From an uncultured Flavobacteriaceae bacterium (GTDB taxonomy: Bacteria; Bacteroidota; Bacteroidia; Flavobacteriales; Flavobacteriaceae): DNA of 64,000 nt. Both the position numbers and the translations under genes were made by a program. Below, in pieces: positions 1 through 64,000 of the stretch; positions within the stretch are counted from its first letter, which is position 1; each line of letters starts with the position of its first letter. Location of the stretch: NCBI GenBank assembly GCA_947495135.1, contig CANLXN010000003.1, positions 372,001 to 436,000 of the forward strand, written 5' to 3'. The notes below the pieces were generated by a model. That model was given only the letters and a program-made list of their open reading frames with translations, did no database searches and was not told the DNA's origin.

Positions 1-46
1 TGATAATAGCTCGTTCTCCTTTCTTCAACTGGGCAATTGTTGGCAT
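1..46 (-). CDS. feoA: FeoA-like protein, N-terminus only
   Basis: The first 15 codons of a minus-strand gene are visible before the window edge and read MPTIAQLKKGERAII. This matches the start of FeoA, the small SH3-like cytoplasmic partner of the FeoB ferrous-iron transporter, where a 'L..L..G..A.I' opening is usual. An in-frame stop lies four codons upstream of the ATG, which fixes the start. A good Bacteroidota promoter lies about 30 bp upstream. FeoB would be expected further left, outside the window. The call rests on a short N-terminus, so it is probable rather than certain. Confidence 0.6.
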   Translation of the reverse strand, partial: MPTIAQLKKGERAII

Positions 47-76
47 TATCTTTATTTAGATTGATTTTAAACAATA

Positions 77-107
77 CAAATGTAGGGCAAAATGAAATGA
101 ACTGCAA
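77..107 (-). promoter_or_regulatory. Promoter of feoA
   Basis: On the minus strand TTG (105-107), a 20-nt spacer and TACATTTG (77-84) match the Bacteroidota consensus TTG-N19-21-TAnnTTTG. It sits about 30 bp before the feoA ATG. Confidence 0.6.
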
Positions 108-264
108 GAATAAAATTACTGGGCGATTCACGAAGATGGTAATTCTTCTTTTGACACCATATGGCCGATATCAAGTTACGTGCATTTGATGATTCTCTAT
201 TATCTTTTGAATTATTCCAAACTAAAACTTCAGACCTCTTCAATTTCGGTTTTGGCATAAATCT

Positions 265-954
265 TTAATTCTCCTCTTTCAAAACTTCAATGTCGACCAG
301 CAAGCGCTCTATTTCCTCCGTTTGGGTACCATCGTACATGCCTCGAATGCGTCTTTTTTTGTCCACCAACACAAAATTCTCTGTATGAATCATACCGTAC
401 TCCTCTCCATCGGGAAGATCCTTTACCGCAAGGTAAGACTTGCGTGCTAGTGCGTAAATTTCTTTTTTATTACCCGTAACCAGATTCCATTTTTTGGAAT
501 CTACTCCCTTTTCTAACGCATATTTTTTGAGTTGGGCAACCGAATCAATTTCAGGAGTAACCGAGTGCGAAAGTAAGAGTACCTCGCGATCTTCTTTAAG
601 CGCTTCTTGGATTTGCTTCATATGATCGGTCATTATCGGGCAAATAGTTTGGCAGGTAGTGAAAAAGAAATCGGCCACATAGATCTTATCCTGATAATTC
701 TCTTGAGTGATCTGCTCTCCATTCTGATTTATTAAACTGAAATCTGCGATGGTGTGGTATTTTTTAACATGTTGCAAGGTAGAGTCGACCAACTCTTCAT
801 TAATATCTACAGGGGCGTAGACCTTAAGTTTAGGAGTTGGTTTTAAGACCGAGTAGATAGCTGTTATAATAATCACAGAGAGTACCAGAAGTACTATTGC
901 GAAGAATTTATATTTTGCGAAAAATTTCAGCATAAATAGAAAGATTTTCAGCAA
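265..954 (-). CDS. SCO1/SenC family copper-binding thioredoxin-like protein
   Basis: This 229-residue protein has an N-terminal membrane anchor (about residues 17-37) followed by a periplasm-facing thioredoxin-like domain. The SCO1/SenC copper site is complete: Cys101-x3-Cys105 in TTCQTICPIM and His190 in the IHTEN segment. SCO proteins deliver copper to the CuA centre of cytochrome c oxidase or act as thiol reductants. A second Met at residue 8 is an equally plausible start. The gene is followed on the same strand by feoA, whose own promoter lies in the 218-bp gap, so the two need not be co-transcribed. The family call is firm; the exact client is not visible here. Confidence 0.88.
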   Translation of the reverse strand: MLKIFLFMLKFFAKYKFFAIVLLVLSVIIITAIYSVLKPTPKLKVYAPVDINEELVDSTLQHVKKYHTIADFSLINQNGEQITQENYQDKIYVADFFFTTCQTICPIMTDHMKQIQEALKEDREVLLLSHSVTPEIDSVAQLKKYALEKGVDSKKWNLVTGNKKEIYALARKSYLAVKDLPDGEEYGMIHTENFVLVDKKRRIRGMYDGTQTEEIERLLVDIEVLKEEN

Positions 955-1055
955 AATTAATACCTAAAAAAAGATTGTAAGCCTTGTAACAGTTAAAAGT
1001 TTTCTAATACTAACGCCTAGAAAGTTATTAATTTTTTTACCCGCTTCGAATCAGT

Positions 1056-1063
1056 TACTTTTG
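1056..1063 (+). promoter_or_regulatory. -7 box upstream of rseP
   Basis: TACTTTTG matches TAnnTTTG 25 bp before the rseP ATG. The expected -33 position holds only a T-run, so the promoter is partial. Confidence 0.4.
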
Positions 1064-1087
1064 TCGCACAAATTTTGAGAACTATTT

Positions 1088-2428
1088 ATGGATATTGTTG
1101 TACAAGTTGCTCAGTTTTTACTGAGTTTATCATTACTCATCGTTTTACATGAGTTTGGACATTTTCTTCCAGCGCGGCTATTTGGTACACGTGTTGAAAA
1201 ATTCTTCCTCTTTTTCGATGTAAAGTTCGCGCTATTCAAGAAGAAGATTGGTGAAACCGTTTATGGAATAGGATGGCTCCCACTTGGAGGGTACGTAAAA
1301 ATTTCAGGAATGATCGATGAGAGTATGGACAAGGAGCAAATGGCTCTTCCACCTCAACCGTATGAATTTAGAAGCAAGCCAGCCTGGCAAAGGCTTATTA
1401 TTATGCTTGGAGGAGTTATTGTTAATTTCTTAATTGCACTTTTTATATACATTTTAGGTTCCGCCTATTATGGAGACACCACTATTGCTATTGACAGTTT
1501 AAAGGATGGATTCTTAGTAGAAAATCCCATTTTAACCGATGTTGGTTTTCGCACAGGAGACAAGATAAAATCTGTTGATGGAGAAGTATTCGACAATTAT
1601 ACGGACCTCAGAAATGGGTTAATCGTGGCAGATCAAGTAACGGTAGATCGTGACGGAGTTGAAATGTCTTTTGATCTTCCAGAAGACTTCCTCGGAAAGT
1701 TGAGTACAAGTGACAATCGTGATTTGTTTGAATTGCGTGAGCCATTTTTTGTAGGGCAGGTAACCGATTCGTCTGCGAATAAAGGAGCAGGATTACAAGA
1801 AAAAGACTATTTGGTAGCTATTAATGGTGAGGAACTGCGCTACTTTGATGAATTTGTAGAAAAACTAAATACGCTGAAAGGACAAACTGTATCAACTTCT
1901 ATACTTAGAGATGGAAATAGGATTGAAGTTCCATTGGTAGTAAGCAATGAAGGAAAACTCGACATCTACAGGCTAAATGATCTTAAGTTAATGGAAGAGT
2001 TTGGCTATTTAAAAATTGTTCGAAAGGAATATACTCTTGGAGAAAGTTTTGGAGTAGGATTTGATAAGTTTCGATCCAAGTTTGGCTGGTATGGAAGCCA
2101 GTTAAAGAAAATTGGTAACCCAAGCACAGGCGCATATAAAGGTGTAGGTGGATTCTGGGCTATTTTTCAAATATTTCCTAGTGTTTGGTCATGGGAAGCG
2201 TTTTGGAGTATTACCGCCTTTCTATCGATTATGCTAGGGGTTTTAAACTTACTTCCTATCCCTGCATTGGATGGAGGTCATGTTATGTTTTTACTTTATG
2301 AAATGATTAGTGGCCGAAAGCCAAACGACAAGTTTATGGAGTATGCACAGTTGGTTGGATTCTTCCTACTTATTGCTTTATTATTGTTTGCGAATGGGAA
2401 CGATATTTACCGTGCGATCACAAAATAA
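1088..2428 (+). CDS. rseP: RIP metalloprotease RseP (site-2 protease, M50)
   Basis: The 446-residue inner-membrane protease starts with a transmembrane helix carrying the zinc motif HEFGH at residues 21-25. It ends with the second metal-site region NLLPIPALDGGH, with the LDG aspartate near residue 395. Between these are two PDZ-like segments (roughly 125-205 and 215-290). Site-2 proteases cut transmembrane anti-sigma factors or signal peptides within the membrane; in this phylum they release ECF sigma factors in envelope stress. Length and architecture are those of full-length RseP. The gene stands alone, with tRNA-Asn downstream behind its own promoter. Confidence 0.93.
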   Translation: MDIVVQVAQFLLSLSLLIVLHEFGHFLPARLFGTRVEKFFLFFDVKFALFKKKIGETVYGIGWLPLGGYVKISGMIDESMDKEQMALPPQPYEFRSKPAWQRLIIMLGGVIVNFLIALFIYILGSAYYGDTTIAIDSLKDGFLVENPILTDVGFRTGDKIKSVDGEVFDNYTDLRNGLIVADQVTVDRDGVEMSFDLPEDFLGKLSTSDNRDLFELREPFFVGQVTDSSANKGAGLQEKDYLVAINGEELRYFDEFVEKLNTLKGQTVSTSILRDGNRIEVPLVVSNEGKLDIYRLNDLKLMEEFGYLKIVRKEYTLGESFGVGFDKFRSKFGWYGSQLKKIGNPSTGAYKGVGGFWAIFQIFPSVWSWEAFWSITAFLSIMLGVLNLLPIPALDGGHVMFLLYEMISGRKPNDKFMEYAQLVGFFLLIALLLFANGNDIYRAITK

Positions 2429-2460
2429 AAAAAAGAAGCAAAAAAAGTTTAAATTCTTTT

Positions 2461-2489
2461 TTGCTCAGTTAAAAAATAAATTATATTTG
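2461..2489 (+). promoter_or_regulatory. Promoter of tRNA-Asn
   Basis: TTTTTTG ending at 2463, an 18-nt spacer and TATATTTG (2482-2489) form a good Bacteroidota promoter 67 bp before the mature tRNA start. Confidence 0.65.
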
Positions 2490-2556
2490 CACCCGCCTTC
2501 ACAACTACTGGTTGTATAGGTAACCAGAGTACCACCCGCAAAAGGTGATCTCAAAT

Positions 2557-2630
2557 TCCTCCTTAGCTCAGTTGGTTAGAGCATCTGACTGTTAATCAGA
2601 GGGTCCAAAGTTCGAGTCTTTGAGGAGGAG
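2557..2630 (+). tRNA. tRNA-Asn (GTT anticodon)
   Basis: A full cloverleaf folds by eye: acceptor TCCTCCT/AGGAGGA, D-stem GCTC/GAGC, anticodon stem TCTGA/TCAGA with loop CTGTTAA (anticodon GTT at 2591-2593) and T-arm CAAAG-TTCGAGT-CTTTG. The discriminator base is G, and the CCA end is not encoded. A strong hairpin terminator follows 8 bp later. Sequence resembling its last bases and this terminator recurs three times downstream. Confidence 0.97.
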
Positions 2631-2637
2631 CAGACGT

Positions 2638-2676
2638 AAAAACCCAGTCTAGAAATAGGCTGGGTTTTCTGTTTTA
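2638..2676 (+). terminator. Intrinsic terminator after tRNA-Asn
   Basis: AACCCAGTCT and AGGCTGGGTT form a 10-bp stem with one G-U pair around the loop AGAAAT, followed by TTTTCTGTTTT. The same hairpin, nearly unchanged, recurs in at least four other places in the window. Confidence 0.85.
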
Positions 2677-2697
2677 TAATCAGGAAATCAAATAATC

Positions 2698-3786
2698 ATG
2701 AAAAAAATATTACTCTATTTATTAATGCTATTGTTTTTTGCTTGCGGAGGAAATGACGAGACCATTTCAGATACTACTGATCCAATAATTACGATAGCGG
2801 GAGCAAATCCTCAAAACATTTTTATAAATGAACCTTATTTGGAGCTTGGAGCAACTGCCGTGGACAATCTAGATGGCAATATTACCAGTGACATAGAAAT
2901 CTCATCAAACGTGAATGCACAGATGAGCGGAACGTATGAAGTTATATATAGTGTGAGTGATGCGGCAGGAAATATTGCAACCGAAATCAGGATTGTACAA
3001 GTAAACGGAGAAAACCCTGTGTATTTAGATGGTAATGGTATTACTATTAAAGCTCGAGACTGGGCAGAAGTTGGAGCAACAGGAATTATAAATGGTATTA
3101 CCTATATAGTAGTGGATGAACCATTATTACGAGATATGCTGACAAATAATGAGGATGTCACAGCAGTGGCGACTACCAAATTAACCGACATGTCAATTAT
3201 GATTAGAGATAGAGCCACCTTCAATCAAAACATCGGAAATTGGGATACAAGTAACGTGACAAGTATGTATCGCATGTTTGAAGGTGCTGAATCATTTAAC
3301 CAAGATATTGGGAATTGGAATGTAAGCAATGTGTTAAGTATGGGATGGATGTTTCGAAGTGCTCCATCATTCAATCAGGATATTGGAAATTGGGATGTAG
3401 GAAATGTAACTGAAATGCACCTGATGTTTCAAGGCGCATTCGCATTCAACCAAAATATTAGCGACTGGAATGTAGGAAATGTGACACTAATGTATGGTAT
3501 GTTTTATAATGCCACTGCGTTTGACCAAGATATCGGAAATTGGGATACAGGTAATGTGACAAATATGGGTGGTATGTTTTTCGATCGATCCATCTTCAAC
3601 CAAGATATTAGTGGATGGAATACGAGTAACGTAACCAGCATGGAGCAAATGTTTAATGGAAATGATTTCTTTAATCAAGATTTAAGTGCATGGAATGTAA
3701 GTAATGTAATTAATTGTCTCGCGTTTAGTTACGGTGCGTCTAATTGGACAAGTCCTAAACCTAATTTTACTAGTTGTTCTCCTTAA
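2698..3786 (+). CDS. BspA-like surface lipoprotein (DUF5011 + DUF285 repeats)
   Basis: This 362-residue protein has a lipoprotein signal peptide ending in a lipobox (LLFFAC), so it should be lipid-anchored. Residues about 28-100 resemble a DUF5011/HYR Ig-like domain ('ELGATAVDNLDGNITSDI'). From about residue 165 to 350 there are BspA/DUF285-type repeats of about 25 residues with the pattern FNQDIGNWDVSNVTxMxxMF. Such proteins are thought to act in surface adhesion in other bacteria. The start codon lies only 21 bp behind the tRNA-Asn terminator and I see no promoter between them. A repeat copy and terminator follow at 3942-4013. No T9SS domain is present. The family call is strong; its ligand is unknown. 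Confidence 0.85.
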   Translation: MKKILLYLLMLLFFACGGNDETISDTTDPIITIAGANPQNIFINEPYLELGATAVDNLDGNITSDIEISSNVNAQMSGTYEVIYSVSDAAGNIATEIRIVQVNGENPVYLDGNGITIKARDWAEVGATGIINGITYIVVDEPLLRDMLTNNEDVTAVATTKLTDMSIMIRDRATFNQNIGNWDTSNVTSMYRMFEGAESFNQDIGNWNVSNVLSMGWMFRSAPSFNQDIGNWDVGNVTEMHLMFQGAFAFNQNISDWNVGNVTLMYGMFYNATAFDQDIGNWDTGNVTNMGGMFFDRSIFNQDISGWNTSNVTSMEQMFNGNDFFNQDLSAWNVSNVINCLAFSYGASNWTSPKPNFTSCSP

Positions 3787-4350
3787 TAAAGAATACTTTC
3801 GATTTAAAACGGTTTTTCGACTCCTCTTTTATTTTTTAAGCTATTTGATACTGAACTAATAGAGTGGTCCAAGCTGAAGCAAATGCTGCACTCTTAAAAC
3901 GGAGTTTAAATACTTTCGTGCATGCGAATCAAAGAATTGTTGTTCGATATTGAACTAAGAGGGGGAGCAGAAGTAAAAACCCAGTCTAAAAATAGGCTGG
4001 GTTTTCTGTTTTTAATAGCTTAAAAACGTCTATGTTTAGTAATGATGAGCGCGACTAACTCATCCTGGTTCATATATCGAATGAAATTTGAAAATTGCAT
4101 ACAAATGAAGAACCATAGTGATAAGTGAAGAATAACAAACACAGGGGTTCATGAAAACAACCCTTTCTATACCAACATATTCGAAAATTCAAATGGCATC
4201 TAAAGTTTTCTTTGGTTCTTTCTTTTTAAAAAGAAACGATATTTAGTTTTTCTATAAAAACACCTCAACTTAAAACTTACCAATAGGAGTAACCAGACTT
4301 CACAGATTCTAACGTACGAGCGACCCCATTTGTAATTCATTATATACAGA
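3787..4350 (+). other. Intergenic stretch, no gene seen
   Basis: It holds the tRNA-end-like repeat and terminator (3942-4013). A weaker echo, TTTGATACTGAACTAATAG, lies near 3844-3862. The remaining AT-rich sequence shows no convincing coding region on either strand. Confidence 0.5.
3942..4013 (+). repeat. tRNA-Asn 3'-end-like repeat with terminator, copy 1
   Basis: The copy opens with a dyad GTTCGATATTGAAC, then runs through GGGGGAGCAGAAGTAAAA into the same terminator hairpin as behind tRNA-Asn. From the last few tRNA bases to the terminator T-run it matches the tRNA locus at about 47 of 50 positions, counted by eye. It also serves as the terminator (3975-4013) for the BspA-like gene. Confidence 0.75.
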
Positions 4351-4381
4351 TTTGTAATCTGAAAAAATTGGAATAGCTTTG
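4351..4381 (+). promoter_or_regulatory. Promoter of the first VCBS gene
   Basis: TTTG (4351-4354), exactly 19 nt, then TAGCTTTG (4374-4381) match the Bacteroidota consensus, 36 bp before the chosen ATG at 4418. It excludes any TTG start near 4379, which would overlap the promoter. Confidence 0.7.
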
Positions 4382-4417
4382 CTGAAATATCACTCACCTG
4401 TTCTAAAAGCGAGAAAA

Positions 4418-5818
4418 ATGAAAAAAATTAGTATAATAGCATTCTTCTTAATTGGACATATCAACTTCTATGCTCAAGTCGCTTTCCAGGAACATCTAGT
4501 TTCGGATGACGTTCAAGGATCAGAATCTGTACACGCAGCGGATATAGACGGTGACGGTGATCTGGATTTGCTAGCCACATCAAGAATTCAGGGAAATAAA
4601 GTTGTTTGGTACGAAAATTTGGATGGACAAGGAAATTTTGGTTCTGAACAAATTATAACTACAAATATTGACGGTGCGAATACTGTTTATGCAACTGATG
4701 TTGATGGAGATGGAGATTTTGATGTTCTCTCAACCTCATATTTTGATGATAAAATTGCTTGGTATGAAAATATGGATGGAGCTGGAAACTTTGGATTACA
4801 ACAAATAATTACTACAAGCGCGGATAATCCATCTTCTGTATATGCGGATGATTTGGATGGAGATGGTGATATGGATATACTTTCTTCTTCAATCTTAGAT
4901 GATAAAATAGCTTGGTATGAAAATATGGACGGACTTGGTAATTTTGGTCCTCAAAATACCATATCCACGGATGTTAATGGAGCAAACTCAGTTCACGCAG
5001 CAGATTTAGATGGTGACGGCGACAAAGATGTACTTTCAGCTGCTTGGGCGGGAGATAAAGTGGAATGGTATGAGAATTTAGATGGCCTTGGCAATTTTGG
5101 CTCACCAGTGTTAATAACGAATTCGATAGACGGAGCCAGTTCAGTTTATAGTGCTGATATGGACGCAGATGGCGATATGGACGTACTCTCATCTTCTTGG
5201 GTAGATGATATGATTGCCTGGTATGAAAACACAAACGGCCAAGGAAATTTTGGAATACAACATGTAGTTGACACTAATTTAGACAAAGCTATTTCGGTGT
5301 TTGCGGCGGACATTGATGGAGACAGTGACTTGGATATCCTTGCTGCTTCAGCTGAAGGTAGCACTGGAGAAGGAATTCACTTATTTTGGTATGAGAATGT
5401 AGATGGTGCGGGTAATTTTCCCTCAAGAAAATTAGTGTCTGAAAATACATTTGGTGTGAGATCTGCTATGGCAGCGGATTTAGATGGTGACAATGATATG
5501 GATGTTTTTTCGGCAAGTGGTAGTCTTAGTGGACAAAATATTGTTTGGTATGAAAATTTAACCGTGCTTGGCGTTGGTCAAGACAGCAAATTTGAGTTTT
5601 CGATATCACCAGTTCCTACGGTATCTGTTCTAAAGGTAAAATCAAGTTCGGACATTTCTGAAATTGCTGTTTTCAACAATCTAGGTCAACGGGTTAAAAT
5701 AAATTTCAATTCAAATCAAATTGATATTTCTGATTTAAATCTTGGTATCTATTTTGTAAGGATTATAGACAAACAAAATAACACTGGAATTCAGAAAACA
5801 GTTAAAGTAGAGGAATAG
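4418..5818 (+). CDS. VCBS/FG-GAP repeat protein with T9SS sorting domain
   Basis: I chose the ATG at 4418 because it gives a proper signal peptide (MKKISIIAFFLIGHINFYAQ) and follows a promoter. The mature 466-residue protein has about seven VCBS/FG-GAP repeats carrying the calcium-binding pattern DxDGDGDxD, each followed by WYENxDGxGNFG. This predicts a seven-bladed beta-propeller. The last 75 residues (from 'FSISPVPT' to KTVKVEE) form a type A T9SS sorting domain, so it is secreted across the outer membrane and probably held at the surface. It is a paralogue of the longer neighbour at 6338-8797. Function is unknown; adhesion or carbohydrate binding is inference. Confidence 0.85.
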   Translation: MKKISIIAFFLIGHINFYAQVAFQEHLVSDDVQGSESVHAADIDGDGDLDLLATSRIQGNKVVWYENLDGQGNFGSEQIITTNIDGANTVYATDVDGDGDFDVLSTSYFDDKIAWYENMDGAGNFGLQQIITTSADNPSSVYADDLDGDGDMDILSSSILDDKIAWYENMDGLGNFGPQNTISTDVNGANSVHAADLDGDGDKDVLSAAWAGDKVEWYENLDGLGNFGSPVLITNSIDGASSVYSADMDADGDMDVLSSSWVDDMIAWYENTNGQGNFGIQHVVDTNLDKAISVFAADIDGDSDLDILAASAEGSTGEGIHLFWYENVDGAGNFPSRKLVSENTFGVRSAMAADLDGDNDMDVFSASGSLSGQNIVWYENLTVLGVGQDSKFEFSISPVPTVSVLKVKSSSDISEIAVFNNLGQRVKINFNSNQIDISDLNLGIYFVRIIDKQNNTGIQKTVKVEE

Positions 5819-6337
5819 CAAATCGAACAAAACAAGAAGAAACCTACAAATATAGGAGTAGTTCGATAGCTATAAGGGGACTAGGATTTATCTAACTTTC
5901 TAAATAACAAATAGTTACTGTTTGATATTGAACTAAGAGAAGGAGCAGAAGTAAAAACCCAGTCTAGAAATAGGCTGGGTTTTCTGTTTTTTACAGGCTG
6001 TTGTCTCCTTAAACCAGAAGCGCAGTGCTGAGTGTAGTCGAGGTGTTTATTTAAGCAGGAGCCATATCAGACATCCCGTCATTTTTATGAGGTGTTTTTT
6101 CCTCCTTTGCCTTTACACCTTTTAGGGTTCCTTGGGTAGAAAGTGACATAAGGTTTAGATGGAATCGTTCCTAAATTAATTTTTAATATCCTATAAGTGG
6201 CCAACCTCATCAAGACATACCAATGAAACTGTTTCCCGCTGACTTTGGCCTTCACTAACGGTCTATAAAGGAGTTACTAATATTCTCTGGACAATTATTA
6301 TATTGTAAATTCAATTTCGCATTAAATTTTTATACTA
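5819..6337 (+). other. Intergenic stretch with repeat copy 2, no gene seen
   Basis: Besides the repeat and terminator near 5920-5992 I see no coding region. From about 5850 the sequence is homologous to the 3' flank of the next paralogue (from about 8900), so gene and flank were probably duplicated together. A weak promoter candidate for the next gene (TTG at 6303-6305, TAAATTTT at 6323-6330) lies at the end. Confidence 0.5.
5920..5992 (+). repeat. tRNA-Asn 3'-end-like repeat with terminator, copy 2
   Basis: It has the same order as copy 1: a GTTTGATATTGAAC dyad, AAGGAGCAGAAGTAAAA, then the conserved hairpin (AACCCAGTCT, loop AGAAAT, AGGCTGGGTT) and a T-run. The terminator portion is 5953-5992 and would end transcription of the first VCBS gene. 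Confidence 0.75.
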
Positions 6338-8797
6338 ATGATTCTAAGACCTCTAATTTTCGCAGCCTTACTCTTAAGCTTTTCATCCTTCGCACAGATA
6401 AGCTTTGAAGAAAATATAGTCTCTGATGATAGTTATGTTATTAGGCCTATGGATGCATTTTTTGGCGATATTGATAACGACGGTGATCTGGATATTATGA
6501 CAGCGGGCGGCAGAAACGTAGTTTGGTTTGAAAATATCGATGGATTGGGCACCTATGGCACAAGAAAACTAATTTTAAATTATGAAATAGGTAGCAATAT
6601 CTCATCGCCATTTCTAAAAGATATAGATGGAGATGGGGATTTAGATGCCCTCGCAAGTGCTACTTCAGTTGACAAAATTATTTGGTTTGAAAATTTAGAT
6701 GGATTAGGAACTTTTGGACCAGAACAGGTGGTCGAATATTTTAGTGGTTCTATTTATGTATCTGATATGGATTCAGATGGTGATATGGATATACTTTCTT
6801 CTTACACATTTCAACAAAAAATTGTCTGGATGGAAAACCTTAATGGACTAGGACAATTTGGTAGTGAACAGCTTATTGATATCGATGTCTTTGAGGCAAA
6901 ATCATTAAAAACAGCAGATCTTGATGGAGATGGTGATAATGATATTCTTTTGACTTCATATGAGAATGACACGATAATTTGGTATGAAAATTTGGATGGA
7001 AACGGAAGTTTTGGAACCCAAAAAATCATAAGTACAGATCAAAACGACCCCACTTCTGTTTATGCCGCTGATATCGATAACGATGGAGATCTTGACGTAG
7101 TCTCAAGCACAGATTTGCTTGATATAGTTGGCTGGCATGAAAACATTGACGGCAACGGTAATTTTGCGCCCTTACAAATAATAGCCACAGACGTAGAAGG
7201 GGCTCGCGCCTTAAATGTAGTAGATATTGACAGTGATGGAGATCAGGATATTTTTGTAGCTGCTAGAGAGGATAATTATATTGCCTTTTATGAAAATCTT
7301 GATGGCCAAGGAACGTTTTCAGTGGCTCAGATAATTTCGGATAGTGTTAATTTGCCTAGCTCAATAAGCATAGGTGATGCAGATAATGATGGTTCTTTAG
7401 ACGTTATGTGTATATCATCAAAAGATGCTAAAATAACTTGGTATAAAAATTTAGATGGACAAGGAGCGTTTGGAAACCAAAATATTATATATGAAGACAT
7501 TGATAATGTGGAAAATATTTATCTAGCGGACATAGATGGTGATGGTGACAAGGATTTATTATCTGCTTCCCATAATCTTAGCAACTTCTCAAACAGCATA
7601 TTTGCATGGTTTGAAAATATAGATGGACAGGGAAGTTTCGGAAAACAAAAAGGAATCGACTATCATCCAAGGGCTCGATATATAAGGGCTTCAGATGTGG
7701 ACGGAGATGGGGATATGGATGTGATTGGAGGGGCAGTTTCATCTATACTTTGGTATGAAAATATGGATGGTCTTGGTAATTTTGGAGAAGCCCAGAATGT
7801 TCCAAATGGTATAAACACGTTAACTTCTTTGGAAATTGCAGATTTTGACGGAGATAATGACATCGACATACTTTTTACCACTATAAGCAATTTCGGCTGG
7901 ATTGAAAACGTTGATGGGCTTGGCGACTATAGTGTCCTTCATGAGATTGTGCTCTCAAGCGGAGGCGGAGCTTTCAACTCAAAAGCATACCCAGCCGATT
8001 TAGATAATGACGGGGATATCGATATTATAAGTTGGCAATTCGACGGAGGCCCAAAAGTAATTTGGTTTGAAAACCTTGATGGCATGGGAAATTTTAGTCC
8101 ATCCAACTTGATTTATGATACAAATGGTGGTAGTAGTATAGAAATTTTAAGTGCCGCAGACATGGACTTGGATGGCGATATAGACGTGATAATTAGCTCT
8201 AATAATTCAAATGAATACTTCATATGGCTCGAAAACATTGACGGACTAGGGAATTTCGGAAACCCTACTACCATAGTAACAGGAGTATCACGTCCTTATG
8301 ATATCTCTTTAGGAGATCTGGATAATGACGGCGATCTTGACATTGGCTTTACGACCACTAATGAAGGTAGGTTTGGCTGGTTTGAAAATATTGATGGACA
8401 GGGAAATTTCGGACCTGAAATAATTCTTTATAATGACCTTTATGAAGGGAGTAGCATTTTGGTCTCAGATCTAAACGATGATGGAGATAATGATATAATT
8501 GGAGCCTCTCGTCTTGACAGCAAGATTATTTGGTACGGAAATTCCCTGATTTTGTCTTTGTACGAAAACAATCCACTCAAATTTTTAGCATATCCAAACC
8601 CTACTAATGATTTGATAACCATCCAATCAGAAACCACAATAAGCTCTATAAAAATTTACAATAATTTAGGACAATTGGTACTTTCGAACGGACATAAAAA
8701 CTCTATCAACATTTCACCATTGAAATCTGGAATATTTTTTTTGAACATCACCGATCTTAACGGAACCGAAGGAACTACACAAGTCATTAAAAATTAA
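6338..8797 (+). CDS. Large VCBS/FG-GAP repeat protein with T9SS sorting domain
   Basis: The 819-residue protein begins with a signal peptide (about residues 1-19, ending SFAQ). It then carries roughly fourteen VCBS/FG-GAP repeats, each with a DxDxDGDxD calcium loop and a W(F/Y)ENxDGxGxFG blade motif, enough for two propellers. The C-terminus from 'FLAYPNPTNDLITIQSE' to the end is a type A T9SS sorting domain. It is about twice the repeat count of the paralogue at 4418-5818, with the same N-terminus style and 3' flank, which suggests duplication followed by blade expansion. Surface exposure is well supported; ligand and role are unknown. Confidence 0.85.
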   Translation: MILRPLIFAALLLSFSSFAQISFEENIVSDDSYVIRPMDAFFGDIDNDGDLDIMTAGGRNVVWFENIDGLGTYGTRKLILNYEIGSNISSPFLKDIDGDGDLDALASATSVDKIIWFENLDGLGTFGPEQVVEYFSGSIYVSDMDSDGDMDILSSYTFQQKIVWMENLNGLGQFGSEQLIDIDVFEAKSLKTADLDGDGDNDILLTSYENDTIIWYENLDGNGSFGTQKIISTDQNDPTSVYAADIDNDGDLDVVSSTDLLDIVGWHENIDGNGNFAPLQIIATDVEGARALNVVDIDSDGDQDIFVAAREDNYIAFYENLDGQGTFSVAQIISDSVNLPSSISIGDADNDGSLDVMCISSKDAKITWYKNLDGQGAFGNQNIIYEDIDNVENIYLADIDGDGDKDLLSASHNLSNFSNSIFAWFENIDGQGSFGKQKGIDYHPRARYIRASDVDGDGDMDVIGGAVSSILWYENMDGLGNFGEAQNVPNGINTLTSLEIADFDGDNDIDILFTTISNFGWIENVDGLGDYSVLHEIVLSSGGGAFNSKAYPADLDNDGDIDIISWQFDGGPKVIWFENLDGMGNFSPSNLIYDTNGGSSIEILSAADMDLDGDIDVIISSNNSNEYFIWLENIDGLGNFGNPTTIVTGVSRPYDISLGDLDNDGDLDIGFTTTNEGRFGWFENIDGQGNFGPEIILYNDLYEGSSILVSDLNDDGDNDIIGASRLDSKIIWYGNSLILSLYENNPLKFLAYPNPTNDLITIQSETTISSIKIYNNLGQLVLSNGHKNSINISPLKSGIFFLNITDLNGTEGTTQVIKN

Positions 8798-9039
8798 TTG
8801 TAACTACCTACTCCATATTATTATCGTTTTTATTTTTGATTATCTATTTTAACCCACGGCTTCCTATATCAGATGAAAAGAAGGAATTTTATATAAATAA
8901 AGGAGTCGTTCGAGCCCAAGAAGGGGTCTAAAATCTAATTAAATTACTAAATAACAAATAGTTACAGTTCGATATTGACCTAAGAGGGGGAGCAACCAAC
9001 AAACAGTAATTATTTACACTTACGGATAAAAGTAAAAGC
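8798..9039 (+). other. Intergenic stretch with repeat copy 3
   Basis: About 100 bp (from about 8900) are homologous to the flank of the other VCBS gene and end in a truncated repeat copy at 8967-8994. No coding region is seen. The alginate locus terminator follows at 9040-9071. Confidence 0.5.
8967..8994 (+). repeat. tRNA-Asn 3'-end-like repeat, truncated copy 3
   Basis: GTTCGATATTGACC is followed by TAAGAGGGGGAGCA, the same order as copies 1 and 2. The match stops right after GGAGCA: the GTAAAA and terminator hairpin part is missing. Confidence 0.65.
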
Positions 9040-9071
9040 GAGAATCCCGCTTTAAGTAAAACGGGATTCTC
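9040..9071 (-). terminator. Terminator of the uronate catabolism operon
   Basis: GAGAATCCCG and CGGGATTCTC form a perfect 10-bp stem around a 12-nt loop. Read on the minus strand it is followed by GCTTTTACTTTTAT. It lies about 75 bp after the stop codon of the LacI-type gene. Confidence 0.7.
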
Positions 9072-9146
9072 ATGAAACAAAAAAAAGAGCGATTTGATAT
9101 TGGTAATTACAAGGGTACTAACTTATAACTAATCTAAGAATCAAAT

Positions 9147-9671
9147 TTAGGCTCCTTTGCCTATAAGTTTTTCGAATTTTTGGAAACAATATTTACTCAA
9201 ATTTTCTTGAATAAGAGCCTCTCTTATTTCAATCGTTAATATGGGAATTTTGTAATTTCTCGTATAAAAATTGTTAATCACATTTGAAAATACAATGGCG
9301 CCGTCAATACTACCATCGCATAAACTATGTAAACATTCGGTCTCTTTTAATTCACTTTTAAAGGACTGAAAAACAATAATTCGATAACCACGACAGTCTG
9401 CTATTTGATGAAAATAAAACAGAAGGTTGCTATAAACTTTTATATTGATCTGAGGCACAATAATGGCGACCGTATAACTCTTTTTATTTCTTAGACGGAC
9501 ACCAAGACTATTTGGGACATAATTGTGTTCCTCGGCAACGTCCATGATAAGCCTTTTCGTCTTCGTACTAACATCTAACTTACCATTTAATGCCTTAGAC
9601 ACTGTAGAAACAGAAAAGCCAGTTAAAACAGACAATTCCTTTAAATTAATTGATGTGCTATGAGTGTTCAT
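9147..9671 (-). CDS. Short LacI-type regulator (HTH plus half sensor domain)
   Basis: The 174-residue product starts with a LacI helix-turn-helix (LKELSVLTGFSVSTVSKALN, about residues 10-29) and the hinge region. It continues into the N-terminal part of the periplasmic-binding-protein-like sensor ('SYTVAIIVPQI', then the segment ending DGAIVFSNVI). It then stops, where family members run to about 330-345 residues. The C-terminal half of the sugar-binding domain and dimer interface is missing and I found no remnant of it downstream. Its ATG overlaps the end of kdgA by 14 bp, so it is translationally coupled as the last gene of the operon. It may be a decayed regulator or a functional short DNA-binding protein. 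A LacI-like palindrome lies upstream of the operon's first gene. Confidence 0.7.
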   Translation of the reverse strand: MNTHSTSINLKELSVLTGFSVSTVSKALNGKLDVSTKTKRLIMDVAEEHNYVPNSLGVRLRNKKSYTVAIIVPQINIKVYSNLLFYFHQIADCRGYRIIVFQSFKSELKETECLHSLCDGSIDGAIVFSNVINNFYTRNYKIPILTIEIREALIQENLSKYCFQKFEKLIGKGA

Positions 9672-10335
9672 TTTTAAATTCCGAAATAATCTCTAAAGAT
9701 GTTTTAGTAAGTTCACTTATTTTGGGGTAATCGAAGTTTCCATTGGCGTCTTTAACCATCAATTTTGATCCAATTCCCACACAGGTTACTCCAGCTCTGA
9801 ACCAACTCGTTAAATTTTCTCTATTGGGAGAAACACCACCCGTTGGCATGATACTGGTCCATGGGCAAGGCCCGTTAATGGCTTTTACAAAATCAGGTCC
9901 GTAGATCCCTCCAGGAAAGAGTTTTACGATTTCGGCACCTAGCTCTTCGGCTCTGGCAATTTCAGTTAAAGAACCGCACCCAGGTGACCACAGAACTTTC
10001 CTTCGGTTACAAACGACCGCAATATCCTCTCTTAGAACAGGCGTTACTATAAAATTTGCTCCCAATTGCATAAACAAGGATGCAGAGGCGGCATCTGTAA
10101 CCGAGCCAACACCCATTGCCATTTTAGAAAACTCTTTTTGAACATACTTGTTCAGTTCTCCAAATACTTCATGAGCATAATCTCCACGGGCCGTAAATTC
10201 TAAAAGTCTGGCACCCCCATGGTAACATGCTTGAATTACTTTCTTGCATATTTCAATATCCGAATTATAGAACAAAGGCACTAATCCTGTAGATTCCATT
10301 AAAGTAGCTACTTGTATTCTCGAAAATGTTGCCAT
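9658..10335 (-). CDS. kdgA: 2-dehydro-3-deoxy-phosphogluconate (KDPG) aldolase
   Basis: This 225-residue class I aldolase of the KDPG/KHG family splits KDPG into pyruvate and glyceraldehyde-3-phosphate, the last step of alginate monomer catabolism. The Schiff-base lysine is Lys138 in AEIVKLFPG, and the general acid/base glutamate is Glu46 in LLEFTARG. The phosphate-binding glycine-rich MPTGGV segment is present. Length is typical. It lies 16 bp after kdgK in the same operon and its 3' end overlaps the LacI-type gene. The cytoplasmic enzyme call is firm. Confidence 0.93.
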   Translation of the reverse strand: MATFSRIQVATLMESTGLVPLFYNSDIEICKKVIQACYHGGARLLEFTARGDYAHEVFGELNKYVQKEFSKMAMGVGSVTDAASASLFMQLGANFIVTPVLREDIAVVCNRRKVLWSPGCGSLTEIARAEELGAEIVKLFPGGIYGPDFVKAINGPCPWTSIMPTGGVSPNRENLTSWFRAGVTCVGIGSKLMVKDANGNFDYPKISELTKTSLEIISEFKNEHS

Positions 10336-10351
10336 TAAATTAATTTAAATA

Positions 10352-11377
10352 TTATCTTGAAACTTTACCTGAGGTATTTCCTGAAATAAATTCTTCTATT
10401 TCTTCTATAGTGATTAAGTTATAATCTCCAGAAATAGTATGCTTTAAACAACAGGCTGCTACTGCTACATCAAGCGCTTTTTGAAGGTTGTGCTTTTCCT
10501 TTATTAAACCATAAATTAGACCGCCCATAAAGGCATCTCCGCTCCCCACTCTATCTACAACAGGTGTTACTTCTTTTAAATCTGCTGAATATAATTTCTT
10601 ATCGTGATATAATATTCCACCTATCTTTTGATGAGATGCATTTACTGAATATCGCAGCGTAGTCGCTGCCGTTTGAAGGTTTGGACATAGATCAAAAAGA
10701 AGCTCGTATAATTTTGGAAGACTCTGTGGGTTGGTATAGTTTGGATTTGTTTTTTCTTTACCCAACATAAAGAATGCCGTATCTAGGTCTCCAAGTATTA
10801 CATGACTGTATTTTAAAAGCTCCGGCATTATATCCTTAGGCTCTTTGCCATACTTCCATAGTTTTGATCGATAATTGAGATCGCATGAGATGGTTATGCC
10901 TAGTTCCGAAGCTACTTTTATGGCCTCTAAACAGGAATCTGCAGCATTTTGGGAGATCGCTGGGGTAATACCACTCCAATGAAACCAATTAACACCTTTA
11001 AATACATCACTCCAATTTATTTCGCCAGATTTAATGGTTGCCATAGAACTGTGCGCTCTATCGTATACTACTTTGCTACCTCTAGTGCCGGCTCCTGTCT
11101 CCAAAAAATATAAGCCTAATCGCTCCCCACCGTAAACAACATGATTAGCACCTACATTCCTTTTATTTAGTTCCATTACCACGCACTTTCCTAAATCGTT
11201 ATCGGGAAGTTTGGTGACAAATTCAGATTGAATTCCATAATTGGATAGAGAAACGGCCACATTGAATTCACCCCCTCCATACATCGCATGAAAAGACTTG
11301 GCTTGAGAAAACCTCAAATGTCTTTCTGTTGCCAATCGCATCATTACCTCTCCAAAAGTTATTACTTTATCCACCAC
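10352..11377 (-). CDS. kdgK: 2-dehydro-3-deoxygluconate (KDG) kinase, PfkB family
   Basis: The 341-residue PfkB/ribokinase-fold sugar kinase phosphorylates KDG to KDPG. The N-terminal GGGEFNVAVSLSNYG segment is the first PfkB signature. The second, DRVGSGDAFMGG, has the catalytic aspartate at about residue 281. It sits between a DEH-reductase-type SDR and the KDPG aldolase, which supports KDG rather than fructose or ribose as substrate. It uses cytoplasmic ATP. Gaps to its neighbours are 31 and 16 bp, so it is in one operon. Confidence 0.92.
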   Translation of the reverse strand: MVDKVITFGEVMMRLATERHLRFSQAKSFHAMYGGGEFNVAVSLSNYGIQSEFVTKLPDNDLGKCVVMELNKRNVGANHVVYGGERLGLYFLETGAGTRGSKVVYDRAHSSMATIKSGEINWSDVFKGVNWFHWSGITPAISQNAADSCLEAIKVASELGITISCDLNYRSKLWKYGKEPKDIMPELLKYSHVILGDLDTAFFMLGKEKTNPNYTNPQSLPKLYELLFDLCPNLQTAATTLRYSVNASHQKIGGILYHDKKLYSADLKEVTPVVDRVGSGDAFMGGLIYGLIKEKHNLQKALDVAVAACCLKHTISGDYNLITIEEIEEFISGNTSGKVSR

Positions 11378-11408
11378 GCGTTTAAATAATATTCAAGTTA
11401 TTATTATT

Positions 11409-12164
11409 TTAACTGAAAGCCAAGCCTCCGTTAATATCTAAGTTAGTTCCATTCATGAAAGAGGAATCATTAGAGGCCAGATAAGTAACAAGGTCTGCAA
11501 CTTCTTCTGCTTTTCCTTCTCTTTTCAAAGGTGTGCCGGCGGCCACTTTAACCCGAATTTCATCCTTGGTAAAATCGTCATGGAATTTAGTTGCAATCAT
11601 TCCCGGACAGACAGCATTTACGCGAACACCTTTAGGCCCAAGTTCTTTTGCCATTGCTCTAGTAAATGTACTTACGGCCCCTTTAGAAGAGGCATATAAT
11701 GAAGATCCTCCTCCACCTCCATCTCTTGCTGCCTGAGATGAAAGGTTGATGATCGACGCGCCATTACCCATTAGAGGTTCGAATACCTGCATTACGAAAA
11801 CTGTAGATTTAAAATTGACATCCATAACAAGGTTATAAAACGACTCATCTAGCTCTTGTAAAGTTTTGCGTGCGAAAAGGCCTCCTGCATTGTTTACTAG
11901 AATATCGATTTTATCTCCAAATGCTTCAACAGTCTTCTTCTTTAAATTTTTAATCTCATCCAATTTTGATACATCAGCTTTAACCGCGATTGCATCTCCT
12001 CCAATAGCTTTTATTTTATTTACGGTTTCTTTAGCTTCAGATTCAGAGCTATTATAATTTACAACTACTTGAGCTCCTTCTTCTGCAAGTTTAATGCAGA
12101 TCGCTCTACCTATATCTCTAGAACCGCCAGTAACTACCGCTATCTTCCCTTTCAATTTACTCAT
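11409..12164 (-). CDS. SDR-family oxidoreductase, candidate DEH reductase
   Basis: This 251-residue classical short-chain dehydrogenase has the cofactor loop TGGSRDIG (residues 12-19), NNAG (91-94), a catalytic serine near 142 and the YxxxK pair Tyr157/Lys161. In alginate operons an SDR reduces 4-deoxy-L-erythro-5-hexoseulose uronate (DEH) to KDG, the substrate of the adjacent KdgK, so this and the next gene are the candidates. The cofactor loop has Asp where Gly is usual (SRDIG). The sequence alone does not show NADH or NADPH preference. It is separated from the next SDR by 11 bp. Confidence 0.8.
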   Translation of the reverse strand: MSKLKGKIAVVTGGSRDIGRAICIKLAEEGAQVVVNYNSSESEAKETVNKIKAIGGDAIAVKADVSKLDEIKNLKKKTVEAFGDKIDILVNNAGGLFARKTLQELDESFYNLVMDVNFKSTVFVMQVFEPLMGNGASIINLSSQAARDGGGGGSSLYASSKGAVSTFTRAMAKELGPKGVRVNAVCPGMIATKFHDDFTKDEIRVKVAAGTPLKREGKAEEVADLVTYLASNDSSFMNGTNLDINGGLAFS

Positions 12165-12175
12165 CTATCTTAATA

Positions 12176-12940
12176 TTATATTCCTAGAGCTTGACCTCCA
12201 CCAATTTGTATAGTTTCTGCTGTAATGAAAGATGCATCCTTACTTGCTAAGAATGAAATAACACCAGCCACATCTTCTGGTTGACCTAATCTTCCTAACA
12301 TTATATTGTTTGCCCAAGAAGCAAAAACTTCTGGTTTTGTTGCTTTAATTTGTGCATGGAAAGGCGTATCAATAGTACCTGGGGAGACTGCATTTACTCT
12401 AATTCCATATTCGGCTAGATCTTTTGCCAATGCTCTGGTAATTGCATGAACACCTGCCTTAGATGTTCCATAGATTCCCGCTCCAGGTCCTCCCGCCGTC
12501 CATCCTGCGTTTGATGTATAGTTGATTATAGATGGATGCTCCCCTTCTTTAAGGAAGGGTATGGATGCTCGTGAAGCGAAAAACACAGAATCTAGATTTA
12601 ATGCCATTACGTGTCTATAAAATTCAGTTGTCATACCCTCGAATCGAGATCGCCCACCTAATCCACCTGCATTATTTACAAGAACATCAATTCGGCCGTA
12701 CTTTTCTCCTATTTTGGTTATGTTTGAAGTTACTGCATCTTCACTTGTTACATCGAACCCGCAATACTCAGCAGTAATTCCTGCTGCAGTAAGATCGGCT
12801 ACTTTTTTAATTCCTTCATCATCTTGGATACCATTTAAAACAACCGTATATCCGTCTTCACCTAATCTTTTTGCTACTTCGAAGCCTATGCCACCCGTAG
12901 CTCCAGTTACTATGGCTACTTTTCTATTTGATTTACTCAT
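12176..12940 (-). CDS. SDR-family oxidoreductase, second uronate-pathway dehydrogenase
   Basis: The 254-residue classical SDR has TGATGGIG (12-19), the NNAG motif, a catalytic serine near residue 143 and Tyr157/Lys161 in YGTSK. It is clearly diverged from the following SDR although motif positions coincide. It may be the DEH reductase, or a KduD-like 2-dehydro-3-deoxygluconate 5-dehydrogenase or isomer-handling enzyme; I cannot decide between them. It lies 12 bp behind the MFS gene and 11 bp before the other SDR, inside the catabolic operon. Confidence 0.78.
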   Translation of the reverse strand: MSKSNRKVAIVTGATGGIGFEVAKRLGEDGYTVVLNGIQDDEGIKKVADLTAAGITAEYCGFDVTSEDAVTSNITKIGEKYGRIDVLVNNAGGLGGRSRFEGMTTEFYRHVMALNLDSVFFASRASIPFLKEGEHPSIINYTSNAGWTAGGPGAGIYGTSKAGVHAITRALAKDLAEYGIRVNAVSPGTIDTPFHAQIKATKPEVFASWANNIMLGRLGQPEDVAGVISFLASKDASFITAETIQIGGGQALGI

Positions 12941-12952
12941 ATTCTAATTTTT

Positions 12953-14254
12953 TTATTTAATTATTTCTTTTTCATTTTCTGTGTTTACTGCTAATTTTAC
13001 TTTTCTAATTAATAAGAAAACAGCTAATACTGCTAAAACCACGGATACTGTAATAGCTACGAATGCCGGTGTATATGATCCTCCGGTTGTTATTCTACCA
13101 ATAAACCAATTCATTATCATGGGCGAAAAAGCGGCTACAGTACCAGCCAGACCGGCCAAGGTTCCCACTGATGGCCCTCGAAATAAATCACTCGATAGCG
13201 TTTGAATATTACCAATAGCAAATTGGAATCCGAAAAGGGCTAATCCAGCTAAATAAATAAAGGTCATATAATTAGAGTCGTTTACAAATAGTATAATAGA
13301 AACAAACCCTACTATTATTAAAAGACTTCCTAAAACTATACTTGCTTTTCGACCAATATCTACATTGGTGCGTTTTATTATTTCTTCAGTAAAGAAACCT
13401 CCCAATATTCCGCCAGCAGCAGCCATTAAATAAGAGATCCACATGGTCTTTCCTATTTCTTCTATACTAAGACCAAATTTCGAATTTAGGTATATTGGCA
13501 TCCAACCGGCAAAAAACCACCAAATAGGCTCAATGAAGAATCTGCACAGTAAAACCCCCCAAGGTTCTTTATAACTTAAAATTTTTACTACACTTAAACT
13601 TTTAGCTCCTTCAACTACAATATTGTTATTCTCAATTCGATCGTTCAGTAACATATTCCGTTCAGCTTCAGTAATCCAAGGATGATCTTTGGGTTTTGAC
13701 TTGTTTATGATCAACCATGGAATAACCCATAACAATCCTAACGCTCCTAATATTATGTAAGTCGACTTCCAACCAAATTGCGCATACAGATAGACTATAA
13801 TAACAGGAGCTATCACATTACCAATAGAGGCGCCAGCGTTAAAAATACCTTGTGCTAAAGCTCTTTGTTTTACTGGGAACCATTCTCCATTACTTTTCAC
13901 AGCTCCAGGCCAGAGCCCTGCTTCTCCTAAACCAAGCAGCCCACGAACTATTGATAAAGAAATAACGCCTCTTGCTAACGCATGGAAAGCTGCAGCAGTA
14001 GACCAAACAACAATGGACAAAACAAACCCTATTCTAGTACCTATTTGATCGTATAGTCTACCAGATAAAAATTTACTTCCAGCATAGGCAAACAAAAAGA
14101 AATTAAGCATTAGTGCATAATCAGAATTGTCCATGCCTAAATCTTTACCCATTTCGGGCCATAGTAAAGCAAAAGCTGTTCTATCTATGTAATTAATTAC
14201 AGTAGCAATAAAGATTAAACTAATAATCCACCACCTTAAACCTTTTATTTTCAT
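12953..14254 (-). CDS. MFS transporter, ACS/hexuronate (ExuT-like) type
   Basis: The 433-residue protein has twelve predicted hydrophobic helices. The N-terminus has the anion:cation symporter hallmarks: 'INYIDRTAFALLWPEMGKDLG' with Asp-Arg in helix 1, GRLYDQIGTRIG between helices 2 and 3, and 'GLGEAGLWPGAVKSNGEWFP' in helices 4-5. This family imports hexuronates and related acids in proton symport. Leading an operon for DEH and KDG catabolism, it probably carries the unsaturated monouronate or DEH from periplasm to cytoplasm. Substrate is inferred from context. Confidence 0.87.
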   Translation of the reverse strand: MKIKGLRWWIISLIFIATVINYIDRTAFALLWPEMGKDLGMDNSDYALMLNFFLFAYAGSKFLSGRLYDQIGTRIGFVLSIVVWSTAAAFHALARGVISLSIVRGLLGLGEAGLWPGAVKSNGEWFPVKQRALAQGIFNAGASIGNVIAPVIIVYLYAQFGWKSTYIILGALGLLWVIPWLIINKSKPKDHPWITEAERNMLLNDRIENNNIVVEGAKSLSVVKILSYKEPWGVLLCRFFIEPIWWFFAGWMPIYLNSKFGLSIEEIGKTMWISYLMAAAGGILGGFFTEEIIKRTNVDIGRKASIVLGSLLIIVGFVSIILFVNDSNYMTFIYLAGLALFGFQFAIGNIQTLSSDLFRGPSVGTLAGLAGTVAAFSPMIMNWFIGRITTGGSYTPAFVAITVSVVLAVLAVFLLIRKVKLAVNTENEKEIIK

Positions 14255-14309
14255 ATTCTCTAGCTACATTATATAGTTATATCGCAACCAAAGGCCACGA
14301 ATCAATCTC

Positions 14310-14324
14310 TGAAACGATGTTTCA
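14310..14324 (-). promoter_or_regulatory. LacI-like palindrome upstream of the catabolic operon
   Basis: TGAAACGATGTTTCA is a perfect 6-bp inverted repeat with a 3-nt centre, 56 bp before the MFS start. It resembles LacI/CcpA-type operators, although those usually have an even-length centre. It is a candidate target for the LacI-type protein of the same operon. No TTGGTWWACCAA site is present here. Confidence 0.35.
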
Positions 14325-14472
14325 TGGATTAACGTCAATTTAAGAAAGGGGGTAAAATCACTTATAAAGAAATAGAATAGGTGATCTACTGTAATATTAG
14401 TTCCCTCCAAAATATTTTATTCGGTCTGAGATTAATCGTACATTTAATCTCTAATCGTTGTGCTTAGTCTAG

Positions 14473-15174
14473 CTAAACATTGTAACAGTATTGATAAAGT
14501 ACCTTAAAATGGTCCTTCATCATTTGTTTTGCCAGTTGTGGATTTTGATCTTTGATTGCATTATAAATTCGCTGATGTTCTTCAATTCCCGAATGAGCAA
14601 GTTTATCATCACACACATGATATTTTTGGAAATTTGTAATGATTTCGGGCGTGATAATCAGCATAAAAGTATTCATGGTACTATTACCACTGGCCTTTGC
14701 AATGGCTAAATGAAATAGCAAGTCCTCTTGCACTGCATCTTCATTATTTAAGACCTTTTTGGTATAGGCGTCCAGTGCTTCCTTCATTATAATTAAGTCC
14801 TCATCTGTTCTTCTCAATGCGGCCAATCTAGCCGTTTTCAATTCTAATAGTATTCTAGTTTCAACGAGAGATTTAAAGTCAGGGTCTTCGAGTCTTAAAA
14901 TATCTTCAATCATACCATTCATCGCAATTACCCCGATTTCTGCAACGAACGTCCCACTTTGAGGAATAGAGGACAACAATCCATAGAACTCCAATTTCTG
15001 AATTGCTTCACGAATGGTACTTCTCGTAACCTTAAATTTTTCCGAAAGCATTCGTTCAGAAGGTAGCTTATCACCAGGCTCTAGATTTTTCTGATTAATC
15101 AAATCTCTGAGCTTTACAATAACCTCTTTCTGGAGCGACTGCTTTTCCTTTGAGTTAAGGATTTCTACTTTCAT
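14473..15174 (-). CDS. GntR-family (FadR subfamily) uronate-responsive repressor
   Basis: This 233-residue regulator has an N-terminal winged helix-turn-helix (about 10-75, including PGDKLPSERMLSEKFKVTRS) and an alpha-helical FCD ligand domain (about 90-225). In this subfamily the ExuR, UxuR and KdgR proteins bind uronates or KDG and repress hexuronate genes. The palindrome TTGGTTAACCAA lies 20 bp before its own start, and identical-type sites precede susC and the lyase arm. That pattern is consistent with autoregulation and with control of the locus. The effector (KDG, DEH or KDPG) is not determinable from sequence. Confidence 0.85.
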   Translation of the reverse strand: MKVEILNSKEKQSLQKEVIVKLRDLINQKNLEPGDKLPSERMLSEKFKVTRSTIREAIQKLEFYGLLSSIPQSGTFVAEIGVIAMNGMIEDILRLEDPDFKSLVETRILLELKTARLAALRRTDEDLIIMKEALDAYTKKVLNNEDAVQEDLLFHLAIAKASGNSTMNTFMLIITPEIITNFQKYHVCDDKLAHSGIEEHQRIYNAIKDQNPQLAKQMMKDHFKVLYQYCYNV

Positions 15175-15193
15175 AAATTTCTACTATAAATAA

Positions 15194-15205
15194 TTGGTTA
15201 ACCAA
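15194..15205. promoter_or_regulatory. UxuR-type operator before gntR
   Basis: TTGGTTAACCAA is a perfect 12-bp palindrome 20 bp upstream of the regulator's ATG. It is the same motif as the tandem operators at 20089-20126 and 26351-26375, and it matches the TTGGTnnACCAA core known for enterobacterial ExuR/UxuR. Confidence 0.75.
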
Positions 15206-15293
15206 ATTGAATTGTCTAAAGTTAAATAAAACTAGTGTAACAATATTATTTACTGAAACTTTATTATTCATTTAAATATTAACGCCATTATAG

Positions 15294-15329
15294 AATTCTT
15301 ACTGGCCCAAATTCAAGCCAGTAAGAATT
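15294..15329 (-). terminator. Hairpin terminator between susD and gntR
   Basis: A perfect 12-bp stem (AATTCTTACTGG and its complement) surrounds a 12-nt loop 84 bp after the susD stop. The T-run is weak, so termination may be partial. Confidence 0.5.
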
Positions 15330-15413
15330 AAAACAATATCCGAACAGGCTAATTATCAAATATGTATTTTATCAAGAACCTCATACAATTTGGTTTTACC
15401 GAAACCATTACTT

Positions 15414-16715
15414 TTAATATCCTGGATTCTGAGTAATCACTCCAAAGCTCGAAGATATTTCCGAAATTGGAATTGGTGCTAATAAATAGTTCGCATCTGA
15501 AAACCCAAGTACCGACTGAGCAGTGCCCGTTCTAACCAAATCAAACCATCGATGTCCTTCAAAGGCCAATTCTAGTCTTCTTTCATTTGCTATTGCGACT
15601 CTAACAGCGGTTTGGGTGGTTGAAGTTGAATTAGGTAAACCCGCTCTAGTTCTAATCCTATTTAATTGTGTTAGGGCAGCAGGTGTACTTCCGTTTTCAT
15701 TCAATGCTTCCGCATACAGTAATATAACATCGGCTAACCTTAATTCAATCCAGTCATGGTCTGAACCATCCGTTTGTTGAAATTTTGGTGATGCCATCGT
15801 TTCCTCATCAATGGTAACCGCTCTTCTTAAATCTCCTGGGCTAGCATCAAAGGCTGCAATTAAAGAAGCGTCCAATGGATCCAGAGACTTTGTGTCAAGT
15901 CCAAAAGACCATTCCCAAAACTCTGAAAATCCGTATTCATCTACCACAGAACTAGATATTTGAGTGGCAAATATAATTTCTGAATTCAAGTCATTTTCAA
16001 ATCCAAAAATATCAGCAAAGTTTTCCTGTAAACTAATCCCTGCAGCAGACGCTCCATTTACAACCGCCGCTAGTTGTGATTCTGCGTCGCCAAAATTACC
16101 CATATGTATATGTACTTTACCCAGCAATCCTCGAGCGGCTAATTGAGATGCTCTACCATTTACTGATGTAGTATTTAAAGCACTTATTGCACTCTGCAAA
16201 TCTGGAATAATTACATTATTGTACACATCAGCAACAGGTTGTCTCTCTAGAATGGAGGTATCTGTTGTACTTGGTTCTGCAGACAAGTTAACTGTTGCAT
16301 CACCAAACATTTGTACGAGTTTAAAATAAGACAACGCCCTTAAAAACTTAGCTTCTCCTATTTGAGTATCGTCCGTAGAATTCTCAATTACGTTATTTGC
16401 GCTTAAAATTGACTTGTATAAAGCTGCATAGAAAGGTCTGAAAAATTGATCATTCATATCCAATAAATCACTGTTAAATCTATCAAATGCAGGATAAGGT
16501 TCTTCATCCATCAAGGCATTGTCTGCCCTAAAATCTCCCATCACAGCCATGGGTGTGGTAGACGCATGCTGATAAAAATATGCTGCATTTAATACTCCAC
16601 TATAATCCGATAAAGAGCCTGCACTAGCAATATTTGGCGGGAATTGCTCCAAATCAGTGCTGCATGCTGCTGTTAGCAACAATGATCCCAATAATAATAT
16701 ATATGCTTTTTTCAT
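15414..16715 (-). CDS. susD: SusD/RagB family outer-membrane lipoprotein
   Basis: The 433-residue protein has a lipoprotein signal peptide (LLLTAAC, Cys18), an N-terminal TPR-like SusD region and the typical C-terminal ending in which 'RIRTRAGLP', 'ANERRLELAFEGHRWFDLVRTG' and YLLAPIPISEI appear in order. SusD proteins cap the SusC pore on the cell surface and hand over oligosaccharides. At 433 residues it is rather short for the family but has both ends. It is 12 bp downstream of susC. Alginate oligosaccharide binding is inferred from the PL7, PL6 and uronate genes around it. Confidence 0.93.
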   Translation of the reverse strand: MKKAYILLLGSLLLTAACSTDLEQFPPNIASAGSLSDYSGVLNAAYFYQHASTTPMAVMGDFRADNALMDEEPYPAFDRFNSDLLDMNDQFFRPFYAALYKSILSANNVIENSTDDTQIGEAKFLRALSYFKLVQMFGDATVNLSAEPSTTDTSILERQPVADVYNNVIIPDLQSAISALNTTSVNGRASQLAARGLLGKVHIHMGNFGDAESQLAAVVNGASAAGISLQENFADIFGFENDLNSEIIFATQISSSVVDEYGFSEFWEWSFGLDTKSLDPLDASLIAAFDASPGDLRRAVTIDEETMASPKFQQTDGSDHDWIELRLADVILLYAEALNENGSTPAALTQLNRIRTRAGLPNSTSTTQTAVRVAIANERRLELAFEGHRWFDLVRTGTAQSVLGFSDANYLLAPIPISEISSSFGVITQNPGY

Positions 16716-16727
16716 TATTTCCTTATT

Positions 16728-19700
16728 TTAAAAATTAACATTTAAGCCAAACGTAAAGCTTCTAACAATTGGACTTGCCCCCACCTGTACACCATACGTA
16801 GTAGGTCCTAAATAACCACTATTTGTAGTCTCAACACCCTCTGGATTGAAAGAGGTATAATTATCAGCCCATAGATATAATAAATTAGTACCTGCTAAAT
16901 AGATCCTTGCAGAATCTATCCCTACTTTCCCGACCAAGGTTGGATCGAGCGTGTACCCTATGGTCAGGTTTCTCAATGCTACATAAGATGCATCTTGTAT
17001 GGTGGCATCTGTTTGATCTCTTGCCCGGGTATAAAACTCTCCATTCCCATCGGCAATGCCGTCGTCATTAGCATCAAAACTATCTCTTAACCTTCCACCA
17101 AATTGCGATTGCCAGTAAAGTGGGTCAACATTGAAAACCTCCGCCCCTTGAGATCCCTGCAATTGAAACGACATGTCAAAAGCCTTGTAATTCATTGAAC
17201 TATTCAAACCCCAATAAAAATCTGGAGTGTTTTGTCCTATTTTTACGTAGTCGTCTGTGTCAATTACACCATCACCATTTTGGTCTTTTACATAATATTC
17301 TCCACTAGTTGCACCAAGAGTTCTTGTGGGATCCGCTACATGAATCATTTCCACTTCACCAATGGTTTCCAATCCCCACATTTCACCAATCTCTCCACCT
17401 ATATAATTTCTAAATTCTGGACCTCGACCGCTCTGACCGTAAATGGTAGGAGGTAATTCATCCAGACCACCTAAATCAGTAATTTCTGTTTGAACTGTAG
17501 ATAAGTTAGCACTCACATCCCAAGAGAAATTTTGGTTTCTTATGATAGCCGCACTTAGTTCAAACTCCAGACCAGAACTTGTGACATCACCAGAATTAAG
17601 TACTATAGAAGTTGTTCCCAATACTTCCGAAACACTCTGTCTAATTAAGATGTCTTCAATATCAGACGTGTAATAGTCTACACCTAGCCTGAAACGATTA
17701 TTAAGAAAACCTAAATCAACACCATAGTTGGTCTCTGTGTTAGTTTGCCAAGTTAAATTGGGATTGGCAATATTATCTGGAATGACAAATCCATTCCCTA
17801 ATGCGGTTGCTTGAGAATTTAAAAGACTCAATGCATCGTATGGCCCTAAAAAGGCTGTTGTACCCAAAGATCCAAAACTAAATCTTGGTTTAAATTGAGT
17901 TAAAAGGTTAGAGTTGAAAAAAGATTCGTTATGGATATTCCATCCAAATGAAAATGCTGGAAAAGTTGCGAACTTTTCATTTTCACCAAACCGAGAATCA
18001 CCATCTCTTCTTACTGAAGCCGAAACCAAATAACGATTATCGTAGGCATAGTTAATTCGTCCAAAAACACTCTGTCTATTAATGGTTTCATCCCTTTCCG
18101 TTGTGGTGATATCGGCAGGATCTAACAGGTTATAATTTACAATATCACCAAATGGCACATTTGTACCTCGTAAAGCAATTCCTGTGGTGTAAAAATTTTG
18201 AAACTCTACTCCAACCAGTGCTGAGATATCATGCGCACCTATGGTTTTCGTATAATCCAAAGTGGTCACACTTAGCACTGAAGATCTTTTAACATCTGTT
18301 TGGTCCAAATCGGTTTGAGTTGTACGCGCACGAGAGTCTGCCTCCAGTCCCTGAAAATAGAAATCATTAGTATCTCTAAGGTCTCCCCCGAGAACAGTTT
18401 TTACATTTAATCCATCTAAGATGTTGTATTGTAAATAAGAACTCGCATTTACAAAGTATGTTTTTTGTGTTTGTTCTGCATTGTCGAGTTTGGTCGCTGG
18501 ACCTGCATCACCAGACCCTCCAATACCATTACCAGATCGTCCGTAATGCCAATCTTGAGCTGTATCACCTGGCTCTAATGTATAGATACTATTGTTAAAA
18601 CCTACAGCAGTACCTAGGTCACCACCTCTGTAACCATCATCAAATGGATCGAGCCCTAAGCTCTGTGCTTGCTGGTCCAATTGCTGAACAAATGCAATAG
18701 ACTCTTCTGTATGGTAGATAGGATGAACACCATAGGCTCTTAAGAGATCACGTTGATCATGCGCTAGTATTGCTCTATCGGATGCAAACCCGTTGATACT
18801 TATTCCTGTTTTGAATTTGTCTCCAAGTTTAGCATCAATGTTAGCACGTACATTGAGTCTTTCAAAATTTTGAGTAATTGCAATACCCGCTGTGTTTAGA
18901 TAACCAACAGAAGCAAAGTAACGCACGTCTTCGGTACCTCCGCTCATATTGAAATCATGACTCGTGGTGTAACCCGTTCCGAAAAGCCATTCTTCTGGAC
19001 TTATAGCACCTGGTGAGTTTCTATAAGCGTTTATTCGGTAATTCAATAGATCGGGGTCTACCTCAGAAACGTCCCAAGAGCCGTTGGCAATATTAGCTTC
19101 TATAGTGTTTGCCCATTCTCCAGAATTTAAAAGAAGATTATCTTTCTGATACTTATTTGAAATACTTGTAAAGTTGTTATAACTAAAACTTGCCGCACCT
19201 TTTTTCCCTTTTTTAGTTGTTATTAAAATAACTCCATTTGCTCCTCTTGAACCGTATATAGCAGCCGAAGCAGCATCTTTTAGCACCTCAAGACTTTCAA
19301 TATCATTTGGATTAACAGTTGCTAAATTTCCCGAAATTGGATAACCATCTACAACAATTAGCGGACTTGAATCGCCGGTAATTGATGAAGCAGCCCTTAT
19401 TTGGATTTTTGGATCTGCACCAGGTTCTCCGCTTTGATTCTGAATCAATACACCCGCCAATTTACCTGCAAGTGCGTCATCTACCCGATTTGCTTGAATA
19501 GAAGCAACTTCTTCACCAACTACTCTGGCAACGGCTCCTGTTACATGACTCTTTTTACGCGTACCGTATCCTACAACTATCACTTGATCCAAACTATTTG
19601 AGTCTTCGTCTAAGGCTACCACCAGTGATGCTTGACCGGTTATTGATACAGTTTGGGTAACATATCCAATATAAGATACTTCAAGTACATCGCCATTCTT

Positions 19701-19898
19701 TACGTCCAGTTGAAAATTCCCTTCAAAGTCTGAGGAAGCCCCCGTAGAGGTTCCTTGAATAATGATGTTAGCGCCAGGAATACCAACTTGGTCGGTTGCT
19801 GAAACTACTTGACCCTCTAACGTGTAGTTGTCTTGCGCTACAATAATAGTACTGGCAAAGAGCAGTATAATTAAGGTTAGCTTCATTTTTAAGTTCAT
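16728..19898 (-). CDS. susC: SusC/RagA family TonB-dependent transporter
   Basis: This 1056-residue outer-membrane protein has a signal peptide (about 1-21) and a carboxypeptidase-regulatory-like domain ('LEGQVVSATDQVGIPGANI' to about 100). A plug domain follows, with the SusC signatures VIVVGYGTRKK and 'SPLIVVDGYPI', and a long 22-strand barrel ends in an aromatic residue (FGLNVNF). It should import alginate oligomers with TonB energy. Its promoter lies about 225 bp upstream with three tandem operators, and a probable antisense RNA is encoded within the long leader. Met5 is a possible alternative start. Confidence 0.95.
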   Translation of the reverse strand: MNLKMKLTLIILLFASTIIVAQDNYTLEGQVVSATDQVGIPGANIIIQGTSTGASSDFEGNFQLDVKNGDVLEVSYIGYVTQTVSITGQASLVVALDEDSNSLDQVIVVGYGTRKKSHVTGAVARVVGEEVASIQANRVDDALAGKLAGVLIQNQSGEPGADPKIQIRAASSITGDSSPLIVVDGYPISGNLATVNPNDIESLEVLKDAASAAIYGSRGANGVILITTKKGKKGAASFSYNNFTSISNKYQKDNLLLNSGEWANTIEANIANGSWDVSEVDPDLLNYRINAYRNSPGAISPEEWLFGTGYTTSHDFNMSGGTEDVRYFASVGYLNTAGIAITQNFERLNVRANIDAKLGDKFKTGISINGFASDRAILAHDQRDLLRAYGVHPIYHTEESIAFVQQLDQQAQSLGLDPFDDGYRGGDLGTAVGFNNSIYTLEPGDTAQDWHYGRSGNGIGGSGDAGPATKLDNAEQTQKTYFVNASSYLQYNILDGLNVKTVLGGDLRDTNDFYFQGLEADSRARTTQTDLDQTDVKRSSVLSVTTLDYTKTIGAHDISALVGVEFQNFYTTGIALRGTNVPFGDIVNYNLLDPADITTTERDETINRQSVFGRINYAYDNRYLVSASVRRDGDSRFGENEKFATFPAFSFGWNIHNESFFNSNLLTQFKPRFSFGSLGTTAFLGPYDALSLLNSQATALGNGFVIPDNIANPNLTWQTNTETNYGVDLGFLNNRFRLGVDYYTSDIEDILIRQSVSEVLGTTSIVLNSGDVTSSGLEFELSAAIIRNQNFSWDVSANLSTVQTEITDLGGLDELPPTIYGQSGRGPEFRNYIGGEIGEMWGLETIGEVEMIHVADPTRTLGATSGEYYVKDQNGDGVIDTDDYVKIGQNTPDFYWGLNSSMNYKAFDMSFQLQGSQGAEVFNVDPLYWQSQFGGRLRDSFDANDDGIADGNGEFYTRARDQTDATIQDASYVALRNLTIGYTLDPTLVGKVGIDSARIYLAGTNLLYLWADNYTSFNPEGVETTNSGYLGPTTYGVQVGASPIVRSFTFGLNVNF

Positions 19899-19974
19899 AA
19901 TTTAGTTTTTATTAGGTTAGCAAATAATAGGAACTTAACAAGACAGTTTAGTATTACTTAATAAATAGATTTAT

Positions 19975-19982
19975 TATCTTTG
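19975..19982 (+). promoter_or_regulatory. -7 box for a small RNA opposite the susC leader
   Basis: TATCTTTG on the plus strand matches TAnnTTTG. No clear TTG is found 19 nt upstream, so this is a partial promoter. It fires towards the hairpins at 19986-20075. Confidence 0.4.
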
Positions 19983-19986
19983 TAAT

Positions 19987-20075
19987 ACATGTCTTAGTTA
20001 GCTACTACATGTAATGTTACTTCCCTCCAAAGAAGTAATTGTTTGAAAGGATAGGCGTACACCTGTCCTTTTTTT
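19987..20075 (+). ncRNA. Candidate small RNA antisense to the susC 5' leader
   Basis: Downstream of the -7 box lie three hairpins in about 90 nt. The first pairs TACATGT (19986-19992) with ACATGTA (20007-20013). The second is a perfect TTACTTC/GAAGTAA stem (20017-20038) with the loop CCTCCAAA. The third is a 10-bp stem (20046-20071, AAAGGATAGG with CCTGTCCTTT) followed by TTTT. In the last stem the 20052/20065 pair is U-G on the plus strand but an A-C mismatch on the minus strand, and the T-run is on the plus side, so the structure favours plus-strand transcription and termination. The start is estimated, and transcription has not been shown. Confidence 0.5.
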
Positions 20076-20088
20076 ATAAGCCAATTTT

Positions 20089-20126
20089 TTGGTAAACCAA
20101 TTTGGTTAACCAAATTGGTTTACCAA
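20089..20126. promoter_or_regulatory. Triple UxuR-type operator of susC
   Basis: Three 12-bp palindromes stand in a row, 13 bp apart: TTGGTAAACCAA (20089-20100), TTGGTTAACCAA (20102-20113) and TTGGTTTACCAA (20115-20126). The third overlaps the susC -7 box and the others cover the start region, a layout expected to block transcription when bound. Confidence 0.82.
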
Positions 20127-20153
20127 ATATATTAACTTTTTGTTAACTCACAA
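20124..20153 (-). promoter_or_regulatory. Promoter of susC
   Basis: On the minus strand TTG (20151-20153), exactly 19 nt, and TATATTTG (20124-20131) make a consensus Bacteroidota promoter. The -7 box shares bases with operator 3. The transcript would have a leader of about 220 nt before susC. Confidence 0.78.
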
Positions 20154-20165
20154 GGAATTTGTCAA

Positions 20166-20513
20166 TTATTCCATAAAATCTTCACGAATTGGGCTAAAAA
20201 CATCGATCAAAATTCCCGCTTTCGTACACACAGCACCGTGGATAACATGAGGCGGAATGTAAACAGAGTCTCCTCCTACTACAGTTTTAGTTTCATCGCC
20301 GATAGTAAAATCGAAGGATCCGCTTTCTACATATGTAACTTGAGAATGATGATGCTCATGCTTATATCCAATTCCTCCTTCATCGAAGGCCACTTTGACG
20401 AGCATGATTGTATCATCATAACCCATAATTTTTCTCTTTACACCTTCTCCAACCACTTCCCAATCTTGGTTTTTGTCTAATAAAAATTCTTTACTTGCTC
20501 CAAATGTTTTCAT
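20166..20513 (-). CDS. kdgF: KdgF-like cupin, converts unsaturated uronate to DEH form
   Basis: This 115-residue single-domain cupin has the metal-binding motif region HEHHHSQVTYVESG (about residues 53-66) and the second cupin motif IPPHVIHGA with a histidine near 89. KdgF catalyses linearisation of 4,5-unsaturated monouronates from alginate and pectin to the 5-keto form, the substrate of DEH reductase. It is the last gene after the PL6-PL7 pair, 47 bp behind PL7. Its 3' end nearly touches the susC promoter. Length and motifs fit the family well. Confidence 0.85.
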   Translation of the reverse strand: MKTFGASKEFLLDKNQDWEVVGEGVKRKIMGYDDTIMLVKVAFDEGGIGYKHEHHHSQVTYVESGSFDFTIGDETKTVVGGDSVYIPPHVIHGAVCTKAGILIDVFSPIREDFME

Positions 20514-20560
20514 ATAATATTACTTTTTAATAAATTGTACAATACGGCCCTTGATTCTCT

Positions 20561-22609
20561 TTAATTCAATGGATCTGGCGGCGTACCCAAGCCTACAGTC
20601 GCCTCTCTATACCATACTTCTGTATAACAGCCATTTTCATATTGTTTAGCGATATCACCACCATATGTTTCAGCACCGGCGCACCAAACCATATTTGTTT
20701 CTGGGTCTTTTCCATTGGTTTGATTGTAAGCACCTTGTTTGAAATAATTTAGTTCTCCACTATAGGCATTAGGCCGCTCTGTTCCATCCTGTCCTATAGG
20801 AACAAATAATTTCTCGACCTGAGCTGGTATGTCTGACCGATTGACGTATTGAGATGAGATAAGATTTTTAGTAAATGTCTTCGTTTCATGACCATCACTT
20901 TTAAATGTGAGATACATGACACCTTTATATACATTAACCTCATAACTAAACTCTTCCCCTAACTTTATACCGTCCTTAGGTTCAATAGGATCATCATTTT
21001 TGTTCGTTCCTGTAACAGACATGTCGTCTCCCCAGACTGCAGTAGAATAATCCCATCTTCCAGAATTATCATCACCAGCAGTATTGATTTCATAATTCCA
21101 AAAAACAGAGCCTTTACTGTGACTTGGGAATTTTTTATAGAATATTTTCAGTGGTTCATTTTCATGCCCTTCACCACTGTGGATTTGACCAACTACCGTT
21201 GAGTAGGAGGCGGCAACCCGAGCATCTCCCGAAGTGGATACTTGCATTACCTTGCAGACTCCTGTTAGCTTACCACCTTGTTCAGGCGTCCACTCCCTTT
21301 TTTCGTGTAACTCCGTTCTTGTGTTACTAGAGTTTTTTGAAGTTACCCCAGAATTCGGGGTTTTGTAAACTACCCAGCGTCTTGTACCATCGATTACTGT
21401 ATAGAAAAAATCTTTGTGTTCAAATTTAGAAAGGTCTTCGACATTCGTTCCATCCCCCAATAGTATTTTAAACTTATCCATAAAAGGAATTACCTCACTA
21501 GGATAAACCGTTTTTTTACTTAAGTGATCATTCGCCTGAAAATAGCCTTCATTAGATATGGCGTCATCGCTAATACCAATACTAGCAGACTTAAACCAGA
21601 CTTCAGCATAGTTTCCATCCGCGTATTGTTTTTGAATATCTCCTCCATGCGTTTCAGCACCAGAACACCATACGTTATTTACTTTAGGATCTTTTCCATT
21701 GGTTTGGTTGTATGTCCCTAGTTTAAAAAAAAGACCCTCATCGGCGTAGGCAGTTTCTCGTTCTACACCATCTTGACCTATAGGCACAAATAAATTTTTA
21801 ACCTGTATTGGCATGTCTGAAGGTTTCGTATATTCTGATGAAATCAGGTTTTTTGTAAATGTTTTGGTTTCATGCCCATCACTTGTGAATTTGAGGTGCA
21901 TCATACCATCTTTAACTTCTACTTCGTAGCTTATTTCTTCACCGAGCTCAATCCCATCTTCTGGTTCTGGTGGATAGTCGTTTTCTCCTGACCCAACAAC
22001 AGAAAAATCATAACCCCAAATTGGATAGGAGTAATCCCACCTCCCTGAATTATCATCGCCTGCAGTATTGATTTCATAATTCCAAAAAACAGAGCCTTTT
22101 GCATGACCTGGAAATTTTTTGTAAAACAATTTAAAAGGTTCGTTTTCATGACCATCTGCACTATGAATCTGTCCAATTACTACAGAATAGGTAGATGCCA
22201 CCCTCGCATCGCCTGTGCTTGATACATTCATTACTTTCAATGTAGCGTTCAATTTAGCATCCGTCATTGGTGACCATTTCTTGAGTTGTGCAAGTTCGGT
22301 TCTAGTGTTGTTCGAAGTACCATGAGTGTTTCCAGCATTGGGTGTTTTAAATACTACCCACTGGGCTGTGTCATCTTCTTCCGTGTAAAAGAAATCCTTG
22401 TCTTCATAGTTTGTGGCCTGACCCACATTAGAGCCATCACCTAAGATTAAATTCCAATGTTCGAAAAATGGTATTATGTCGTTTGCATTAGGGCCTATTC
22501 CTATATTCTCAGTTTCACTTTTGGTACTTGAATCTAAAGATGATTTAGAGCCATTATTACAGCCAACTAGCGCCAAAAGTGTCGCTATTGTAAATACTAT
22601 ATTTCTCAT
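20561..22609 (-). CDS. Lipid-anchored alginate lyase with two tandem PL7 domains
   Basis: The 682-residue lipoprotein (lipobox LVGC) has two complete PL7 domains, about residues 40-350 and 365-675. Both have the three PL7 signatures: NTRTEL, then VIGQIH or VVGQIH, then FFKLGTYNQ or YFKQGAYNQ. The catalytic arginine, glutamine, histidine and tyrosine are therefore present in each. The two halves are very similar, with long stretches almost identical around GSVFWNYEINTAGDDNSGRW, so the duplication looks recent or kept homogeneous. In PL7, QIH rather than QVH has been linked to guluronate-containing substrates. It should cut alginate at the cell surface or in the periplasm. No T9SS domain is present. 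Confidence 0.9.
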   Translation of the reverse strand: MRNIVFTIATLLALVGCNNGSKSSLDSSTKSETENIGIGPNANDIIPFFEHWNLILGDGSNVGQATNYEDKDFFYTEEDDTAQWVVFKTPNAGNTHGTSNNTRTELAQLKKWSPMTDAKLNATLKVMNVSSTGDARVASTYSVVIGQIHSADGHENEPFKLFYKKFPGHAKGSVFWNYEINTAGDDNSGRWDYSYPIWGYDFSVVGSGENDYPPEPEDGIELGEEISYEVEVKDGMMHLKFTSDGHETKTFTKNLISSEYTKPSDMPIQVKNLFVPIGQDGVERETAYADEGLFFKLGTYNQTNGKDPKVNNVWCSGAETHGGDIQKQYADGNYAEVWFKSASIGISDDAISNEGYFQANDHLSKKTVYPSEVIPFMDKFKILLGDGTNVEDLSKFEHKDFFYTVIDGTRRWVVYKTPNSGVTSKNSSNTRTELHEKREWTPEQGGKLTGVCKVMQVSTSGDARVAASYSTVVGQIHSGEGHENEPLKIFYKKFPSHSKGSVFWNYEINTAGDDNSGRWDYSTAVWGDDMSVTGTNKNDDPIEPKDGIKLGEEFSYEVNVYKGVMYLTFKSDGHETKTFTKNLISSQYVNRSDIPAQVEKLFVPIGQDGTERPNAYSGELNYFKQGAYNQTNGKDPETNMVWCAGAETYGGDIAKQYENGCYTEVWYREATVGLGTPPDPLN

Positions 22610-22631
22610 TTTTTTCTGTTTTTGATATGCA

Positions 22632-24944
22632 CTAGTACATTAATTTAAGCTTCAAATTCTCTTCTACATTTATTTCACCTGAATTAGAAATCTCATTATC
22701 GGCATGTGAGTTGTTTTTTGCTCCCCAAAGGAGGGCAATCAATTTTACAGGGTTGTTTGTAAAGGTGTTTTCTGAAATATCTACGTTTATAATCCCTCGC
22801 GTATTAATAAGAATTCTGTTTTCTTCTTTCGCTCCGCAATTTGTGAAAGTAGAATTTGTTACAAGAAGATTTCCTCCAATAGTAGATTCGTCATAACCAC
22901 CTCGATAATAGTCAATCACATTGGATTCAACATTTGTGAATTCACAGTTGTTTATAGTGAGATATTCAGCATTATAATCGCCTCTATCGTTTGTTTCTTC
23001 AGACAATTCTAATCCGTTTCCACAATTTGAAATGCTAGTATTTTCAAAAGTGATCCTTTCAGCAAAAGATTGTTTATACACTTTAAGCACAAAGTCAAAA
23101 TCACTGATGTCACAATCTAAAACCGTTAATCCAAAATGCGTAAACATGTTCTCTTTTAAACTGGCAAATGCATATTGTGAATTACTACCTCTTAAAACAA
23201 CATTGCTTAGGGTGAGAAACCCTTTTGGCCGCAATTCAAACAATGGAGTACTTTCACTTCCATTATACACCAATTTAGCTTTGCCTTTTAGAGATTGAAT
23301 GGTGATTGACCTATTAATTACCAGCGATTTATTTACATTATAAATCCCTGAACTTAATATTAGAACATCTCCATTGTTCGCTTCATCAATTTTTAATTGA
23401 AGGTTATCTGAAGAAGTTACCGCTATCTGTTTTGAATCTTTAGTCGTTGCTTTATTAGAATACCAGCTTGCGCCATATTTCGATTTATCTAAAATCATTG
23501 GGGCTTTAGTTTCTGTATTAACAACAGCTCCGATGGCGTTGTTGTTTGCCCTTGAGTTTCCGAATAGATCCTTTGAAATTTTGTCAAAATCAAACCCTTG
23601 ATGCACTGCAACATCTAACCCGGTTGCAGGCATAAAAATATCTTTAGCCACTTCATTTAATTCAAAATTCATATTCTCTAGTCCGTCGTATTCTTTAAAG
23701 ACAACTCCTTGATTGTTTATCACATTACTTTTGAAGCTAACACCATCTGCTTTATCGTGTTCAATAATTGGAGAAACATCTCCTTTTTCATTATAAATCA
23801 CATTGTTCGCAACCAAGGTTCTTAACGGTCGAGCAGAGCGAATTTCAGAAGGGGGTAATACGTCTTTCTGACTTAAATTTTGCCCAACTCCAAATTGCCA
23901 TGGGGAATCACAATTCACATAGGTATTATACGCTACGGTCAAATCTGTAACTTGATTGTACCGATTTAAAGGTGACTTCGGAATACCATTCATTACCGCT
24001 AACGGACTTCTAAAGTTCTTTCCCTTTATATTGTAGAAATAATTATTGGTAACCGTATGTCCTGTATTTATAATCCGAATTCCGCCGTAATTTTCATTTT
24101 CACCATCTCCAATAAAGTAATTGCCATCGATGGTGACGTAATTTCCATGACGAGTAACTAAGGAACCTTCACTTTTATAAAACACATTATTCCTGAACTC
24201 GTTAAAATTTGTTTTACTCGAAATAATTTCAACCTCACCATTGCACGCTTCAAATAGGTTATTTGCCACTTGAGTATAACTTGGTGACATAGAAGAATAG
24301 CTGTCCCCTAGTTGAATAGTTTCTCCACTAGGACCTCCCTTTGGTGGTCGGGGTCCAAAATGATTATTCACTATTTGGTGATAATTATAAATATTCTGGT
24401 TGCCTTTAATATCAACTCTCACCGTTGGCCCACGATTTGTCTTACCTGCTAAATATGAATTACTCAAAGTATTATGACGCCCCCAAAATAATACCCACAA
24501 ATCAGAATCGTCGCGTTTCATTTTATTGAAGTCTTCAATAACGCAATTGGTGATTGTACAATAATTAGAGATAGTGTCTTCATTGATTCTAAATTCAACC
24601 ACTGCATTAGAAGGTGAATAGCCATTTCTAAAATGTAGACCTTCTGCTACCAAATAGGTTCCACCAAATTTTAAATTAGAAACACCTTCAATAAAAACTT
24701 CACCAGGTGTTTCGGCGCTAAGTGTTATTGGATTATCCTCTGTTCCTTGTCCAAAAAATAGTATTTCCACATCTTTCCAGACACCATTTGCTAAAATAAT
24801 ATTATCTCCTGCTTTACTATTTTCTATAGCCGAATTGAGTTCGTCAATATTGGATACATTAATTGAATTAGTGGTTTCATCACCGCAAGCTGAAAGCAAT
24901 AATAAACATACTATGGCAATTGTATTTTTCATAAATGCTTTCAT
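22632..24944 (-). CDS. PL6 family alginate lyase, lipoprotein
   Basis: This 770-residue lipoprotein (lipobox LSAC) has an N-terminal chondroitinase-B-like parallel beta-helix (about 30-480) followed by a second beta-helix region (about 505-765). The PL6 catalytic pair is present: Lys244 in SSKTNFN and Arg265 in VTRHGN. Their spacing of 21 residues equals that of the Lys250/Arg271 pair of chondroitinase B. Length agrees with two-domain PL6 enzymes. The start abuts the stop of the upstream membrane-protein gene, so the two are translationally coupled. Alginate rather than dermatan is inferred from the PL7, KdgF and DEH genes. Confidence 0.9.
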   Translation of the reverse strand: MKAFMKNTIAIVCLLLLSACGDETTNSINVSNIDELNSAIENSKAGDNIILANGVWKDVEILFFGQGTEDNPITLSAETPGEVFIEGVSNLKFGGTYLVAEGLHFRNGYSPSNAVVEFRINEDTISNYCTITNCVIEDFNKMKRDDSDLWVLFWGRHNTLSNSYLAGKTNRGPTVRVDIKGNQNIYNYHQIVNNHFGPRPPKGGPSGETIQLGDSYSSMSPSYTQVANNLFEACNGEVEIISSKTNFNEFRNNVFYKSEGSLVTRHGNYVTIDGNYFIGDGENENYGGIRIINTGHTVTNNYFYNIKGKNFRSPLAVMNGIPKSPLNRYNQVTDLTVAYNTYVNCDSPWQFGVGQNLSQKDVLPPSEIRSARPLRTLVANNVIYNEKGDVSPIIEHDKADGVSFKSNVINNQGVVFKEYDGLENMNFELNEVAKDIFMPATGLDVAVHQGFDFDKISKDLFGNSRANNNAIGAVVNTETKAPMILDKSKYGASWYSNKATTKDSKQIAVTSSDNLQLKIDEANNGDVLILSSGIYNVNKSLVINRSITIQSLKGKAKLVYNGSESTPLFELRPKGFLTLSNVVLRGSNSQYAFASLKENMFTHFGLTVLDCDISDFDFVLKVYKQSFAERITFENTSISNCGNGLELSEETNDRGDYNAEYLTINNCEFTNVESNVIDYYRGGYDESTIGGNLLVTNSTFTNCGAKEENRILINTRGIINVDISENTFTNNPVKLIALLWGAKNNSHADNEISNSGEINVEENLKLKLMY

Positions 24945-26219
24945 TTAAAAGTATTCGATTAGTGCAATTACTCCGTTATAAGATATAACGCAAGAAAAAA
25001 ATAGAGCCGCGAACAGTCCTATGTTAACTGCTATTCCTGTCTTATAACCCTTCATGACTTTCTTGTTATTAACAATCAGTATAATACCAAGCACTACTAT
25101 AGGTAAGACAAAGACATTAAAAACCTGAGACAAAATTTGCATTTGAATAGGGTTGGAACCAAATACCGGAACAATTAAAGCAACTAAACATGCAATGAAT
25201 GTTACAATTCTAAATTGTCTTGAATTGGTGTCTAGTTCTCCCGATTGGTAATCGGCCAGTAACAATGGAGTAATTAAAAGACAAGGAAATATGGACGACA
25301 ATCCGGCACTGAGGGTTCCGAAAAAGAAGATAGTTACAGCTAAGTTTCCCGCAACTGGCTCAAGTGTATTGGCCATATCTAGCACCTTCGTTACCGGATT
25401 TCCTTGATGATATAAGGCGCCGCAGGCCACAGCCATAATAGCCGCGCTAATTACAAACACCAAAACCGCGGCAAGTATTGAATCGTGTTTTTGTTGCTTT
25501 AAATTGGCTATAGTCCAACCTTTTCCCTTCACAAAGAGCGGCCGTGATAAAAACGTTGCAGCTGCCATAGTAGTGCCAACAAAGGCGGCAACCATCATTT
25601 TTCCACCAGGCACATCTGGAACAGACGGAATTAACCCTTTAACCACATCGCCAGGAAGGGGATACACAAAAAATAATGAGACGATAAAAGAAAGTCCCAT
25701 AATGGACACGAATATGATTAGAATCTTTTCGAAGAAAGTGTATCTACCAACAAGCATTAAAGAGTAGAAAATACTAATGATTACAATTGCTATGATGAGA
25801 ACAGATTCGTATTTGTAGTTTCCGAATTGCGGAAATTTAATAGCTATCAATTCGTAAATAATATTAGATGAAATTCCAAGAATACCCATTAAAGAATTCC
25901 ATTGTCCAAAAGTGATCCCCACAATTATAAGGATGGCTATATACTTACCATATTTGAGATGTTTTCTGAAACCGTGGAGTGCAGTTTCTCCTGAAATTAA
26001 TGCATAGTTTCCAAAAGCAAACATCAGGATGCCAGAGAACATACAGCTCAATAACAACACCCATAATAATTGCATCCCATAAGTACTCCCAGCCACAATC
26101 ATAGAAGTAACACTACCAGTGCCAATAGTATAACCGATAGCAAAAATTCCAGGGCCAAAACCCACTACTAGAGCAATGAGTTTTTTTATTAAAGATGTTT
26201 GTTGCTTGGCTGCTCCCAT
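24945..26219 (-). CDS. Nramp-family membrane protein lacking the metal-site motifs
   Basis: The 424-residue protein has about eleven hydrophobic helices and an Nramp-like helix 1 start (GFGPG, residues 20-24). However, the family's DPGN metal-binding motif is replaced by GTGS (33-36) and the helix-6 MPH motif by Ala219-Ala220-Ala221, preceded by VGTTM. Without these ligands, classical Mn2+/Fe2+ transport is unlikely. It is the first gene of the operator-controlled lyase arm and is coupled to PL6. That context suggests a role in carbohydrate uptake or another solute of alginate growth; this is inference. Family membership is likely, substrate unknown. Confidence 0.75.
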   Translation of the reverse strand: MGAAKQQTSLIKKLIALVVGFGPGIFAIGYTIGTGSVTSMIVAGSTYGMQLLWVLLLSCMFSGILMFAFGNYALISGETALHGFRKHLKYGKYIAILIIVGITFGQWNSLMGILGISSNIIYELIAIKFPQFGNYKYESVLIIAIVIISIFYSLMLVGRYTFFEKILIIFVSIMGLSFIVSLFFVYPLPGDVVKGLIPSVPDVPGGKMMVAAFVGTTMAAATFLSRPLFVKGKGWTIANLKQQKHDSILAAVLVFVISAAIMAVACGALYHQGNPVTKVLDMANTLEPVAGNLAVTIFFFGTLSAGLSSIFPCLLITPLLLADYQSGELDTNSRQFRIVTFIACLVALIVPVFGSNPIQMQILSQVFNVFVLPIVVLGIILIVNNKKVMKGYKTGIAVNIGLFAALFFSCVISYNGVIALIEYF

Positions 26220-26350
26220 AACTTCGTAATAAGCATTTCACTTTGCTTATTAGGTTCTGCGTCTAATTAGTTTTCCTATTATTATTGAAGAAATTGAATT
26301 TAAGAAGAGTATAACCTTGACAATCCTTAAGTCTCATCTTTCAAAAATAA

Positions 26351-26375
26351 TTGGTTTACCAGTTTGGTTTACCAA
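26351..26375. promoter_or_regulatory. Double UxuR-type operator of the lyase arm
   Basis: TTGGTTTACCAG (26351-26362) and TTGGTTTACCAA (26364-26375) are again 13 bp apart. The second overlaps the -7 box in the same register as at susC. Confidence 0.8.
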
Positions 26376-26402
26376 ATATATAGAACTCAACCGAAGGCGC
26401 AA
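26373..26402 (-). promoter_or_regulatory. Promoter of the Nramp-like/PL6/PL7/kdgF arm
   Basis: On the minus strand TTG (26400-26402), 19 nt, TATATTTG (26373-26380). Spacing and -7 sequence are identical to the susC promoter. Confidence 0.78.
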
Positions 26403-26571
26403 GTTTTTTCATTAAAATCTTTTTCATATACCCTGCTCCTGAGGCAAAATTGGCCTATAATAAATATAACAACAACAGACGGCGCCTCTCCCTATGAGGA
26501 ATATCAAATTCTATTTCTACCTATCCACAAGTAATAGTGCGCTCTTCACCCAATAGGAGTAATACAAATAA

Positions 26572-26603
26572 AAAACCCAATCTATTTCTAGACTGGGTTT
26601 TCT
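26572..26603 (-). terminator. Terminator after the T9SS gene at 26725-28026
   Basis: Read on the minus strand, AAAACCCAGTCTA and TAGATTGGGTTTT form a 13-bp stem with one G-U pair, then a run of T. It is nearly the same hairpin as behind tRNA-Asn, in the opposite orientation. Confidence 0.75.
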
Positions 26604-26724
26604 AAAGTTTTTGTGTCTCACTGAACAAAAAACGGCATACCAAGCTTGTCTTAATGAATCTTCGTAGAAGAGTCACCTCAAAACCACTTTATATTAACGC
26701 TGTATTCATATAACAGTAAAAGAT

Positions 26725-28026
26725 TTAGATTTTTATTAATTTTTTACTCCAAGATCCTTCTGCATTAGAGACTTTTACTATGTAAATTCCATTTGGAATG
26801 TTCGATAAATCTACATTAAACGCACCATCTTTCATTATAGCATTAGATCGTATTTCCATCCCCATAGTATCGTATATCTTAAAATGATAATCTGAGTCGC
26901 TCGCTATGATTTCTATTTTCACGATCCCATTAGCAGGGTTTGGATATATTTTAAAAATATCCTCCGCTGTCTGATTTCCAGAACCATTGCTCATCCTCAC
27001 AAAATCTCCACAAACAATAGAAGTATCTATTTCTGCATGAAATCTAGATCCGCTTTTTCCAAAAAATCCATCAAGAAATAATATTTCGTCACCGGCTTTA
27101 CAATGTAATCTAGAGCCGCTGTTAATGTCAACAAATCTATCATTATCTTCTATAGACCACTCCATTTCATCTCCAACTTCAAATCCTACAGGAATTTCTC
27201 CATTATCTTCATGTTCTTGGTTCCATTGCCCCTTAAATACCTGCTGGGACATAATTATTCGATCGGCAACTTCAATTATTAAATCGTCATAATCATAAAA
27301 AACACTTCGACTAAAAGTTTTACTACATGCCGCGTCATGCCAATTCGTAAAGTCATCGCCTCTAATATCTCGTACTTGTATATCAATATCGTGTGGTGGA
27401 CATTCTTGACCTCCAAAATATGCTCTTCTCCTAAAAGCAGTTCTGATTAAGTTTTCTGGAAAAATATCCTCTCTTTTAATGAATGATCCTTTACCATCGG
27501 CTATAATACCTGTCCCATTTGAGCCTAAAATTAATTCGTAATCGTTAAATGCTTCCAAATCCACATCGGTAACATGTAAAAACTCTCTCCCAAGTTGATT
27601 AGATGTGTGGTTTATATGACCATACAAACCCACTTCCATTTTTTGTTTACCTACACTCCATCTCCAGCCTAGTCGAATGCTATGTCTATCGGTATATACA
27701 TTTCTATTAATAGTCATTAATTTGTTCCAATCTAGTTGATTGTCATTTCCAAGATCATATTCAGCATTTTCTAGAAAATTAGCTCGAAATCTAAGTGTCC
27801 TGGCCCAACTATCCCCGAAACTATTGTTATTCCCTTTTATTCTTAATGCAGTTACCGGTCCATCTCCATGTCCAATACTACTATTACATACCGTTGGGTC
27901 GTTAAGAAGAAAGTCAATGTTACTTAAATTTTCTAATTCTGGCTCAACATCAATGTTTTGTCCTGATACTATGTTTGTAATTAAAAACAGACACAGAAAA
28001 TATAATTTTATGTTAGATAATTTCAT
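26725..28026 (-). CDS. Secreted T9SS-cargo protein with coathanger-like segment
   Basis: I use the Met at 28026, which gives a clean signal peptide (MKLSNIKLYFLCLFLITNIVSGQ) and a 16-bp gap to the upstream gene. The 433-residue product has an N-terminal region without a family I recognise. Next comes a segment reading SRLHCKAGDEILFLDGFFG followed by GSRFHAEID, which resembles the coathanger-stack element of Bacteroidota surface proteins. A type A T9SS sorting domain starts at 'IYPNPANGIVKIEI'. It forms a two-gene unit with the fibre-like gene upstream. Surface location is well supported; function is unknown. Confidence 0.75.
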   Translation of the reverse strand: MKLSNIKLYFLCLFLITNIVSGQNIDVEPELENLSNIDFLLNDPTVCNSSIGHGDGPVTALRIKGNNNSFGDSWARTLRFRANFLENAEYDLGNDNQLDWNKLMTINRNVYTDRHSIRLGWRWSVGKQKMEVGLYGHINHTSNQLGREFLHVTDVDLEAFNDYELILGSNGTGIIADGKGSFIKREDIFPENLIRTAFRRRAYFGGQECPPHDIDIQVRDIRGDDFTNWHDAACSKTFSRSVFYDYDDLIIEVADRIIMSQQVFKGQWNQEHEDNGEIPVGFEVGDEMEWSIEDNDRFVDINSGSRLHCKAGDEILFLDGFFGKSGSRFHAEIDTSIVCGDFVRMSNGSGNQTAEDIFKIYPNPANGIVKIEIIASDSDYHFKIYDTMGMEIRSNAIMKDGAFNVDLSNIPNGIYIVKVSNAEGSWSKKLIKI

Positions 28027-28042
28027 CTTAAGATTATTAAAA

Positions 28043-28813
28043 TTATTTCCCGCTGTCGTCAAGTATCTTACTTACAATGGATTCCAGTTTTTTAATCCGT
28101 TTGTTTTGCGCTATGATGTACAACGCTAATTCCTCAATTTTCTCTTGTTGAATACGACTAATATCACCTAACTCAATACCTTGTTCTTCTACTTCTTTCG
28201 CAGAAGGTACATTTGGGAGATGTCCATTAGCCTTGATATATTCTTCCAATTCTTTTATTGAAATTAAATGATAGTTTTCATCAAAAACATAATCTGCCCA
28301 ACCAGTTCTCACTCTTATTTCACTCGCTAAAATTCCATGCTCTACAAATAGATCATAATGACTTATATCTGAACCACCTATTGTTAAAGGGATATTGGTT
28401 GGACCTCCTTTTCCGATCACTAATTTGCCATGAATTTCAACTTCGGCTTTAGCATTTCCTTGGTAGCCAGGCCATATCAAAAGCCTGTTTTTTGATGGAT
28501 CTGTGGTTGCTCCAAATGCCACATTATCGGTTATTAGATGTCTTCTACTACCGTCTGGATTATTAAAAGTTATTTGACTTTTCCATCCATCCCCACTATT
28601 TCTATCAAAATACAGGTCTAGGCCCTTTCCACCCATCTTTCCATTTACGTCAAAATTCAACCAAGAAAATTTGGCAACATTTCGATTAACGATTGCGGTA
28701 TCCCATGTATATATTTTGTCTTGTCCATTAAGCAGCCACTGGCCAAAAGTGATACTTGGGCATAGAAGAAAAGGAAATACCAGTAACTTAATAAGATTGT
28801 TAACATTAATCAT
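28043..28813 (-). CDS. Fibre-like secreted protein with C-terminal coiled coil
   Basis: The 256-residue protein has a signal peptide (about 1-25, ending TFGQ) and a beta-rich middle with glycines and repeated hydrophobic pairs. Its C-terminal module starts at TGWADYVFDE (residue 170), contains GHLPNVPSA (197-205) and ends in a coiled coil with EKIEELALYIIAQNKRIKKL. The same C-terminal module is found in the protein at 51091-52041. Such ends are common in Bacteroidota proteins resembling phage tail fibres and the S74 group, but I see no S74 Ser-Lys dyad here. It is the first gene of a pair with the T9SS protein downstream. A trimeric fibre is inferred. Confidence 0.65.
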   Translation of the reverse strand: MINVNNLIKLLVFPFLLCPSITFGQWLLNGQDKIYTWDTAIVNRNVAKFSWLNFDVNGKMGGKGLDLYFDRNSGDGWKSQITFNNPDGSRRHLITDNVAFGATTDPSKNRLLIWPGYQGNAKAEVEIHGKLVIGKGGPTNIPLTIGGSDISHYDLFVEHGILASEIRVRTGWADYVFDENYHLISIKELEEYIKANGHLPNVPSAKEVEEQGIELGDISRIQQEKIEELALYIIAQNKRIKKLESIVSKILDDSGK

Positions 28814-29512
28814 CGGTGAGTTATTTTTTTATTTTCCCTACTCTTTTAATGGCATTTCGGGGTCCTCCTTGAAAAATTAATTTCTCTAACAATACTATGG
28901 TTTCATTTTTTTTAAATTCTAACTAATTCATGAATTGAAGCTTTCAATTCATAAATGGAATGGGCATTTTAACTTTGAATTCCGCCATTGATTTTATCTC
29001 AAACAATTAATCGTCCCGAACCAAACCTTCACTTTCAGTTAGAAAAAATATAACAAAGATGTTCAGTTGAAGGTTTTCGACTTCTCAGATCACTCTTTTA
29101 CAGATATGAAGGAGTTTCCCGAAATGCTTGAAGATTTGAATCAATTTTTTAAACAATACTTAAATAAAGGACTTAAGTAAAGCCTAAGGTGTGGTCACAA
29201 CCTCATCTGCGAATACCAATTACCGAAGCTAAAGAAGGAGCTTGATTTTCGATGAGATCATAATTGATATTTGCAGACGAGATAAAACCAAGACTTAAAT
29301 AGTTACATAATACACTTCATTCTCCTCCAATAAGTAGTCCAAGCAAAATTACATTTCAGCACAAAATGAACGCCTCATTATTTGCCTAATAGGTTGATTC
29401 AAAAAAACATACATTGATGTGCTTCACTCTTCATCTAAATAAAATTTATTACATTGCGCCTACCTATTTATGATTTTTAATAAAATATTAACCCTTAATT
29501 TACCCCAAAGAC
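28814..29512. other. Long intergenic stretch with a gene remnant
   Basis: Apart from the coding remnant at 29043-29180 this AT-rich stretch shows no open frame with recognisable content. No operator or terminator stands out. Confidence 0.45.
29043..29180 (+). pseudogene. C-terminal remnant, possibly of an alpha/beta hydrolase
   Basis: An open stretch of 45 codons preceded by an in-frame TAG and closed by TAA encodes 'DVQLKVFDFSDHSFTDM' followed by 'KEFPEMLEDLNQFFKQYL' and a basic tail. The hydrophobic strand, the DH near a putative catalytic histidine and a closing amphipathic helix look like the C-terminus of an alpha/beta hydrolase. No start region or upstream homology is visible, so I regard it as a decayed end fragment. 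Confidence 0.4.
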
Positions 29513-30037
29513 ATGAAAAATTTTCTAATTTTTTCACTTACCCTTTTTGCATTTATTACAGTATCATGCAGCACAGATGACGGTGCATCTACTACAAATT
29601 CACAAGCACAGGAAGCCGAATTTCAAGCTACAATTGATGGAGACACCTACTCCAGTTATTCTTTTGAGATGAGAGTTTACGAAGCTAAAAAAGGCACAAA
29701 TGGCAATACCTTAAGCATAGATGTTGCCGATATCAATGGCGAAATGATTACCCTATTTTTAAACGGAACAGGCGGTTTTAGTAACAGCACTGTTAAGGAA
29801 ATGGGAGATATCGATTCGGAAAATTTCACTAACTACGTTTTAATAAGACAATCTGGAACTCAGATTTCCTATTTTTCTTCGACTGGTCGCGTTACCATTC
29901 TTAAAAATAGAGAGCATCCTACAGAAGCTGGACATCGATTAATCTCAGGTCATTTTGATATTACGGCGTCTTCTATTGATGGTACTAATACTACATCCAT
30001 GACTGGCTCTTTTACAGAGTTAGATTACGTAGAGTAG
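29513..30037 (+). CDS. Small lipoprotein, DUF6252-like
   Basis: The 174-residue protein has a lipoprotein signal peptide ending in TVSCS (Cys19) and a short acidic linker. A beta-rich domain follows, with FQATIDGDTY near residue 42 and a closing 'GHFDITASSIDG' to 'MTGSFTELDY' region. This pattern (N-terminal ATVDG-type strand and a C-terminal 'GxFxF/GxF' strand pair) resembles the Bacteroidota lipoprotein family DUF6252, whose function is unknown. It stands alone between intergenic regions and is followed by a terminator at 30147-30185. Confidence 0.6.
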   Translation: MKNFLIFSLTLFAFITVSCSTDDGASTTNSQAQEAEFQATIDGDTYSSYSFEMRVYEAKKGTNGNTLSIDVADINGEMITLFLNGTGGFSNSTVKEMGDIDSENFTNYVLIRQSGTQISYFSSTGRVTILKNREHPTEAGHRLISGHFDITASSIDGTNTTSMTGSFTELDYVE

Positions 30038-30430
30038 TCTTTTCAGAAATACCCCCTATCCATTTTAGGTGAAAATTGTATAAAACCTAAAATGGAACTA
30101 ATAAACAATTACAACACTATATTGACTTAGTAATAGGTACAGAAGTAAACACCCGATCTAGTTTAAGATCGGGTGTTCTGTTTTAAAAAACTTCTCGCCT
30201 TTTGCCTAGAGTATAATCCTTAATCCTTCCCTAAATTTTTCAGTTGATCTATTGCCTTTGTTACGAGAAGCCAGCGGCATGTTGCCAGTACTCTTTTTGA
30301 AGTTTTTTTGAGATACGGTAAAATGATAGGGTAACAAAACCAAGCGCATGTCTCTTACCTATATATCTTTTTAGGTGGCGGAATCCGAAAAGCCAATACA
30401 AATAGAGTAGGAAAAATTAATCGATACGAT
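30038..30430 (+). other. Intergenic stretch with a terminator
   Basis: It holds the terminator at 30147-30185 and, just before it, a degenerate copy of the repeat context (ATATTGACTTAG, then CAGAAGTAAA). I see no gene. Confidence 0.5.
30147..30185 (+). terminator. Terminator with repeat-family flanks but a different stem
   Basis: ACACCCGATCT pairs with AGATCGGGTGT. The flanks CAGAAGTAAA and TTCTGTTTT are those of the tRNA-end repeats, while the stem bases have changed on both sides so that pairing is kept. Confidence 0.75.
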
Positions 30431-33400
30431 ATGAAAAAATGCTTTTACTTCATTGTTTTTATGTTCATTAGTTTTAGTGGCTTTAGTCAAAATAACCTCG
30501 GAAACTACTGGCTAGACGTACAAAAACCCTCAACCATAAAACAGAACAACCCAGCGCCAATAAATGCGAGGAGTCTGAAACTTGACCACTCAGCATTAGA
30601 AAAACAGCTTAAGACCCTTAGGGATGCTCCAAGCGGTAAAAAAATTAACCTTGAAATTCCTCTTCCAAATTCAGGTTCAGAACGATTCGAAGTCGAATTC
30701 TTTCCTATTATGTCTCCAGCTTTATCAAAAAAATTTCCAGACATCCATTCTTACAGAGGTATGAGTATGGACAATCCTGACAGAACAATTGCTTTCGGAT
30801 TTACACCAAAGGGGTTCCACGCTCAAATTTTAGGGGAACGCACTATTATAATAGACCCAATTTCCAAAACCGAACAATCGGATTACTACCAAGCTTACTT
30901 CAAGGATGAAACGCCTTTTAATCAAAACCTCTTATGTGAATTTGAAAACAAAGCACCGTTTAAAGACATGATAGATCCTAATGGAAATACATCAAGAGCA
31001 CCACTTGGCGATTGTCAAATTCGTACTTTCAGATTAGCTGTTGCTTGCACTGGAGAGTATGCTCAGTATCATGGAGGAACTGTAAATAGCGCCATGGCCG
31101 CTATTAATGTAACTATGACAAGAGTAAACGGTATCTACAATCGTGAATTGGCAGTTCACATGATTTTGGTGGACGACAATGACAACATTATTTTCCTAAA
31201 CGGAAATTCAGACCCATATACCAATAATAATGGTTTCACTATGCTCACTGAAAATCAAACCACTATCGATAACGAAATAGGGAACGGTAATTACGATATA
31301 GGCCATGTTTTTAGCACTGGAGGTGGCGGGATTGCAACCCTCAACTCTCCATGCGTAAACGGGAGCAAGGCCAGGGGAGTAACGGGTCTAGCCGACCCAA
31401 TTGGCGACGTTTTTGACGTTGATTATGTAAGTCATGAAATGGGGCATCAATTTGGTGCAAACCACACTCAAAATAATAACTGTCAAAGAAATAACCCAAC
31501 TGCCATAGAACCAGGTAGCGCATCAACTATTATGGGATACGCCGGAATATGCGCGCCTAATGTCCAATTGAATAGTGACGATTACTTCCATACAATTAGC
31601 ATCGAGGAAATGTATAATAATATAATAAGTGGAAGTAGCACTTGCGGAGACGTCATTAATTCATCTAATTCTAACCCAACCGCAAACGCGGGCATAAACA
31701 GAACAATCCCTAGACAAACTCCATTTTTTTTAACTGGAGAGGCATCTGATGCGAGTCTTTTTAGTTGGGAACAAATAGATAATGAAGTAGGCGCCGCGAT
31801 GCCGCCGCTGGCTAACAATCCAGTTGGCCCAATGTTTAGATCTATTCAGCCGCTAACCACTCCAACTCGTTTCCTTCCCAATTTACCGTCAGTTTTAAAT
31901 AATACTACGGAAACATGGGAGGTATTACCAAGCACTGGTAGGACAATGGATTTCGCGTTTACAGTTAGAGATAATAGATTTGGATGGGGTTGTAGCGCGG
32001 TAGATAATATGAGAGTGACCACCGCGGCTCAGTCGGGGCCATTTACTGTAACGTCGCAAACTAGTAATGAAATGTGGGCCACAGGAACAACTCAAACAAT
32101 TACATGGAACGTAGCCAATAGCAATGCTGCACCAGTGAACTGTTCTAATGTAGATATACTTCTATCAACAGATGGCGGTTTTACATGGGATATCGTCTTG
32201 ATAAATGGAACGGCAAATGATGGAACTCAAGACATAGTGGTTCCAAACCAACTCACATCGAATGGCCGAATTATTGTAAGATGCTCGGACAACATTTTTT
32301 ACAACGTTTCATTAGAAACTATTTCAATAACTCCTCCTCCTTGTGATACCACAGATTCTTCAAACTTCGAAATGAATGTAATTTGTGAAAACGGAACCTG
32401 GAAAGTATCTACTCAAGCTTTGGACTTAGATCCTCAAAACCATTGGTGGGGGCTGTATCAAACCGATACACAAGGGGAAGTAAGTGATACTAATACAATT
32501 GCCGGTCCTATTGGTGGAATTCAAAACGGTGAAACGGCTAATTTTAACTGGTTAGATCAATCCAAAAGATACTATATAAAACACGGTATTTGGACTGAAG
32601 ATTGCTACACATGGAGAGAAACTAGAATACCTATTGAGCCTTTTTATGTAGAGCCTGCCGACTTTCATTTTGAAAATGAAAATAATGAAGCGCAAGATAT
32701 TTTCTGTGTTGGTGAAGACATTTGGGCAGATGGTAATGCCACTATTGGAGAAGATCGATACAATATCCATGCTTGGAGACTTGTAAATGGTCAAAAACAG
32801 TGGTTCGGTTCCATAGGTTGGTTTTTTGGAAATATGACAGAAGTAAATATTTCTGATGAGTTTGCAGACCTCGCCAACCCGCTATACTTCAATCCAGGAA
32901 AATATGTACTTACTATTGCCTTTTCTAATCCTAGCGAATGTGAAGTATGGACCCCTATCGAAAAGGCATTCGAAGTAGTGTGCTGTGAAGATGAGGCTTT
33001 CGATCCATCGTTTGTAGTAGATGTTTCAGAAGGAAATATTTATACAGTCAATGGTTTCGATCCTTATTCTAATCATGATGTTGAACATCAATGGTTCGTA
33101 TTCTCAAGCACCGATAATACTCTAAGCCAAGATGACACTTTTGTCGCCAGTGGTTCGGGCACCTCTTTCTCGCACACCGCTGCAGACTCAGATTTGTTCT
33201 ATATTTTTGTTCATAAAATAATTACCGAGTGTGGTGAAGTATGTTTTGTGGTTGCACAATATCAAAACCTTGTAACTACTATAGAAGAGAACAGGTCGAG
33301 AGCCCTATTCGATTGTAGTATCCTTGACGAATTCTGTATAGTAACCACCCCAACAGATTTAACATATATTGAGAACACGTTGTCTTGGGATCCTGTACCA

Positions 33401-33883
33401 GGAGCAGTGGGTTATTCTGTAGAGAATGCCAACTTCTGGCCAGCTGAAGGTTGTAAATGTGAGAACCCAGTTTCAATTCTCCCTTTTTCCACTATGGAAA
33501 CTAGTGCCGAAATCGACTTAAATAAGGGCTCTTGTGCTGTAGTTCAGGTGCGAGCTAGATGTGCAGATGGCACTATGTCTGAACCTTCAAGGTGGATATG
33601 CATTGGTGGAAAAGGTCGTCCTAAAACTTTCGAAAAGGCCACCATTTCGCCGAACCCTACAAGAGGACTAATGACGTTTGATGTAGTTACTTCTTATGAT
33701 ACTAAAGTGACTGTAGAAGTTTACTCCTTTCATGGAAATTTAATCAAATCGTTTGTGTCTGAAGTTACTTCAGAGCAAGGATATACTGTCTCTTGGGACG
33801 GAAGAGGTCTTGTAAGTGGAGTTTATTTTGTGAAATTCATAACAGATGAAGAAATAGTTAGTAAAAAAGTGATTATTTATTAA
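30431..33883 (+). CDS. Secreted reprolysin-like metalloprotease with T9SS sorting domain
   Basis: This 1150-residue protein has a signal peptide (about 1-20, ending GFSQ) and a prodomain-like region to about 190. A metzincin catalytic domain follows, with the full zinc motif HEMGHQFGANH at residues 335-345 and an SxIMGYAG Met-turn about 25 residues later. A long beta-rich middle follows, then a fibronectin-III-like module with LSWDPVPGAVGYSVE near residue 985. A type A T9SS sorting domain begins at 'ISPNPTRGLMTFDV'. It should be an extracellular zinc protease. The C-terminal module is shared with the next gene. Protein class is clear, substrate unknown. Confidence 0.9.
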   Translation: MKKCFYFIVFMFISFSGFSQNNLGNYWLDVQKPSTIKQNNPAPINARSLKLDHSALEKQLKTLRDAPSGKKINLEIPLPNSGSERFEVEFFPIMSPALSKKFPDIHSYRGMSMDNPDRTIAFGFTPKGFHAQILGERTIIIDPISKTEQSDYYQAYFKDETPFNQNLLCEFENKAPFKDMIDPNGNTSRAPLGDCQIRTFRLAVACTGEYAQYHGGTVNSAMAAINVTMTRVNGIYNRELAVHMILVDDNDNIIFLNGNSDPYTNNNGFTMLTENQTTIDNEIGNGNYDIGHVFSTGGGGIATLNSPCVNGSKARGVTGLADPIGDVFDVDYVSHEMGHQFGANHTQNNNCQRNNPTAIEPGSASTIMGYAGICAPNVQLNSDDYFHTISIEEMYNNIISGSSTCGDVINSSNSNPTANAGINRTIPRQTPFFLTGEASDASLFSWEQIDNEVGAAMPPLANNPVGPMFRSIQPLTTPTRFLPNLPSVLNNTTETWEVLPSTGRTMDFAFTVRDNRFGWGCSAVDNMRVTTAAQSGPFTVTSQTSNEMWATGTTQTITWNVANSNAAPVNCSNVDILLSTDGGFTWDIVLINGTANDGTQDIVVPNQLTSNGRIIVRCSDNIFYNVSLETISITPPPCDTTDSSNFEMNVICENGTWKVSTQALDLDPQNHWWGLYQTDTQGEVSDTNTIAGPIGGIQNGETANFNWLDQSKRYYIKHGIWTEDCYTWRETRIPIEPFYVEPADFHFENENNEAQDIFCVGEDIWADGNATIGEDRYNIHAWRLVNGQKQWFGSIGWFFGNMTEVNISDEFADLANPLYFNPGKYVLTIAFSNPSECEVWTPIEKAFEVVCCEDEAFDPSFVVDVSEGNIYTVNGFDPYSNHDVEHQWFVFSSTDNTLSQDDTFVASGSGTSFSHTAADSDLFYIFVHKIITECGEVCFVVAQYQNLVTTIEENRSRALFDCSILDEFCIVTTPTDLTYIENTLSWDPVPGAVGYSVENANFWPAEGCKCENPVSILPFSTMETSAEIDLNKGSCAVVQVRARCADGTMSEPSRWICIGGKGRPKTFEKATISPNPTRGLMTFDVVTSYDTKVTVEVYSFHGNLIKSFVSEVTSEQGYTVSWDGRGLVSGVYFVKFITDEEIVSKKVIIY

Positions 33884-33897
33884 TCCAATTAATTAAT

Positions 33898-33930
33898 AAG
33901 CTCGGCATAGAAATATGCCGAGCTTCTATT
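33898..33930 (+). terminator. Terminator after the metalloprotease gene
   Basis: AAGCTCGGCATA and TATGCCGAGCTT form a perfect 12-bp stem with loop GAAA, followed by CTATTTT. It lies 14 bp after the stop and 16 bp before the next ATG. Confidence 0.85.
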
Positions 33931-33946
33931 TTAATAACCACAGATT

Positions 33947-35581
33947 ATGAAAAAATTTATCTTTTTAATGTTCCTCCTAGGAGGTTTTACACATGCCCAA
34001 GAATTCGACAATGTTGGGTTCGAAAATATTTCATGTGTTAGCGATTGTAATCCTGCGAATGGACAGATGTCCTGTGTAGACGGATGGCGGTCTTTTTCAA
34101 TGCAGGGTCTAAGCCAATTGAAACACGAAAATTGTGATTCAGACTTAGTTTGTAATGGCAATAATTCCATTTTGCTATCAAGAGCTGGGGGCGTAGTTGG
34201 AACAAGAAATCCGTTTTTTGGCATGGACCTCAAGAATAATCCCGTAATTATTGACTTAGATGCCAAGAGAATTCCAGGACATGATTCACAAGGGCGTGTA
34301 CTTGTAGAAGGATTGGATGCAGATCAAAATTATCAATTATTAGGGTCTCAACGACCGCGGTTTACTTTTTGCTCAGACATGAGTATTCTGCTAGACAGTG
34401 AAGTCTCTGAATTTGAGGAGTTACTATTTAGCACTAATTACAACGACCTTTCGCCAAACGATATCGTTGTTGACGACATTAGATTTGGCGGGTACCTAAT
34501 AAACATAAGTGACGAATGTAGTTTGGTAACCATTGATCTAGCGTCTAAATTAAATTTAGAGGTAGAGGCTTTTTATGCGATTGTCACAGATAATAATGGG
34601 AATACAATTGCCGAAATAGAAAACACCAATGGAAATTCGTTATCATTTAATGTTTCGCAAACTGGAACTTATTTTTTTGAGATAGTAGTTTTTCATACCG
34701 TTAATGGAGAATTGGAATATTTACAGCTCTTTTTAGAACATACAATAGACTCATTAGAGAACCCTACTCCAGTAATTGTTACCGCAGATGGAACCGATAT
34801 TTCAGAGAACCTTACATACACAATTCCTTGCGGTGAAAGTTGCGTAAATATAAACGCAACAAGTCTTCAAAATGTAGAATACTCCTCACTAGATGCAGGA
34901 ATTATACAAACATCCAATGGACAATTCTGCGTGCCTGAAAATAGCAATACTACAAATTTCATAGTCAATATTACTGGAACAGATTCTTGCGGGAATGAAT
35001 TTGATGAAGACATTAATGTAGAGGTAAAACAAGATTGTTGTGAGACCAGTGTACCTGTAAACCTTCAAGTCGAGGATAACTTATTATCTTGGGATCCTGT
35101 TCCTGGAGCCATTGGATATCAAGTAGAGGCAACACCATCTTGGCCTAGTAACTGCGGATGCCAATCCCCAGTTTCTATTATTCCAATACAAACAACAGAT
35201 ACAAGTGTATCTATACCTATAAACTACGGTAGCTGTACGTCTGTTCAAGTAAGAGCAATTTGCGCAGATGGATCTCTATCATTGCCTTCAGACGGAGTTT
35301 GCGTTAGAGTTGGAAAATACAGTAGTCCCACAACAATATCCATTTCGCCAAACCCTAACGATGGAGAAATGATGTTTAATGTAAAAACAGTATACAACGG
35401 CGATCTAACCATTATAGTTAGTGATTTTTATGGTAATACCTTAAAAACTATTAACTCAAGAACTAATTCGAAAAAAATGAGTTCAGTTTCTTGGGATGGA
35501 TCTCACCTTACTTCAGGAATCTACTTTGTTACTTTTAAAACCGAAAAAGAAGTATTGACCCGAAGTGTTATTATTAATTAG
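33947..35581 (+). CDS. Secreted T9SS protein with Fn3-like module shared with the protease
   Basis: The 544-residue protein has a short signal peptide ending THAQ near residue 18. A first domain opens 'FDNVGFENIS' and is cysteine-rich, which is typical of surface-binding jelly-roll domains in this phylum. A PKD-like middle follows, then the same Fn3-like module as in the metalloprotease upstream (LSWDPVPGAIGYQVE, then PVSIIP, VQVRAICADG). A type A T9SS sorting domain starts at 'ISPNPNDGEMMFNV'. Its last 200 residues closely resemble those of the protease. It is probably a surface adhesin or binding partner of the protease; that is inference. Confidence 0.75.
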   Translation: MKKFIFLMFLLGGFTHAQEFDNVGFENISCVSDCNPANGQMSCVDGWRSFSMQGLSQLKHENCDSDLVCNGNNSILLSRAGGVVGTRNPFFGMDLKNNPVIIDLDAKRIPGHDSQGRVLVEGLDADQNYQLLGSQRPRFTFCSDMSILLDSEVSEFEELLFSTNYNDLSPNDIVVDDIRFGGYLINISDECSLVTIDLASKLNLEVEAFYAIVTDNNGNTIAEIENTNGNSLSFNVSQTGTYFFEIVVFHTVNGELEYLQLFLEHTIDSLENPTPVIVTADGTDISENLTYTIPCGESCVNINATSLQNVEYSSLDAGIIQTSNGQFCVPENSNTTNFIVNITGTDSCGNEFDEDINVEVKQDCCETSVPVNLQVEDNLLSWDPVPGAIGYQVEATPSWPSNCGCQSPVSIIPIQTTDTSVSIPINYGSCTSVQVRAICADGSLSLPSDGVCVRVGKYSSPTTISISPNPNDGEMMFNVKTVYNGDLTIIVSDFYGNTLKTINSRTNSKKMSSVSWDGSHLTSGIYFVTFKTEKEVLTRSVIIN

Positions 35582-35946
35582 GTGCGATATAAGATACTTC
35601 TCTTGTCTATATTGGGCTAACAAAAAAAGAGTATAAGTAAAAACCCAGTCTAGAAATAGGCTGGGTTTTCCGCTTTTATGAACTACGCTCTAAAGCTAAA
35701 AGCTTTCTTAAAATATGAATCTATAAAATTGAGCTATTCAATCAGAAAGTACCTTTTAACACCATAAAATAGGCCTTCATACGATCTCATAAAATTCTAA
35801 CATTCAAGATCTTTAATTTTTACAACACTGAAAATGTTATACATTCGAGGAAAGTGAAAAGATGAAAGAAATTGACTTTCAAGTTTAAATGTCAGATTAT
35901 CTTCATTAAAACCACCCCTTTTATTTATTAACCGATTTATGAAACT
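35582..35946 (+). other. Intergenic stretch with a terminator
   Basis: It has a repeat-family terminator at 35639-35677 near the left side. The remainder up to the M36 gene is AT-rich without a recognised promoter or gene. Confidence 0.5.
35639..35677 (+). terminator. Repeat-family terminator
   Basis: The stem and loop (AACCCAGTCT, AGAAAT, AGGCTGGGTT) are identical to those behind tRNA-Asn. ATATTG, GCTAA and AAGTAAAAACCC upstream also align loosely with the tRNA-end repeats. Confidence 0.8.
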
Positions 35947-38900
35947 ATGAAAAAAATGAAATTAGGGCTTCTACTGATAGCTGTACTAGCCTTATTACCA
36001 AAAAATGTGATTGCACAAGATCTTTCACAACCTATTAACGAACAGCTTGCCATTGTCGCTGCAAAGAAAGGGCTTCTACCTCAAGATATGCAATGGGAAA
36101 TTACAAGCGAACATACCAGTAAAATTAGTGGTGTACAGCATATTTATTACAGACAGCTAGTAAATGGAATCTCGGTTTACGGGACAGAATCTAGTGTTCA
36201 TTTAACATCAAATGGCACTGTGCTTACCTCGAATAACAGCTTTATTAGTAAAGCTTCTGATAAGGCTAATGGGGCACAACCAGGTTTAACTGCCATACAA
36301 GCTGTTGAAGCGGCTGCAAGTCAATTTAATTATTCAATCACCGAAGCTCTTTCTGAAATAAGTTCACTTGGTGGGGATAGCAGAGAAGTTGTATTAAGTG
36401 GTGGTGGAATGTCTCGAAGTCCCATTCCTGTAGAATTGATGTATCAACTAAACGACAACAATGAACTTGTTTTAGTTTGGAATTTATCGATCGAAGAAAT
36501 TAACCAACAAGATTGGTGGAGTGCACGTGTTGATGCATCCACTGGAAAAATCGTAGATAAAAACAACTATATCGTGAGCTGCACAATTGATCACGATCAT
36601 AGCTCGGACCACAACAAGTTTGATTATAATAAAAACCTCTACGATATACCTAATTACACAGAGATTACAGCAGAAGCAACAGCAGGCTGCTCCGAGTGTT
36701 ATGAAGTTTTTGCTTTGCCAATTGAAAGCCCATACCACGGTGCAAGAACGATTGAAAATTCTTCAGCAAATCTTACAGCATCTCCATTTGGATGGCATGA
36801 TACAGACGGAGTAGCTGGAGCTGAATTTACAGTTACCCAAGGAAATAATGTGAATGCCTTTGATGACGGAATGGGTGGATACCAGCCAGACGGAGGATCT
36901 ACTCTTGACTTTACTGGATATTCTTTCGACCAAGTATGGAGCACCGCTAATCAATCGGACGACGCTTCTATCACCCAATTATTCTGGGCAAATAATATCA
37001 TTCATGATGTGTTTTACCAATATGGGTTTGATGAAGAAGCAGGAAACTTCCAAGAAAACAACTACGGAAATCCTGGTTTAGGAAACGATTCGGTTAATGC
37101 TGAAGGACAAAAAGGATTAGTCTGTAATGCCTTTATGGGTACACCTCCAGATGGTCAAAGCCCAACAATGGAAATGTATGTTTGTAATGATAAAGATGGG
37201 AATTTTGATAGCCTAGTTGTTTTCCATGAGTGGGGACACGGTATTTCAAATAGACTTACAGGTGGAGCTACCAACACTGGATGTTTGAGTAACACTGAAC
37301 AAATGGGAGAAGGCTGGAGCGACTGGTTCGGAATTCAAATGACCATTGAACCGGGTGATACTGGAGCAGATGCGAGAGGAGTAGGAAGTTACCTTTTAGG
37401 ACAAGGTATTGGAGGCGTTGGAGTACGTCAATATCACTACAGTACAGATTTAGCTATTAACCCTCACACCTATGGAGATGTTGGAAGTGTTTCTATTCCT
37501 CACGGAGTAGGTTCTATTTGGAGCGCTATTCTTTGGGAAGTAACCTGGGCATTGATTGACGAACATGGATTCGATGAAGATATTTATACGTTTACCGGAG
37601 ACATTAACCAAGATGCTGGAAACATACAGGCCTTTGCTTTAATTACAGAAGCAATGAAACTACAACCTTGTAGCCCAGGATTTATAGATGGTAGAGATGC
37701 TATATTTGCGGCAGACCAAGCTCTTTACGGAGGTGCCAACGAATGTCTTCTATGGGAAGCTTTTGCTAAAAGAGGATTAGGATTTAGTGCAGATCAAGGT
37801 TCTTCCAGCAGTGTTACCGATGGTACGGAAGCATTTGATTCGCCAGTTCCTGCTATTAATACCTTAGAAGAAGTTTGCGTTGGACAAGGAGTGCAAATAC
37901 TTGGAGGTGGAACACCTACGGGAGGAGTATACTCTGGCCCTGGTGTTACAGATGATGGAAATGGTACAAGCTATACTTTTGATCCAGCAGTTGCTGGAAT
38001 TGGTTCACACGTAATAGAATATGATGTTACTAGTGCCTGTGCTTCAGGCGCAGCAACAGATACCATTGAGGTAACTAGTGATGACCCAGAGTTATTATGT
38101 CAAGATTACACTTTAGAGTTAGATGCAAACGGAGAGGCCACTTTAAACGTTGGAGATGTTGTGACGAACTTAGAGCCAGGTGCTTTTCAAGTTGACCAAA
38201 CGGGTACATTCGCGCCAATAGATATTACTGCTTCAGGGACTGAAGTTACATTGGGCGATGACGAAGGTACGGCAGCAATACCACTAGGGTTTGATTTCAC
38301 TTATTATGGTACAACCTATTCAGAATTTTATATTGCTTCCAATGGCTATGTTTCATTTAGTGGAAATGGAATGAATGTTTATACTCCAACGGCAATACCA
38401 GAGTCGAGCGAACCAAATGACATGATCGCCATAGCTTGGGACGATTTAAGTCCAAATCAAGGAGGCGCCGTTAGATATGAAACAGTTGGAACTGCTCCAA
38501 ATCGTAAATTAGTTGTCGAATTCGACGAAGTGCCGTACTACAACAGCACTATCGTAGTAACCACTCAACTGCATTTGTTTGAAGAGTCGAATCGAATTGA
38601 GATACATAGTGCCTCGATTCCTTCGAACACACTTACCCAAGGTGTAGAGAACGCTAGTGGTACAGACGCTCTAGCCACTCCGGGAAGAAACAATTCAACA
38701 TGGAGTGCAACAAACGATTACGTAGCTTTCTATTACGCCGAAGGAAATCCTTCTACTAATTGTGGGTTAGAAACTTCCATTACGCTAAGTCAAGAACTAT
38801 TTGATTGTGACGATTTAGGTACGAACACTATAACGATAACACTAATGGATACAGACGGAAACATGTCTACATGTACGCCAACGGTTACTGTAACAGATCC

Positions 38901-39183
38901 ATTGTCTGTTTGTTTATTAGGAGCACAGGATAACGAATTTGATCAAAGTCTGACCATATTCCCTAATCCTTCAAGTGGACAAATTACAATGACCAATAGT
39001 AGTAATTTTGAAATACGTTCTGCAAATATTATCGATATCAATGGTAGGATTGTTCAAAAATTGGATACTAAAAACATGGGAAGTCAGCATACATTCTCAA
39101 TTGAGAAACTGGCAGACGGAATGTACTTTGTTAAAATCGAAGCAGAAAATGCGAGCATTGTTCGAAGAATTATTAAGAACTAA
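35947..39183 (+). CDS. Secreted M36 (fungalysin-type) metalloprotease with T9SS sorting domain
   Basis: The 1078-residue protein has a signal peptide (about 1-24, ending VIAQ), an FTP/PepSY-type propeptide (about 30-215) and an M36 catalytic domain. The zinc motif HEWGH is at residues 427-431, followed by EQMGEGWSDW, which supplies the third ligand. After the protease domain come PKD-like and other beta-rich modules. The type A T9SS sorting domain starts at 'IFPNPSSGQITM'. It is an extracellular zinc protease and a paralogue of the gene at 56184-58607. It has no coathanger-like segment, unlike that paralogue. It ends 41 bp before a terminator. Confidence 0.92.
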   Translation: MKKMKLGLLLIAVLALLPKNVIAQDLSQPINEQLAIVAAKKGLLPQDMQWEITSEHTSKISGVQHIYYRQLVNGISVYGTESSVHLTSNGTVLTSNNSFISKASDKANGAQPGLTAIQAVEAAASQFNYSITEALSEISSLGGDSREVVLSGGGMSRSPIPVELMYQLNDNNELVLVWNLSIEEINQQDWWSARVDASTGKIVDKNNYIVSCTIDHDHSSDHNKFDYNKNLYDIPNYTEITAEATAGCSECYEVFALPIESPYHGARTIENSSANLTASPFGWHDTDGVAGAEFTVTQGNNVNAFDDGMGGYQPDGGSTLDFTGYSFDQVWSTANQSDDASITQLFWANNIIHDVFYQYGFDEEAGNFQENNYGNPGLGNDSVNAEGQKGLVCNAFMGTPPDGQSPTMEMYVCNDKDGNFDSLVVFHEWGHGISNRLTGGATNTGCLSNTEQMGEGWSDWFGIQMTIEPGDTGADARGVGSYLLGQGIGGVGVRQYHYSTDLAINPHTYGDVGSVSIPHGVGSIWSAILWEVTWALIDEHGFDEDIYTFTGDINQDAGNIQAFALITEAMKLQPCSPGFIDGRDAIFAADQALYGGANECLLWEAFAKRGLGFSADQGSSSSVTDGTEAFDSPVPAINTLEEVCVGQGVQILGGGTPTGGVYSGPGVTDDGNGTSYTFDPAVAGIGSHVIEYDVTSACASGAATDTIEVTSDDPELLCQDYTLELDANGEATLNVGDVVTNLEPGAFQVDQTGTFAPIDITASGTEVTLGDDEGTAAIPLGFDFTYYGTTYSEFYIASNGYVSFSGNGMNVYTPTAIPESSEPNDMIAIAWDDLSPNQGGAVRYETVGTAPNRKLVVEFDEVPYYNSTIVVTTQLHLFEESNRIEIHSASIPSNTLTQGVENASGTDALATPGRNNSTWSATNDYVAFYYAEGNPSTNCGLETSITLSQELFDCDDLGTNTITITLMDTDGNMSTCTPTVTVTDPLSVCLLGAQDNEFDQSLTIFPNPSSGQITMTNSSNFEIRSANIIDINGRIVQKLDTKNMGSQHTFSIEKLADGMYFVKIEAENASIVRRIIKN

Positions 39184-39224
39184 ATTGTGTTCACACTCGA
39201 TAGGAAATAAAGGAAAGTAACAAT

Positions 39225-39260
39225 AAAAACCCGGTCTATTTATAGGCCGGGTTTTATTTT
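39225..39260 (+). terminator. Terminator after the first M36 gene
   Basis: AAAACCCGGTCTA and TAGGCCGGGTTTT pair with one G-U pair around a short loop, followed by ATTTT. It is a stem-changed relative of the common hairpin. On the other strand it may also serve the lipoprotein gene ending at 39288. Confidence 0.8.
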
Positions 39261-39287
39261 AGTTAGTCCAAAAAAAAATATAGGTTT

Positions 39288-40106
39288 TTAATTTTGAGCT
39301 CTCATCCAGTAATTAAAATCGTGTCTGGAAGTAGCCATATTGGTTAGTAAGTACTGTTTTTCTATTTCTGAAAATTGCTGTGAACCTATAATTAGCAATT
39401 CTATTTCTTTAGAATACGCCGTAAACTCAGTCACAGAATTTGAACTCTCCAAAGCTGTAAAATAGTCTTTTAAAATTTCTTCTGCTTCGCTGTTCGGAGT
39501 AACTGCGTTGGACAACTTATTATTAATCTCATTAAAATTTGCCGATGTTTGGATCATTAAATTGTTTAAGTCAAGTGCGCTGCTCGTGCAAACAGGTAAA
39601 TTTCTGGCAAGTAAAAACTGATTGTTAAATTGAAGAACCGCCTCATAGTTAAGATCATTTCCCTGCATAAAACGCCCGGTCTTATCTTGTAAAATATGAT
39701 CCAAAATTTGTACATGGTACAGTCCTACATAGTCAAATACATTCTCTGGCAACACTACGCTATAATCAATACTTCCTGTTGGAATATCGTTCGTGTCATC
39801 ATTATTAACCCCAGCCTTCCAGGCAGAATAGTCTGCTGCAAAAGCCACACTTTCAGAAAAACCATGTGTGCCTCCCGGCTTGTACGACCCGTAATACTTA
39901 GTAAATGCGTAAATATCATTTTCAAGATACTCTGTAAAAGCTAATCTAGAAGGTCCGTTTTCTTCCAGATAACCATTAGTAATTTCCTTCACTTTTTCAA
40001 TAGTAGTCTGTGAGTTGGTGGTCTCTTCATTTTGAGAACAACTGACCAAAGAAACACTTAGAAGTGATAAAACCGCTAAGGCGACGAGATAATTTATTTT
40101 TTTCAT
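39288..40106 (-). CDS. Lipoprotein of unknown function
   Basis: The 272-residue protein has a lipoprotein signal peptide ending in SLVSC (Cys23). The rest is predicted mostly helical, with tyrosine- and aromatic-rich stretches ('ENDIYAFTKYYGSYKPGG') and a closing 'NMATSRHDFNYWMR'. I do not recognise the family. It is the only minus-strand gene between 29.5 and 58.6 kb and has no apparent operon partner. Nothing in the neighbouring secreted-protein genes reveals its role. Confidence 0.6.
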   Translation of the reverse strand: MKKINYLVALAVLSLLSVSLVSCSQNEETTNSQTTIEKVKEITNGYLEENGPSRLAFTEYLENDIYAFTKYYGSYKPGGTHGFSESVAFAADYSAWKAGVNNDDTNDIPTGSIDYSVVLPENVFDYVGLYHVQILDHILQDKTGRFMQGNDLNYEAVLQFNNQFLLARNLPVCTSSALDLNNLMIQTSANFNEINNKLSNAVTPNSEAEEILKDYFTALESSNSVTEFTAYSKEIELLIIGSQQFSEIEKQYLLTNMATSRHDFNYWMRAQN

Positions 40107-40477
40107 GTTTTTAATTTAAACCCCTACTCTATTAATTTGGTTTTTCAGGTGACACCAATTTTGGAAATATCCACTAACAAGTAGCGGAAGTTTAAATTCA
40201 TTACCCAAAACAACGAGCGTTTTGATTGAAGTAAAGTGAAATTATTAGCTACTCAAATACAGTCAAAATTTTCTTTAGGATTCCAAGGGAAGAAAAAATG
40301 TATCCTAAAATCGATTTCCTACAAACCAGAGAGTATGCATTTAATTGCCTGCAAACCAATTATTTAAATTCCATTTATAGTGCCTCATTTTTATAAAAAT
40401 GGGATACTATTGTTTGAAATCGAGGGCTATTTTATAGTACTTCGTATAACGTTTAATCCCTTAATTAAAGAACTGCT
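40107..40477. other. Divergent intergenic stretch, nothing recognised
   Basis: It separates two divergent genes. I searched for TAnnTTTG boxes, palindromes and terminators and found none that I would call. Confidence 0.4.
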
Positions 40478-41677
40478 ATGATATCAAAGCTTACACTCTT
40501 TCTTCTACTAATGTTTCACGGAATCGTTTTATCACAATCAAGTTCAGATATAGAAAAACTATTATTGCGTCTTGATGCATTACCAGATTCTATCCTCCCG
40601 TTTCATATGGCCATCCAAGAACATTTCACACCAGACGAGCAGGCCATGCTTTACACGCATTTTAATCAACGCAACTTTTCAACTAAAGAATCGGAAAGTT
40701 TTAACAATAGCTCGGTCGATAATTTCTATGTTATGAATGTCTTTGCCCTCAGCGGATCCTTTGGGAACTTGTCATCTACGGCACCGTACAATTATACCGA
40801 AATTGCGAGTTACCCGACTAAACTATATTTTTCGGCCGATTTCGACGATACGGGAACGTTGTATGCATTAAATTGGGACAATGTTGGTGGCAATAACACC
40901 TTAGATATCTTAGATCCCCAAACAGGCTCTCCTACTGAAGTTGGCCCATTAACTGGTATCATCAATGGTCATGTACCTTCTGGTCTAGCATGGGACTATA
41001 CTAGCGGCACCATGTATGTCTTGAGTAGTCCCGTTTCATCTCTTTCTACGCAATTGTATACCATAGATTTAAGCACTGGACATTTAACCACCATAGGCGG
41101 AATGTTCCCTGCTGGTGGACTTTGGTTAGAAATTTCGAACGACGGAGTGGCGTATACCACAGATGTAGTTAATGATATTTTATATGAAATAGACCTAACA
41201 ACTGGCTTGCTAACGGGTATTGGACCCTTGGGAATTAATATCCTATTCGCTCAAGATGCTTCCTTTGACCATAGTACAAATACACTATATATGGCCGGCT
41301 ACCTTGGTTCTACCCAAGGTGGAGGTGGAATTTACGAGGTAGATCGCACTACTGGTAATACAACCAATTTAGGATCTACGCCTGTGAACCTTCAATTTTC
41401 TGGATTTGCCATTCCAGAACCTCCTTTGGCAAGTATTGAAGATAATTACAAGGAGCATATTTCAGTTTATCCAGTACCCGCAAGAGATTATGTAAACGTA
41501 AGTAGTTCTAACAGTAATGAAATTAAATCAATATTGGTATACGATACAATGGGTAGAGATGTGAAACTTAAATTTATGAACGAACAAATCGATGTATCCA
41601 ACCTTGCCCAGGGAGTATACTTTATACACCTAGAAACAACGCGAGGAAAAGTGATCAAACGAATCTTAAAAAACTGA
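40478..41677 (+). CDS. Secreted beta-propeller-like T9SS protein
   Basis: This 399-residue protein begins with a signal peptide (about 1-19, ending VLSQ). Residues about 95-310 contain repeats with the flavour 'LYTIDLSTGHLTTIGG', 'LYEIDLTTGLLTGIG' and 'IYEVDRTTGNTTNLG'. These are blades of a DUF4394- or YVTN-like propeller. The C-terminus from 'ISVYPVPARDYVNV' is a type A T9SS sorting domain. It probably sits on the cell surface. The ligand is unknown. It precedes the TPR-AraC regulator gene by about 120 bp on the same strand. Confidence 0.75.
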   Translation: MISKLTLFLLLMFHGIVLSQSSSDIEKLLLRLDALPDSILPFHMAIQEHFTPDEQAMLYTHFNQRNFSTKESESFNNSSVDNFYVMNVFALSGSFGNLSSTAPYNYTEIASYPTKLYFSADFDDTGTLYALNWDNVGGNNTLDILDPQTGSPTEVGPLTGIINGHVPSGLAWDYTSGTMYVLSSPVSSLSTQLYTIDLSTGHLTTIGGMFPAGGLWLEISNDGVAYTTDVVNDILYEIDLTTGLLTGIGPLGINILFAQDASFDHSTNTLYMAGYLGSTQGGGGIYEVDRTTGNTTNLGSTPVNLQFSGFAIPEPPLASIEDNYKEHISVYPVPARDYVNVSSSNSNEIKSILVYDTMGRDVKLKFMNEQIDVSNLAQGVYFIHLETTRGKVIKRILKN

Positions 41678-41799
41678 TTCTTTGTCTCGAGTAAACTCTT
41701 AACTCTTCTTGAAATTATTATAATCCTCGAGTGTTTTAAATTGGATTATCAGGATAAGTTGTTTTTCTTTGGAGTTATTACTTTTTGTATTGTACATAT

Positions 41800-43590
41800 A
41801 TGAACCTTAAGTTTCTAAAAGTTTTCTTAGTTGTCCTGCTAACACCCTTTTTATTAGTTGGGCAAGCTACTAATGAGATACGAAAATTTCAAGATTCTAT
41901 TAAGCCGTTTTCCTACGAGCAAATTAGACAAACGTTTTTCAAAGGTTATAACTCCTACAGCCCAGACCCTTTGCGCATGGACGCGATTGTTGATGAGTTA
42001 TTATTCGACATCCAAAATTCCAATTTTAACGACTTTGAAGTAGCTGCGGCATATGCCTGCATTTATATGTGGAAATTTAAATCGAACGACATTCATTCCT
42101 GTTTGGAATATGCAGATTTAACTGAAAAAGCAGCTCAAAAAGTGGGTAGAACCCGAAGACAAGCCCTAGCCATAAACATCAAAGGCCTGTGTTACGCACA
42201 ACTCGGAGATCATGGTCTTGCAGCAAAATATTACAAACAGGCATTGGACCTCGCAGAACAAAACAACGACAATTATGTAAAAATGGTCGCTTCAGCAAAC
42301 TTTGGGGTACTAAAAATCGCTGCTAAAGATTTTAAATCTGGAATCGCACTTATGGAGTCTATACTTCAGGAAATTGAAGAAAAAGACCTCATGCAACATA
42401 AAAAGATGCGGGACCATATATATGCAGCACTTTCTGGAGCTTATTTAGAAAATGGTGACATCTCAATGGCTCGACGCTATTACCAGTTGGCCAGAGAAAA
42501 TGAATTAAAGAATCCAAATTCTAGGTACATGAGCTTTCTATACATCGCTCATATAGAAATTTATGAAGGCAACTACGAAAAGGCATTGGACATTTTAAAT
42601 GAGTTTGAACAGAAAGAAGATAGAGTCCAATTTATCGAAGCGAAGCCACTCATCCATTTATACAGAGCTAAAGCCTTCTACTATAAGAAAGAATACCTTA
42701 ACGCCATTCAAGAAATAGTAGCGCTTGAGGAGCTTATGGACAAGGACATATTCAACCTGCTACAGTTTCAAGAATCTTATTCGATCGTGGCCAAGTCTTA
42801 TAGAGCATTAAAAAAGGACGAAGCAGCTTTAAAGTACTGGGAAAAAGCAATCGCAATATATTCTGAAAACGAGATGACCAGAATAAAGATGATCGCCGAC
42901 ATTGAGGAAAGATTTGACCACCGAGAGTTTTTAAAAGAACTTAAAAATAACGATCTCGACCTATCTTTGGGAAATTATGAACAATACACCTCCATAAAGG
43001 CCGAAATAAAAAAACTAGAAGAGGAAAAACAAAATAGCAAATGGCTAATTATTTACTTAATCCTTACATTGATAGTCATTTTAGTTGCCACAGCAGCTTA
43101 CTTCTATAAAAGTAAAAAATCCAATTCCAAAAAGTTTGAGGAACTCATGATTGAACTTCAGAAGGCTAAAGAACTATCTCAAAGTGAGACGATGGCAATT
43201 CAGCATAGAAAAAAGAGCAGCCCAATAGCCGCAACACCATTGGATGAAACTATCTTAAACGGCTTGGCAAAATTACAAGAAGAACATTACTTTCTTTCTA
43301 AAAATTGTAATGCCGCTAGTACTGCTAAAAAACTGAAAACCAACACATCTTATCTTTCTAAAACAATAAATGCACACTTACAAACTAACTTCAAAAACTA
43401 TATCAACAACCTTCGAGTAGAATACGCCCTGAAAAAGCTACAGGAAGATTCCACATTTAGGAGTTACAGTATTAAAGCTATTTCTGAAGAATTGGGGTAC
43501 AAAAGCGTGAATACTTTTACAAAATCCTTTAGAGAACGCACCAAAATTCTTCCGTCCTATTATATCAAAAAGTTAAGTTCTGTAAACTAA
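41800..43590 (+). CDS. Membrane TPR protein with C-terminal AraC-type DNA-binding domain
   Basis: I chose the ATG at 41800 because it starts a signal-like segment (MNLKFLKVFLVVLLTPFLLVG). The 596-residue protein has tetratricopeptide repeats (about 100-375), a transmembrane helix near 415-435 ('WLIIYLILTLIVILVATAAYF'), a coiled linker and an AraC-type helix-turn-helix (about 490-590). The periplasmic TPR part could sense a ligand or peptide while the cytoplasmic HTH binds DNA. This architecture is known in Flavobacteriia, but targets are generally unknown. No kinase or receiver domain is present. Confidence 0.82.
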   Translation: MNLKFLKVFLVVLLTPFLLVGQATNEIRKFQDSIKPFSYEQIRQTFFKGYNSYSPDPLRMDAIVDELLFDIQNSNFNDFEVAAAYACIYMWKFKSNDIHSCLEYADLTEKAAQKVGRTRRQALAINIKGLCYAQLGDHGLAAKYYKQALDLAEQNNDNYVKMVASANFGVLKIAAKDFKSGIALMESILQEIEEKDLMQHKKMRDHIYAALSGAYLENGDISMARRYYQLARENELKNPNSRYMSFLYIAHIEIYEGNYEKALDILNEFEQKEDRVQFIEAKPLIHLYRAKAFYYKKEYLNAIQEIVALEELMDKDIFNLLQFQESYSIVAKSYRALKKDEAALKYWEKAIAIYSENEMTRIKMIADIEERFDHREFLKELKNNDLDLSLGNYEQYTSIKAEIKKLEEEKQNSKWLIIYLILTLIVILVATAAYFYKSKKSNSKKFEELMIELQKAKELSQSETMAIQHRKKSSPIAATPLDETILNGLAKLQEEHYFLSKNCNAASTAKKLKTNTSYLSKTINAHLQTNFKNYINNLRVEYALKKLQEDSTFRSYSIKAISEELGYKSVNTFTKSFRERTKILPSYYIKKLSSVN

Positions 43591-44128
43591 ATTCAAGGTC
43601 CCGTAATAGGTAAGACTTCTAAAAACTTACTAAGAGATGAGGAATAAACGCTTTTTTACAACAAAAGAGTTTCGATGGTAAGTGAATAGGCTTACAAATT
43701 AAACCCCTATCTATAATTAGAACAACACGCTATTTCTTAGATTTTTATCGACCACTCAATTATCTGAAAACCAGTTATGAATTGAAAAAGACGGTTTATG
43801 AGTTAGTTTTGAAATTTTATAAAAAATGTTTATAAATTTCTCCAAATCAATTGAGCACTAAATACACCCTGTAACAGACATGAAAACCAATAGTATTCCA
43901 AAAGGACCAATTATTAAGACGATTTGATTGTGCAATACTTTTACTCGTATTAAAATTTCATAGAATAAAAATCTGACATTAAAACAGTGATGAATCTTCA
44001 GTTAAATATTTGTAGATTAGAACTTTGAAGCTAAACAAATACTCGATATGCCGAGTTTAATTATGCAACGTATCGGTTGTTATATATCGCTCTATAAATT
44101 TCTTTAAGGTTTTGTGATACATTTTTAT
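43591..44128 (+). other. Intergenic stretch, nothing recognised
   Basis: It is AT-rich, with no coding region of note and no clear terminator. TAnnTTTG boxes are imperfect here. Confidence 0.4.
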
Positions 44129-46093
44129 ATGAAAAATACATTCTTATTTTTTGTGGCAATTCTCCTTGCCCTATGTCATCTTCGCGCACAGGAAGTCTCT
44201 AAAATAGATAGTTTAAAAAGTGCATTAATGGATGCTGATGTTTCTGAAAAATCCACGATTAATATTGAATTAGCTCGATCTTATTTCAAAGAGAATTCAG
44301 ATCTACATTTGTTTTACGCTAGGGAATCTTATGATTATGCCATGCAAGAAAACGACCATACTTCTGCAGGTAAGGCTTTAAGCGAAGTAGGACGGTATTA
44401 TTACCGACAAGGAAATTACGATTCGGCTTACTTCTATATTAAGAAGTCACTCCCTTTATATAGCTCTAGAAATAACAAGGCAGCAGCGTATTCACAAATC
44501 TCAAGTATTGAACGAAATAGAGGAAATTATGCCCAGAGCATTAAGCTTCTTTTTAAAAGTGACTCCCTATATCGACTAGAAAATGACACCTTGGGTCTAA
44601 TTGTATCCAACGTTAATTTAGGGACTATCTTAGGAAAAAAAGGGGATTACAAAGAATCCATCACCTATTTTAAAAAAGCGGGGAAATTAGCTGAAAAAGA
44701 TAAACCTACTCTGGGTAAGATTTTTAATAATCTATCGGTGAGTTACATGAAACTAGAGGATATTGAAAATGCTAAGAAGTATGGACTGAAGTCTATAGCC
44801 ATTAGAGAACAGCTACGTGATAGTTTCGATATGGCTCACTCTTATGTAAACTACGCTAGCTTACTAGTGCGGGAGGAGAAAAACCAAGAAGGCATTCTAT
44901 ATTTTAAAAAAGCACTATCCATTTTTCAAAAATTTCGTGGAGAAAAAGATATGATGAATTGCTACAATGGTCTGGGAGATATTTATAGAAAGCTAGGTGA
45001 TTTCTCCAAATCGAAGCAATATCTATTAGAGGCTCGAAAATTGGGAGAGAAGGTTAAAAACCATACTACTAATCTTAGCAACTTTGAAAAACTTCATCTC
45101 TTGTCCCGTGATACTCAAGAATGGGAAGAGGCTTATAACTATTTAGTTTCTCACACAAAATTAAACGATTCTATTATTAATTTGGAAAAAATAAAAATCG
45201 CCAAAGAGCTTCAAACTAAATATGAAACAGACAAGATCATTAAAGAAAAAGAATTAGCAGAAATCAACATGGTTCTTGCCCAAACGCGAGCAGAAAGCAA
45301 TCTAAATTTCGGTATTGCCATGTCTTTTTTGGGTGGGCTTTTTTTGTTGGGTGGTTTATTTGCTTACAACAGACTTAAAACAAAGAAGCAACAAGAAATT
45401 CTATCACTAAAATTGGAAGAATCTGAAAACAAACTTCATTTAGAGCAGCAAGCGCGAAAGTCTGAATTAAAAGCCCTTCAATCTCAGATGAATCCACATT
45501 TTGTATACAATGCTTTAAATAGCATTCAGGATTTAATTTTACTAAAAGATGTTCGTAATTCGAACAAATACCTTGGGAAGTTCAGTAATTTTATTCGAAA
45601 TGTGCTTAACTTTAGTACCAAAGGCTTTGTAAGTATTTCTGAAGAAATAGGTGTTCTTAAGCTATACACAGAATTAGAACAACTCCGTTTTGGAGATCAA
45701 TTGAAAGTGTCTATTGACAATCAATTAAACGAATGCGATAGTGACCACTTTAGGATTCCCTCCATGTTCATTCAGCCCTATTTGGAAAACTCTTTAAAAC
45801 ATGGATTGCTTCATAAAGAAGGCGAAAAAGAACTGTCGGTGCAATTCAAAAAAAAGGATTCTTATATAATTTGTAGTATTGAAGACAATGGAGTTGGTAG
45901 AAAAAAAGCAATTGAGATCAGGGAACGAAGAAAATCTAAGCATAACGGCTTTTCAACTGGAGCTAATCAAGAACGAATAGCCCTTTTGAACAAAGGTAAA
46001 TCGCAAAAAATAAAAATTGAGGTAATTGATAAGGAGCGTAATAATAATCCACAGGGAACTAAAACCACCTTATTTTTCCCTGTTTTGAATTAA
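44129..46093 (+). CDS. TPR-containing LytS-type histidine kinase
   Basis: The ATG at 44129 gives a signal peptide (MKNTFLFFVAILLALCHLRAQ). The 654-residue protein has TPRs (about 60-320), a transmembrane helix near 395-415 and a His_kinase domain with QMNPHFVYNALNS (phospho-acceptor His about 457). It ends in an HATPase domain with IQPYLENSLKHGL and EDNGVGRKKA. It should phosphorylate the LytTR response regulator encoded 59 bp downstream. The signal sensed by the TPR part is unknown. The architecture is common in this phylum. Confidence 0.9.
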   Translation: MKNTFLFFVAILLALCHLRAQEVSKIDSLKSALMDADVSEKSTINIELARSYFKENSDLHLFYARESYDYAMQENDHTSAGKALSEVGRYYYRQGNYDSAYFYIKKSLPLYSSRNNKAAAYSQISSIERNRGNYAQSIKLLFKSDSLYRLENDTLGLIVSNVNLGTILGKKGDYKESITYFKKAGKLAEKDKPTLGKIFNNLSVSYMKLEDIENAKKYGLKSIAIREQLRDSFDMAHSYVNYASLLVREEKNQEGILYFKKALSIFQKFRGEKDMMNCYNGLGDIYRKLGDFSKSKQYLLEARKLGEKVKNHTTNLSNFEKLHLLSRDTQEWEEAYNYLVSHTKLNDSIINLEKIKIAKELQTKYETDKIIKEKELAEINMVLAQTRAESNLNFGIAMSFLGGLFLLGGLFAYNRLKTKKQQEILSLKLEESENKLHLEQQARKSELKALQSQMNPHFVYNALNSIQDLILLKDVRNSNKYLGKFSNFIRNVLNFSTKGFVSISEEIGVLKLYTELEQLRFGDQLKVSIDNQLNECDSDHFRIPSMFIQPYLENSLKHGLLHKEGEKELSVQFKKKDSYIICSIEDNGVGRKKAIEIRERRKSKHNGFSTGANQERIALLNKGKSQKIKIEVIDKERNNNPQGTKTTLFFPVLN

Positions 46094-46152
46094 TTAATCT
46101 GTACGATGAAGTTATACACTTATAATTGTATTGGTATAAATCATCCTCTTCT

Positions 46153-46899
46153 ATGGTAAGAGCTATTATTATAGATGACGAGGAAAGGGCGCAAAGAGTC
46201 TTTAAAAATTTATTAAACCAATTCTGTTCCAATGTTACCATACTGGAGGTTTGTAGCAATGTGCCAGACGCCGTAATTGCTATTAACAAATACGAACCAG
46301 ACGTGGTGTTTACAGATATCGAAATGCCCAATTACTCTGGCTTTGAGCTTTTGTCATTTTTTAAGGAAGTTAATTTCGAAATCGTCTTTACTACAGGATA
46401 TAACGAATACGCACTCAAAGCTTTTGAAGTCTCTGCTGTAGATTATTTGTTGAAGCCTATTCAAATTGATCAGCTAGAGAAAACAGTAAATAAACTTGAA
46501 AAGTTGAAGCATTCTAACATGCAGATTAGGGTAGACATACTCAAAGAAAATTTGAAAAATTCTGAAATTCATAAGATTGCCTTACCCACCTTTAACGGAC
46601 TCATCTTTGTTAGCGTCCAAAACATAGTCTATTTAGAAGCAGATGGAGCTTACACTAAGGTAATCTTGAAAAATAAAAAGAGTCTTCTAGTGAGTAAAAA
46701 GCTGAAGTATTTTGAAATATTATTGGAAAACAGAAGTCAGTTTTACAGGATTCATCGCTCCACCATTATAAATATCAACTACATTCTTAAATATTCCAAA
46801 TCTAATAATTGTATTTCTTTAGAAAATGATACATCTGTGACGATCTCTCGAGACAGAAAAATGGCATTTGAGTCTCATATTAAAAATATTCGTCTGTAA
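46153..46899 (+). CDS. LytTR family response regulator
   Basis: I chose the ATG at 46153, where MVRAIIIDDEERA begins the receiver domain. The 248-residue protein has a REC domain (about 1-120, phospho-acceptor Asp55 in FTDIEMP, conserved Lys in LLKPI) and a LytTR DNA-binding domain (about 145-245) with FYRIHRSTIININYI. It pairs with the kinase upstream. LytTR proteins often control envelope and exported proteins; its target sites were not found. Confidence 0.92.
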   Translation: MVRAIIIDDEERAQRVFKNLLNQFCSNVTILEVCSNVPDAVIAINKYEPDVVFTDIEMPNYSGFELLSFFKEVNFEIVFTTGYNEYALKAFEVSAVDYLLKPIQIDQLEKTVNKLEKLKHSNMQIRVDILKENLKNSEIHKIALPTFNGLIFVSVQNIVYLEADGAYTKVILKNKKSLLVSKKLKYFEILLENRSQFYRIHRSTIININYILKYSKSNNCISLENDTSVTISRDRKMAFESHIKNIRL

Positions 46900-47068
46900 G
46901 GCTTCGCCTTCTTTCCATTTCATACCACTTATGAATCAAAAAAGTCGATCCATGAACTTGGTTTATAGGTATTTAGGGTGTACTCGTAAATTTAGATTAG
47001 AAATTAATATTTCTGAGGAGGAACCGAAATGCCTGTAATCGAGTAGGACCCATTTAATCAACATTATT

Positions 47069-47953
47069 ATGAAATATTTTAAAGCCATCAGTTTAATTGC
47101 CTGTTTTGCGTTTATCATCTCGTCTTGCCAGAAAGAAGGCGAAAACACAGAATTGGAGCAATCGTCTTCCACGGAAGAACTCTTAATAAACTATCCAGAA
47201 GAAATAACCATCGACAATTGGGAAGAGTTTGTATATGCTCCAAACGAGGTGCTAGAACATTTTCAAAACAAAGAAATGGAGCTTCAGCAGATAGGACAGC
47301 GGCCTAATTCGCCATCAACTATTAATAAAAGACTTATCAAATGGGGTTATTTACTTGGAGAGATTCAAGTTCAAGGTGTAAATGTAAATACCTCAAACGC
47401 GTTTCTAGCAAATACAAGGGTTGAAATTATAGGTAACAGCATTACGAATAACATTTCATTTATTGATCCGTATATGGGTCAAAATTTTGCTGTGGGAAAT
47501 ATAACTGGAGAGATGTGTTTCTATCATGACGATATTAGAGATGGTAATTACGGTAACGACTGGAATAATGGAGTAACCTCGTTAGATCTTATTATGCTTC
47601 AAAGACATATCTTAGGTATTGAGGTATTTACTCACAAATCCCAATACTTAGCAGGAGATGTCAACGGAAGTGGTTCTCTTTCTGCAGTAGATCTATTAAT
47701 AATGCAAAAATTAATATTAGGTGTAAGAACTGAGTTTCCACCAATGGGAAGTAACTCCTACAACCAACCTGTAATATATATTGAACAAGACCTTTACGAC
47801 AACACACAGTTGTCAAACCCTATTGGAGCGTTTCCTTTCCAGTTATCCGATTATGCTGATTTTTCTTGCAGATCGAATAGCGACTTACTTACCGATAGAT
47901 ATGCTATTAAAAGAGGGGATGTTAATGGTACATGGAACTGGAGTTCCTACTAA
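47069..47953 (+). CDS. Lipoprotein with dockerin-like repeats
   Basis: The 294-residue protein has a lipoprotein signal peptide (ISSC, Cys18). The C-terminal half has two dockerin-type EF-hand-like repeats ('GVTSLDLIMLQRHILGI' and 'AGDVNGSGSLSAVDLLIM') and ends at a third partial GDVNGTWN loop. In cellulosomes, dockerins bind cohesins; in Bacteroidota such repeats often precede T9SS domains, which is absent here. It lies downstream of the LytTR regulator and may be one of its targets (inference). Confidence 0.7.
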   Translation: MKYFKAISLIACFAFIISSCQKEGENTELEQSSSTEELLINYPEEITIDNWEEFVYAPNEVLEHFQNKEMELQQIGQRPNSPSTINKRLIKWGYLLGEIQVQGVNVNTSNAFLANTRVEIIGNSITNNISFIDPYMGQNFAVGNITGEMCFYHDDIRDGNYGNDWNNGVTSLDLIMLQRHILGIEVFTHKSQYLAGDVNGSGSLSAVDLLIMQKLILGVRTEFPPMGSNSYNQPVIYIEQDLYDNTQLSNPIGAFPFQLSDYADFSCRSNSDLLTDRYAIKRGDVNGTWNWSSY

Positions 47954-48305
47954 AAGAAGTACTCTGCTATTTAACCCAACCTGTTATTTAAAATATGAGG
48001 AGGATTTTATAGTGAATAACTACTAAAACCGGTGTTGGGTTGAAATGGTATGGAGAGGTAAAAACTCAGTCTATTTATAGACTGGGTTTTTTGTTATATA
48101 ATAGCCTCTTAAAATGAATTACGAAAACTTAGTTTTCTTCAGATCGGATAAAAGGAAAATATTATAGATGAACGAGAAGTGAAAATCTAGGTTGACGAAT
48201 AGGAAATATTCGTATCCATGATTTCAAGCACTTGTATATCAATAATTTATAAAATTTTAAGCTTCATTCACCGTAAATAACCAGTGTGAAAAATAATAGT
48301 ATTGA
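47954..48305 (+). other. Intergenic stretch with a terminator
   Basis: The terminator at 48061-48093 ends the dockerin lipoprotein gene. From 48100 to the next gene nothing is recognised. Confidence 0.5.
48061..48093 (+). terminator. Terminator after the dockerin lipoprotein
   Basis: AACTCAGTCTA and TAGACTGGGTT form an 11-bp stem with one U-G pair, followed by TTTTG. It is a diverged member of the common hairpin. Confidence 0.8.
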
Positions 48306-50936
48306 TTGGAAAAATGTAATTTTAAATACAAACTAATCTTTGTTATCTACCTCACTTTGCCAAAAAATATATTCCTATTCTTCTTCCTTCTAACGATCAG
48401 CTTGGAGTGTAATGCCCAAGAGTATATTTATAAGAATTTTGGAGTAGATGAGGGTTTACCTAGCTCTGAAGTTTATGACGTATTTCAGGATAAAGAAGGA
48501 TACATATGGTTTGCAACAGATAAAGGGTTGTCCAGATTTAATGGTTATGAATTTGAAAATTTTAATACTAGTGATGGACTAACGGGCAATGTCGTATTAC
48601 GTTTTTATCCCCAACAAAACGGGCAAATATGGTGTTATTCTTACCACAACAAATCACTATTTTATTTTGATCAAGAATTTAAGGGTTTCAAACCATATAA
48701 GCACAATGCTATCCTCGGGGAAATTTTAGAGAAAAGCGGTATTGTAAAAAGCATCTACTTAGATCCGGCAAACAATTTACACATTGGCGGGTTTCAAATA
48801 AATGGGGAATTGATAATAAGTAGTGAAGGTCTAGCTACCAGTAATTTTTCATCTGAAGATTATTTTCCTGCTGTTAGATCTCATCAAAGAGCTGTTGTGT
48901 TGAAAAATACGCTTGAATCTGGTAAAAATCCATTTTTCTTCACAGCACAAAATACCGATGAGATAGGCGAGTATATTTCAGGTACTGGCGATAACTATGG
49001 CCGCCTAATTGCCGACTGGCTTGAGAGCAATAAAATCGCAGTATTTATGAATCACGCTTTTGTTGAAATTATAAGTAGAAATAAAGAAAAAATCATTCTT
49101 AAAACCGAGAATTCTCCTATAGGAATGAGGGTAATTGATAGTACACAATTCTTTGTTGGATACGAATTTGGCGGAGCGAAAATAGTCGATAACAACGGTA
49201 CTGTTCTAAAAGAATTTTTAAAAGGGAAATCTGTTACTAATTTATTACTAGATCATGAAGGGGGATATTGGTTTTCTACACTAGATTCTGGTGTGTTTTA
49301 CATTAAGGAACCTTCCCTAGTTGTTCATAATTTGATTAGCCCAGAATCTCCACACGTTCGCAGTTTGGCAAAAACTAACAACAACGAATTACTCATTGGT
49401 TATAACAATGGTACAATTGCCAAATTATTGAAGAATAGAACTGCGATATTAATCAATGATCCAATAAAAAGCAGTCAGACCTTTGTGCAGCACGACACCT
49501 TATTAAACAGAACCTATTTTTATCATGATAGTAAATTAACAATAAGAGAATCAAATAAGAACATACTTCAATCCTATCTCTTAAAACTATCTGAACCTAT
49601 TAATGGAACTCTTTTTGGTTCCAGCAATGGTGCTTTTCATATAATTAAAGCAAATGAGCCGGTAACAATGTTCAAATCCTCATATCGAATCCACGATGTT
49701 GTCATACATCATAAAGACACTTTATTAAGTACGCCACTAGGAGTTTTTAAATTTGGGCAAGACACTATTGTTTCATTGTCAAATAAATCAAACTTATTTG
49801 ATTATCGAACCGAAGACATGGATGTTAGCGACACAAATATTTTGTTTGTTGCCACTCAAGGCGCAGGAGTAATTGTAGATGATGGTCTGTCTGTTTATAA
49901 CCTTACCCAGAAGGACGGATTAAATAGTGATATTGTTAAGGAAATCTACATTGAAAATGACACTACTGTCTGGGTCTGCACCAATGGTGGGATTAATAGA
50001 ATTAATCTTCAAGAGAAGGGTACTACCATTACGGGATTTAATAAAAAAAAGGGACTGCTCAGCAATGAAATAGAAGACATTGAAATTATACATGACACTG
50101 TATGGGTAGCGACAAAACAAGGGCTCTGTTATTTCCCTAAAGGTCTACTCATACCAAAAAGTTTGGATAGTTCATACTTACAGATTAAAGAGGTTTTTAT
50201 AAGCAATAAACAAAAAGGAATTACTGAACCTCTTGTTTTAACATACAAAGAGAACGAAATAGAGCTTGTATTGGAAGGAATCTCTTTTGCCAATATGGAT
50301 AATTTGGAGTATCAATATAGGTTGAACAATGATTCAAATTGGTCGTCTACAAAAAACAGGACTATTCAGTTTTCATCTCTATCACCAGGACATTATGTCT
50401 TTGAGGCGAAAATGTGCAATGGAGATCAAAATTGCTCAGAGAAAACGGTTACTTATGAATTTACCATCCAAGCTCCTTTTTGGAAGAAAGGATGGTTTGC
50501 CCTACTCTGCTTCATTGTTTTTTGTTTGCTTGTTTATTTGTTTTTTAGAATAAGAGTGTTGACATACAATAAAGATATTACTCGAGAGCTAATAAGATTA
50601 TTGGTAAAACGCCTAAAACGAAAGGAGAAGTATTTTTCTTTTAGAGAAAACGGCAATGAAATTAGAATTAAGACCTACGATATTTTATATATAAAATCGG
50701 CGGGAAACTATATCGATATTCATACAGAAAACAAAACCTACATTGTAAGAATGAATATTGGTAAATTTTTGGACCACGTTCCAGACAAACTAGAATACAT
50801 TCGGGTCCATCGTTCTTATATTGTTAGAATCGATAAAATCACCTCCAAATCTAAAAATGACATTGTACTAATTGACACTATAAAGATTCCAGTAAGTCAG
50901 AGTCATCAAAAACAGCTAAAAGACATTCACTTTTAG
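48306..50936 (+). CDS. Propeller sensor with transmembrane helix and LytTR domain
   Basis: No ATG starts this frame; a TTG at 48306 gives 876 residues and a TTG at 48357 gives 859 with a cleaner signal peptide ending CNAQ. The exported part has Reg_prop propeller blades (for example GLPSSEVYDVFQDKEGYIWF) and a Y_Y_Y domain (about residues 650-735). One transmembrane helix (near 750-772) leads to a cytoplasmic LytTR DNA-binding domain (about 780-876, with IRVHRSYIVRI). There is no kinase, HATPase or receiver domain, so signal may pass directly from periplasm to DNA. It precedes the fibre/T9SS pair at 51091-55188, its likely target (inference). Confidence 0.82.
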   Translation: MEKCNFKYKLIFVIYLTLPKNIFLFFFLLTISLECNAQEYIYKNFGVDEGLPSSEVYDVFQDKEGYIWFATDKGLSRFNGYEFENFNTSDGLTGNVVLRFYPQQNGQIWCYSYHNKSLFYFDQEFKGFKPYKHNAILGEILEKSGIVKSIYLDPANNLHIGGFQINGELIISSEGLATSNFSSEDYFPAVRSHQRAVVLKNTLESGKNPFFFTAQNTDEIGEYISGTGDNYGRLIADWLESNKIAVFMNHAFVEIISRNKEKIILKTENSPIGMRVIDSTQFFVGYEFGGAKIVDNNGTVLKEFLKGKSVTNLLLDHEGGYWFSTLDSGVFYIKEPSLVVHNLISPESPHVRSLAKTNNNELLIGYNNGTIAKLLKNRTAILINDPIKSSQTFVQHDTLLNRTYFYHDSKLTIRESNKNILQSYLLKLSEPINGTLFGSSNGAFHIIKANEPVTMFKSSYRIHDVVIHHKDTLLSTPLGVFKFGQDTIVSLSNKSNLFDYRTEDMDVSDTNILFVATQGAGVIVDDGLSVYNLTQKDGLNSDIVKEIYIENDTTVWVCTNGGINRINLQEKGTTITGFNKKKGLLSNEIEDIEIIHDTVWVATKQGLCYFPKGLLIPKSLDSSYLQIKEVFISNKQKGITEPLVLTYKENEIELVLEGISFANMDNLEYQYRLNNDSNWSSTKNRTIQFSSLSPGHYVFEAKMCNGDQNCSEKTVTYEFTIQAPFWKKGWFALLCFIVFCLLVYLFFRIRVLTYNKDITRELIRLLVKRLKRKEKYFSFRENGNEIRIKTYDILYIKSAGNYIDIHTENKTYIVRMNIGKFLDHVPDKLEYIRVHRSYIVRIDKITSKSKNDIVLIDTIKIPVSQSHQKQLKDIHF

Positions 50937-51055
50937 CAAATCGTTCGTACCTATTTCTACGGGTATTCGTACCAGTCCCTTTTTCATTCATACCTAATCC
51001 CAGCGGTAATCGTCACTTCGGGAGTAAGTTTACTCGCAGTCTCTTTTTTAAAAAA

Positions 51056-51063
51056 TAGTTTTG
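51056..51063 (+). promoter_or_regulatory. -7 box for the fibre/T9SS unit
   Basis: TAGTTTTG matches TAnnTTTG 28 bp before the chosen ATG at 51091. The -33 element is not obvious, which would suit activator control. Confidence 0.4.
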
Positions 51064-51090
51064 GGTATGTCTAATTTCAAATACATTTTT

Positions 51091-52041
51091 ATGAAAACAA
51101 ATTTTATACTTTTAATTCTTAGCTTATTATGCGTTACCTACTCACATTCACAAACGAATATTTTTCCTAATGATGGGAATACGGGTATTGGAACATTTGA
51201 CCCATTAGGTAAGTTAGACATTGATTTAGGTGAAAATTTTCACACTAAAGAAGCTGGAGTAAGAATCACAATTCCATACCCTGTACTGCAAGGTGGTTCA
51301 GCAGACAACTCTAATGAGAGTATTTTCGAGATTAGAAAAGATATGATGGGAATTACTCCAACGGTTTATAGTTCACAATTTATTTTGAATCATTTAGGAA
51401 GAGTTGGAATTGGCGAGCAAACACCTAATAGTAAACTTCATGTTCACAATGGTAGAATTCAAGTAACTGGAAACAATACCTATGGCGGTCCAATGATGAT
51501 TTTTGGAGGAGATGCAAACGCTCCAAACGGACAATGGGGTATCGAATATACTTCGGGAGGTGTTTCTGGACTTAATTTTTGGAAACCATTTCAGAGTTCC
51601 AATGGCACAAACAACGATGGATTTGGAAATCATTTCATGTTTTTGGCCGATAACGGAAAAGTAAGTATTGGTCTCGACCCTAATTTCATAAACTCTTTTA
51701 ATAAAGTGACTTACAGTGGAGATTACCAATTGTACGTTGGCACCGGAATTTTAACCGAAAAAGTAAGAGTTGCAGTTAGGTCGGGTAATGATTGGGCCGA
51801 CTATGTTTTTAAGGATGATTACAATTTGCTAGCTCTTTCAGAAGTGGAAAAACACATTAAAGAGAAAGGACACTTACCGAATGTTCCAAGTGCAGAAGAC
51901 ATTGTACAATCTGGAATTAACGTTGCGGAAATGGATGCCAAATTATTGGAGAAAATAGAGGAACTAACACTGTATGTAATTGACCTGAAAAAAGAGAATG
52001 AAAAGATAAAAGCTTTGCTAAATGACAATGGAATCAACTAA
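51091..52041 (+). CDS. Fibre-like secreted protein with C-terminal coiled coil
   Basis: The ATG at 51091 gives a signal peptide (MKTNFILLILSLLCVTYSHSQ). The 316-residue protein has phage-fibre-like repeats ('GNTGIGTFDPLGKLDI', 'GRVGIGEQTPNSKLHVHNG'). A middle segment WGIEYTSGG, LNFWKPFQSSN is shared with the S74 protein at 55369. The C-terminal module has DWADYVF, GHLPNVPSA (260-268) and a coiled coil. The C-terminal module is the same as in the 28043-28813 protein. It is 12 bp before a T9SS protein gene, so the two are co-transcribed. A trimeric surface fibre is inferred. Confidence 0.7.
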   Translation: MKTNFILLILSLLCVTYSHSQTNIFPNDGNTGIGTFDPLGKLDIDLGENFHTKEAGVRITIPYPVLQGGSADNSNESIFEIRKDMMGITPTVYSSQFILNHLGRVGIGEQTPNSKLHVHNGRIQVTGNNTYGGPMMIFGGDANAPNGQWGIEYTSGGVSGLNFWKPFQSSNGTNNDGFGNHFMFLADNGKVSIGLDPNFINSFNKVTYSGDYQLYVGTGILTEKVRVAVRSGNDWADYVFKDDYNLLALSEVEKHIKEKGHLPNVPSAEDIVQSGINVAEMDAKLLEKIEELTLYVIDLKKENEKIKALLNDNGIN

Positions 52042-52053
52042 TAGTGGATCGAT

Positions 52054-55000
52054 ATGAAAACAATAAATAAAATACTGATCGTAATTTTTCTACTCCTATT
52101 TCAAGTTTCTTTTTGTCAAAACTCTTCAGATCGTGATACAGGTAATCCAAATGAAGCCTATCCTTATATTCTGGGAGAAAGAAACTTTGAAACTATAAAA
52201 AAAGAAGGTTTAGAATTTTACAAGAACAAGATTGAAATTTTTGGAATCGATAAAGTGGCAACAGAAGGAAGTCCCTATATAAATTTCACAAGATTTATTT
52301 CAGACTGGGAAATAAAACTAGCAAATCATGACTACAATTTAAAGCAATACTTTGCTTCCTTAGATAGCAAGTCCGATTACAAGGATATGCCGATAGAAGG
52401 TTGTGAATGGGAGGAGTTTGGTCCTTTAGTGAAATCTTCTGGAAGTCAATCCAATCCAAATTCAGGGAGTGAAACACGTATAAATGGAATTGGTCATACC
52501 GAGTTCATTCGAATAGACAAGAATGACCCTTCAAAGATGTTAGTAGGATCCGCATTTGGAGGTCTTTTTTACAGTCGTAATGCAGGCGATTTATGGACGT
52601 GCGTTAGTGATAACTGGGATACATCTGCAGTTGCTTGGGCTGAATTCTCTGAAACTAATCCAGGTACTATCGTGGCTGTTGCTACAAGAGGAGGTGATCT
52701 CAATGGGAAATCTCATTTTTTAGGCGTTGACGGAGGAATTTTAATTTCCAGAGATTATGGGCAAAGCTGGGATAAACTCATTACTACCTCGATATTGTCT
52801 GATTGGGATAAAGTAAATAAAGTAATATTCAATCCAGATAAACCGGAAGAGATCTTTATTGCGAAGTCTAATGGACTGTATAAGTACACTAACATCAATG
52901 ATCTCGACAACCCAAATAATCTAGAAGAGGTCTTTGTTCCCTCCTCTACAAATGGCTTTAGTTCAATAGAATGCCTTGATGTAGAAATTATAACATCAGA
53001 TGAACTATTTCTTGACGGAAACTTTTTTGCAACCAGTTTTCTAGTAACAGAAAATTTTGCCGGCGGTAACGTGACGAGTGTTAAGACATATGTAACCCAA
53101 AATGGCTGGCAAGCAAGTCAAGAAGTATTTAATTCCATCAATAAAGAGGCAGCCACATTCGAATATTCTCCATCCAATTTATTTCCAGGAGCAGATCCAT
53201 ACAAAGCAAAGATCCATTGCAATATAAAGACGGGTAGCTCAAAACAAGTCTGGTCTTTAAGGTTGTTCAATCTTTCAGAAGAAATGTTAAAAACTGAAAA
53301 TGAGGGATCGCAAAATTTTGGAAGTTCTTTTGGATTTGCTGTAAATCCCTTTGACGAGAAAAAAATTATTTATTCTTATAAACTAGGATTATCTGGAACA
53401 AATAATGGTTTTGCAAATAATTCGGGAAACCCTACAAACGGTGAACTGCACGATGATAAAGAACATTTTCTATGGCATCCAACAAATCCAGATGAAGTAT
53501 GGGTGGCTCACCATGGTGGTGTTTCTAAATCCATTAATAATGGTCTAGATTGGGAAAGTAAAGATCTAGGATTGGGTGTCGCCATGGTTCAAAAATTTGA
53601 CCATAGCGAATATGATTTGAACAAGATATTGCTCTCCTTAGATCATGACGGAACTACGCGATTAAATAGTTCATATAATCAATCTAATCTAACACATGAC
53701 TGGAATATGTTTTCCGGAATATCAGATGGAGTTGGTGCCACTATGATTGATAAGGATGAATATCAATTTTATTTTGCCAGTGGTCAATTTGGATCTACAA
53801 ATTATGTTGCAATAGACTATAATGCCGCGTCCCAAGGTTTGTCTTTTCCGTCTGCCTACGGCAATGCTGCGTACAATGGGTGGTATGAACCAGCTCAAAA
53901 TGGAACAGTAGTATATACCCATGGAATAGAGAACAGTGTAAACTTCGGAAATGTTTATAAAACAGAACTAACTCCAGGTGTCATTCCAACGACCAGAACC
54001 AGAATATCTGATTTCACACAATTCATACCCAATGGAAACGATTTAATATTAACGCAAATAGGCGCATCACAAAAAGATGATAATATTTTATTTGCCAATG
54101 GTTTAGAGATCGTTCCCATTGGAAATTCAATTAGTCTTAATCAAGTGCTCTTCTATTGTAATAAAGCAAATAACGTGGACGCGCAAGTTGCCATAAACAG
54201 TTGGACCGAGGTGCAAATGCCCTACGATAATGGGCAATCTGTTAATTACACGGCGTTCGGAAGCGTTAAAGAAAGTCACTACATAGATGGTAGGTATTAT
54301 TTAACAACAAGCGGCAACGCCAATCTGTATAGAGCTGTTATGCTAGATATAGATAACCAAAATAATATGACGTTTACCGACATTACAGGAGATTTACCCA
54401 ATTGTGGTGCTAAATACGCTCAGGACTACAATATCACTATAGAAAAAGGCACAAATGAAGGAATTTATGTCGCTCAGGATTGTGGCGTTTATTATTTACA
54501 TGGGAGTGATTTAAATTCTGGTAATTTCAACTGGACACTTATAGGAAGTGGTCTCCCTAATATTGAGAAAAGAGGTATAAAACCGTATTACGCATTAAAT
54601 AAATTGCGCGTAGGAACTTTTGGTAGAGGGCTTTGGGAAGGGTGCTTTGTTTGTCCTGAAGATGAAATATTCTACGAATCTGGTGTGTACAGCGACCCAT
54701 ATGTGTTCAAAGAAGCACGTCAAGAAATTCATTCAATAGCAACCGTTCAAGTAGAACAGAATGTGAAATATAGAGCTGGAGACTTTATTGATCTAAACCC
54801 TAGATTTCAAGCTAAACATGGAAGTATATTTGATGCCTTTATACATCCTTGCGAACCGAATAGATCGAATAGTTTCAAGTCTGAACGAGCGAATCCCTGG
54901 GAGCCTTTAAGCCAAACTTTGGAAGGTGAAAATAACATAATATTAAAACAAAGTTCTGAAGGTATTGCTCTGTACCCAAACCCAACATCCAGTATAATCA

Positions 55001-55188
55001 ACTTAGAAACAAGCTTTGATGCGGGTGCCTTTGAGCTATATGATATACATGGAAAAATAATGACACAAGACCTTTTGCAATCGACCACCACAATTATTGA
55101 TCTATCCAAATTTAGCACAGGTGTGTACTTTTTAACGATTCGAAGTGATAGTGGTGAAGTTCATTTTAGAAAGGTCATTAAAGAGTAA
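52054..55188 (+). CDS. Secreted BNR/sortilin-like propeller with T9SS sorting domain
   Basis: This 1044-residue protein has a signal peptide (about 1-23, ending SFCQ). A VPS10/BNR-like beta-propeller covers the first 850 residues or so, with blades such as 'GGLFYSRNAGDLWTCV' and 'GGILISRDYGQSWDKL'. Then a coathanger-like segment ('VKYRAGDFIDLNPRFQAKHG', then SIFDAFIHPC) and a type A T9SS sorting domain ('LYPNPTSSIINLET') follow. It is the partner of the fibre-like gene 12 bp upstream. It may bind a ligand or cleave a glycan, but I see no catalytic motif. Confidence 0.8.
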   Translation: MKTINKILIVIFLLLFQVSFCQNSSDRDTGNPNEAYPYILGERNFETIKKEGLEFYKNKIEIFGIDKVATEGSPYINFTRFISDWEIKLANHDYNLKQYFASLDSKSDYKDMPIEGCEWEEFGPLVKSSGSQSNPNSGSETRINGIGHTEFIRIDKNDPSKMLVGSAFGGLFYSRNAGDLWTCVSDNWDTSAVAWAEFSETNPGTIVAVATRGGDLNGKSHFLGVDGGILISRDYGQSWDKLITTSILSDWDKVNKVIFNPDKPEEIFIAKSNGLYKYTNINDLDNPNNLEEVFVPSSTNGFSSIECLDVEIITSDELFLDGNFFATSFLVTENFAGGNVTSVKTYVTQNGWQASQEVFNSINKEAATFEYSPSNLFPGADPYKAKIHCNIKTGSSKQVWSLRLFNLSEEMLKTENEGSQNFGSSFGFAVNPFDEKKIIYSYKLGLSGTNNGFANNSGNPTNGELHDDKEHFLWHPTNPDEVWVAHHGGVSKSINNGLDWESKDLGLGVAMVQKFDHSEYDLNKILLSLDHDGTTRLNSSYNQSNLTHDWNMFSGISDGVGATMIDKDEYQFYFASGQFGSTNYVAIDYNAASQGLSFPSAYGNAAYNGWYEPAQNGTVVYTHGIENSVNFGNVYKTELTPGVIPTTRTRISDFTQFIPNGNDLILTQIGASQKDDNILFANGLEIVPIGNSISLNQVLFYCNKANNVDAQVAINSWTEVQMPYDNGQSVNYTAFGSVKESHYIDGRYYLTTSGNANLYRAVMLDIDNQNNMTFTDITGDLPNCGAKYAQDYNITIEKGTNEGIYVAQDCGVYYLHGSDLNSGNFNWTLIGSGLPNIEKRGIKPYYALNKLRVGTFGRGLWEGCFVCPEDEIFYESGVYSDPYVFKEARQEIHSIATVQVEQNVKYRAGDFIDLNPRFQAKHGSIFDAFIHPCEPNRSNSFKSERANPWEPLSQTLEGENNIILKQSSEGIALYPNPTSSIINLETSFDAGAFELYDIHGKIMTQDLLQSTTTIIDLSKFSTGVYFLTIRSDSGEVHFRKVIKE

Positions 55189-55368
55189 TGTTGATATAAG
55201 TTACTCATACATTAATCCATACCAGATAAATACATTCTTGAGAATCCCGAGAGTCTAAAATCAATTCACACTCAAATTTATCCGCAAAAAAGGTGTGGAT
55301 TTACCATCGCCCAAGAAAGCGTAATATGCTTACCTTCAACATACTATTAACCATTTAATCATATAATT

Positions 55369-56136
55369 ATGAAAAAAATTATCATTTTATCAGTTTGCAT
55401 TCTATTCAGTTTTTCAATGGATGCACAAGGCGTTTTTCGAATCAACGGATCCAATAACGCAGTTCAACTTGGTTTTGATGACTATCGCTTCTTAACATTT
55501 GGAGATGGGTTCACATCACCAAATAATGGAGCCTGGTCTATCGAAAGGTGGAACGGAGGATTAAATTTCTGGAAACCATGGCCTTCATCTAACTTCGGGA
55601 ATTACAAGATGTTCATTAAGGACAATGGAAATGTGGGTATTAATATGAATCCCTATTCGTGGTCCATCTTGAAATTGCAGGTTCGGGGGTATGTAGTATC
55701 CAATGGCTACTTTACTTGGAGTGACGAAAATTTAAAAGAGAACGTTTCAGAAATTGAACAAGGCATTGAACATTTAATGATGCTAAAACCGGTCTCCTAT
55801 AATTACAACAAGAACAAAATAGGAGATGGTTCACCAACCGATGAAGAGGATGAAATTAAATTAGCCACCATGGAAGGAGACGACCAGGGAGGTGGAGAAG
55901 ACACCCAAAGACATTTTGGTTTCCTTGCAGGAGAAGTTGCGGAGATTTTTCCAAACATTGTCTCTCCAGGCGATTCAAATGAAAGCCAATACAACGCAGT
56001 TAATTATGTCGAATTAATTCCTGTTCTAGTGCGAGGTATGCAAGAGCAGCAGCGAGTGTTAAAGAAACAAGAGCAGGAAATAGCGGCTCAAAAACTTATG
56101 ATTCAAGAACTTTCTTCCATAGTGAAAAAGAATTAG
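55369..56136 (+). CDS. Fibre-like protein with S74 intramolecular chaperone domain
   Basis: The 255-residue protein has a signal peptide (about 1-19, ending MDAQ). Its N-terminal half contains WSIERWNGG and LNFWKPWPSSN, shared with the 51091-52041 protein. The C-terminal half is a peptidase S74 chaperone domain beginning WSDENLKENV. The Ser118/Lys123 auto-cleavage pair is present and a coiled coil ('GMQEQQRVLKKQEQEIAAQK') ends the chain. In phage fibres this domain trimerises the fibre and then cuts itself off. It lies 47 bp before the second M36 protease gene and is probably in operon with it. Confidence 0.82.
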   Translation: MKKIIILSVCILFSFSMDAQGVFRINGSNNAVQLGFDDYRFLTFGDGFTSPNNGAWSIERWNGGLNFWKPWPSSNFGNYKMFIKDNGNVGINMNPYSWSILKLQVRGYVVSNGYFTWSDENLKENVSEIEQGIEHLMMLKPVSYNYNKNKIGDGSPTDEEDEIKLATMEGDDQGGGEDTQRHFGFLAGEVAEIFPNIVSPGDSNESQYNAVNYVELIPVLVRGMQEQQRVLKKQEQEIAAQKLMIQELSSIVKKN

Positions 56137-56183
56137 TGGTTAGATGAACTCTAAACAGAATATTAACTACTAATTTTTTTACT

Positions 56184-58607
56184 ATGAAAAGAATCATAAA
56201 ATACTCAATAATTATATGTTGCTTTTTTCTTGTGAATAATTCATTTTCTCAAACAACAAAGCAACTGGTTAAAGCCTATCTTCATCAAAGTGCAGATAAG
56301 CTTAACCTAACCGAAGATGACCTAAAAGAATGGAAAATATACCAATCTTATGAAGGTGATAAAAGCAAAATTACTCATGTTTATGGAGTACAATTGTTTA
56401 AAGGATTAGAAATCTGTAATACCGATTTCAATCTTCATATTGTTAAAGGTAATGAGGTTCTAAAGTTTCAGAATAACTTCATTTCTAATTTAATTTCTAA
56501 GACCAGTAATACTCCTGAAACACCAAAACTATCGAGTGTTGAAGCAGTTAATACCCTTGCAAAACTTCTCAACCTTAATATTACTGAGGAAATATCTGTA
56601 ATAGATACACCTCTTGGGGTAGAACAAAAACAGTTGTTAAGTACCGGAGGAATATCGCAAGAGGGAATTCCTGCTAAACTCATGTATTTTTTAGATAGAG
56701 ATGATCAGCTAAAATTAGCGTGGGATATTTCAATCCATGAGCTGGATGGCCAGAACTGGTGGAGCGTAAAATTAGATGCTACCTCTGGTTCCATTCTTGA
56801 AAAAAAGAACTGGGTTGCAGAATGTAAATTTCACGACCATGGAGCTGTTGCAAATTTACCCATGCCAGAAGAAAATTACCCCTCATTTGAAGAAGAGGCA
56901 CTAGAATCACCTTCCAGTGCCATGATGGGAACATACAATGTGTACGCAATGCCAACTGAAAGTCCTAATCATGGTGGTCGAACGTTGCAAGTAAATCCAG
57001 ACAATTTCTTGGCCTCCCCTTATGGGTGGCATGACTTTACGTATACCCAAGGAAATAATGTAGATGCATTCGAAGCGGGAGACAACTCTGGGTTTAGACC
57101 AAATGGCGGCGGAAGTTATAATTTCAACTTTCCAGTCTCATTTCCATGGTCTACAGGAAATCAATCTGAACCTGCCGCAATCACCAACTTGTTTTATTGG
57201 AACAATGTAATTCACGATGTGCTTTACCAATATGGTTTTACTGAAGCTAGCGGAAATTTTCAAGAAGACAACTACGGCCGTGGAGGCGGGAGTGCGCTAG
57301 CTGGAGATTATGTGAATGCCAGAGGGCAAGTAGGATTGTTATGCAACGCATTCTTCGGTACACCTCCAGATGGAAGTAATCCTACCATGTACATGTATGT
57401 AGGTAATTGCGGTGGCGTAAACAGAGATGGATGTTACGACAACCCTGTGATTGCCCATGAATACGGACACGGGATCTCCAATCGTTTGGTTGGTGGACCT
57501 AGTAATGTAGGTTGCCTGTCGAATAACGAGCAAATGGGCGAAGGTTGGAGCGACTGGTATGGGCTCATGCTAACCATGGAATCTACTCACAGTGGGACCG
57601 ATGCAAGGGGAATTGGATCTTGGTTATTTGGACAACCAGCAAACGGACCAGGAATTAGAGCTTTTCCATATAGCACAGATATGACCGTTGACCCAAGAAC
57701 CTATAATAGTATAATGGGTACGGGAGGTCCACACCCCTTAGGCTCCGTATGGGCGGCAATGCTCTGGGAAGTGTCTTGGGAACTAATAAGTATTCATGGG
57801 TACGACTCCGATTTCTATAACGGTACAGGAGGGAATAATATCGCCTTGCATTTAGTGACTGAGGGACTAAAACTTACTGCCTGCAGTCCTGGTTTTGTAG
57901 ATGGTAGAGATGCCATTTTATTAGCCGATCAAATGATTTACGGTGGCGCCAATCAATGCGCCATTTGGAGAGCATTTGCCAAAAGAGGTCTTGGAGTTAG
58001 TGCCAGTCAAGGTTCTTCCGCCAATAGAAATGATGGAGTGGAATCGTATGATGTACCTATGTCTTGTTGCCCTACCAACCTCAACATCACAACAGATGTA
58101 CCTTCGTTTACCGTAGATCATCAAGAGGCTGGAAACACCATTACAGCTTCCAATACAGTTCTTTCCAATGCGCAAGCAATTTATCACGCAGGAGGAACTG
58201 TTATCTTGGAAGAAGATTTTGCTGTAAATGACAACAGTGATTTCGCTGCCTATATTGAAGGCTGTACCGGAAGTTTTGTACTTGCCGCTGTTAATCAGGA
58301 AAGAGAGAAAATTGATCTGAGTTACTTGGGAGAAGAAGAGATCATTAAAAATGCTCCTCAATTAGCAGATGGCGTGATTCTGTCTCCTAATCCGGCCGAT
58401 CAATATTTCGATATTAGTATTTCAGAAGGAAAACTGAAAAGAATTGAAATTTTCGATTTAAATGCTCGAAAGCTTCAATCTTATGAGCCTGAAAACACTG
58501 AAAGCGTCTTTAGGGTAAATACGAGTATATTTAAATCTGGTGTTTATTTTGTGAATATTCTTGATAGTAACAATAACGTCTATGTCAAGCGTATCATAAT
58601 TAATTAG
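56184..58607 (+). CDS. Secreted M36 metalloprotease with coathanger-like segment and T9SS domain
   Basis: The 807-residue protein has a signal peptide (about 1-23, ending SFSQ), an FTP/PepSY propeptide and an M36 domain with HEYGH at residues 425-429 and EQMGEGWSDW. After this comes a coathanger-like segment ('NAQAIYHAGGTVILEEDFAV', then SDFAAYIEGC). The T9SS sorting domain starts at ILSPNPADQYFDIS. It is shorter than the paralogue at 35947-39183, which has PKD-like modules instead of the coathanger-like segment. It follows an S74 fibre gene. Confidence 0.9.
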   Translation: MKRIIKYSIIICCFFLVNNSFSQTTKQLVKAYLHQSADKLNLTEDDLKEWKIYQSYEGDKSKITHVYGVQLFKGLEICNTDFNLHIVKGNEVLKFQNNFISNLISKTSNTPETPKLSSVEAVNTLAKLLNLNITEEISVIDTPLGVEQKQLLSTGGISQEGIPAKLMYFLDRDDQLKLAWDISIHELDGQNWWSVKLDATSGSILEKKNWVAECKFHDHGAVANLPMPEENYPSFEEEALESPSSAMMGTYNVYAMPTESPNHGGRTLQVNPDNFLASPYGWHDFTYTQGNNVDAFEAGDNSGFRPNGGGSYNFNFPVSFPWSTGNQSEPAAITNLFYWNNVIHDVLYQYGFTEASGNFQEDNYGRGGGSALAGDYVNARGQVGLLCNAFFGTPPDGSNPTMYMYVGNCGGVNRDGCYDNPVIAHEYGHGISNRLVGGPSNVGCLSNNEQMGEGWSDWYGLMLTMESTHSGTDARGIGSWLFGQPANGPGIRAFPYSTDMTVDPRTYNSIMGTGGPHPLGSVWAAMLWEVSWELISIHGYDSDFYNGTGGNNIALHLVTEGLKLTACSPGFVDGRDAILLADQMIYGGANQCAIWRAFAKRGLGVSASQGSSANRNDGVESYDVPMSCCPTNLNITTDVPSFTVDHQEAGNTITASNTVLSNAQAIYHAGGTVILEEDFAVNDNSDFAAYIEGCTGSFVLAAVNQEREKIDLSYLGEEEIIKNAPQLADGVILSPNPADQYFDISISEGKLKRIEIFDLNARKLQSYEPENTESVFRVNTSIFKSGVYFVNILDSNNNVYVKRIIIN

Positions 58608-58693
58608 GAATATACTTTCTAGCTCAATAGGTTAGATGAAAAGGAACCATAACATATGGATCAAACATATCTAAAGCGAGCGCAGAAAAACTT

Positions 58694-58726
58694 AAAACCC
58701 AATCTTGAAACAGGTTGGGTTTTTTG
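58694..58726 (+). terminator. Terminator after the second M36 gene
   Basis: AAAACCCAATCT and AGGTTGGGTTTT pair with one U-G pair, followed by TTTTG. On the minus strand the same pair is a mismatch, so it acts in the plus direction. Confidence 0.8.
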
Positions 58727-58797
58727 TTTTAAAAGACTAATTAATTATACAGTTAACACAAGTAGATAGACTTGTTGTGATCTATACTGGCGATTCT

Positions 58798-61700
58798 CTA
58801 CTGTTGGAGGTTCCCTCTAAAGGCACTTGGGGACATACCGTAGGTCTTCTTAAAAATTTTTGAAAAGTATGAGATGTCTTGATATCCAATTTCGTAGGCA
58901 ATTTCACTAATAGTAAGTGATGTATTTTCTAATAATTCTTTGGCCTTTTCAACTCGAATATGATTAAAATACTCAGTGATCGACATTCCCGTGAGTGCTT
59001 TAATTTTTCTATGTAATTGGGTGCGACTTGTAAACAATTCTTTGGACAGATCATCGGCACTTAACTTCAAGTTTTTATTCAAAGCAATTTGCTGGATTTT
59101 ATTAATAAAATCTATATCCAGTTGGTTGTAGTTAGTAGTATTATCTGGGAGCTTTAACAGCTTTCTATAATAGTCTTTTTGCTGTTCTTTTTTGGTGATT
59201 AGATTTTCAATTATGGCAAGTAATTCACGATTATTAAAGGGCTTATTTAAATAGGCATCTACTCCTAACTTATACCCTTTTAATTTGTCGTTTACTTCTA
59301 CTTTCGCAGTAATCATTATAAAAGGAAGATGTGAGGTCTCGACCTGATTTTTGATTTGTCTGCAAAATTCGAAACCATCCATTACGGGCATCATTACATC
59401 ACTTATAATAAAGTCTATTTTTTTTGAATTTGCAATCTCTAATCCTTTCTTACCGTTATGAGCCAAATGAAGGTGGTATTGATCACTGAGTAGCTCTCTT
59501 AAATAATCCCTAACCCTTTTGTTATCTTCAACTAATAAAATAGAATACATTTCCTTGTCAATGAACGAAGCATCCAGATCTTGATATTCGTTTATGTCAT
59601 CTGTAAAAGGAATGTTGTACTCCAATGTTTGTGATGTTTTTGCCTTATTGGTTATTGGCAAGATTACTGTAAAATTACTTCCAAATCCTACTTCGCTTTC
59701 TACATGTATAGTTCCGTTTAGTAGTTCCGTCAACTCCTTCGTCAAGGCCATTCCAATTCCATTCCCAATATTATTTTCAATATCAAAGGTCATAAAATAC
59801 CTGTCAAAAATATGAGGTAGGTGTTCTGGTGAAATCCCTTTTCCTGTATCGCCAATGTCAAGGCTTACCCTCTTTTTGTCTGAAGAGATTTTTATTGAGA
59901 TTCTTATTTCACCATTTTGGGGAGTAAATTTAATGGCGTTCGAAACGATGTTATTTATTACTTTCTGCAGTTTATCGTCATCAATATCCATTATTAAATG
60001 ATCGACCTCAGAACTAAAAATAATCTTTTGCCCTTTTGAATCTGCGTACGATTGATAAAAGGAAACACACTCTTGAACAAAATGTACAAAATCTCCACTT
60101 TTATAATTGGCATCTAATTTTTGAGAATCTAAGGAAACAAGATCTAACATCTGATTTACAAGGTGAAGCAATTGATTGCTACTTTGTTTAATTCCAGTTA
60201 GCTTGTTTACACTTTTAGGAGTATTCGTTTTCAAATCGAATAATGAATCTGTTAATCCATTAATAATGGTAAGTGGAGTTCTAAATTCGTGCGAGATGTT
60301 TGCATACATCTTCGATTTAATAGTGTCAAATTCCTTCGTTCTTTTTATCTCTGTACTCGCTAGTCGTTGTTTCAATAGCAAATAGTAGATAGTAAAAAGA
60401 ACCACACAAATTAAAAATCCGTACAACCAATATGCCCACCATGATAGATACCACGGTGGTATAATTTTTAAATTGATTGTTGAGATATCTTCTTTTTCAG
60501 ACGATTCCCCAAAAGAATACACTGCTTTCACTTTCAGCGAATGGTCGCCGTATGGAATATTCGAAAAGTAGGCTGTTTGTAAATCGGTTGTGCGCCATTT
60601 ATTGTCATCTAATGAATATGCATATTGTATTTTCTTACTATACTTGAGATCTAGATTTGAAAAACGAATGGAAAAATCGTTTTCGAAATGTAATAGTGCA
60701 AATTCATTATTATAAGGCGATGCAAAAGAAAATAACGGATTTGGAGTTTTTCTATTTTGAATAATAAAATCTGAAATTTGAGGTGCGAACTTTTCAGTTA
60801 AAACAATGTCTTCAATTAAACTAATTTGCTGAATTCCGTTCTCACTCCCGAAGTACATTTCATCCGCAGCTTTGTCGTAAAACCCCGAAGAAAATAAGAA
60901 ATCGTTCGAGACCAAGCCGTCTTCCATGGTGAAATTTGACAACTTCTTTTCGAGCTGGTTGTATTTGTAAACTCCATTGCTTATAGTCGTAATCCAAAGG
61001 TTATTTTCTCCATCACTTCGAATAGTCATTATTTTTTTATCGAACAAACTTGTACCATCTCTCAACCTAGTAAAATTACCTGCTTTTTCATTAAACATAA
61101 AAACACCCACATCTGAGCCAAACCAAATATTACCCTCATCATCTTCATCTAAATCTAATAACACATCTGAAGAAATACTGGTTAGGCTATTGATATCGTG
61201 CGTAAAATTAATGAAAGGTAATTCCTCTAATTCATCAATATTCAAAGAAGAAACACCTTCCAATAAATACAAACCATAGGCAGCGGTTATGAGCCATAAG
61301 CGATCTTTAGAATCGATAAACATCCCTATAATCTTCGCTTCACCATTGTTTGATTTATTCTTTAAGTTAAAGAATTTCTTTTCGGAACCATTTTTACTTA
61401 ACACATAAATTCCATTCCAAGCTCCAACCCAAACCCTATTTTTATCGTCCTGTTCCAATCCAAAAGTTGGCAAAAAAGGTCGCTTGTTCTCCGTTAGATT
61501 TATAGGTTTTTGAACAACATCATCTTCTATTTTATACACTTCTCCTTTTGCATTACTCGTCCATAAGACCCCATTAGACTCAATCAATGAGTGTACCACC
61601 ACATCTAATAGTTTATGTTGTCCAACGCTATCCACCATGTATAATCCACTTTCTCCACCAGCATAGAGTTTTTTTCCATATTTGACAATTTGCCTGGCAC

Positions 61701-62676
61701 GAATAGGGATTGGACTATTTTGAAATGCCGTTTGCAAAGATTTTTCCTTGTACAATCCATCGCTTTTACCAATCCATAATTGGTCTTGCTTATCTATAAA
61801 AATACTTGTTATATCTCCCCCTTTTTCAGAAAGTAATCCTTGCCATTTATGAAGTGTAAACGTTTTTAAATCTAACTGATAAATGTTTTTATTGGATGCC
61901 AAATAGCTTAACTCTCCCTTTTTCGCGAAGTGGACTAAAGGTTCCGGGGTCTGAGTCCTTTTTACAATCGTTTGGTCTGCAAAATAAATAAGGCTGTTGT
62001 TAGTTCCAATGAGTAATCCGTGTTGCAATGAGTTTAGCATCAACACATTTTCGTCCAAGGAATGTTGTGATACTACCTTCCGTTTTAATACATCATATTC
62101 GTAGAGTTGGTCTTTTTTCGAAAACCATAAAGAGTTCCCTAGGATCGCAATTTTACTTTTTGACCCTCCTACCTCAACTTTAGCAAATGTATCTGTTTCA
62201 TTACTGTAGATAAAAACGCCTTCACCACAAACAATGGCAAGGTCACGATTGGGAAAAACCTTTATGGAGTTAACAAAATAGAAATTAGAATTATAGTCCT
62301 TCGCGTAGTTTTTAAAGCGCATCTCTTTTGGAGAAAAAAGACTTAAGCCACCTCCTCTGGTTGCCAACCAAATAGTATTATTAGAAAGTGTCGCAATATC
62401 CATCACCCAGTTGGCTGGTATCGAATTTGGATTTTCGGGAGAACTTCTAAGAATGTCAAAAGAATATCCATCATATCGATTAAGGCCATCCTCCGTGCCT
62501 ATCCACATAAATCCAAGATCATCTTGAGCAATAGAATAAATCCATTTATTCGAAATCCCCTTGTCGATTTTCTCGAATGCCAAATTATTCCAATCCTGAG
62601 CAAGTGAAGTACTACTCCAAAACAGGCTTAGAAATAAAAGCCAAAAAAACCAATTTATGTTAGCTAGTCTCAACAT
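58798..62676 (-). CDS. Hybrid two-component system protein (HTCS)
   Basis: This 1292-residue one-piece regulator has a signal peptide (about 1-25), two seven-bladed Reg_prop propellers (about 30-680), a Y_Y_Y domain (about 695-765) and a transmembrane helix. Cytoplasmic parts follow: HisKA with NISHEFRTPLTII, HATPase with DTGKGISPEHLPHIFDRYF, a receiver with ISDVMMPVMDGFEF and an AraC-type helix-turn-helix at the C-terminus. HTCS proteins sense oligosaccharides in the periplasm and activate their polysaccharide locus. It is divergent from the gene at 62885, and the 21-bp direct repeat between them is its likely target. Confidence 0.93.
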   Translation of the reverse strand: MLRLANINWFFWLLFLSLFWSSTSLAQDWNNLAFEKIDKGISNKWIYSIAQDDLGFMWIGTEDGLNRYDGYSFDILRSSPENPNSIPANWVMDIATLSNNTIWLATRGGGLSLFSPKEMRFKNYAKDYNSNFYFVNSIKVFPNRDLAIVCGEGVFIYSNETDTFAKVEVGGSKSKIAILGNSLWFSKKDQLYEYDVLKRKVVSQHSLDENVLMLNSLQHGLLIGTNNSLIYFADQTIVKRTQTPEPLVHFAKKGELSYLASNKNIYQLDLKTFTLHKWQGLLSEKGGDITSIFIDKQDQLWIGKSDGLYKEKSLQTAFQNSPIPIRARQIVKYGKKLYAGGESGLYMVDSVGQHKLLDVVVHSLIESNGVLWTSNAKGEVYKIEDDVVQKPINLTENKRPFLPTFGLEQDDKNRVWVGAWNGIYVLSKNGSEKKFFNLKNKSNNGEAKIIGMFIDSKDRLWLITAAYGLYLLEGVSSLNIDELEELPFINFTHDINSLTSISSDVLLDLDEDDEGNIWFGSDVGVFMFNEKAGNFTRLRDGTSLFDKKIMTIRSDGENNLWITTISNGVYKYNQLEKKLSNFTMEDGLVSNDFLFSSGFYDKAADEMYFGSENGIQQISLIEDIVLTEKFAPQISDFIIQNRKTPNPLFSFASPYNNEFALLHFENDFSIRFSNLDLKYSKKIQYAYSLDDNKWRTTDLQTAYFSNIPYGDHSLKVKAVYSFGESSEKEDISTINLKIIPPWYLSWWAYWLYGFLICVVLFTIYYLLLKQRLASTEIKRTKEFDTIKSKMYANISHEFRTPLTIINGLTDSLFDLKTNTPKSVNKLTGIKQSSNQLLHLVNQMLDLVSLDSQKLDANYKSGDFVHFVQECVSFYQSYADSKGQKIIFSSEVDHLIMDIDDDKLQKVINNIVSNAIKFTPQNGEIRISIKISSDKKRVSLDIGDTGKGISPEHLPHIFDRYFMTFDIENNIGNGIGMALTKELTELLNGTIHVESEVGFGSNFTVILPITNKAKTSQTLEYNIPFTDDINEYQDLDASFIDKEMYSILLVEDNKRVRDYLRELLSDQYHLHLAHNGKKGLEIANSKKIDFIISDVMMPVMDGFEFCRQIKNQVETSHLPFIMITAKVEVNDKLKGYKLGVDAYLNKPFNNRELLAIIENLITKKEQQKDYYRKLLKLPDNTTNYNQLDIDFINKIQQIALNKNLKLSADDLSKELFTSRTQLHRKIKALTGMSITEYFNHIRVEKAKELLENTSLTISEIAYEIGYQDISYFSKIFKKTYGMSPSAFRGNLQQ

Positions 62677-62793
62677 TTTCTATGAAGATAAAACATATTT
62701 GTACAATTAACCGATTGAACAACAGCACCAATATCCTACATAAAAAATACTTTCTTGGAAGAAATCACCAAATTTTTCTTTGAATTCATGCTT

Positions 62794-62835
62794 TTGAAAC
62801 AATAGTCATAAAGATTGAAACAATAGTAATAAGAG
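62794..62835 (+). promoter_or_regulatory. 21-bp direct repeat, candidate HTCS/AraC binding site
   Basis: TTGAAACAATAGT starts at 62794 and again at 62815, exactly 21 bp (two helical turns) apart, followed by near-identical CATAAAGA and AATAAGAG. Direct repeats at this spacing are the type bound by AraC-family dimers. It ends 17 bp before the -7 box of the divergent gene. Confidence 0.75.
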
Positions 62836-62852
62836 GCTTGTTGATACTGCAA

Positions 62853-62860
62853 TAGCTTTG
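62853..62860 (+). promoter_or_regulatory. -7 box of the divergent propeller gene
   Basis: TAGCTTTG matches TAnnTTTG, 25 bp before the ATG. There is no TTG at the -33 position; the direct repeat sits just upstream, as in activator-dependent promoters. Confidence 0.6.
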
Positions 62861-62884
62861 TTGCAACACTTAAAAATAAATGCA

Positions 62885-64000
62885 ATGAAAACAATAATTC
62901 AACTATTATTTATTTGTCTCGTGTTCAATTCTATGATGGGGCAAGTGAATTCAAACGATCAAATTAACACAGACAAAAAACATATCCCGGAACGATCTGA
63001 AGTCTTAAATGTATTATATGAGCAAGCAAAGTATTTGGAGAACAATGGGACAGCTCTTCAAATAGAACAAAACAGATTAGATATTAAAAACGAATGGCAA
63101 ACTATTGACCCAGAAATTGCTGCTTTGTATAAACCAGTGGATAATGGAGGCGTCCTTCCAGATACGGAAGAAAATGTAGGTGTTAATGGCGTTACGTATC
63201 CTTCAGAAATTAAAAAAAGAGGAGAGCCAATTCAGGCTAGAGATTGGGATACAGACCGATTAATTCGCGACCTATGGGTAGATGGAGTAGATATGGATGT
63301 AACAGCATCTGGGGATATTTATATCTCCACCTATGTTAATTACATAAGTACAGGAGCAGCAAGAGATTCTATTTCCATCTATAGGTCTTTAAATGGTGGA
63401 GCATCGTTTGAACAATGGCAACGAGTACCTGTAACAGCATCTGTTGAAAAACTACAATTGATTTCTTTTGATGGTACTGGTAATAATTATGTGGCTGCTT
63501 ATCTTCTTACAGATTCAGAAACATTCCAAGCCTGGCGCTGGAATGTTGCAACAGGGGATTTTGAAGCACAAGCTATTGCGACAGATGTAAGTGATTTTGG
63601 AGTGGATAGAAACTATCCTGGAATCACTTCTACTCAAAGGGTGTTTGCGACCTATCAGAGGGGTGGGGGTTGTGTCGAAGTTTATTCGGCCAGAAGTACA
63701 ACGGGAAGCTATGGTTTTGACTGGGTAGATGAAGTCTCAGAAAGTGGTACTTGCGGACGGCAAGTCGAGTTTTCCTATGGCAGAAACGGGTCTTGTTATA
63801 CAACTTACACCGGTGCCGCCTCAGGAAATTTATATGCAAATGTAAACGATAATTTCAACGACCCTGCTTCTTGGGATGATCTGGAAACAGTTACAACAGG
63901 TGCGGTTAGAGAAATAGTGAACCCAAGAATTGCCGCGTCGCGAAAGTTCCTTGCGAATGACGAAGTTGTAATATTTGCTTCTGCACGAGACGCTGGTACA
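62885..64000 (+). CDS. Secreted BNR-like beta-propeller protein, truncated by window edge
   Basis: An open frame starts at ATG 62885 with a signal peptide (about 1-20, ending SMMGQ) and continues past the right edge; 372 residues are visible. Residues about 60-130 form a presumed N-terminal region. From about 130 there are propeller-like strands such as 'SISIYRSLNGGASFEQWQRV', the BNR-type Asp-box flavour. C-terminal domains, including any T9SS sorting domain, are not visible. Its position divergent from the HTCS and behind the direct repeat suggests it is HTCS-controlled. The substrate is unknown. Confidence 0.75.
   Translation, partial: MKTIIQLLFICLVFNSMMGQVNSNDQINTDKKHIPERSEVLNVLYEQAKYLENNGTALQIEQNRLDIKNEWQTIDPEIAALYKPVDNGGVLPDTEENVGVNGVTYPSEIKKRGEPIQARDWDTDRLIRDLWVDGVDMDVTASGDIYISTYVNYISTGAARDSISIYRSLNGGASFEQWQRVPVTASVEKLQLISFDGTGNNYVAAYLLTDSETFQAWRWNVATGDFEAQAIATDVSDFGVDRNYPGITSTQRVFATYQRGGGCVEVYSARSTTGSYGFDWVDEVSESGTCGRQVEFSYGRNGSCYTTYTGAASGNLYANVNDNFNDPASWDDLETVTTGAVREIVNPRIAASRKFLANDEVVIFASARDAGT

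Follow-up and report, generated by a model that had tools for sequence, protein, structure and literature searches.

In the genome of an uncultured Flavobacteriaceae bacterium, genes for fibre-like proteins stand directly ahead of genes for substrates of the type IX secretion system (T9SS) that carry the segment GCX_COOH (hereafter GCX), and the same order recurs in many relatives of Flavobacterium, which suggests GCX as the partner of the fibre. The pairing is directional, tight, specific for GCX, and widespread, and we regard a functional partnership between the fibre and its GCX cargo as nearly certain. From these data we further infer, at about even odds, that the fibre docks on GCX and that the T9SS-sorted partner carries or holds it at the cell surface.

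The window analyzed here is a stretch of 64,000 nucleotides (contig CANLXN010000003.1 of assembly GCA_947495135.1, positions 372,001 to 436,000). An earlier note on this window had proposed three units of two genes each, and all six reading frames were confirmed, with 16, 12, and 47 bases between fibre and cargo gene in units 1, 2, and 3, respectively. In unit 1, located on the minus strand, the fibre gene (28043-28813, 256 aa) encodes a putative signal peptide recognized by eye and an HLP-type C-terminal module (28067-28363), while the Pfam profile search returned no family above cut-off. Its cargo gene (26725-28026, 433 aa) combines a putative signal peptide, again by eye, and a region without named domain with GCX (27025-27126; a partial match covering profile positions 13-46 of 49) and a T9SS type A sorting domain, or CTD (26734-26949, PF18962). 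Unit 2, on the plus strand, consists of a fibre gene (51091-52041, 316 aa) with repeats that appear shaft-like by eye, an LNFWKP stretch, and an HLP-type C-terminal module (51721-52032), followed by a cargo gene (52054-55188, 1044 aa) encoding a head, GCX (54712-54855), and a type A sorting domain (54970-55179, PF18962); the head matched glycosylhydrolase family NF045728 below cut-off (33.1 versus 175 bits). The fibre gene of unit 3 (55369-56136, 255 aa), also on the plus strand, has an S74 intramolecular chaperone/protease domain near its end (55720-55962) and then a coiled-coil-like tail, and its cargo gene (56184-58607, 807 aa) encodes an M36 metallopeptidase, GCX (58122-58268), and a type A sorting domain (58386-58601, PF18962). 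The N-termini of all three cargos are hydrophobic by eye, indicating putative signal peptides, and matches to PF18962 and TIGR04183, both above cut-off, establish the type A sorting domain in each. Congruently, the modelled end of the unit 3 cargo resembles solved T9SS CTDs (best match 8gl8, Foldseek E 3.9e-6).

The segment common to the three cargos corresponds to NCBIfam NF045639, GCX_COOH (“3-coathanger stack”), a domain without assigned role for which the library output holds the name only and neither a function nor the fibre pairing. It scored above the curated cut-off of 26 bits in every cargo, with 29.8, 47.4, and 56.7 bits on protein level and 33.3, 50.8, and 61.8 bits in a six-frame scan for units 1 to 3. 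The claim that the segment is missing from the other T9SS proteins of the window was upheld: the GCX_COOH profile search detected none in the proteins at 30431 and 35947, and the six-frame scan of the whole host genome (E up to 0.01) returned five GCX segments in all, of which three belong to the window units and none lies at 4418, 6338, 33947, or 40478. The M36 protease at 56184 possesses both GCX and a fibre partner, whereas its paralogue at 35947 lacks GCX, and none of the genes beside it in the window encodes a fibre. In the structure model, GCX of unit 3 forms a separate, confidently folded unit, a stack built from three strand repeats. A Foldseek search with the model of GCX plus CTD yielded no recognizable match for GCX, the placeable significant matches belonging to the CTD half or to Ig-like folds. 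NCBIfam’s own model recovered GCX in 32 of 35 cargo ends (the three window cargos and 32 of the 44 fibre-side partners described below) previously grouped by an analysis-specific model. Among CC-licensed PMC papers, none was found on GCX_COOH or on coathanger in combination with T9SS or type IX secretion, and the titles and abstract openings of the papers listed on related subjects contained nothing on fibre-T9SS gene pairs.

The fibres differ in their C-terminal ends. The fibre at 55369 carries the S74 end claimed for one of the three (Peptidase_S74, PF13884; 46.9 bits, cut-off 22), including the catalytic motif SDxxxK described for S74 (PMC10769870) in the form SDENLK; those at 28043 and 51091 gave no PF13884 match in the Pfam search and have the HLP-type end in its place. 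Both shared stretches pointed out earlier are present as well, i.e., the WADYVF..HLPNVPSA..coiled-coil module in the fibres at 28043 and 51091 and the W.IE..LNFWKP..SSN stretch in those at 51091 and 55369. The structure model of the HLP-type end (pLDDT 85) is predicted to be helical and gave no significant PDB match by Foldseek that would identify it as a diverged S74 domain; its best, non-significant matches were mosaic adhesive trimer (MAT) fibres of Bdellovibrio (Foldseek E 2.5; profile E 0.018, in the shaft part). According to the consulted part of PMC10769870, MAT fibres comprise a signal peptide, a conserved domain of ~130 aa following it, a trimeric beta-helix, and an S74 or other end. 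Like them, the window fibres and their relatives have both S74 and non-S74 ends; in contrast, the predicted helical HLP-type end differs from the beta-sandwich of the MAT fibre Bd2133, and that part of the paper describes no T9SS partner or GCX for MAT fibres. Five apparent proteins combining fibre and CTD were rejected, as their matches were weak (E 0.002-0.07) and lay away from the C-terminus.

Within the host genome, a fibre gene is found directly upstream of all five GCX genes, with zero genes in between in each pair, and one of the five cargos consists of signal peptide, GCX, and sorting domain with nothing else. PF18962 (T9SS type A) has at least 149 matches in this genome, 150 of 163 candidates having been scored. 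Inspection of the neighbours of all fibre-module matches on both sides placed just one of the 144 other listed PF18962 matches beside an HLP- or S74-module gene (C10:140026, fibre downstream). An adjacency beyond chance is borne out by this comparison (5/5 versus 1/144 of the other listed PF18962 genes, Fisher p 1e-8).

The same arrangement was found in other genomes. From 94 further GCX-positive genomes, 60 loci were selected as the best GCX match per genome, 58 of them by order of E-value (skipping G156, whose match lies at the contig start) together with those of the same-family genomes G084 and G021. By called genes, an HLP fibre was located upstream in 50 of 58 loci, 27 of the 50 immediately adjacent, with two loci (L122 and L156) having no ORF in this count. 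Since gene calls missed some fibres under antisense frames, e.g., at L219, a six-frame recount was run, in which 53 of the 60 loci (one locus per genome) showed an HLP-type fibre encoded upstream and in the orientation of the GCX gene. The same six-frame approach found an HLP fibre upstream of none of 40 non-GCX T9SS genes, which originate from 12 of the GCX-locus genomes (out of 20 genomes searched) and were hand-picked, non-randomly, from the best-scoring listed PF18962 rows. For the called genes, 50/58 versus 0/40 corresponds to a Fisher p of 8e-20 with these hand-picked controls. These results support the pairing proposed in the earlier note: the segment is, according to the six-frame counts, not equally common in T9SS proteins without a fibre neighbour, and rather than being unrelated in most genomes, the neighbour is of the same kind in most sampled genomes of the class. 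Considered from the fibre side, among the best-scoring 80 of 514 confirmed fibre loci, GCX followed at position +1 in 36 and within +3 in 44, compared with 1 of 72 at position -1; for the 36 without GCX within +3, nine leave the contig and others stop at an opposite-strand frame. These fibre-side rates may be biased upward because the three query fibres all have GCX partners. The adjacent pairs show median gaps of 10 and 19 bases. On genome level, disregarding relatedness, the HLP module co-occurs in 90 of 95 GCX genomes versus 53 of 201 others.

GCX is combined with many different heads and with two kinds of T9SS sorting domain that are unrelated to each other. Among the 58 GCX cargos, the heads include Sortilin, subtilase, reprolysin, trypsin, C10, M23, and GH16, to which the window adds M36. 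One count gave a type A CTD in 43 and a type B CTD (CHU_C) in 7 of the 58; in another, GCX was followed by a type A CTD in 46 of the 58, at a distance of 9-77 residues in 41 of the 46. At the lower end of size, several fibre-adjoining partners are reduced to a signal peptide (by eye), GCX, and a type A CTD (L012 with 177 aa, L038 with 182, L114 with 174, and L063 with 179), and another one, L076 with 187 aa, carries the type B CTD (CHU_C) instead.

The best explanation, to which as a whole we give slightly better than an even chance, is an operon-like pair of partners with the fibre docked on GCX for T9SS-borne display. The first gene of each unit would encode a Sec-exported fibre with a shaft-like body and a C-terminal folding module (HLP type or S74) but no sorting domain. 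The product of the second gene would be a T9SS substrate in which the 50-residue GCX, predicted as a small strand stack that sits on a flexible linker immediately ahead of the sorting domain, may serve as the docking site. The fibre trimer would assemble in the periplasm and then bind GCX, and the T9SS-sorted partner would carry or hold it at the cell surface, where a binding fibre may be displayed with an enzyme head, or alone in the minimal versions. Physical docking is made more plausible by the minimal partners of GCX and sorting domain and less so by a negative mirror-tree and by genome G291, where the examined GCX genes stand alone.

In the mirror-tree analysis of 75 pairs, fibre module and GCX showed a correlation of r = -0.09 (p 0.91; MAFFT repeat -0.09, p 0.90), at a low power given the only ~50 residues of GCX; what the fibre module did co-vary with, though weakly, was the CTD (r 0.16-0.19, p 0.009-0.003). 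In genome G291, an HLP or S74 gene was present in the stretch for 0 of 17 GCX genes (eleven stretches examined), and the analysis-specific model found a type A CTD in none of the 17; HLP and S74 genes exist elsewhere in this genome, and for a further GCX gene (L106) an S74 fibre lies on the far side of an antisense gene. Furthermore, the minimal GCX-CTD protein L138 (211 aa) has no fibre in the examined stretch, no T9SS CTD was found in the fibre partners L123 and L128, and a Rosetta-stone search among the called genes around fibre-side and GCX-side loci gave no fused fibre-GCX protein. As some units have an HLP and others an S74 fibre end, no single docking surface was identified. The absent co-variation, the GCX genes without fibre in G291, and the diversity of the enzyme heads would all fit mere co-regulation, with an adhesin and an enzyme sharing a surface target and GCX acting separately as a spacer or stabilizer close to the sorting domain, out of contact with the fibre. 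We nevertheless consider this unlikely, as the link tracks GCX and neither head nor sorting domain (compare the 40 controls), headless partners exist, and the GCX-less M36 paralogue stands without a fibre.

One to three other genes separate fibre and GCX gene in 23 of the 50 GCX-side clusters, several of them encoding, as judged by eye only, a product whose signal peptide is followed by a lipobox-like cysteine, or one with the look of a small barrel. Such a lipoprotein- or barrel-like product could be the true contact, anchoring the fibre or opening its exit, with GCX binding to this third protein. Barrel shuttles of gene neighbours are in fact known to serve T9SS type B substrates, the PorP/SprF shuttle being encoded downstream and recognizing the CTD (PMC12618676, in the part consulted), but no gene lies between in 27 of 50 clusters and in all five host-genome pairs, and we rate a third protein as distinctly improbable. 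The PorP/SprF pairs resemble the window units in that a secreted cargo has a dedicated partner gene adjoining; unlike them, the window partner is an upstream fibre and the marker is GCX, seen with CTD types A and B, and in the window itself all CTDs are of type A and the partners fibre-like, one with S74. CTD-bearing T9SS substrates are also enriched near TANFOR toxin genes, for which an exit through T9SS has been speculated (PMC7073777); these are different proteins, and the consulted part of that paper describes no link to a fibre or GCX.

It is still less probable, and in our view quite improbable, that GCX itself is a maturation or sorting element with the fibre as its chaperone-like helper. 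A position at or near the extreme C-terminus, with no type A CTD found, in 13 of the 17 G291 genes as well as in L113 and L128 would suit such a role, but GCX precedes the type A CTD in most of the 58 cargos, and a CTD alone exports reporter proteins through T9SS, as described in the consulted parts of PMC10994853 and PMC12618676. The idea of prophage tail-fibre remnants lying beside T9SS genes by accident was dropped as next to negligible: the S74 end of 55369 does match PHROG tail-fibre families, and phrog_9942 is matched by 7 of 81 HLP-type ends. However, a search of 50,697 phage records with the 87-aa HLP module of 51091 gave no match at E 1e-5, the surroundings of the units have no phage-like look by eye, and the directional GCX pairing in many genomes counters it as a general account.

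Returning to the docked fibre, a wider reading, which we put forward tentatively and at somewhat less than an even chance, is that GCX may be a dedicated dock exporting or fixing a trimeric fibre devoid of a T9SS signal. It would belong to a phylum-wide modular display in which head, sorting type, and fibre are freely swapped, with sister designs in the YDxxGN+CTD adaptor beside RHS/SpvB-like giants and the SYSIGQ+CTD adaptor beside S74 fibres. With the pairing described here, GCX_COOH, so far a named domain of no assigned role, gains a strong and testable partner, and fibre-like proteins of the Bacteroidota, some of them matching phage tail-fibre families, gain a plausible role at the cell surface. 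If docking is true, it would provide a route to the surface for proteins without a T9SS signal, and the fibre together with the 50-residue GCX would represent a natural tag-and-anchor pair, usable under many enzyme heads.

The three two-gene units of the window lie where the earlier note had placed all six genes, each with the fibre gene first: 28043-28813 followed by 26725-28026 (minus strand), 51091-52041 followed by 52054-55188, and 55369-56136 followed by 56184-58607. The segment it had recognized in the three cargos, one of which carries an M36 head, corresponds to GCX_COOH (NF045639, "3-coathanger stack"; hereafter GCX), each match exceeding the cut-off, and its reported restriction was confirmed in that the NF045639 profile detected it in neither the T9SS protein at 30431 nor 35947, the M36 paralogue. 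Also as described, the unit 3 fibre (55369) ends C-terminally in Peptidase_S74, while the fibres of units 1 and 2 share one C-terminal module, here labeled HLP after HLPNVPSA. A model of the C-terminal end of 56184 depicts GCX as three long strands, spaced approximately 20 residues from one another and interleaved with shorter ones (pLDDT 91-96 for residues 11-60, <50 for the linker to the sorting domain, CTD); the modeled HLP-type fibre end is built of helices, the last comprising 35 residues.

A scan of the whole genome (GCA_947495135.1) listed five GCX segments as well as at least 149 matches to the type A CTD (PF18962; 150 of 163 candidates scored), six of them below the curated cut-off. 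Both GCX genes beyond the window are likewise paired with fibre genes: a 287-aa HLP fibre precedes a 681-aa GCX protein, sialidase-like by eye, at 42 kb of contig C3, and a 238-aa HLP fibre precedes a 177-aa cargo at 22 kb of contig C1, the latter consisting of a signal peptide (by eye), GCX, and sorting domain only. Consequently, every one of the five GCX genes is immediately preceded by a fibre gene, of the HLP type in four cases and S74 in one. These account for five of the 13 fibre-module matches (6 HLP, 7 S74); two S74 fibres, mutual neighbors on contig C10, adjoin a short T9SS protein of another kind, and the remaining six have no directly adjoining type A CTD gene. At the C10 locus (L021:7406-10503), the 164-aa T9SS protein precedes the tandem S74 fibres and carries a GGFASYSIGQ..GVQQP stretch; it may represent a third short-adaptor type, here in reversed gene order.

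Among the matches listed, NF045639 was found in at least 95 of 296 genomes of the class, 60 of which were sampled with one GCX match each. In gene calls, an HLP fibre preceded the GCX gene within its co-directional cluster at 50 of 58 loci (27 at position -1, 15 at -2, 5 at -3, 3 at -4). A gene-call-free six-frame search detected a same-strand upstream HLP fibre within the stretch at 53 of 60 GCX loci but neither HLP nor S74 at any of 40 T9SS genes lacking GCX (stretches to ~9 kb upstream), drawn from 12 of the same genomes; the upstream fibre follows GCX, in line with the earlier note's proposal. No such HLP fibre was found in the stretches of L107, L113 (contig end), L124, L135, L138, and L156, and L106 has an S74 fibre in its place. 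Nine further stretches outside genome G291 all contained an HLP fibre except L223, near a contig start.

Counting was also performed from the fibre side. Scanning 84,980 species genomes for the HLP module gave at least 514 confirmed stretches; the 80 top-scoring ones were retained, regardless of neighbor. Within these 80, GCX was present on the same strand at +1 in 36 loci and within +3 in 44 (contig ends in nine loci), although the query, three fibres each with a GCX partner, may favor such loci. A type A CTD occupied +1 on the same strand in 43 of the 80, another HLP fibre in nine; position -1 showed GCX in 1 and a CTD in 6 of 72. Since the in-house GCX model started from the five segments of this genome and was refined iteratively with these 80 loci, it was cross-checked with the NCBIfam model, which recognized GCX in 32 of 35 cargo ends (3 from the window, 32 of the 44 fibre-side partners). 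An alternative layout recurs in five of these best 80 (L029, L041, L062, L091, L103): the HLP fibre is followed by a 138-164 aa protein (signal peptide by eye, one YDxxGN stretch, type A CTD) and a protein of ~2,150-2,290 aa, with SpvB and FG-GAP matches in the three scanned (L029, L041, L062) and RHS in two. Genes of 177-188 aa, Skp/OmpH-like periplasmic chaperones by eye, occur at fibre +1 in L048 and L082 and upstream of the GCX gene within the fibre's cluster in L165. T9SS proteins at +1 in L064, L067, and L077 carry a stretch like FRARNNIEILSGDYYP..GYIDLKI..C, resembling GCX by eye and unscored by the in-house model.

On genome level, the HLP module (81-sequence fibre alignment) is carried by 143 of 296 genomes, namely 90 of 95 with GCX versus 53 of 201 others (odds ratio 50, p 2e-31, kinship ignored). 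G291, having 22 GCX matches, is the counter-case: eleven stretches with 17 GCX genes contain neither HLP nor S74 genes, showing that GCX can exist without a fibre, and none of the 17 has a type A CTD by the in-house model. Elsewhere this genome holds 44 PF18962, 8 S74, and 4 HLP matches. Thirteen of the 17 genes place GCX at the protein's C-terminus or close to it; in these stretches (L206-L216) GCX is expanded, mostly as final domain of secreted-looking proteins, including a tandem run of four genes (L211).

The partners are variable in their remaining domains. Heads among 58 GCX proteins include Sortilin-Vps10, subtilase, reprolysin, trypsin-like, C10, M23, and GH16. The in-house model found a type A CTD after GCX in 46 of 58, separated by 9-77 residues in 41 and by more in five; Pfam assigned type A to 43 and type B (CHU_C) to 7. 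No CTD was found in L123 and L128, both with fibre. Headless minimal partners adjoin the fibre with a type A CTD in L012, L038, L063, and L114 and with type B in L076; L138 encodes a minimal GCX protein with no fibre in its stretch. RHS proteins occur in L135, L143, L162, and L165 (DUF6443 in three); L143, L162, and L165 have an HLP fibre in the cluster. GCX is located inside or ahead of the RHS protein. None of the four showed a T9SS CTD, but in three the frame reaches the stretch end or was unscanned beyond it.

Fibre and GCX genes are paired with the fibre gene first and tightly spaced (median gaps of 10 and 19 bases in adjacent pairs), and this pairing is specific to GCX rather than to T9SS cargo as such. 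The strongest pointers to docking are the headless partners and the use of two unrelated sorting domains, since across these only GCX stays the same. We infer that the fibre docks on GCX and that the GCX-bearing partner would carry it to, or anchor it at, the cell surface. Mirror-tree comparison of fibre module and GCX did not support this, with r = -0.09 over 75 pairs (p 0.91; a repeat yielded 0.90); for fibre module and CTD, r was 0.16-0.19 (p 0.009-0.003, 75 pairs). A live rival is mediation of the contact by a third protein, since genes intervene between fibre and GCX gene in 23 of the 50 clusters, several being lipoprotein-like or barrel-like by eye.

The components are known families, and the gene pairing was not found in the CC-licensed PMC papers searched. 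The closest ideas concern Bdellovibrio and its MAT fibres (PMC10769870), type B substrates paired with SprF (PMC12618676), and a suggested exit of TANFOR proteins through the T9SS (PMC7073777). In a bolder and still tentative reading, to which we give somewhat less than even chances, GCX would be a dedicated fibre-docking site on T9SS substrates, part of a modular, phylum-wide display system with sister designs.
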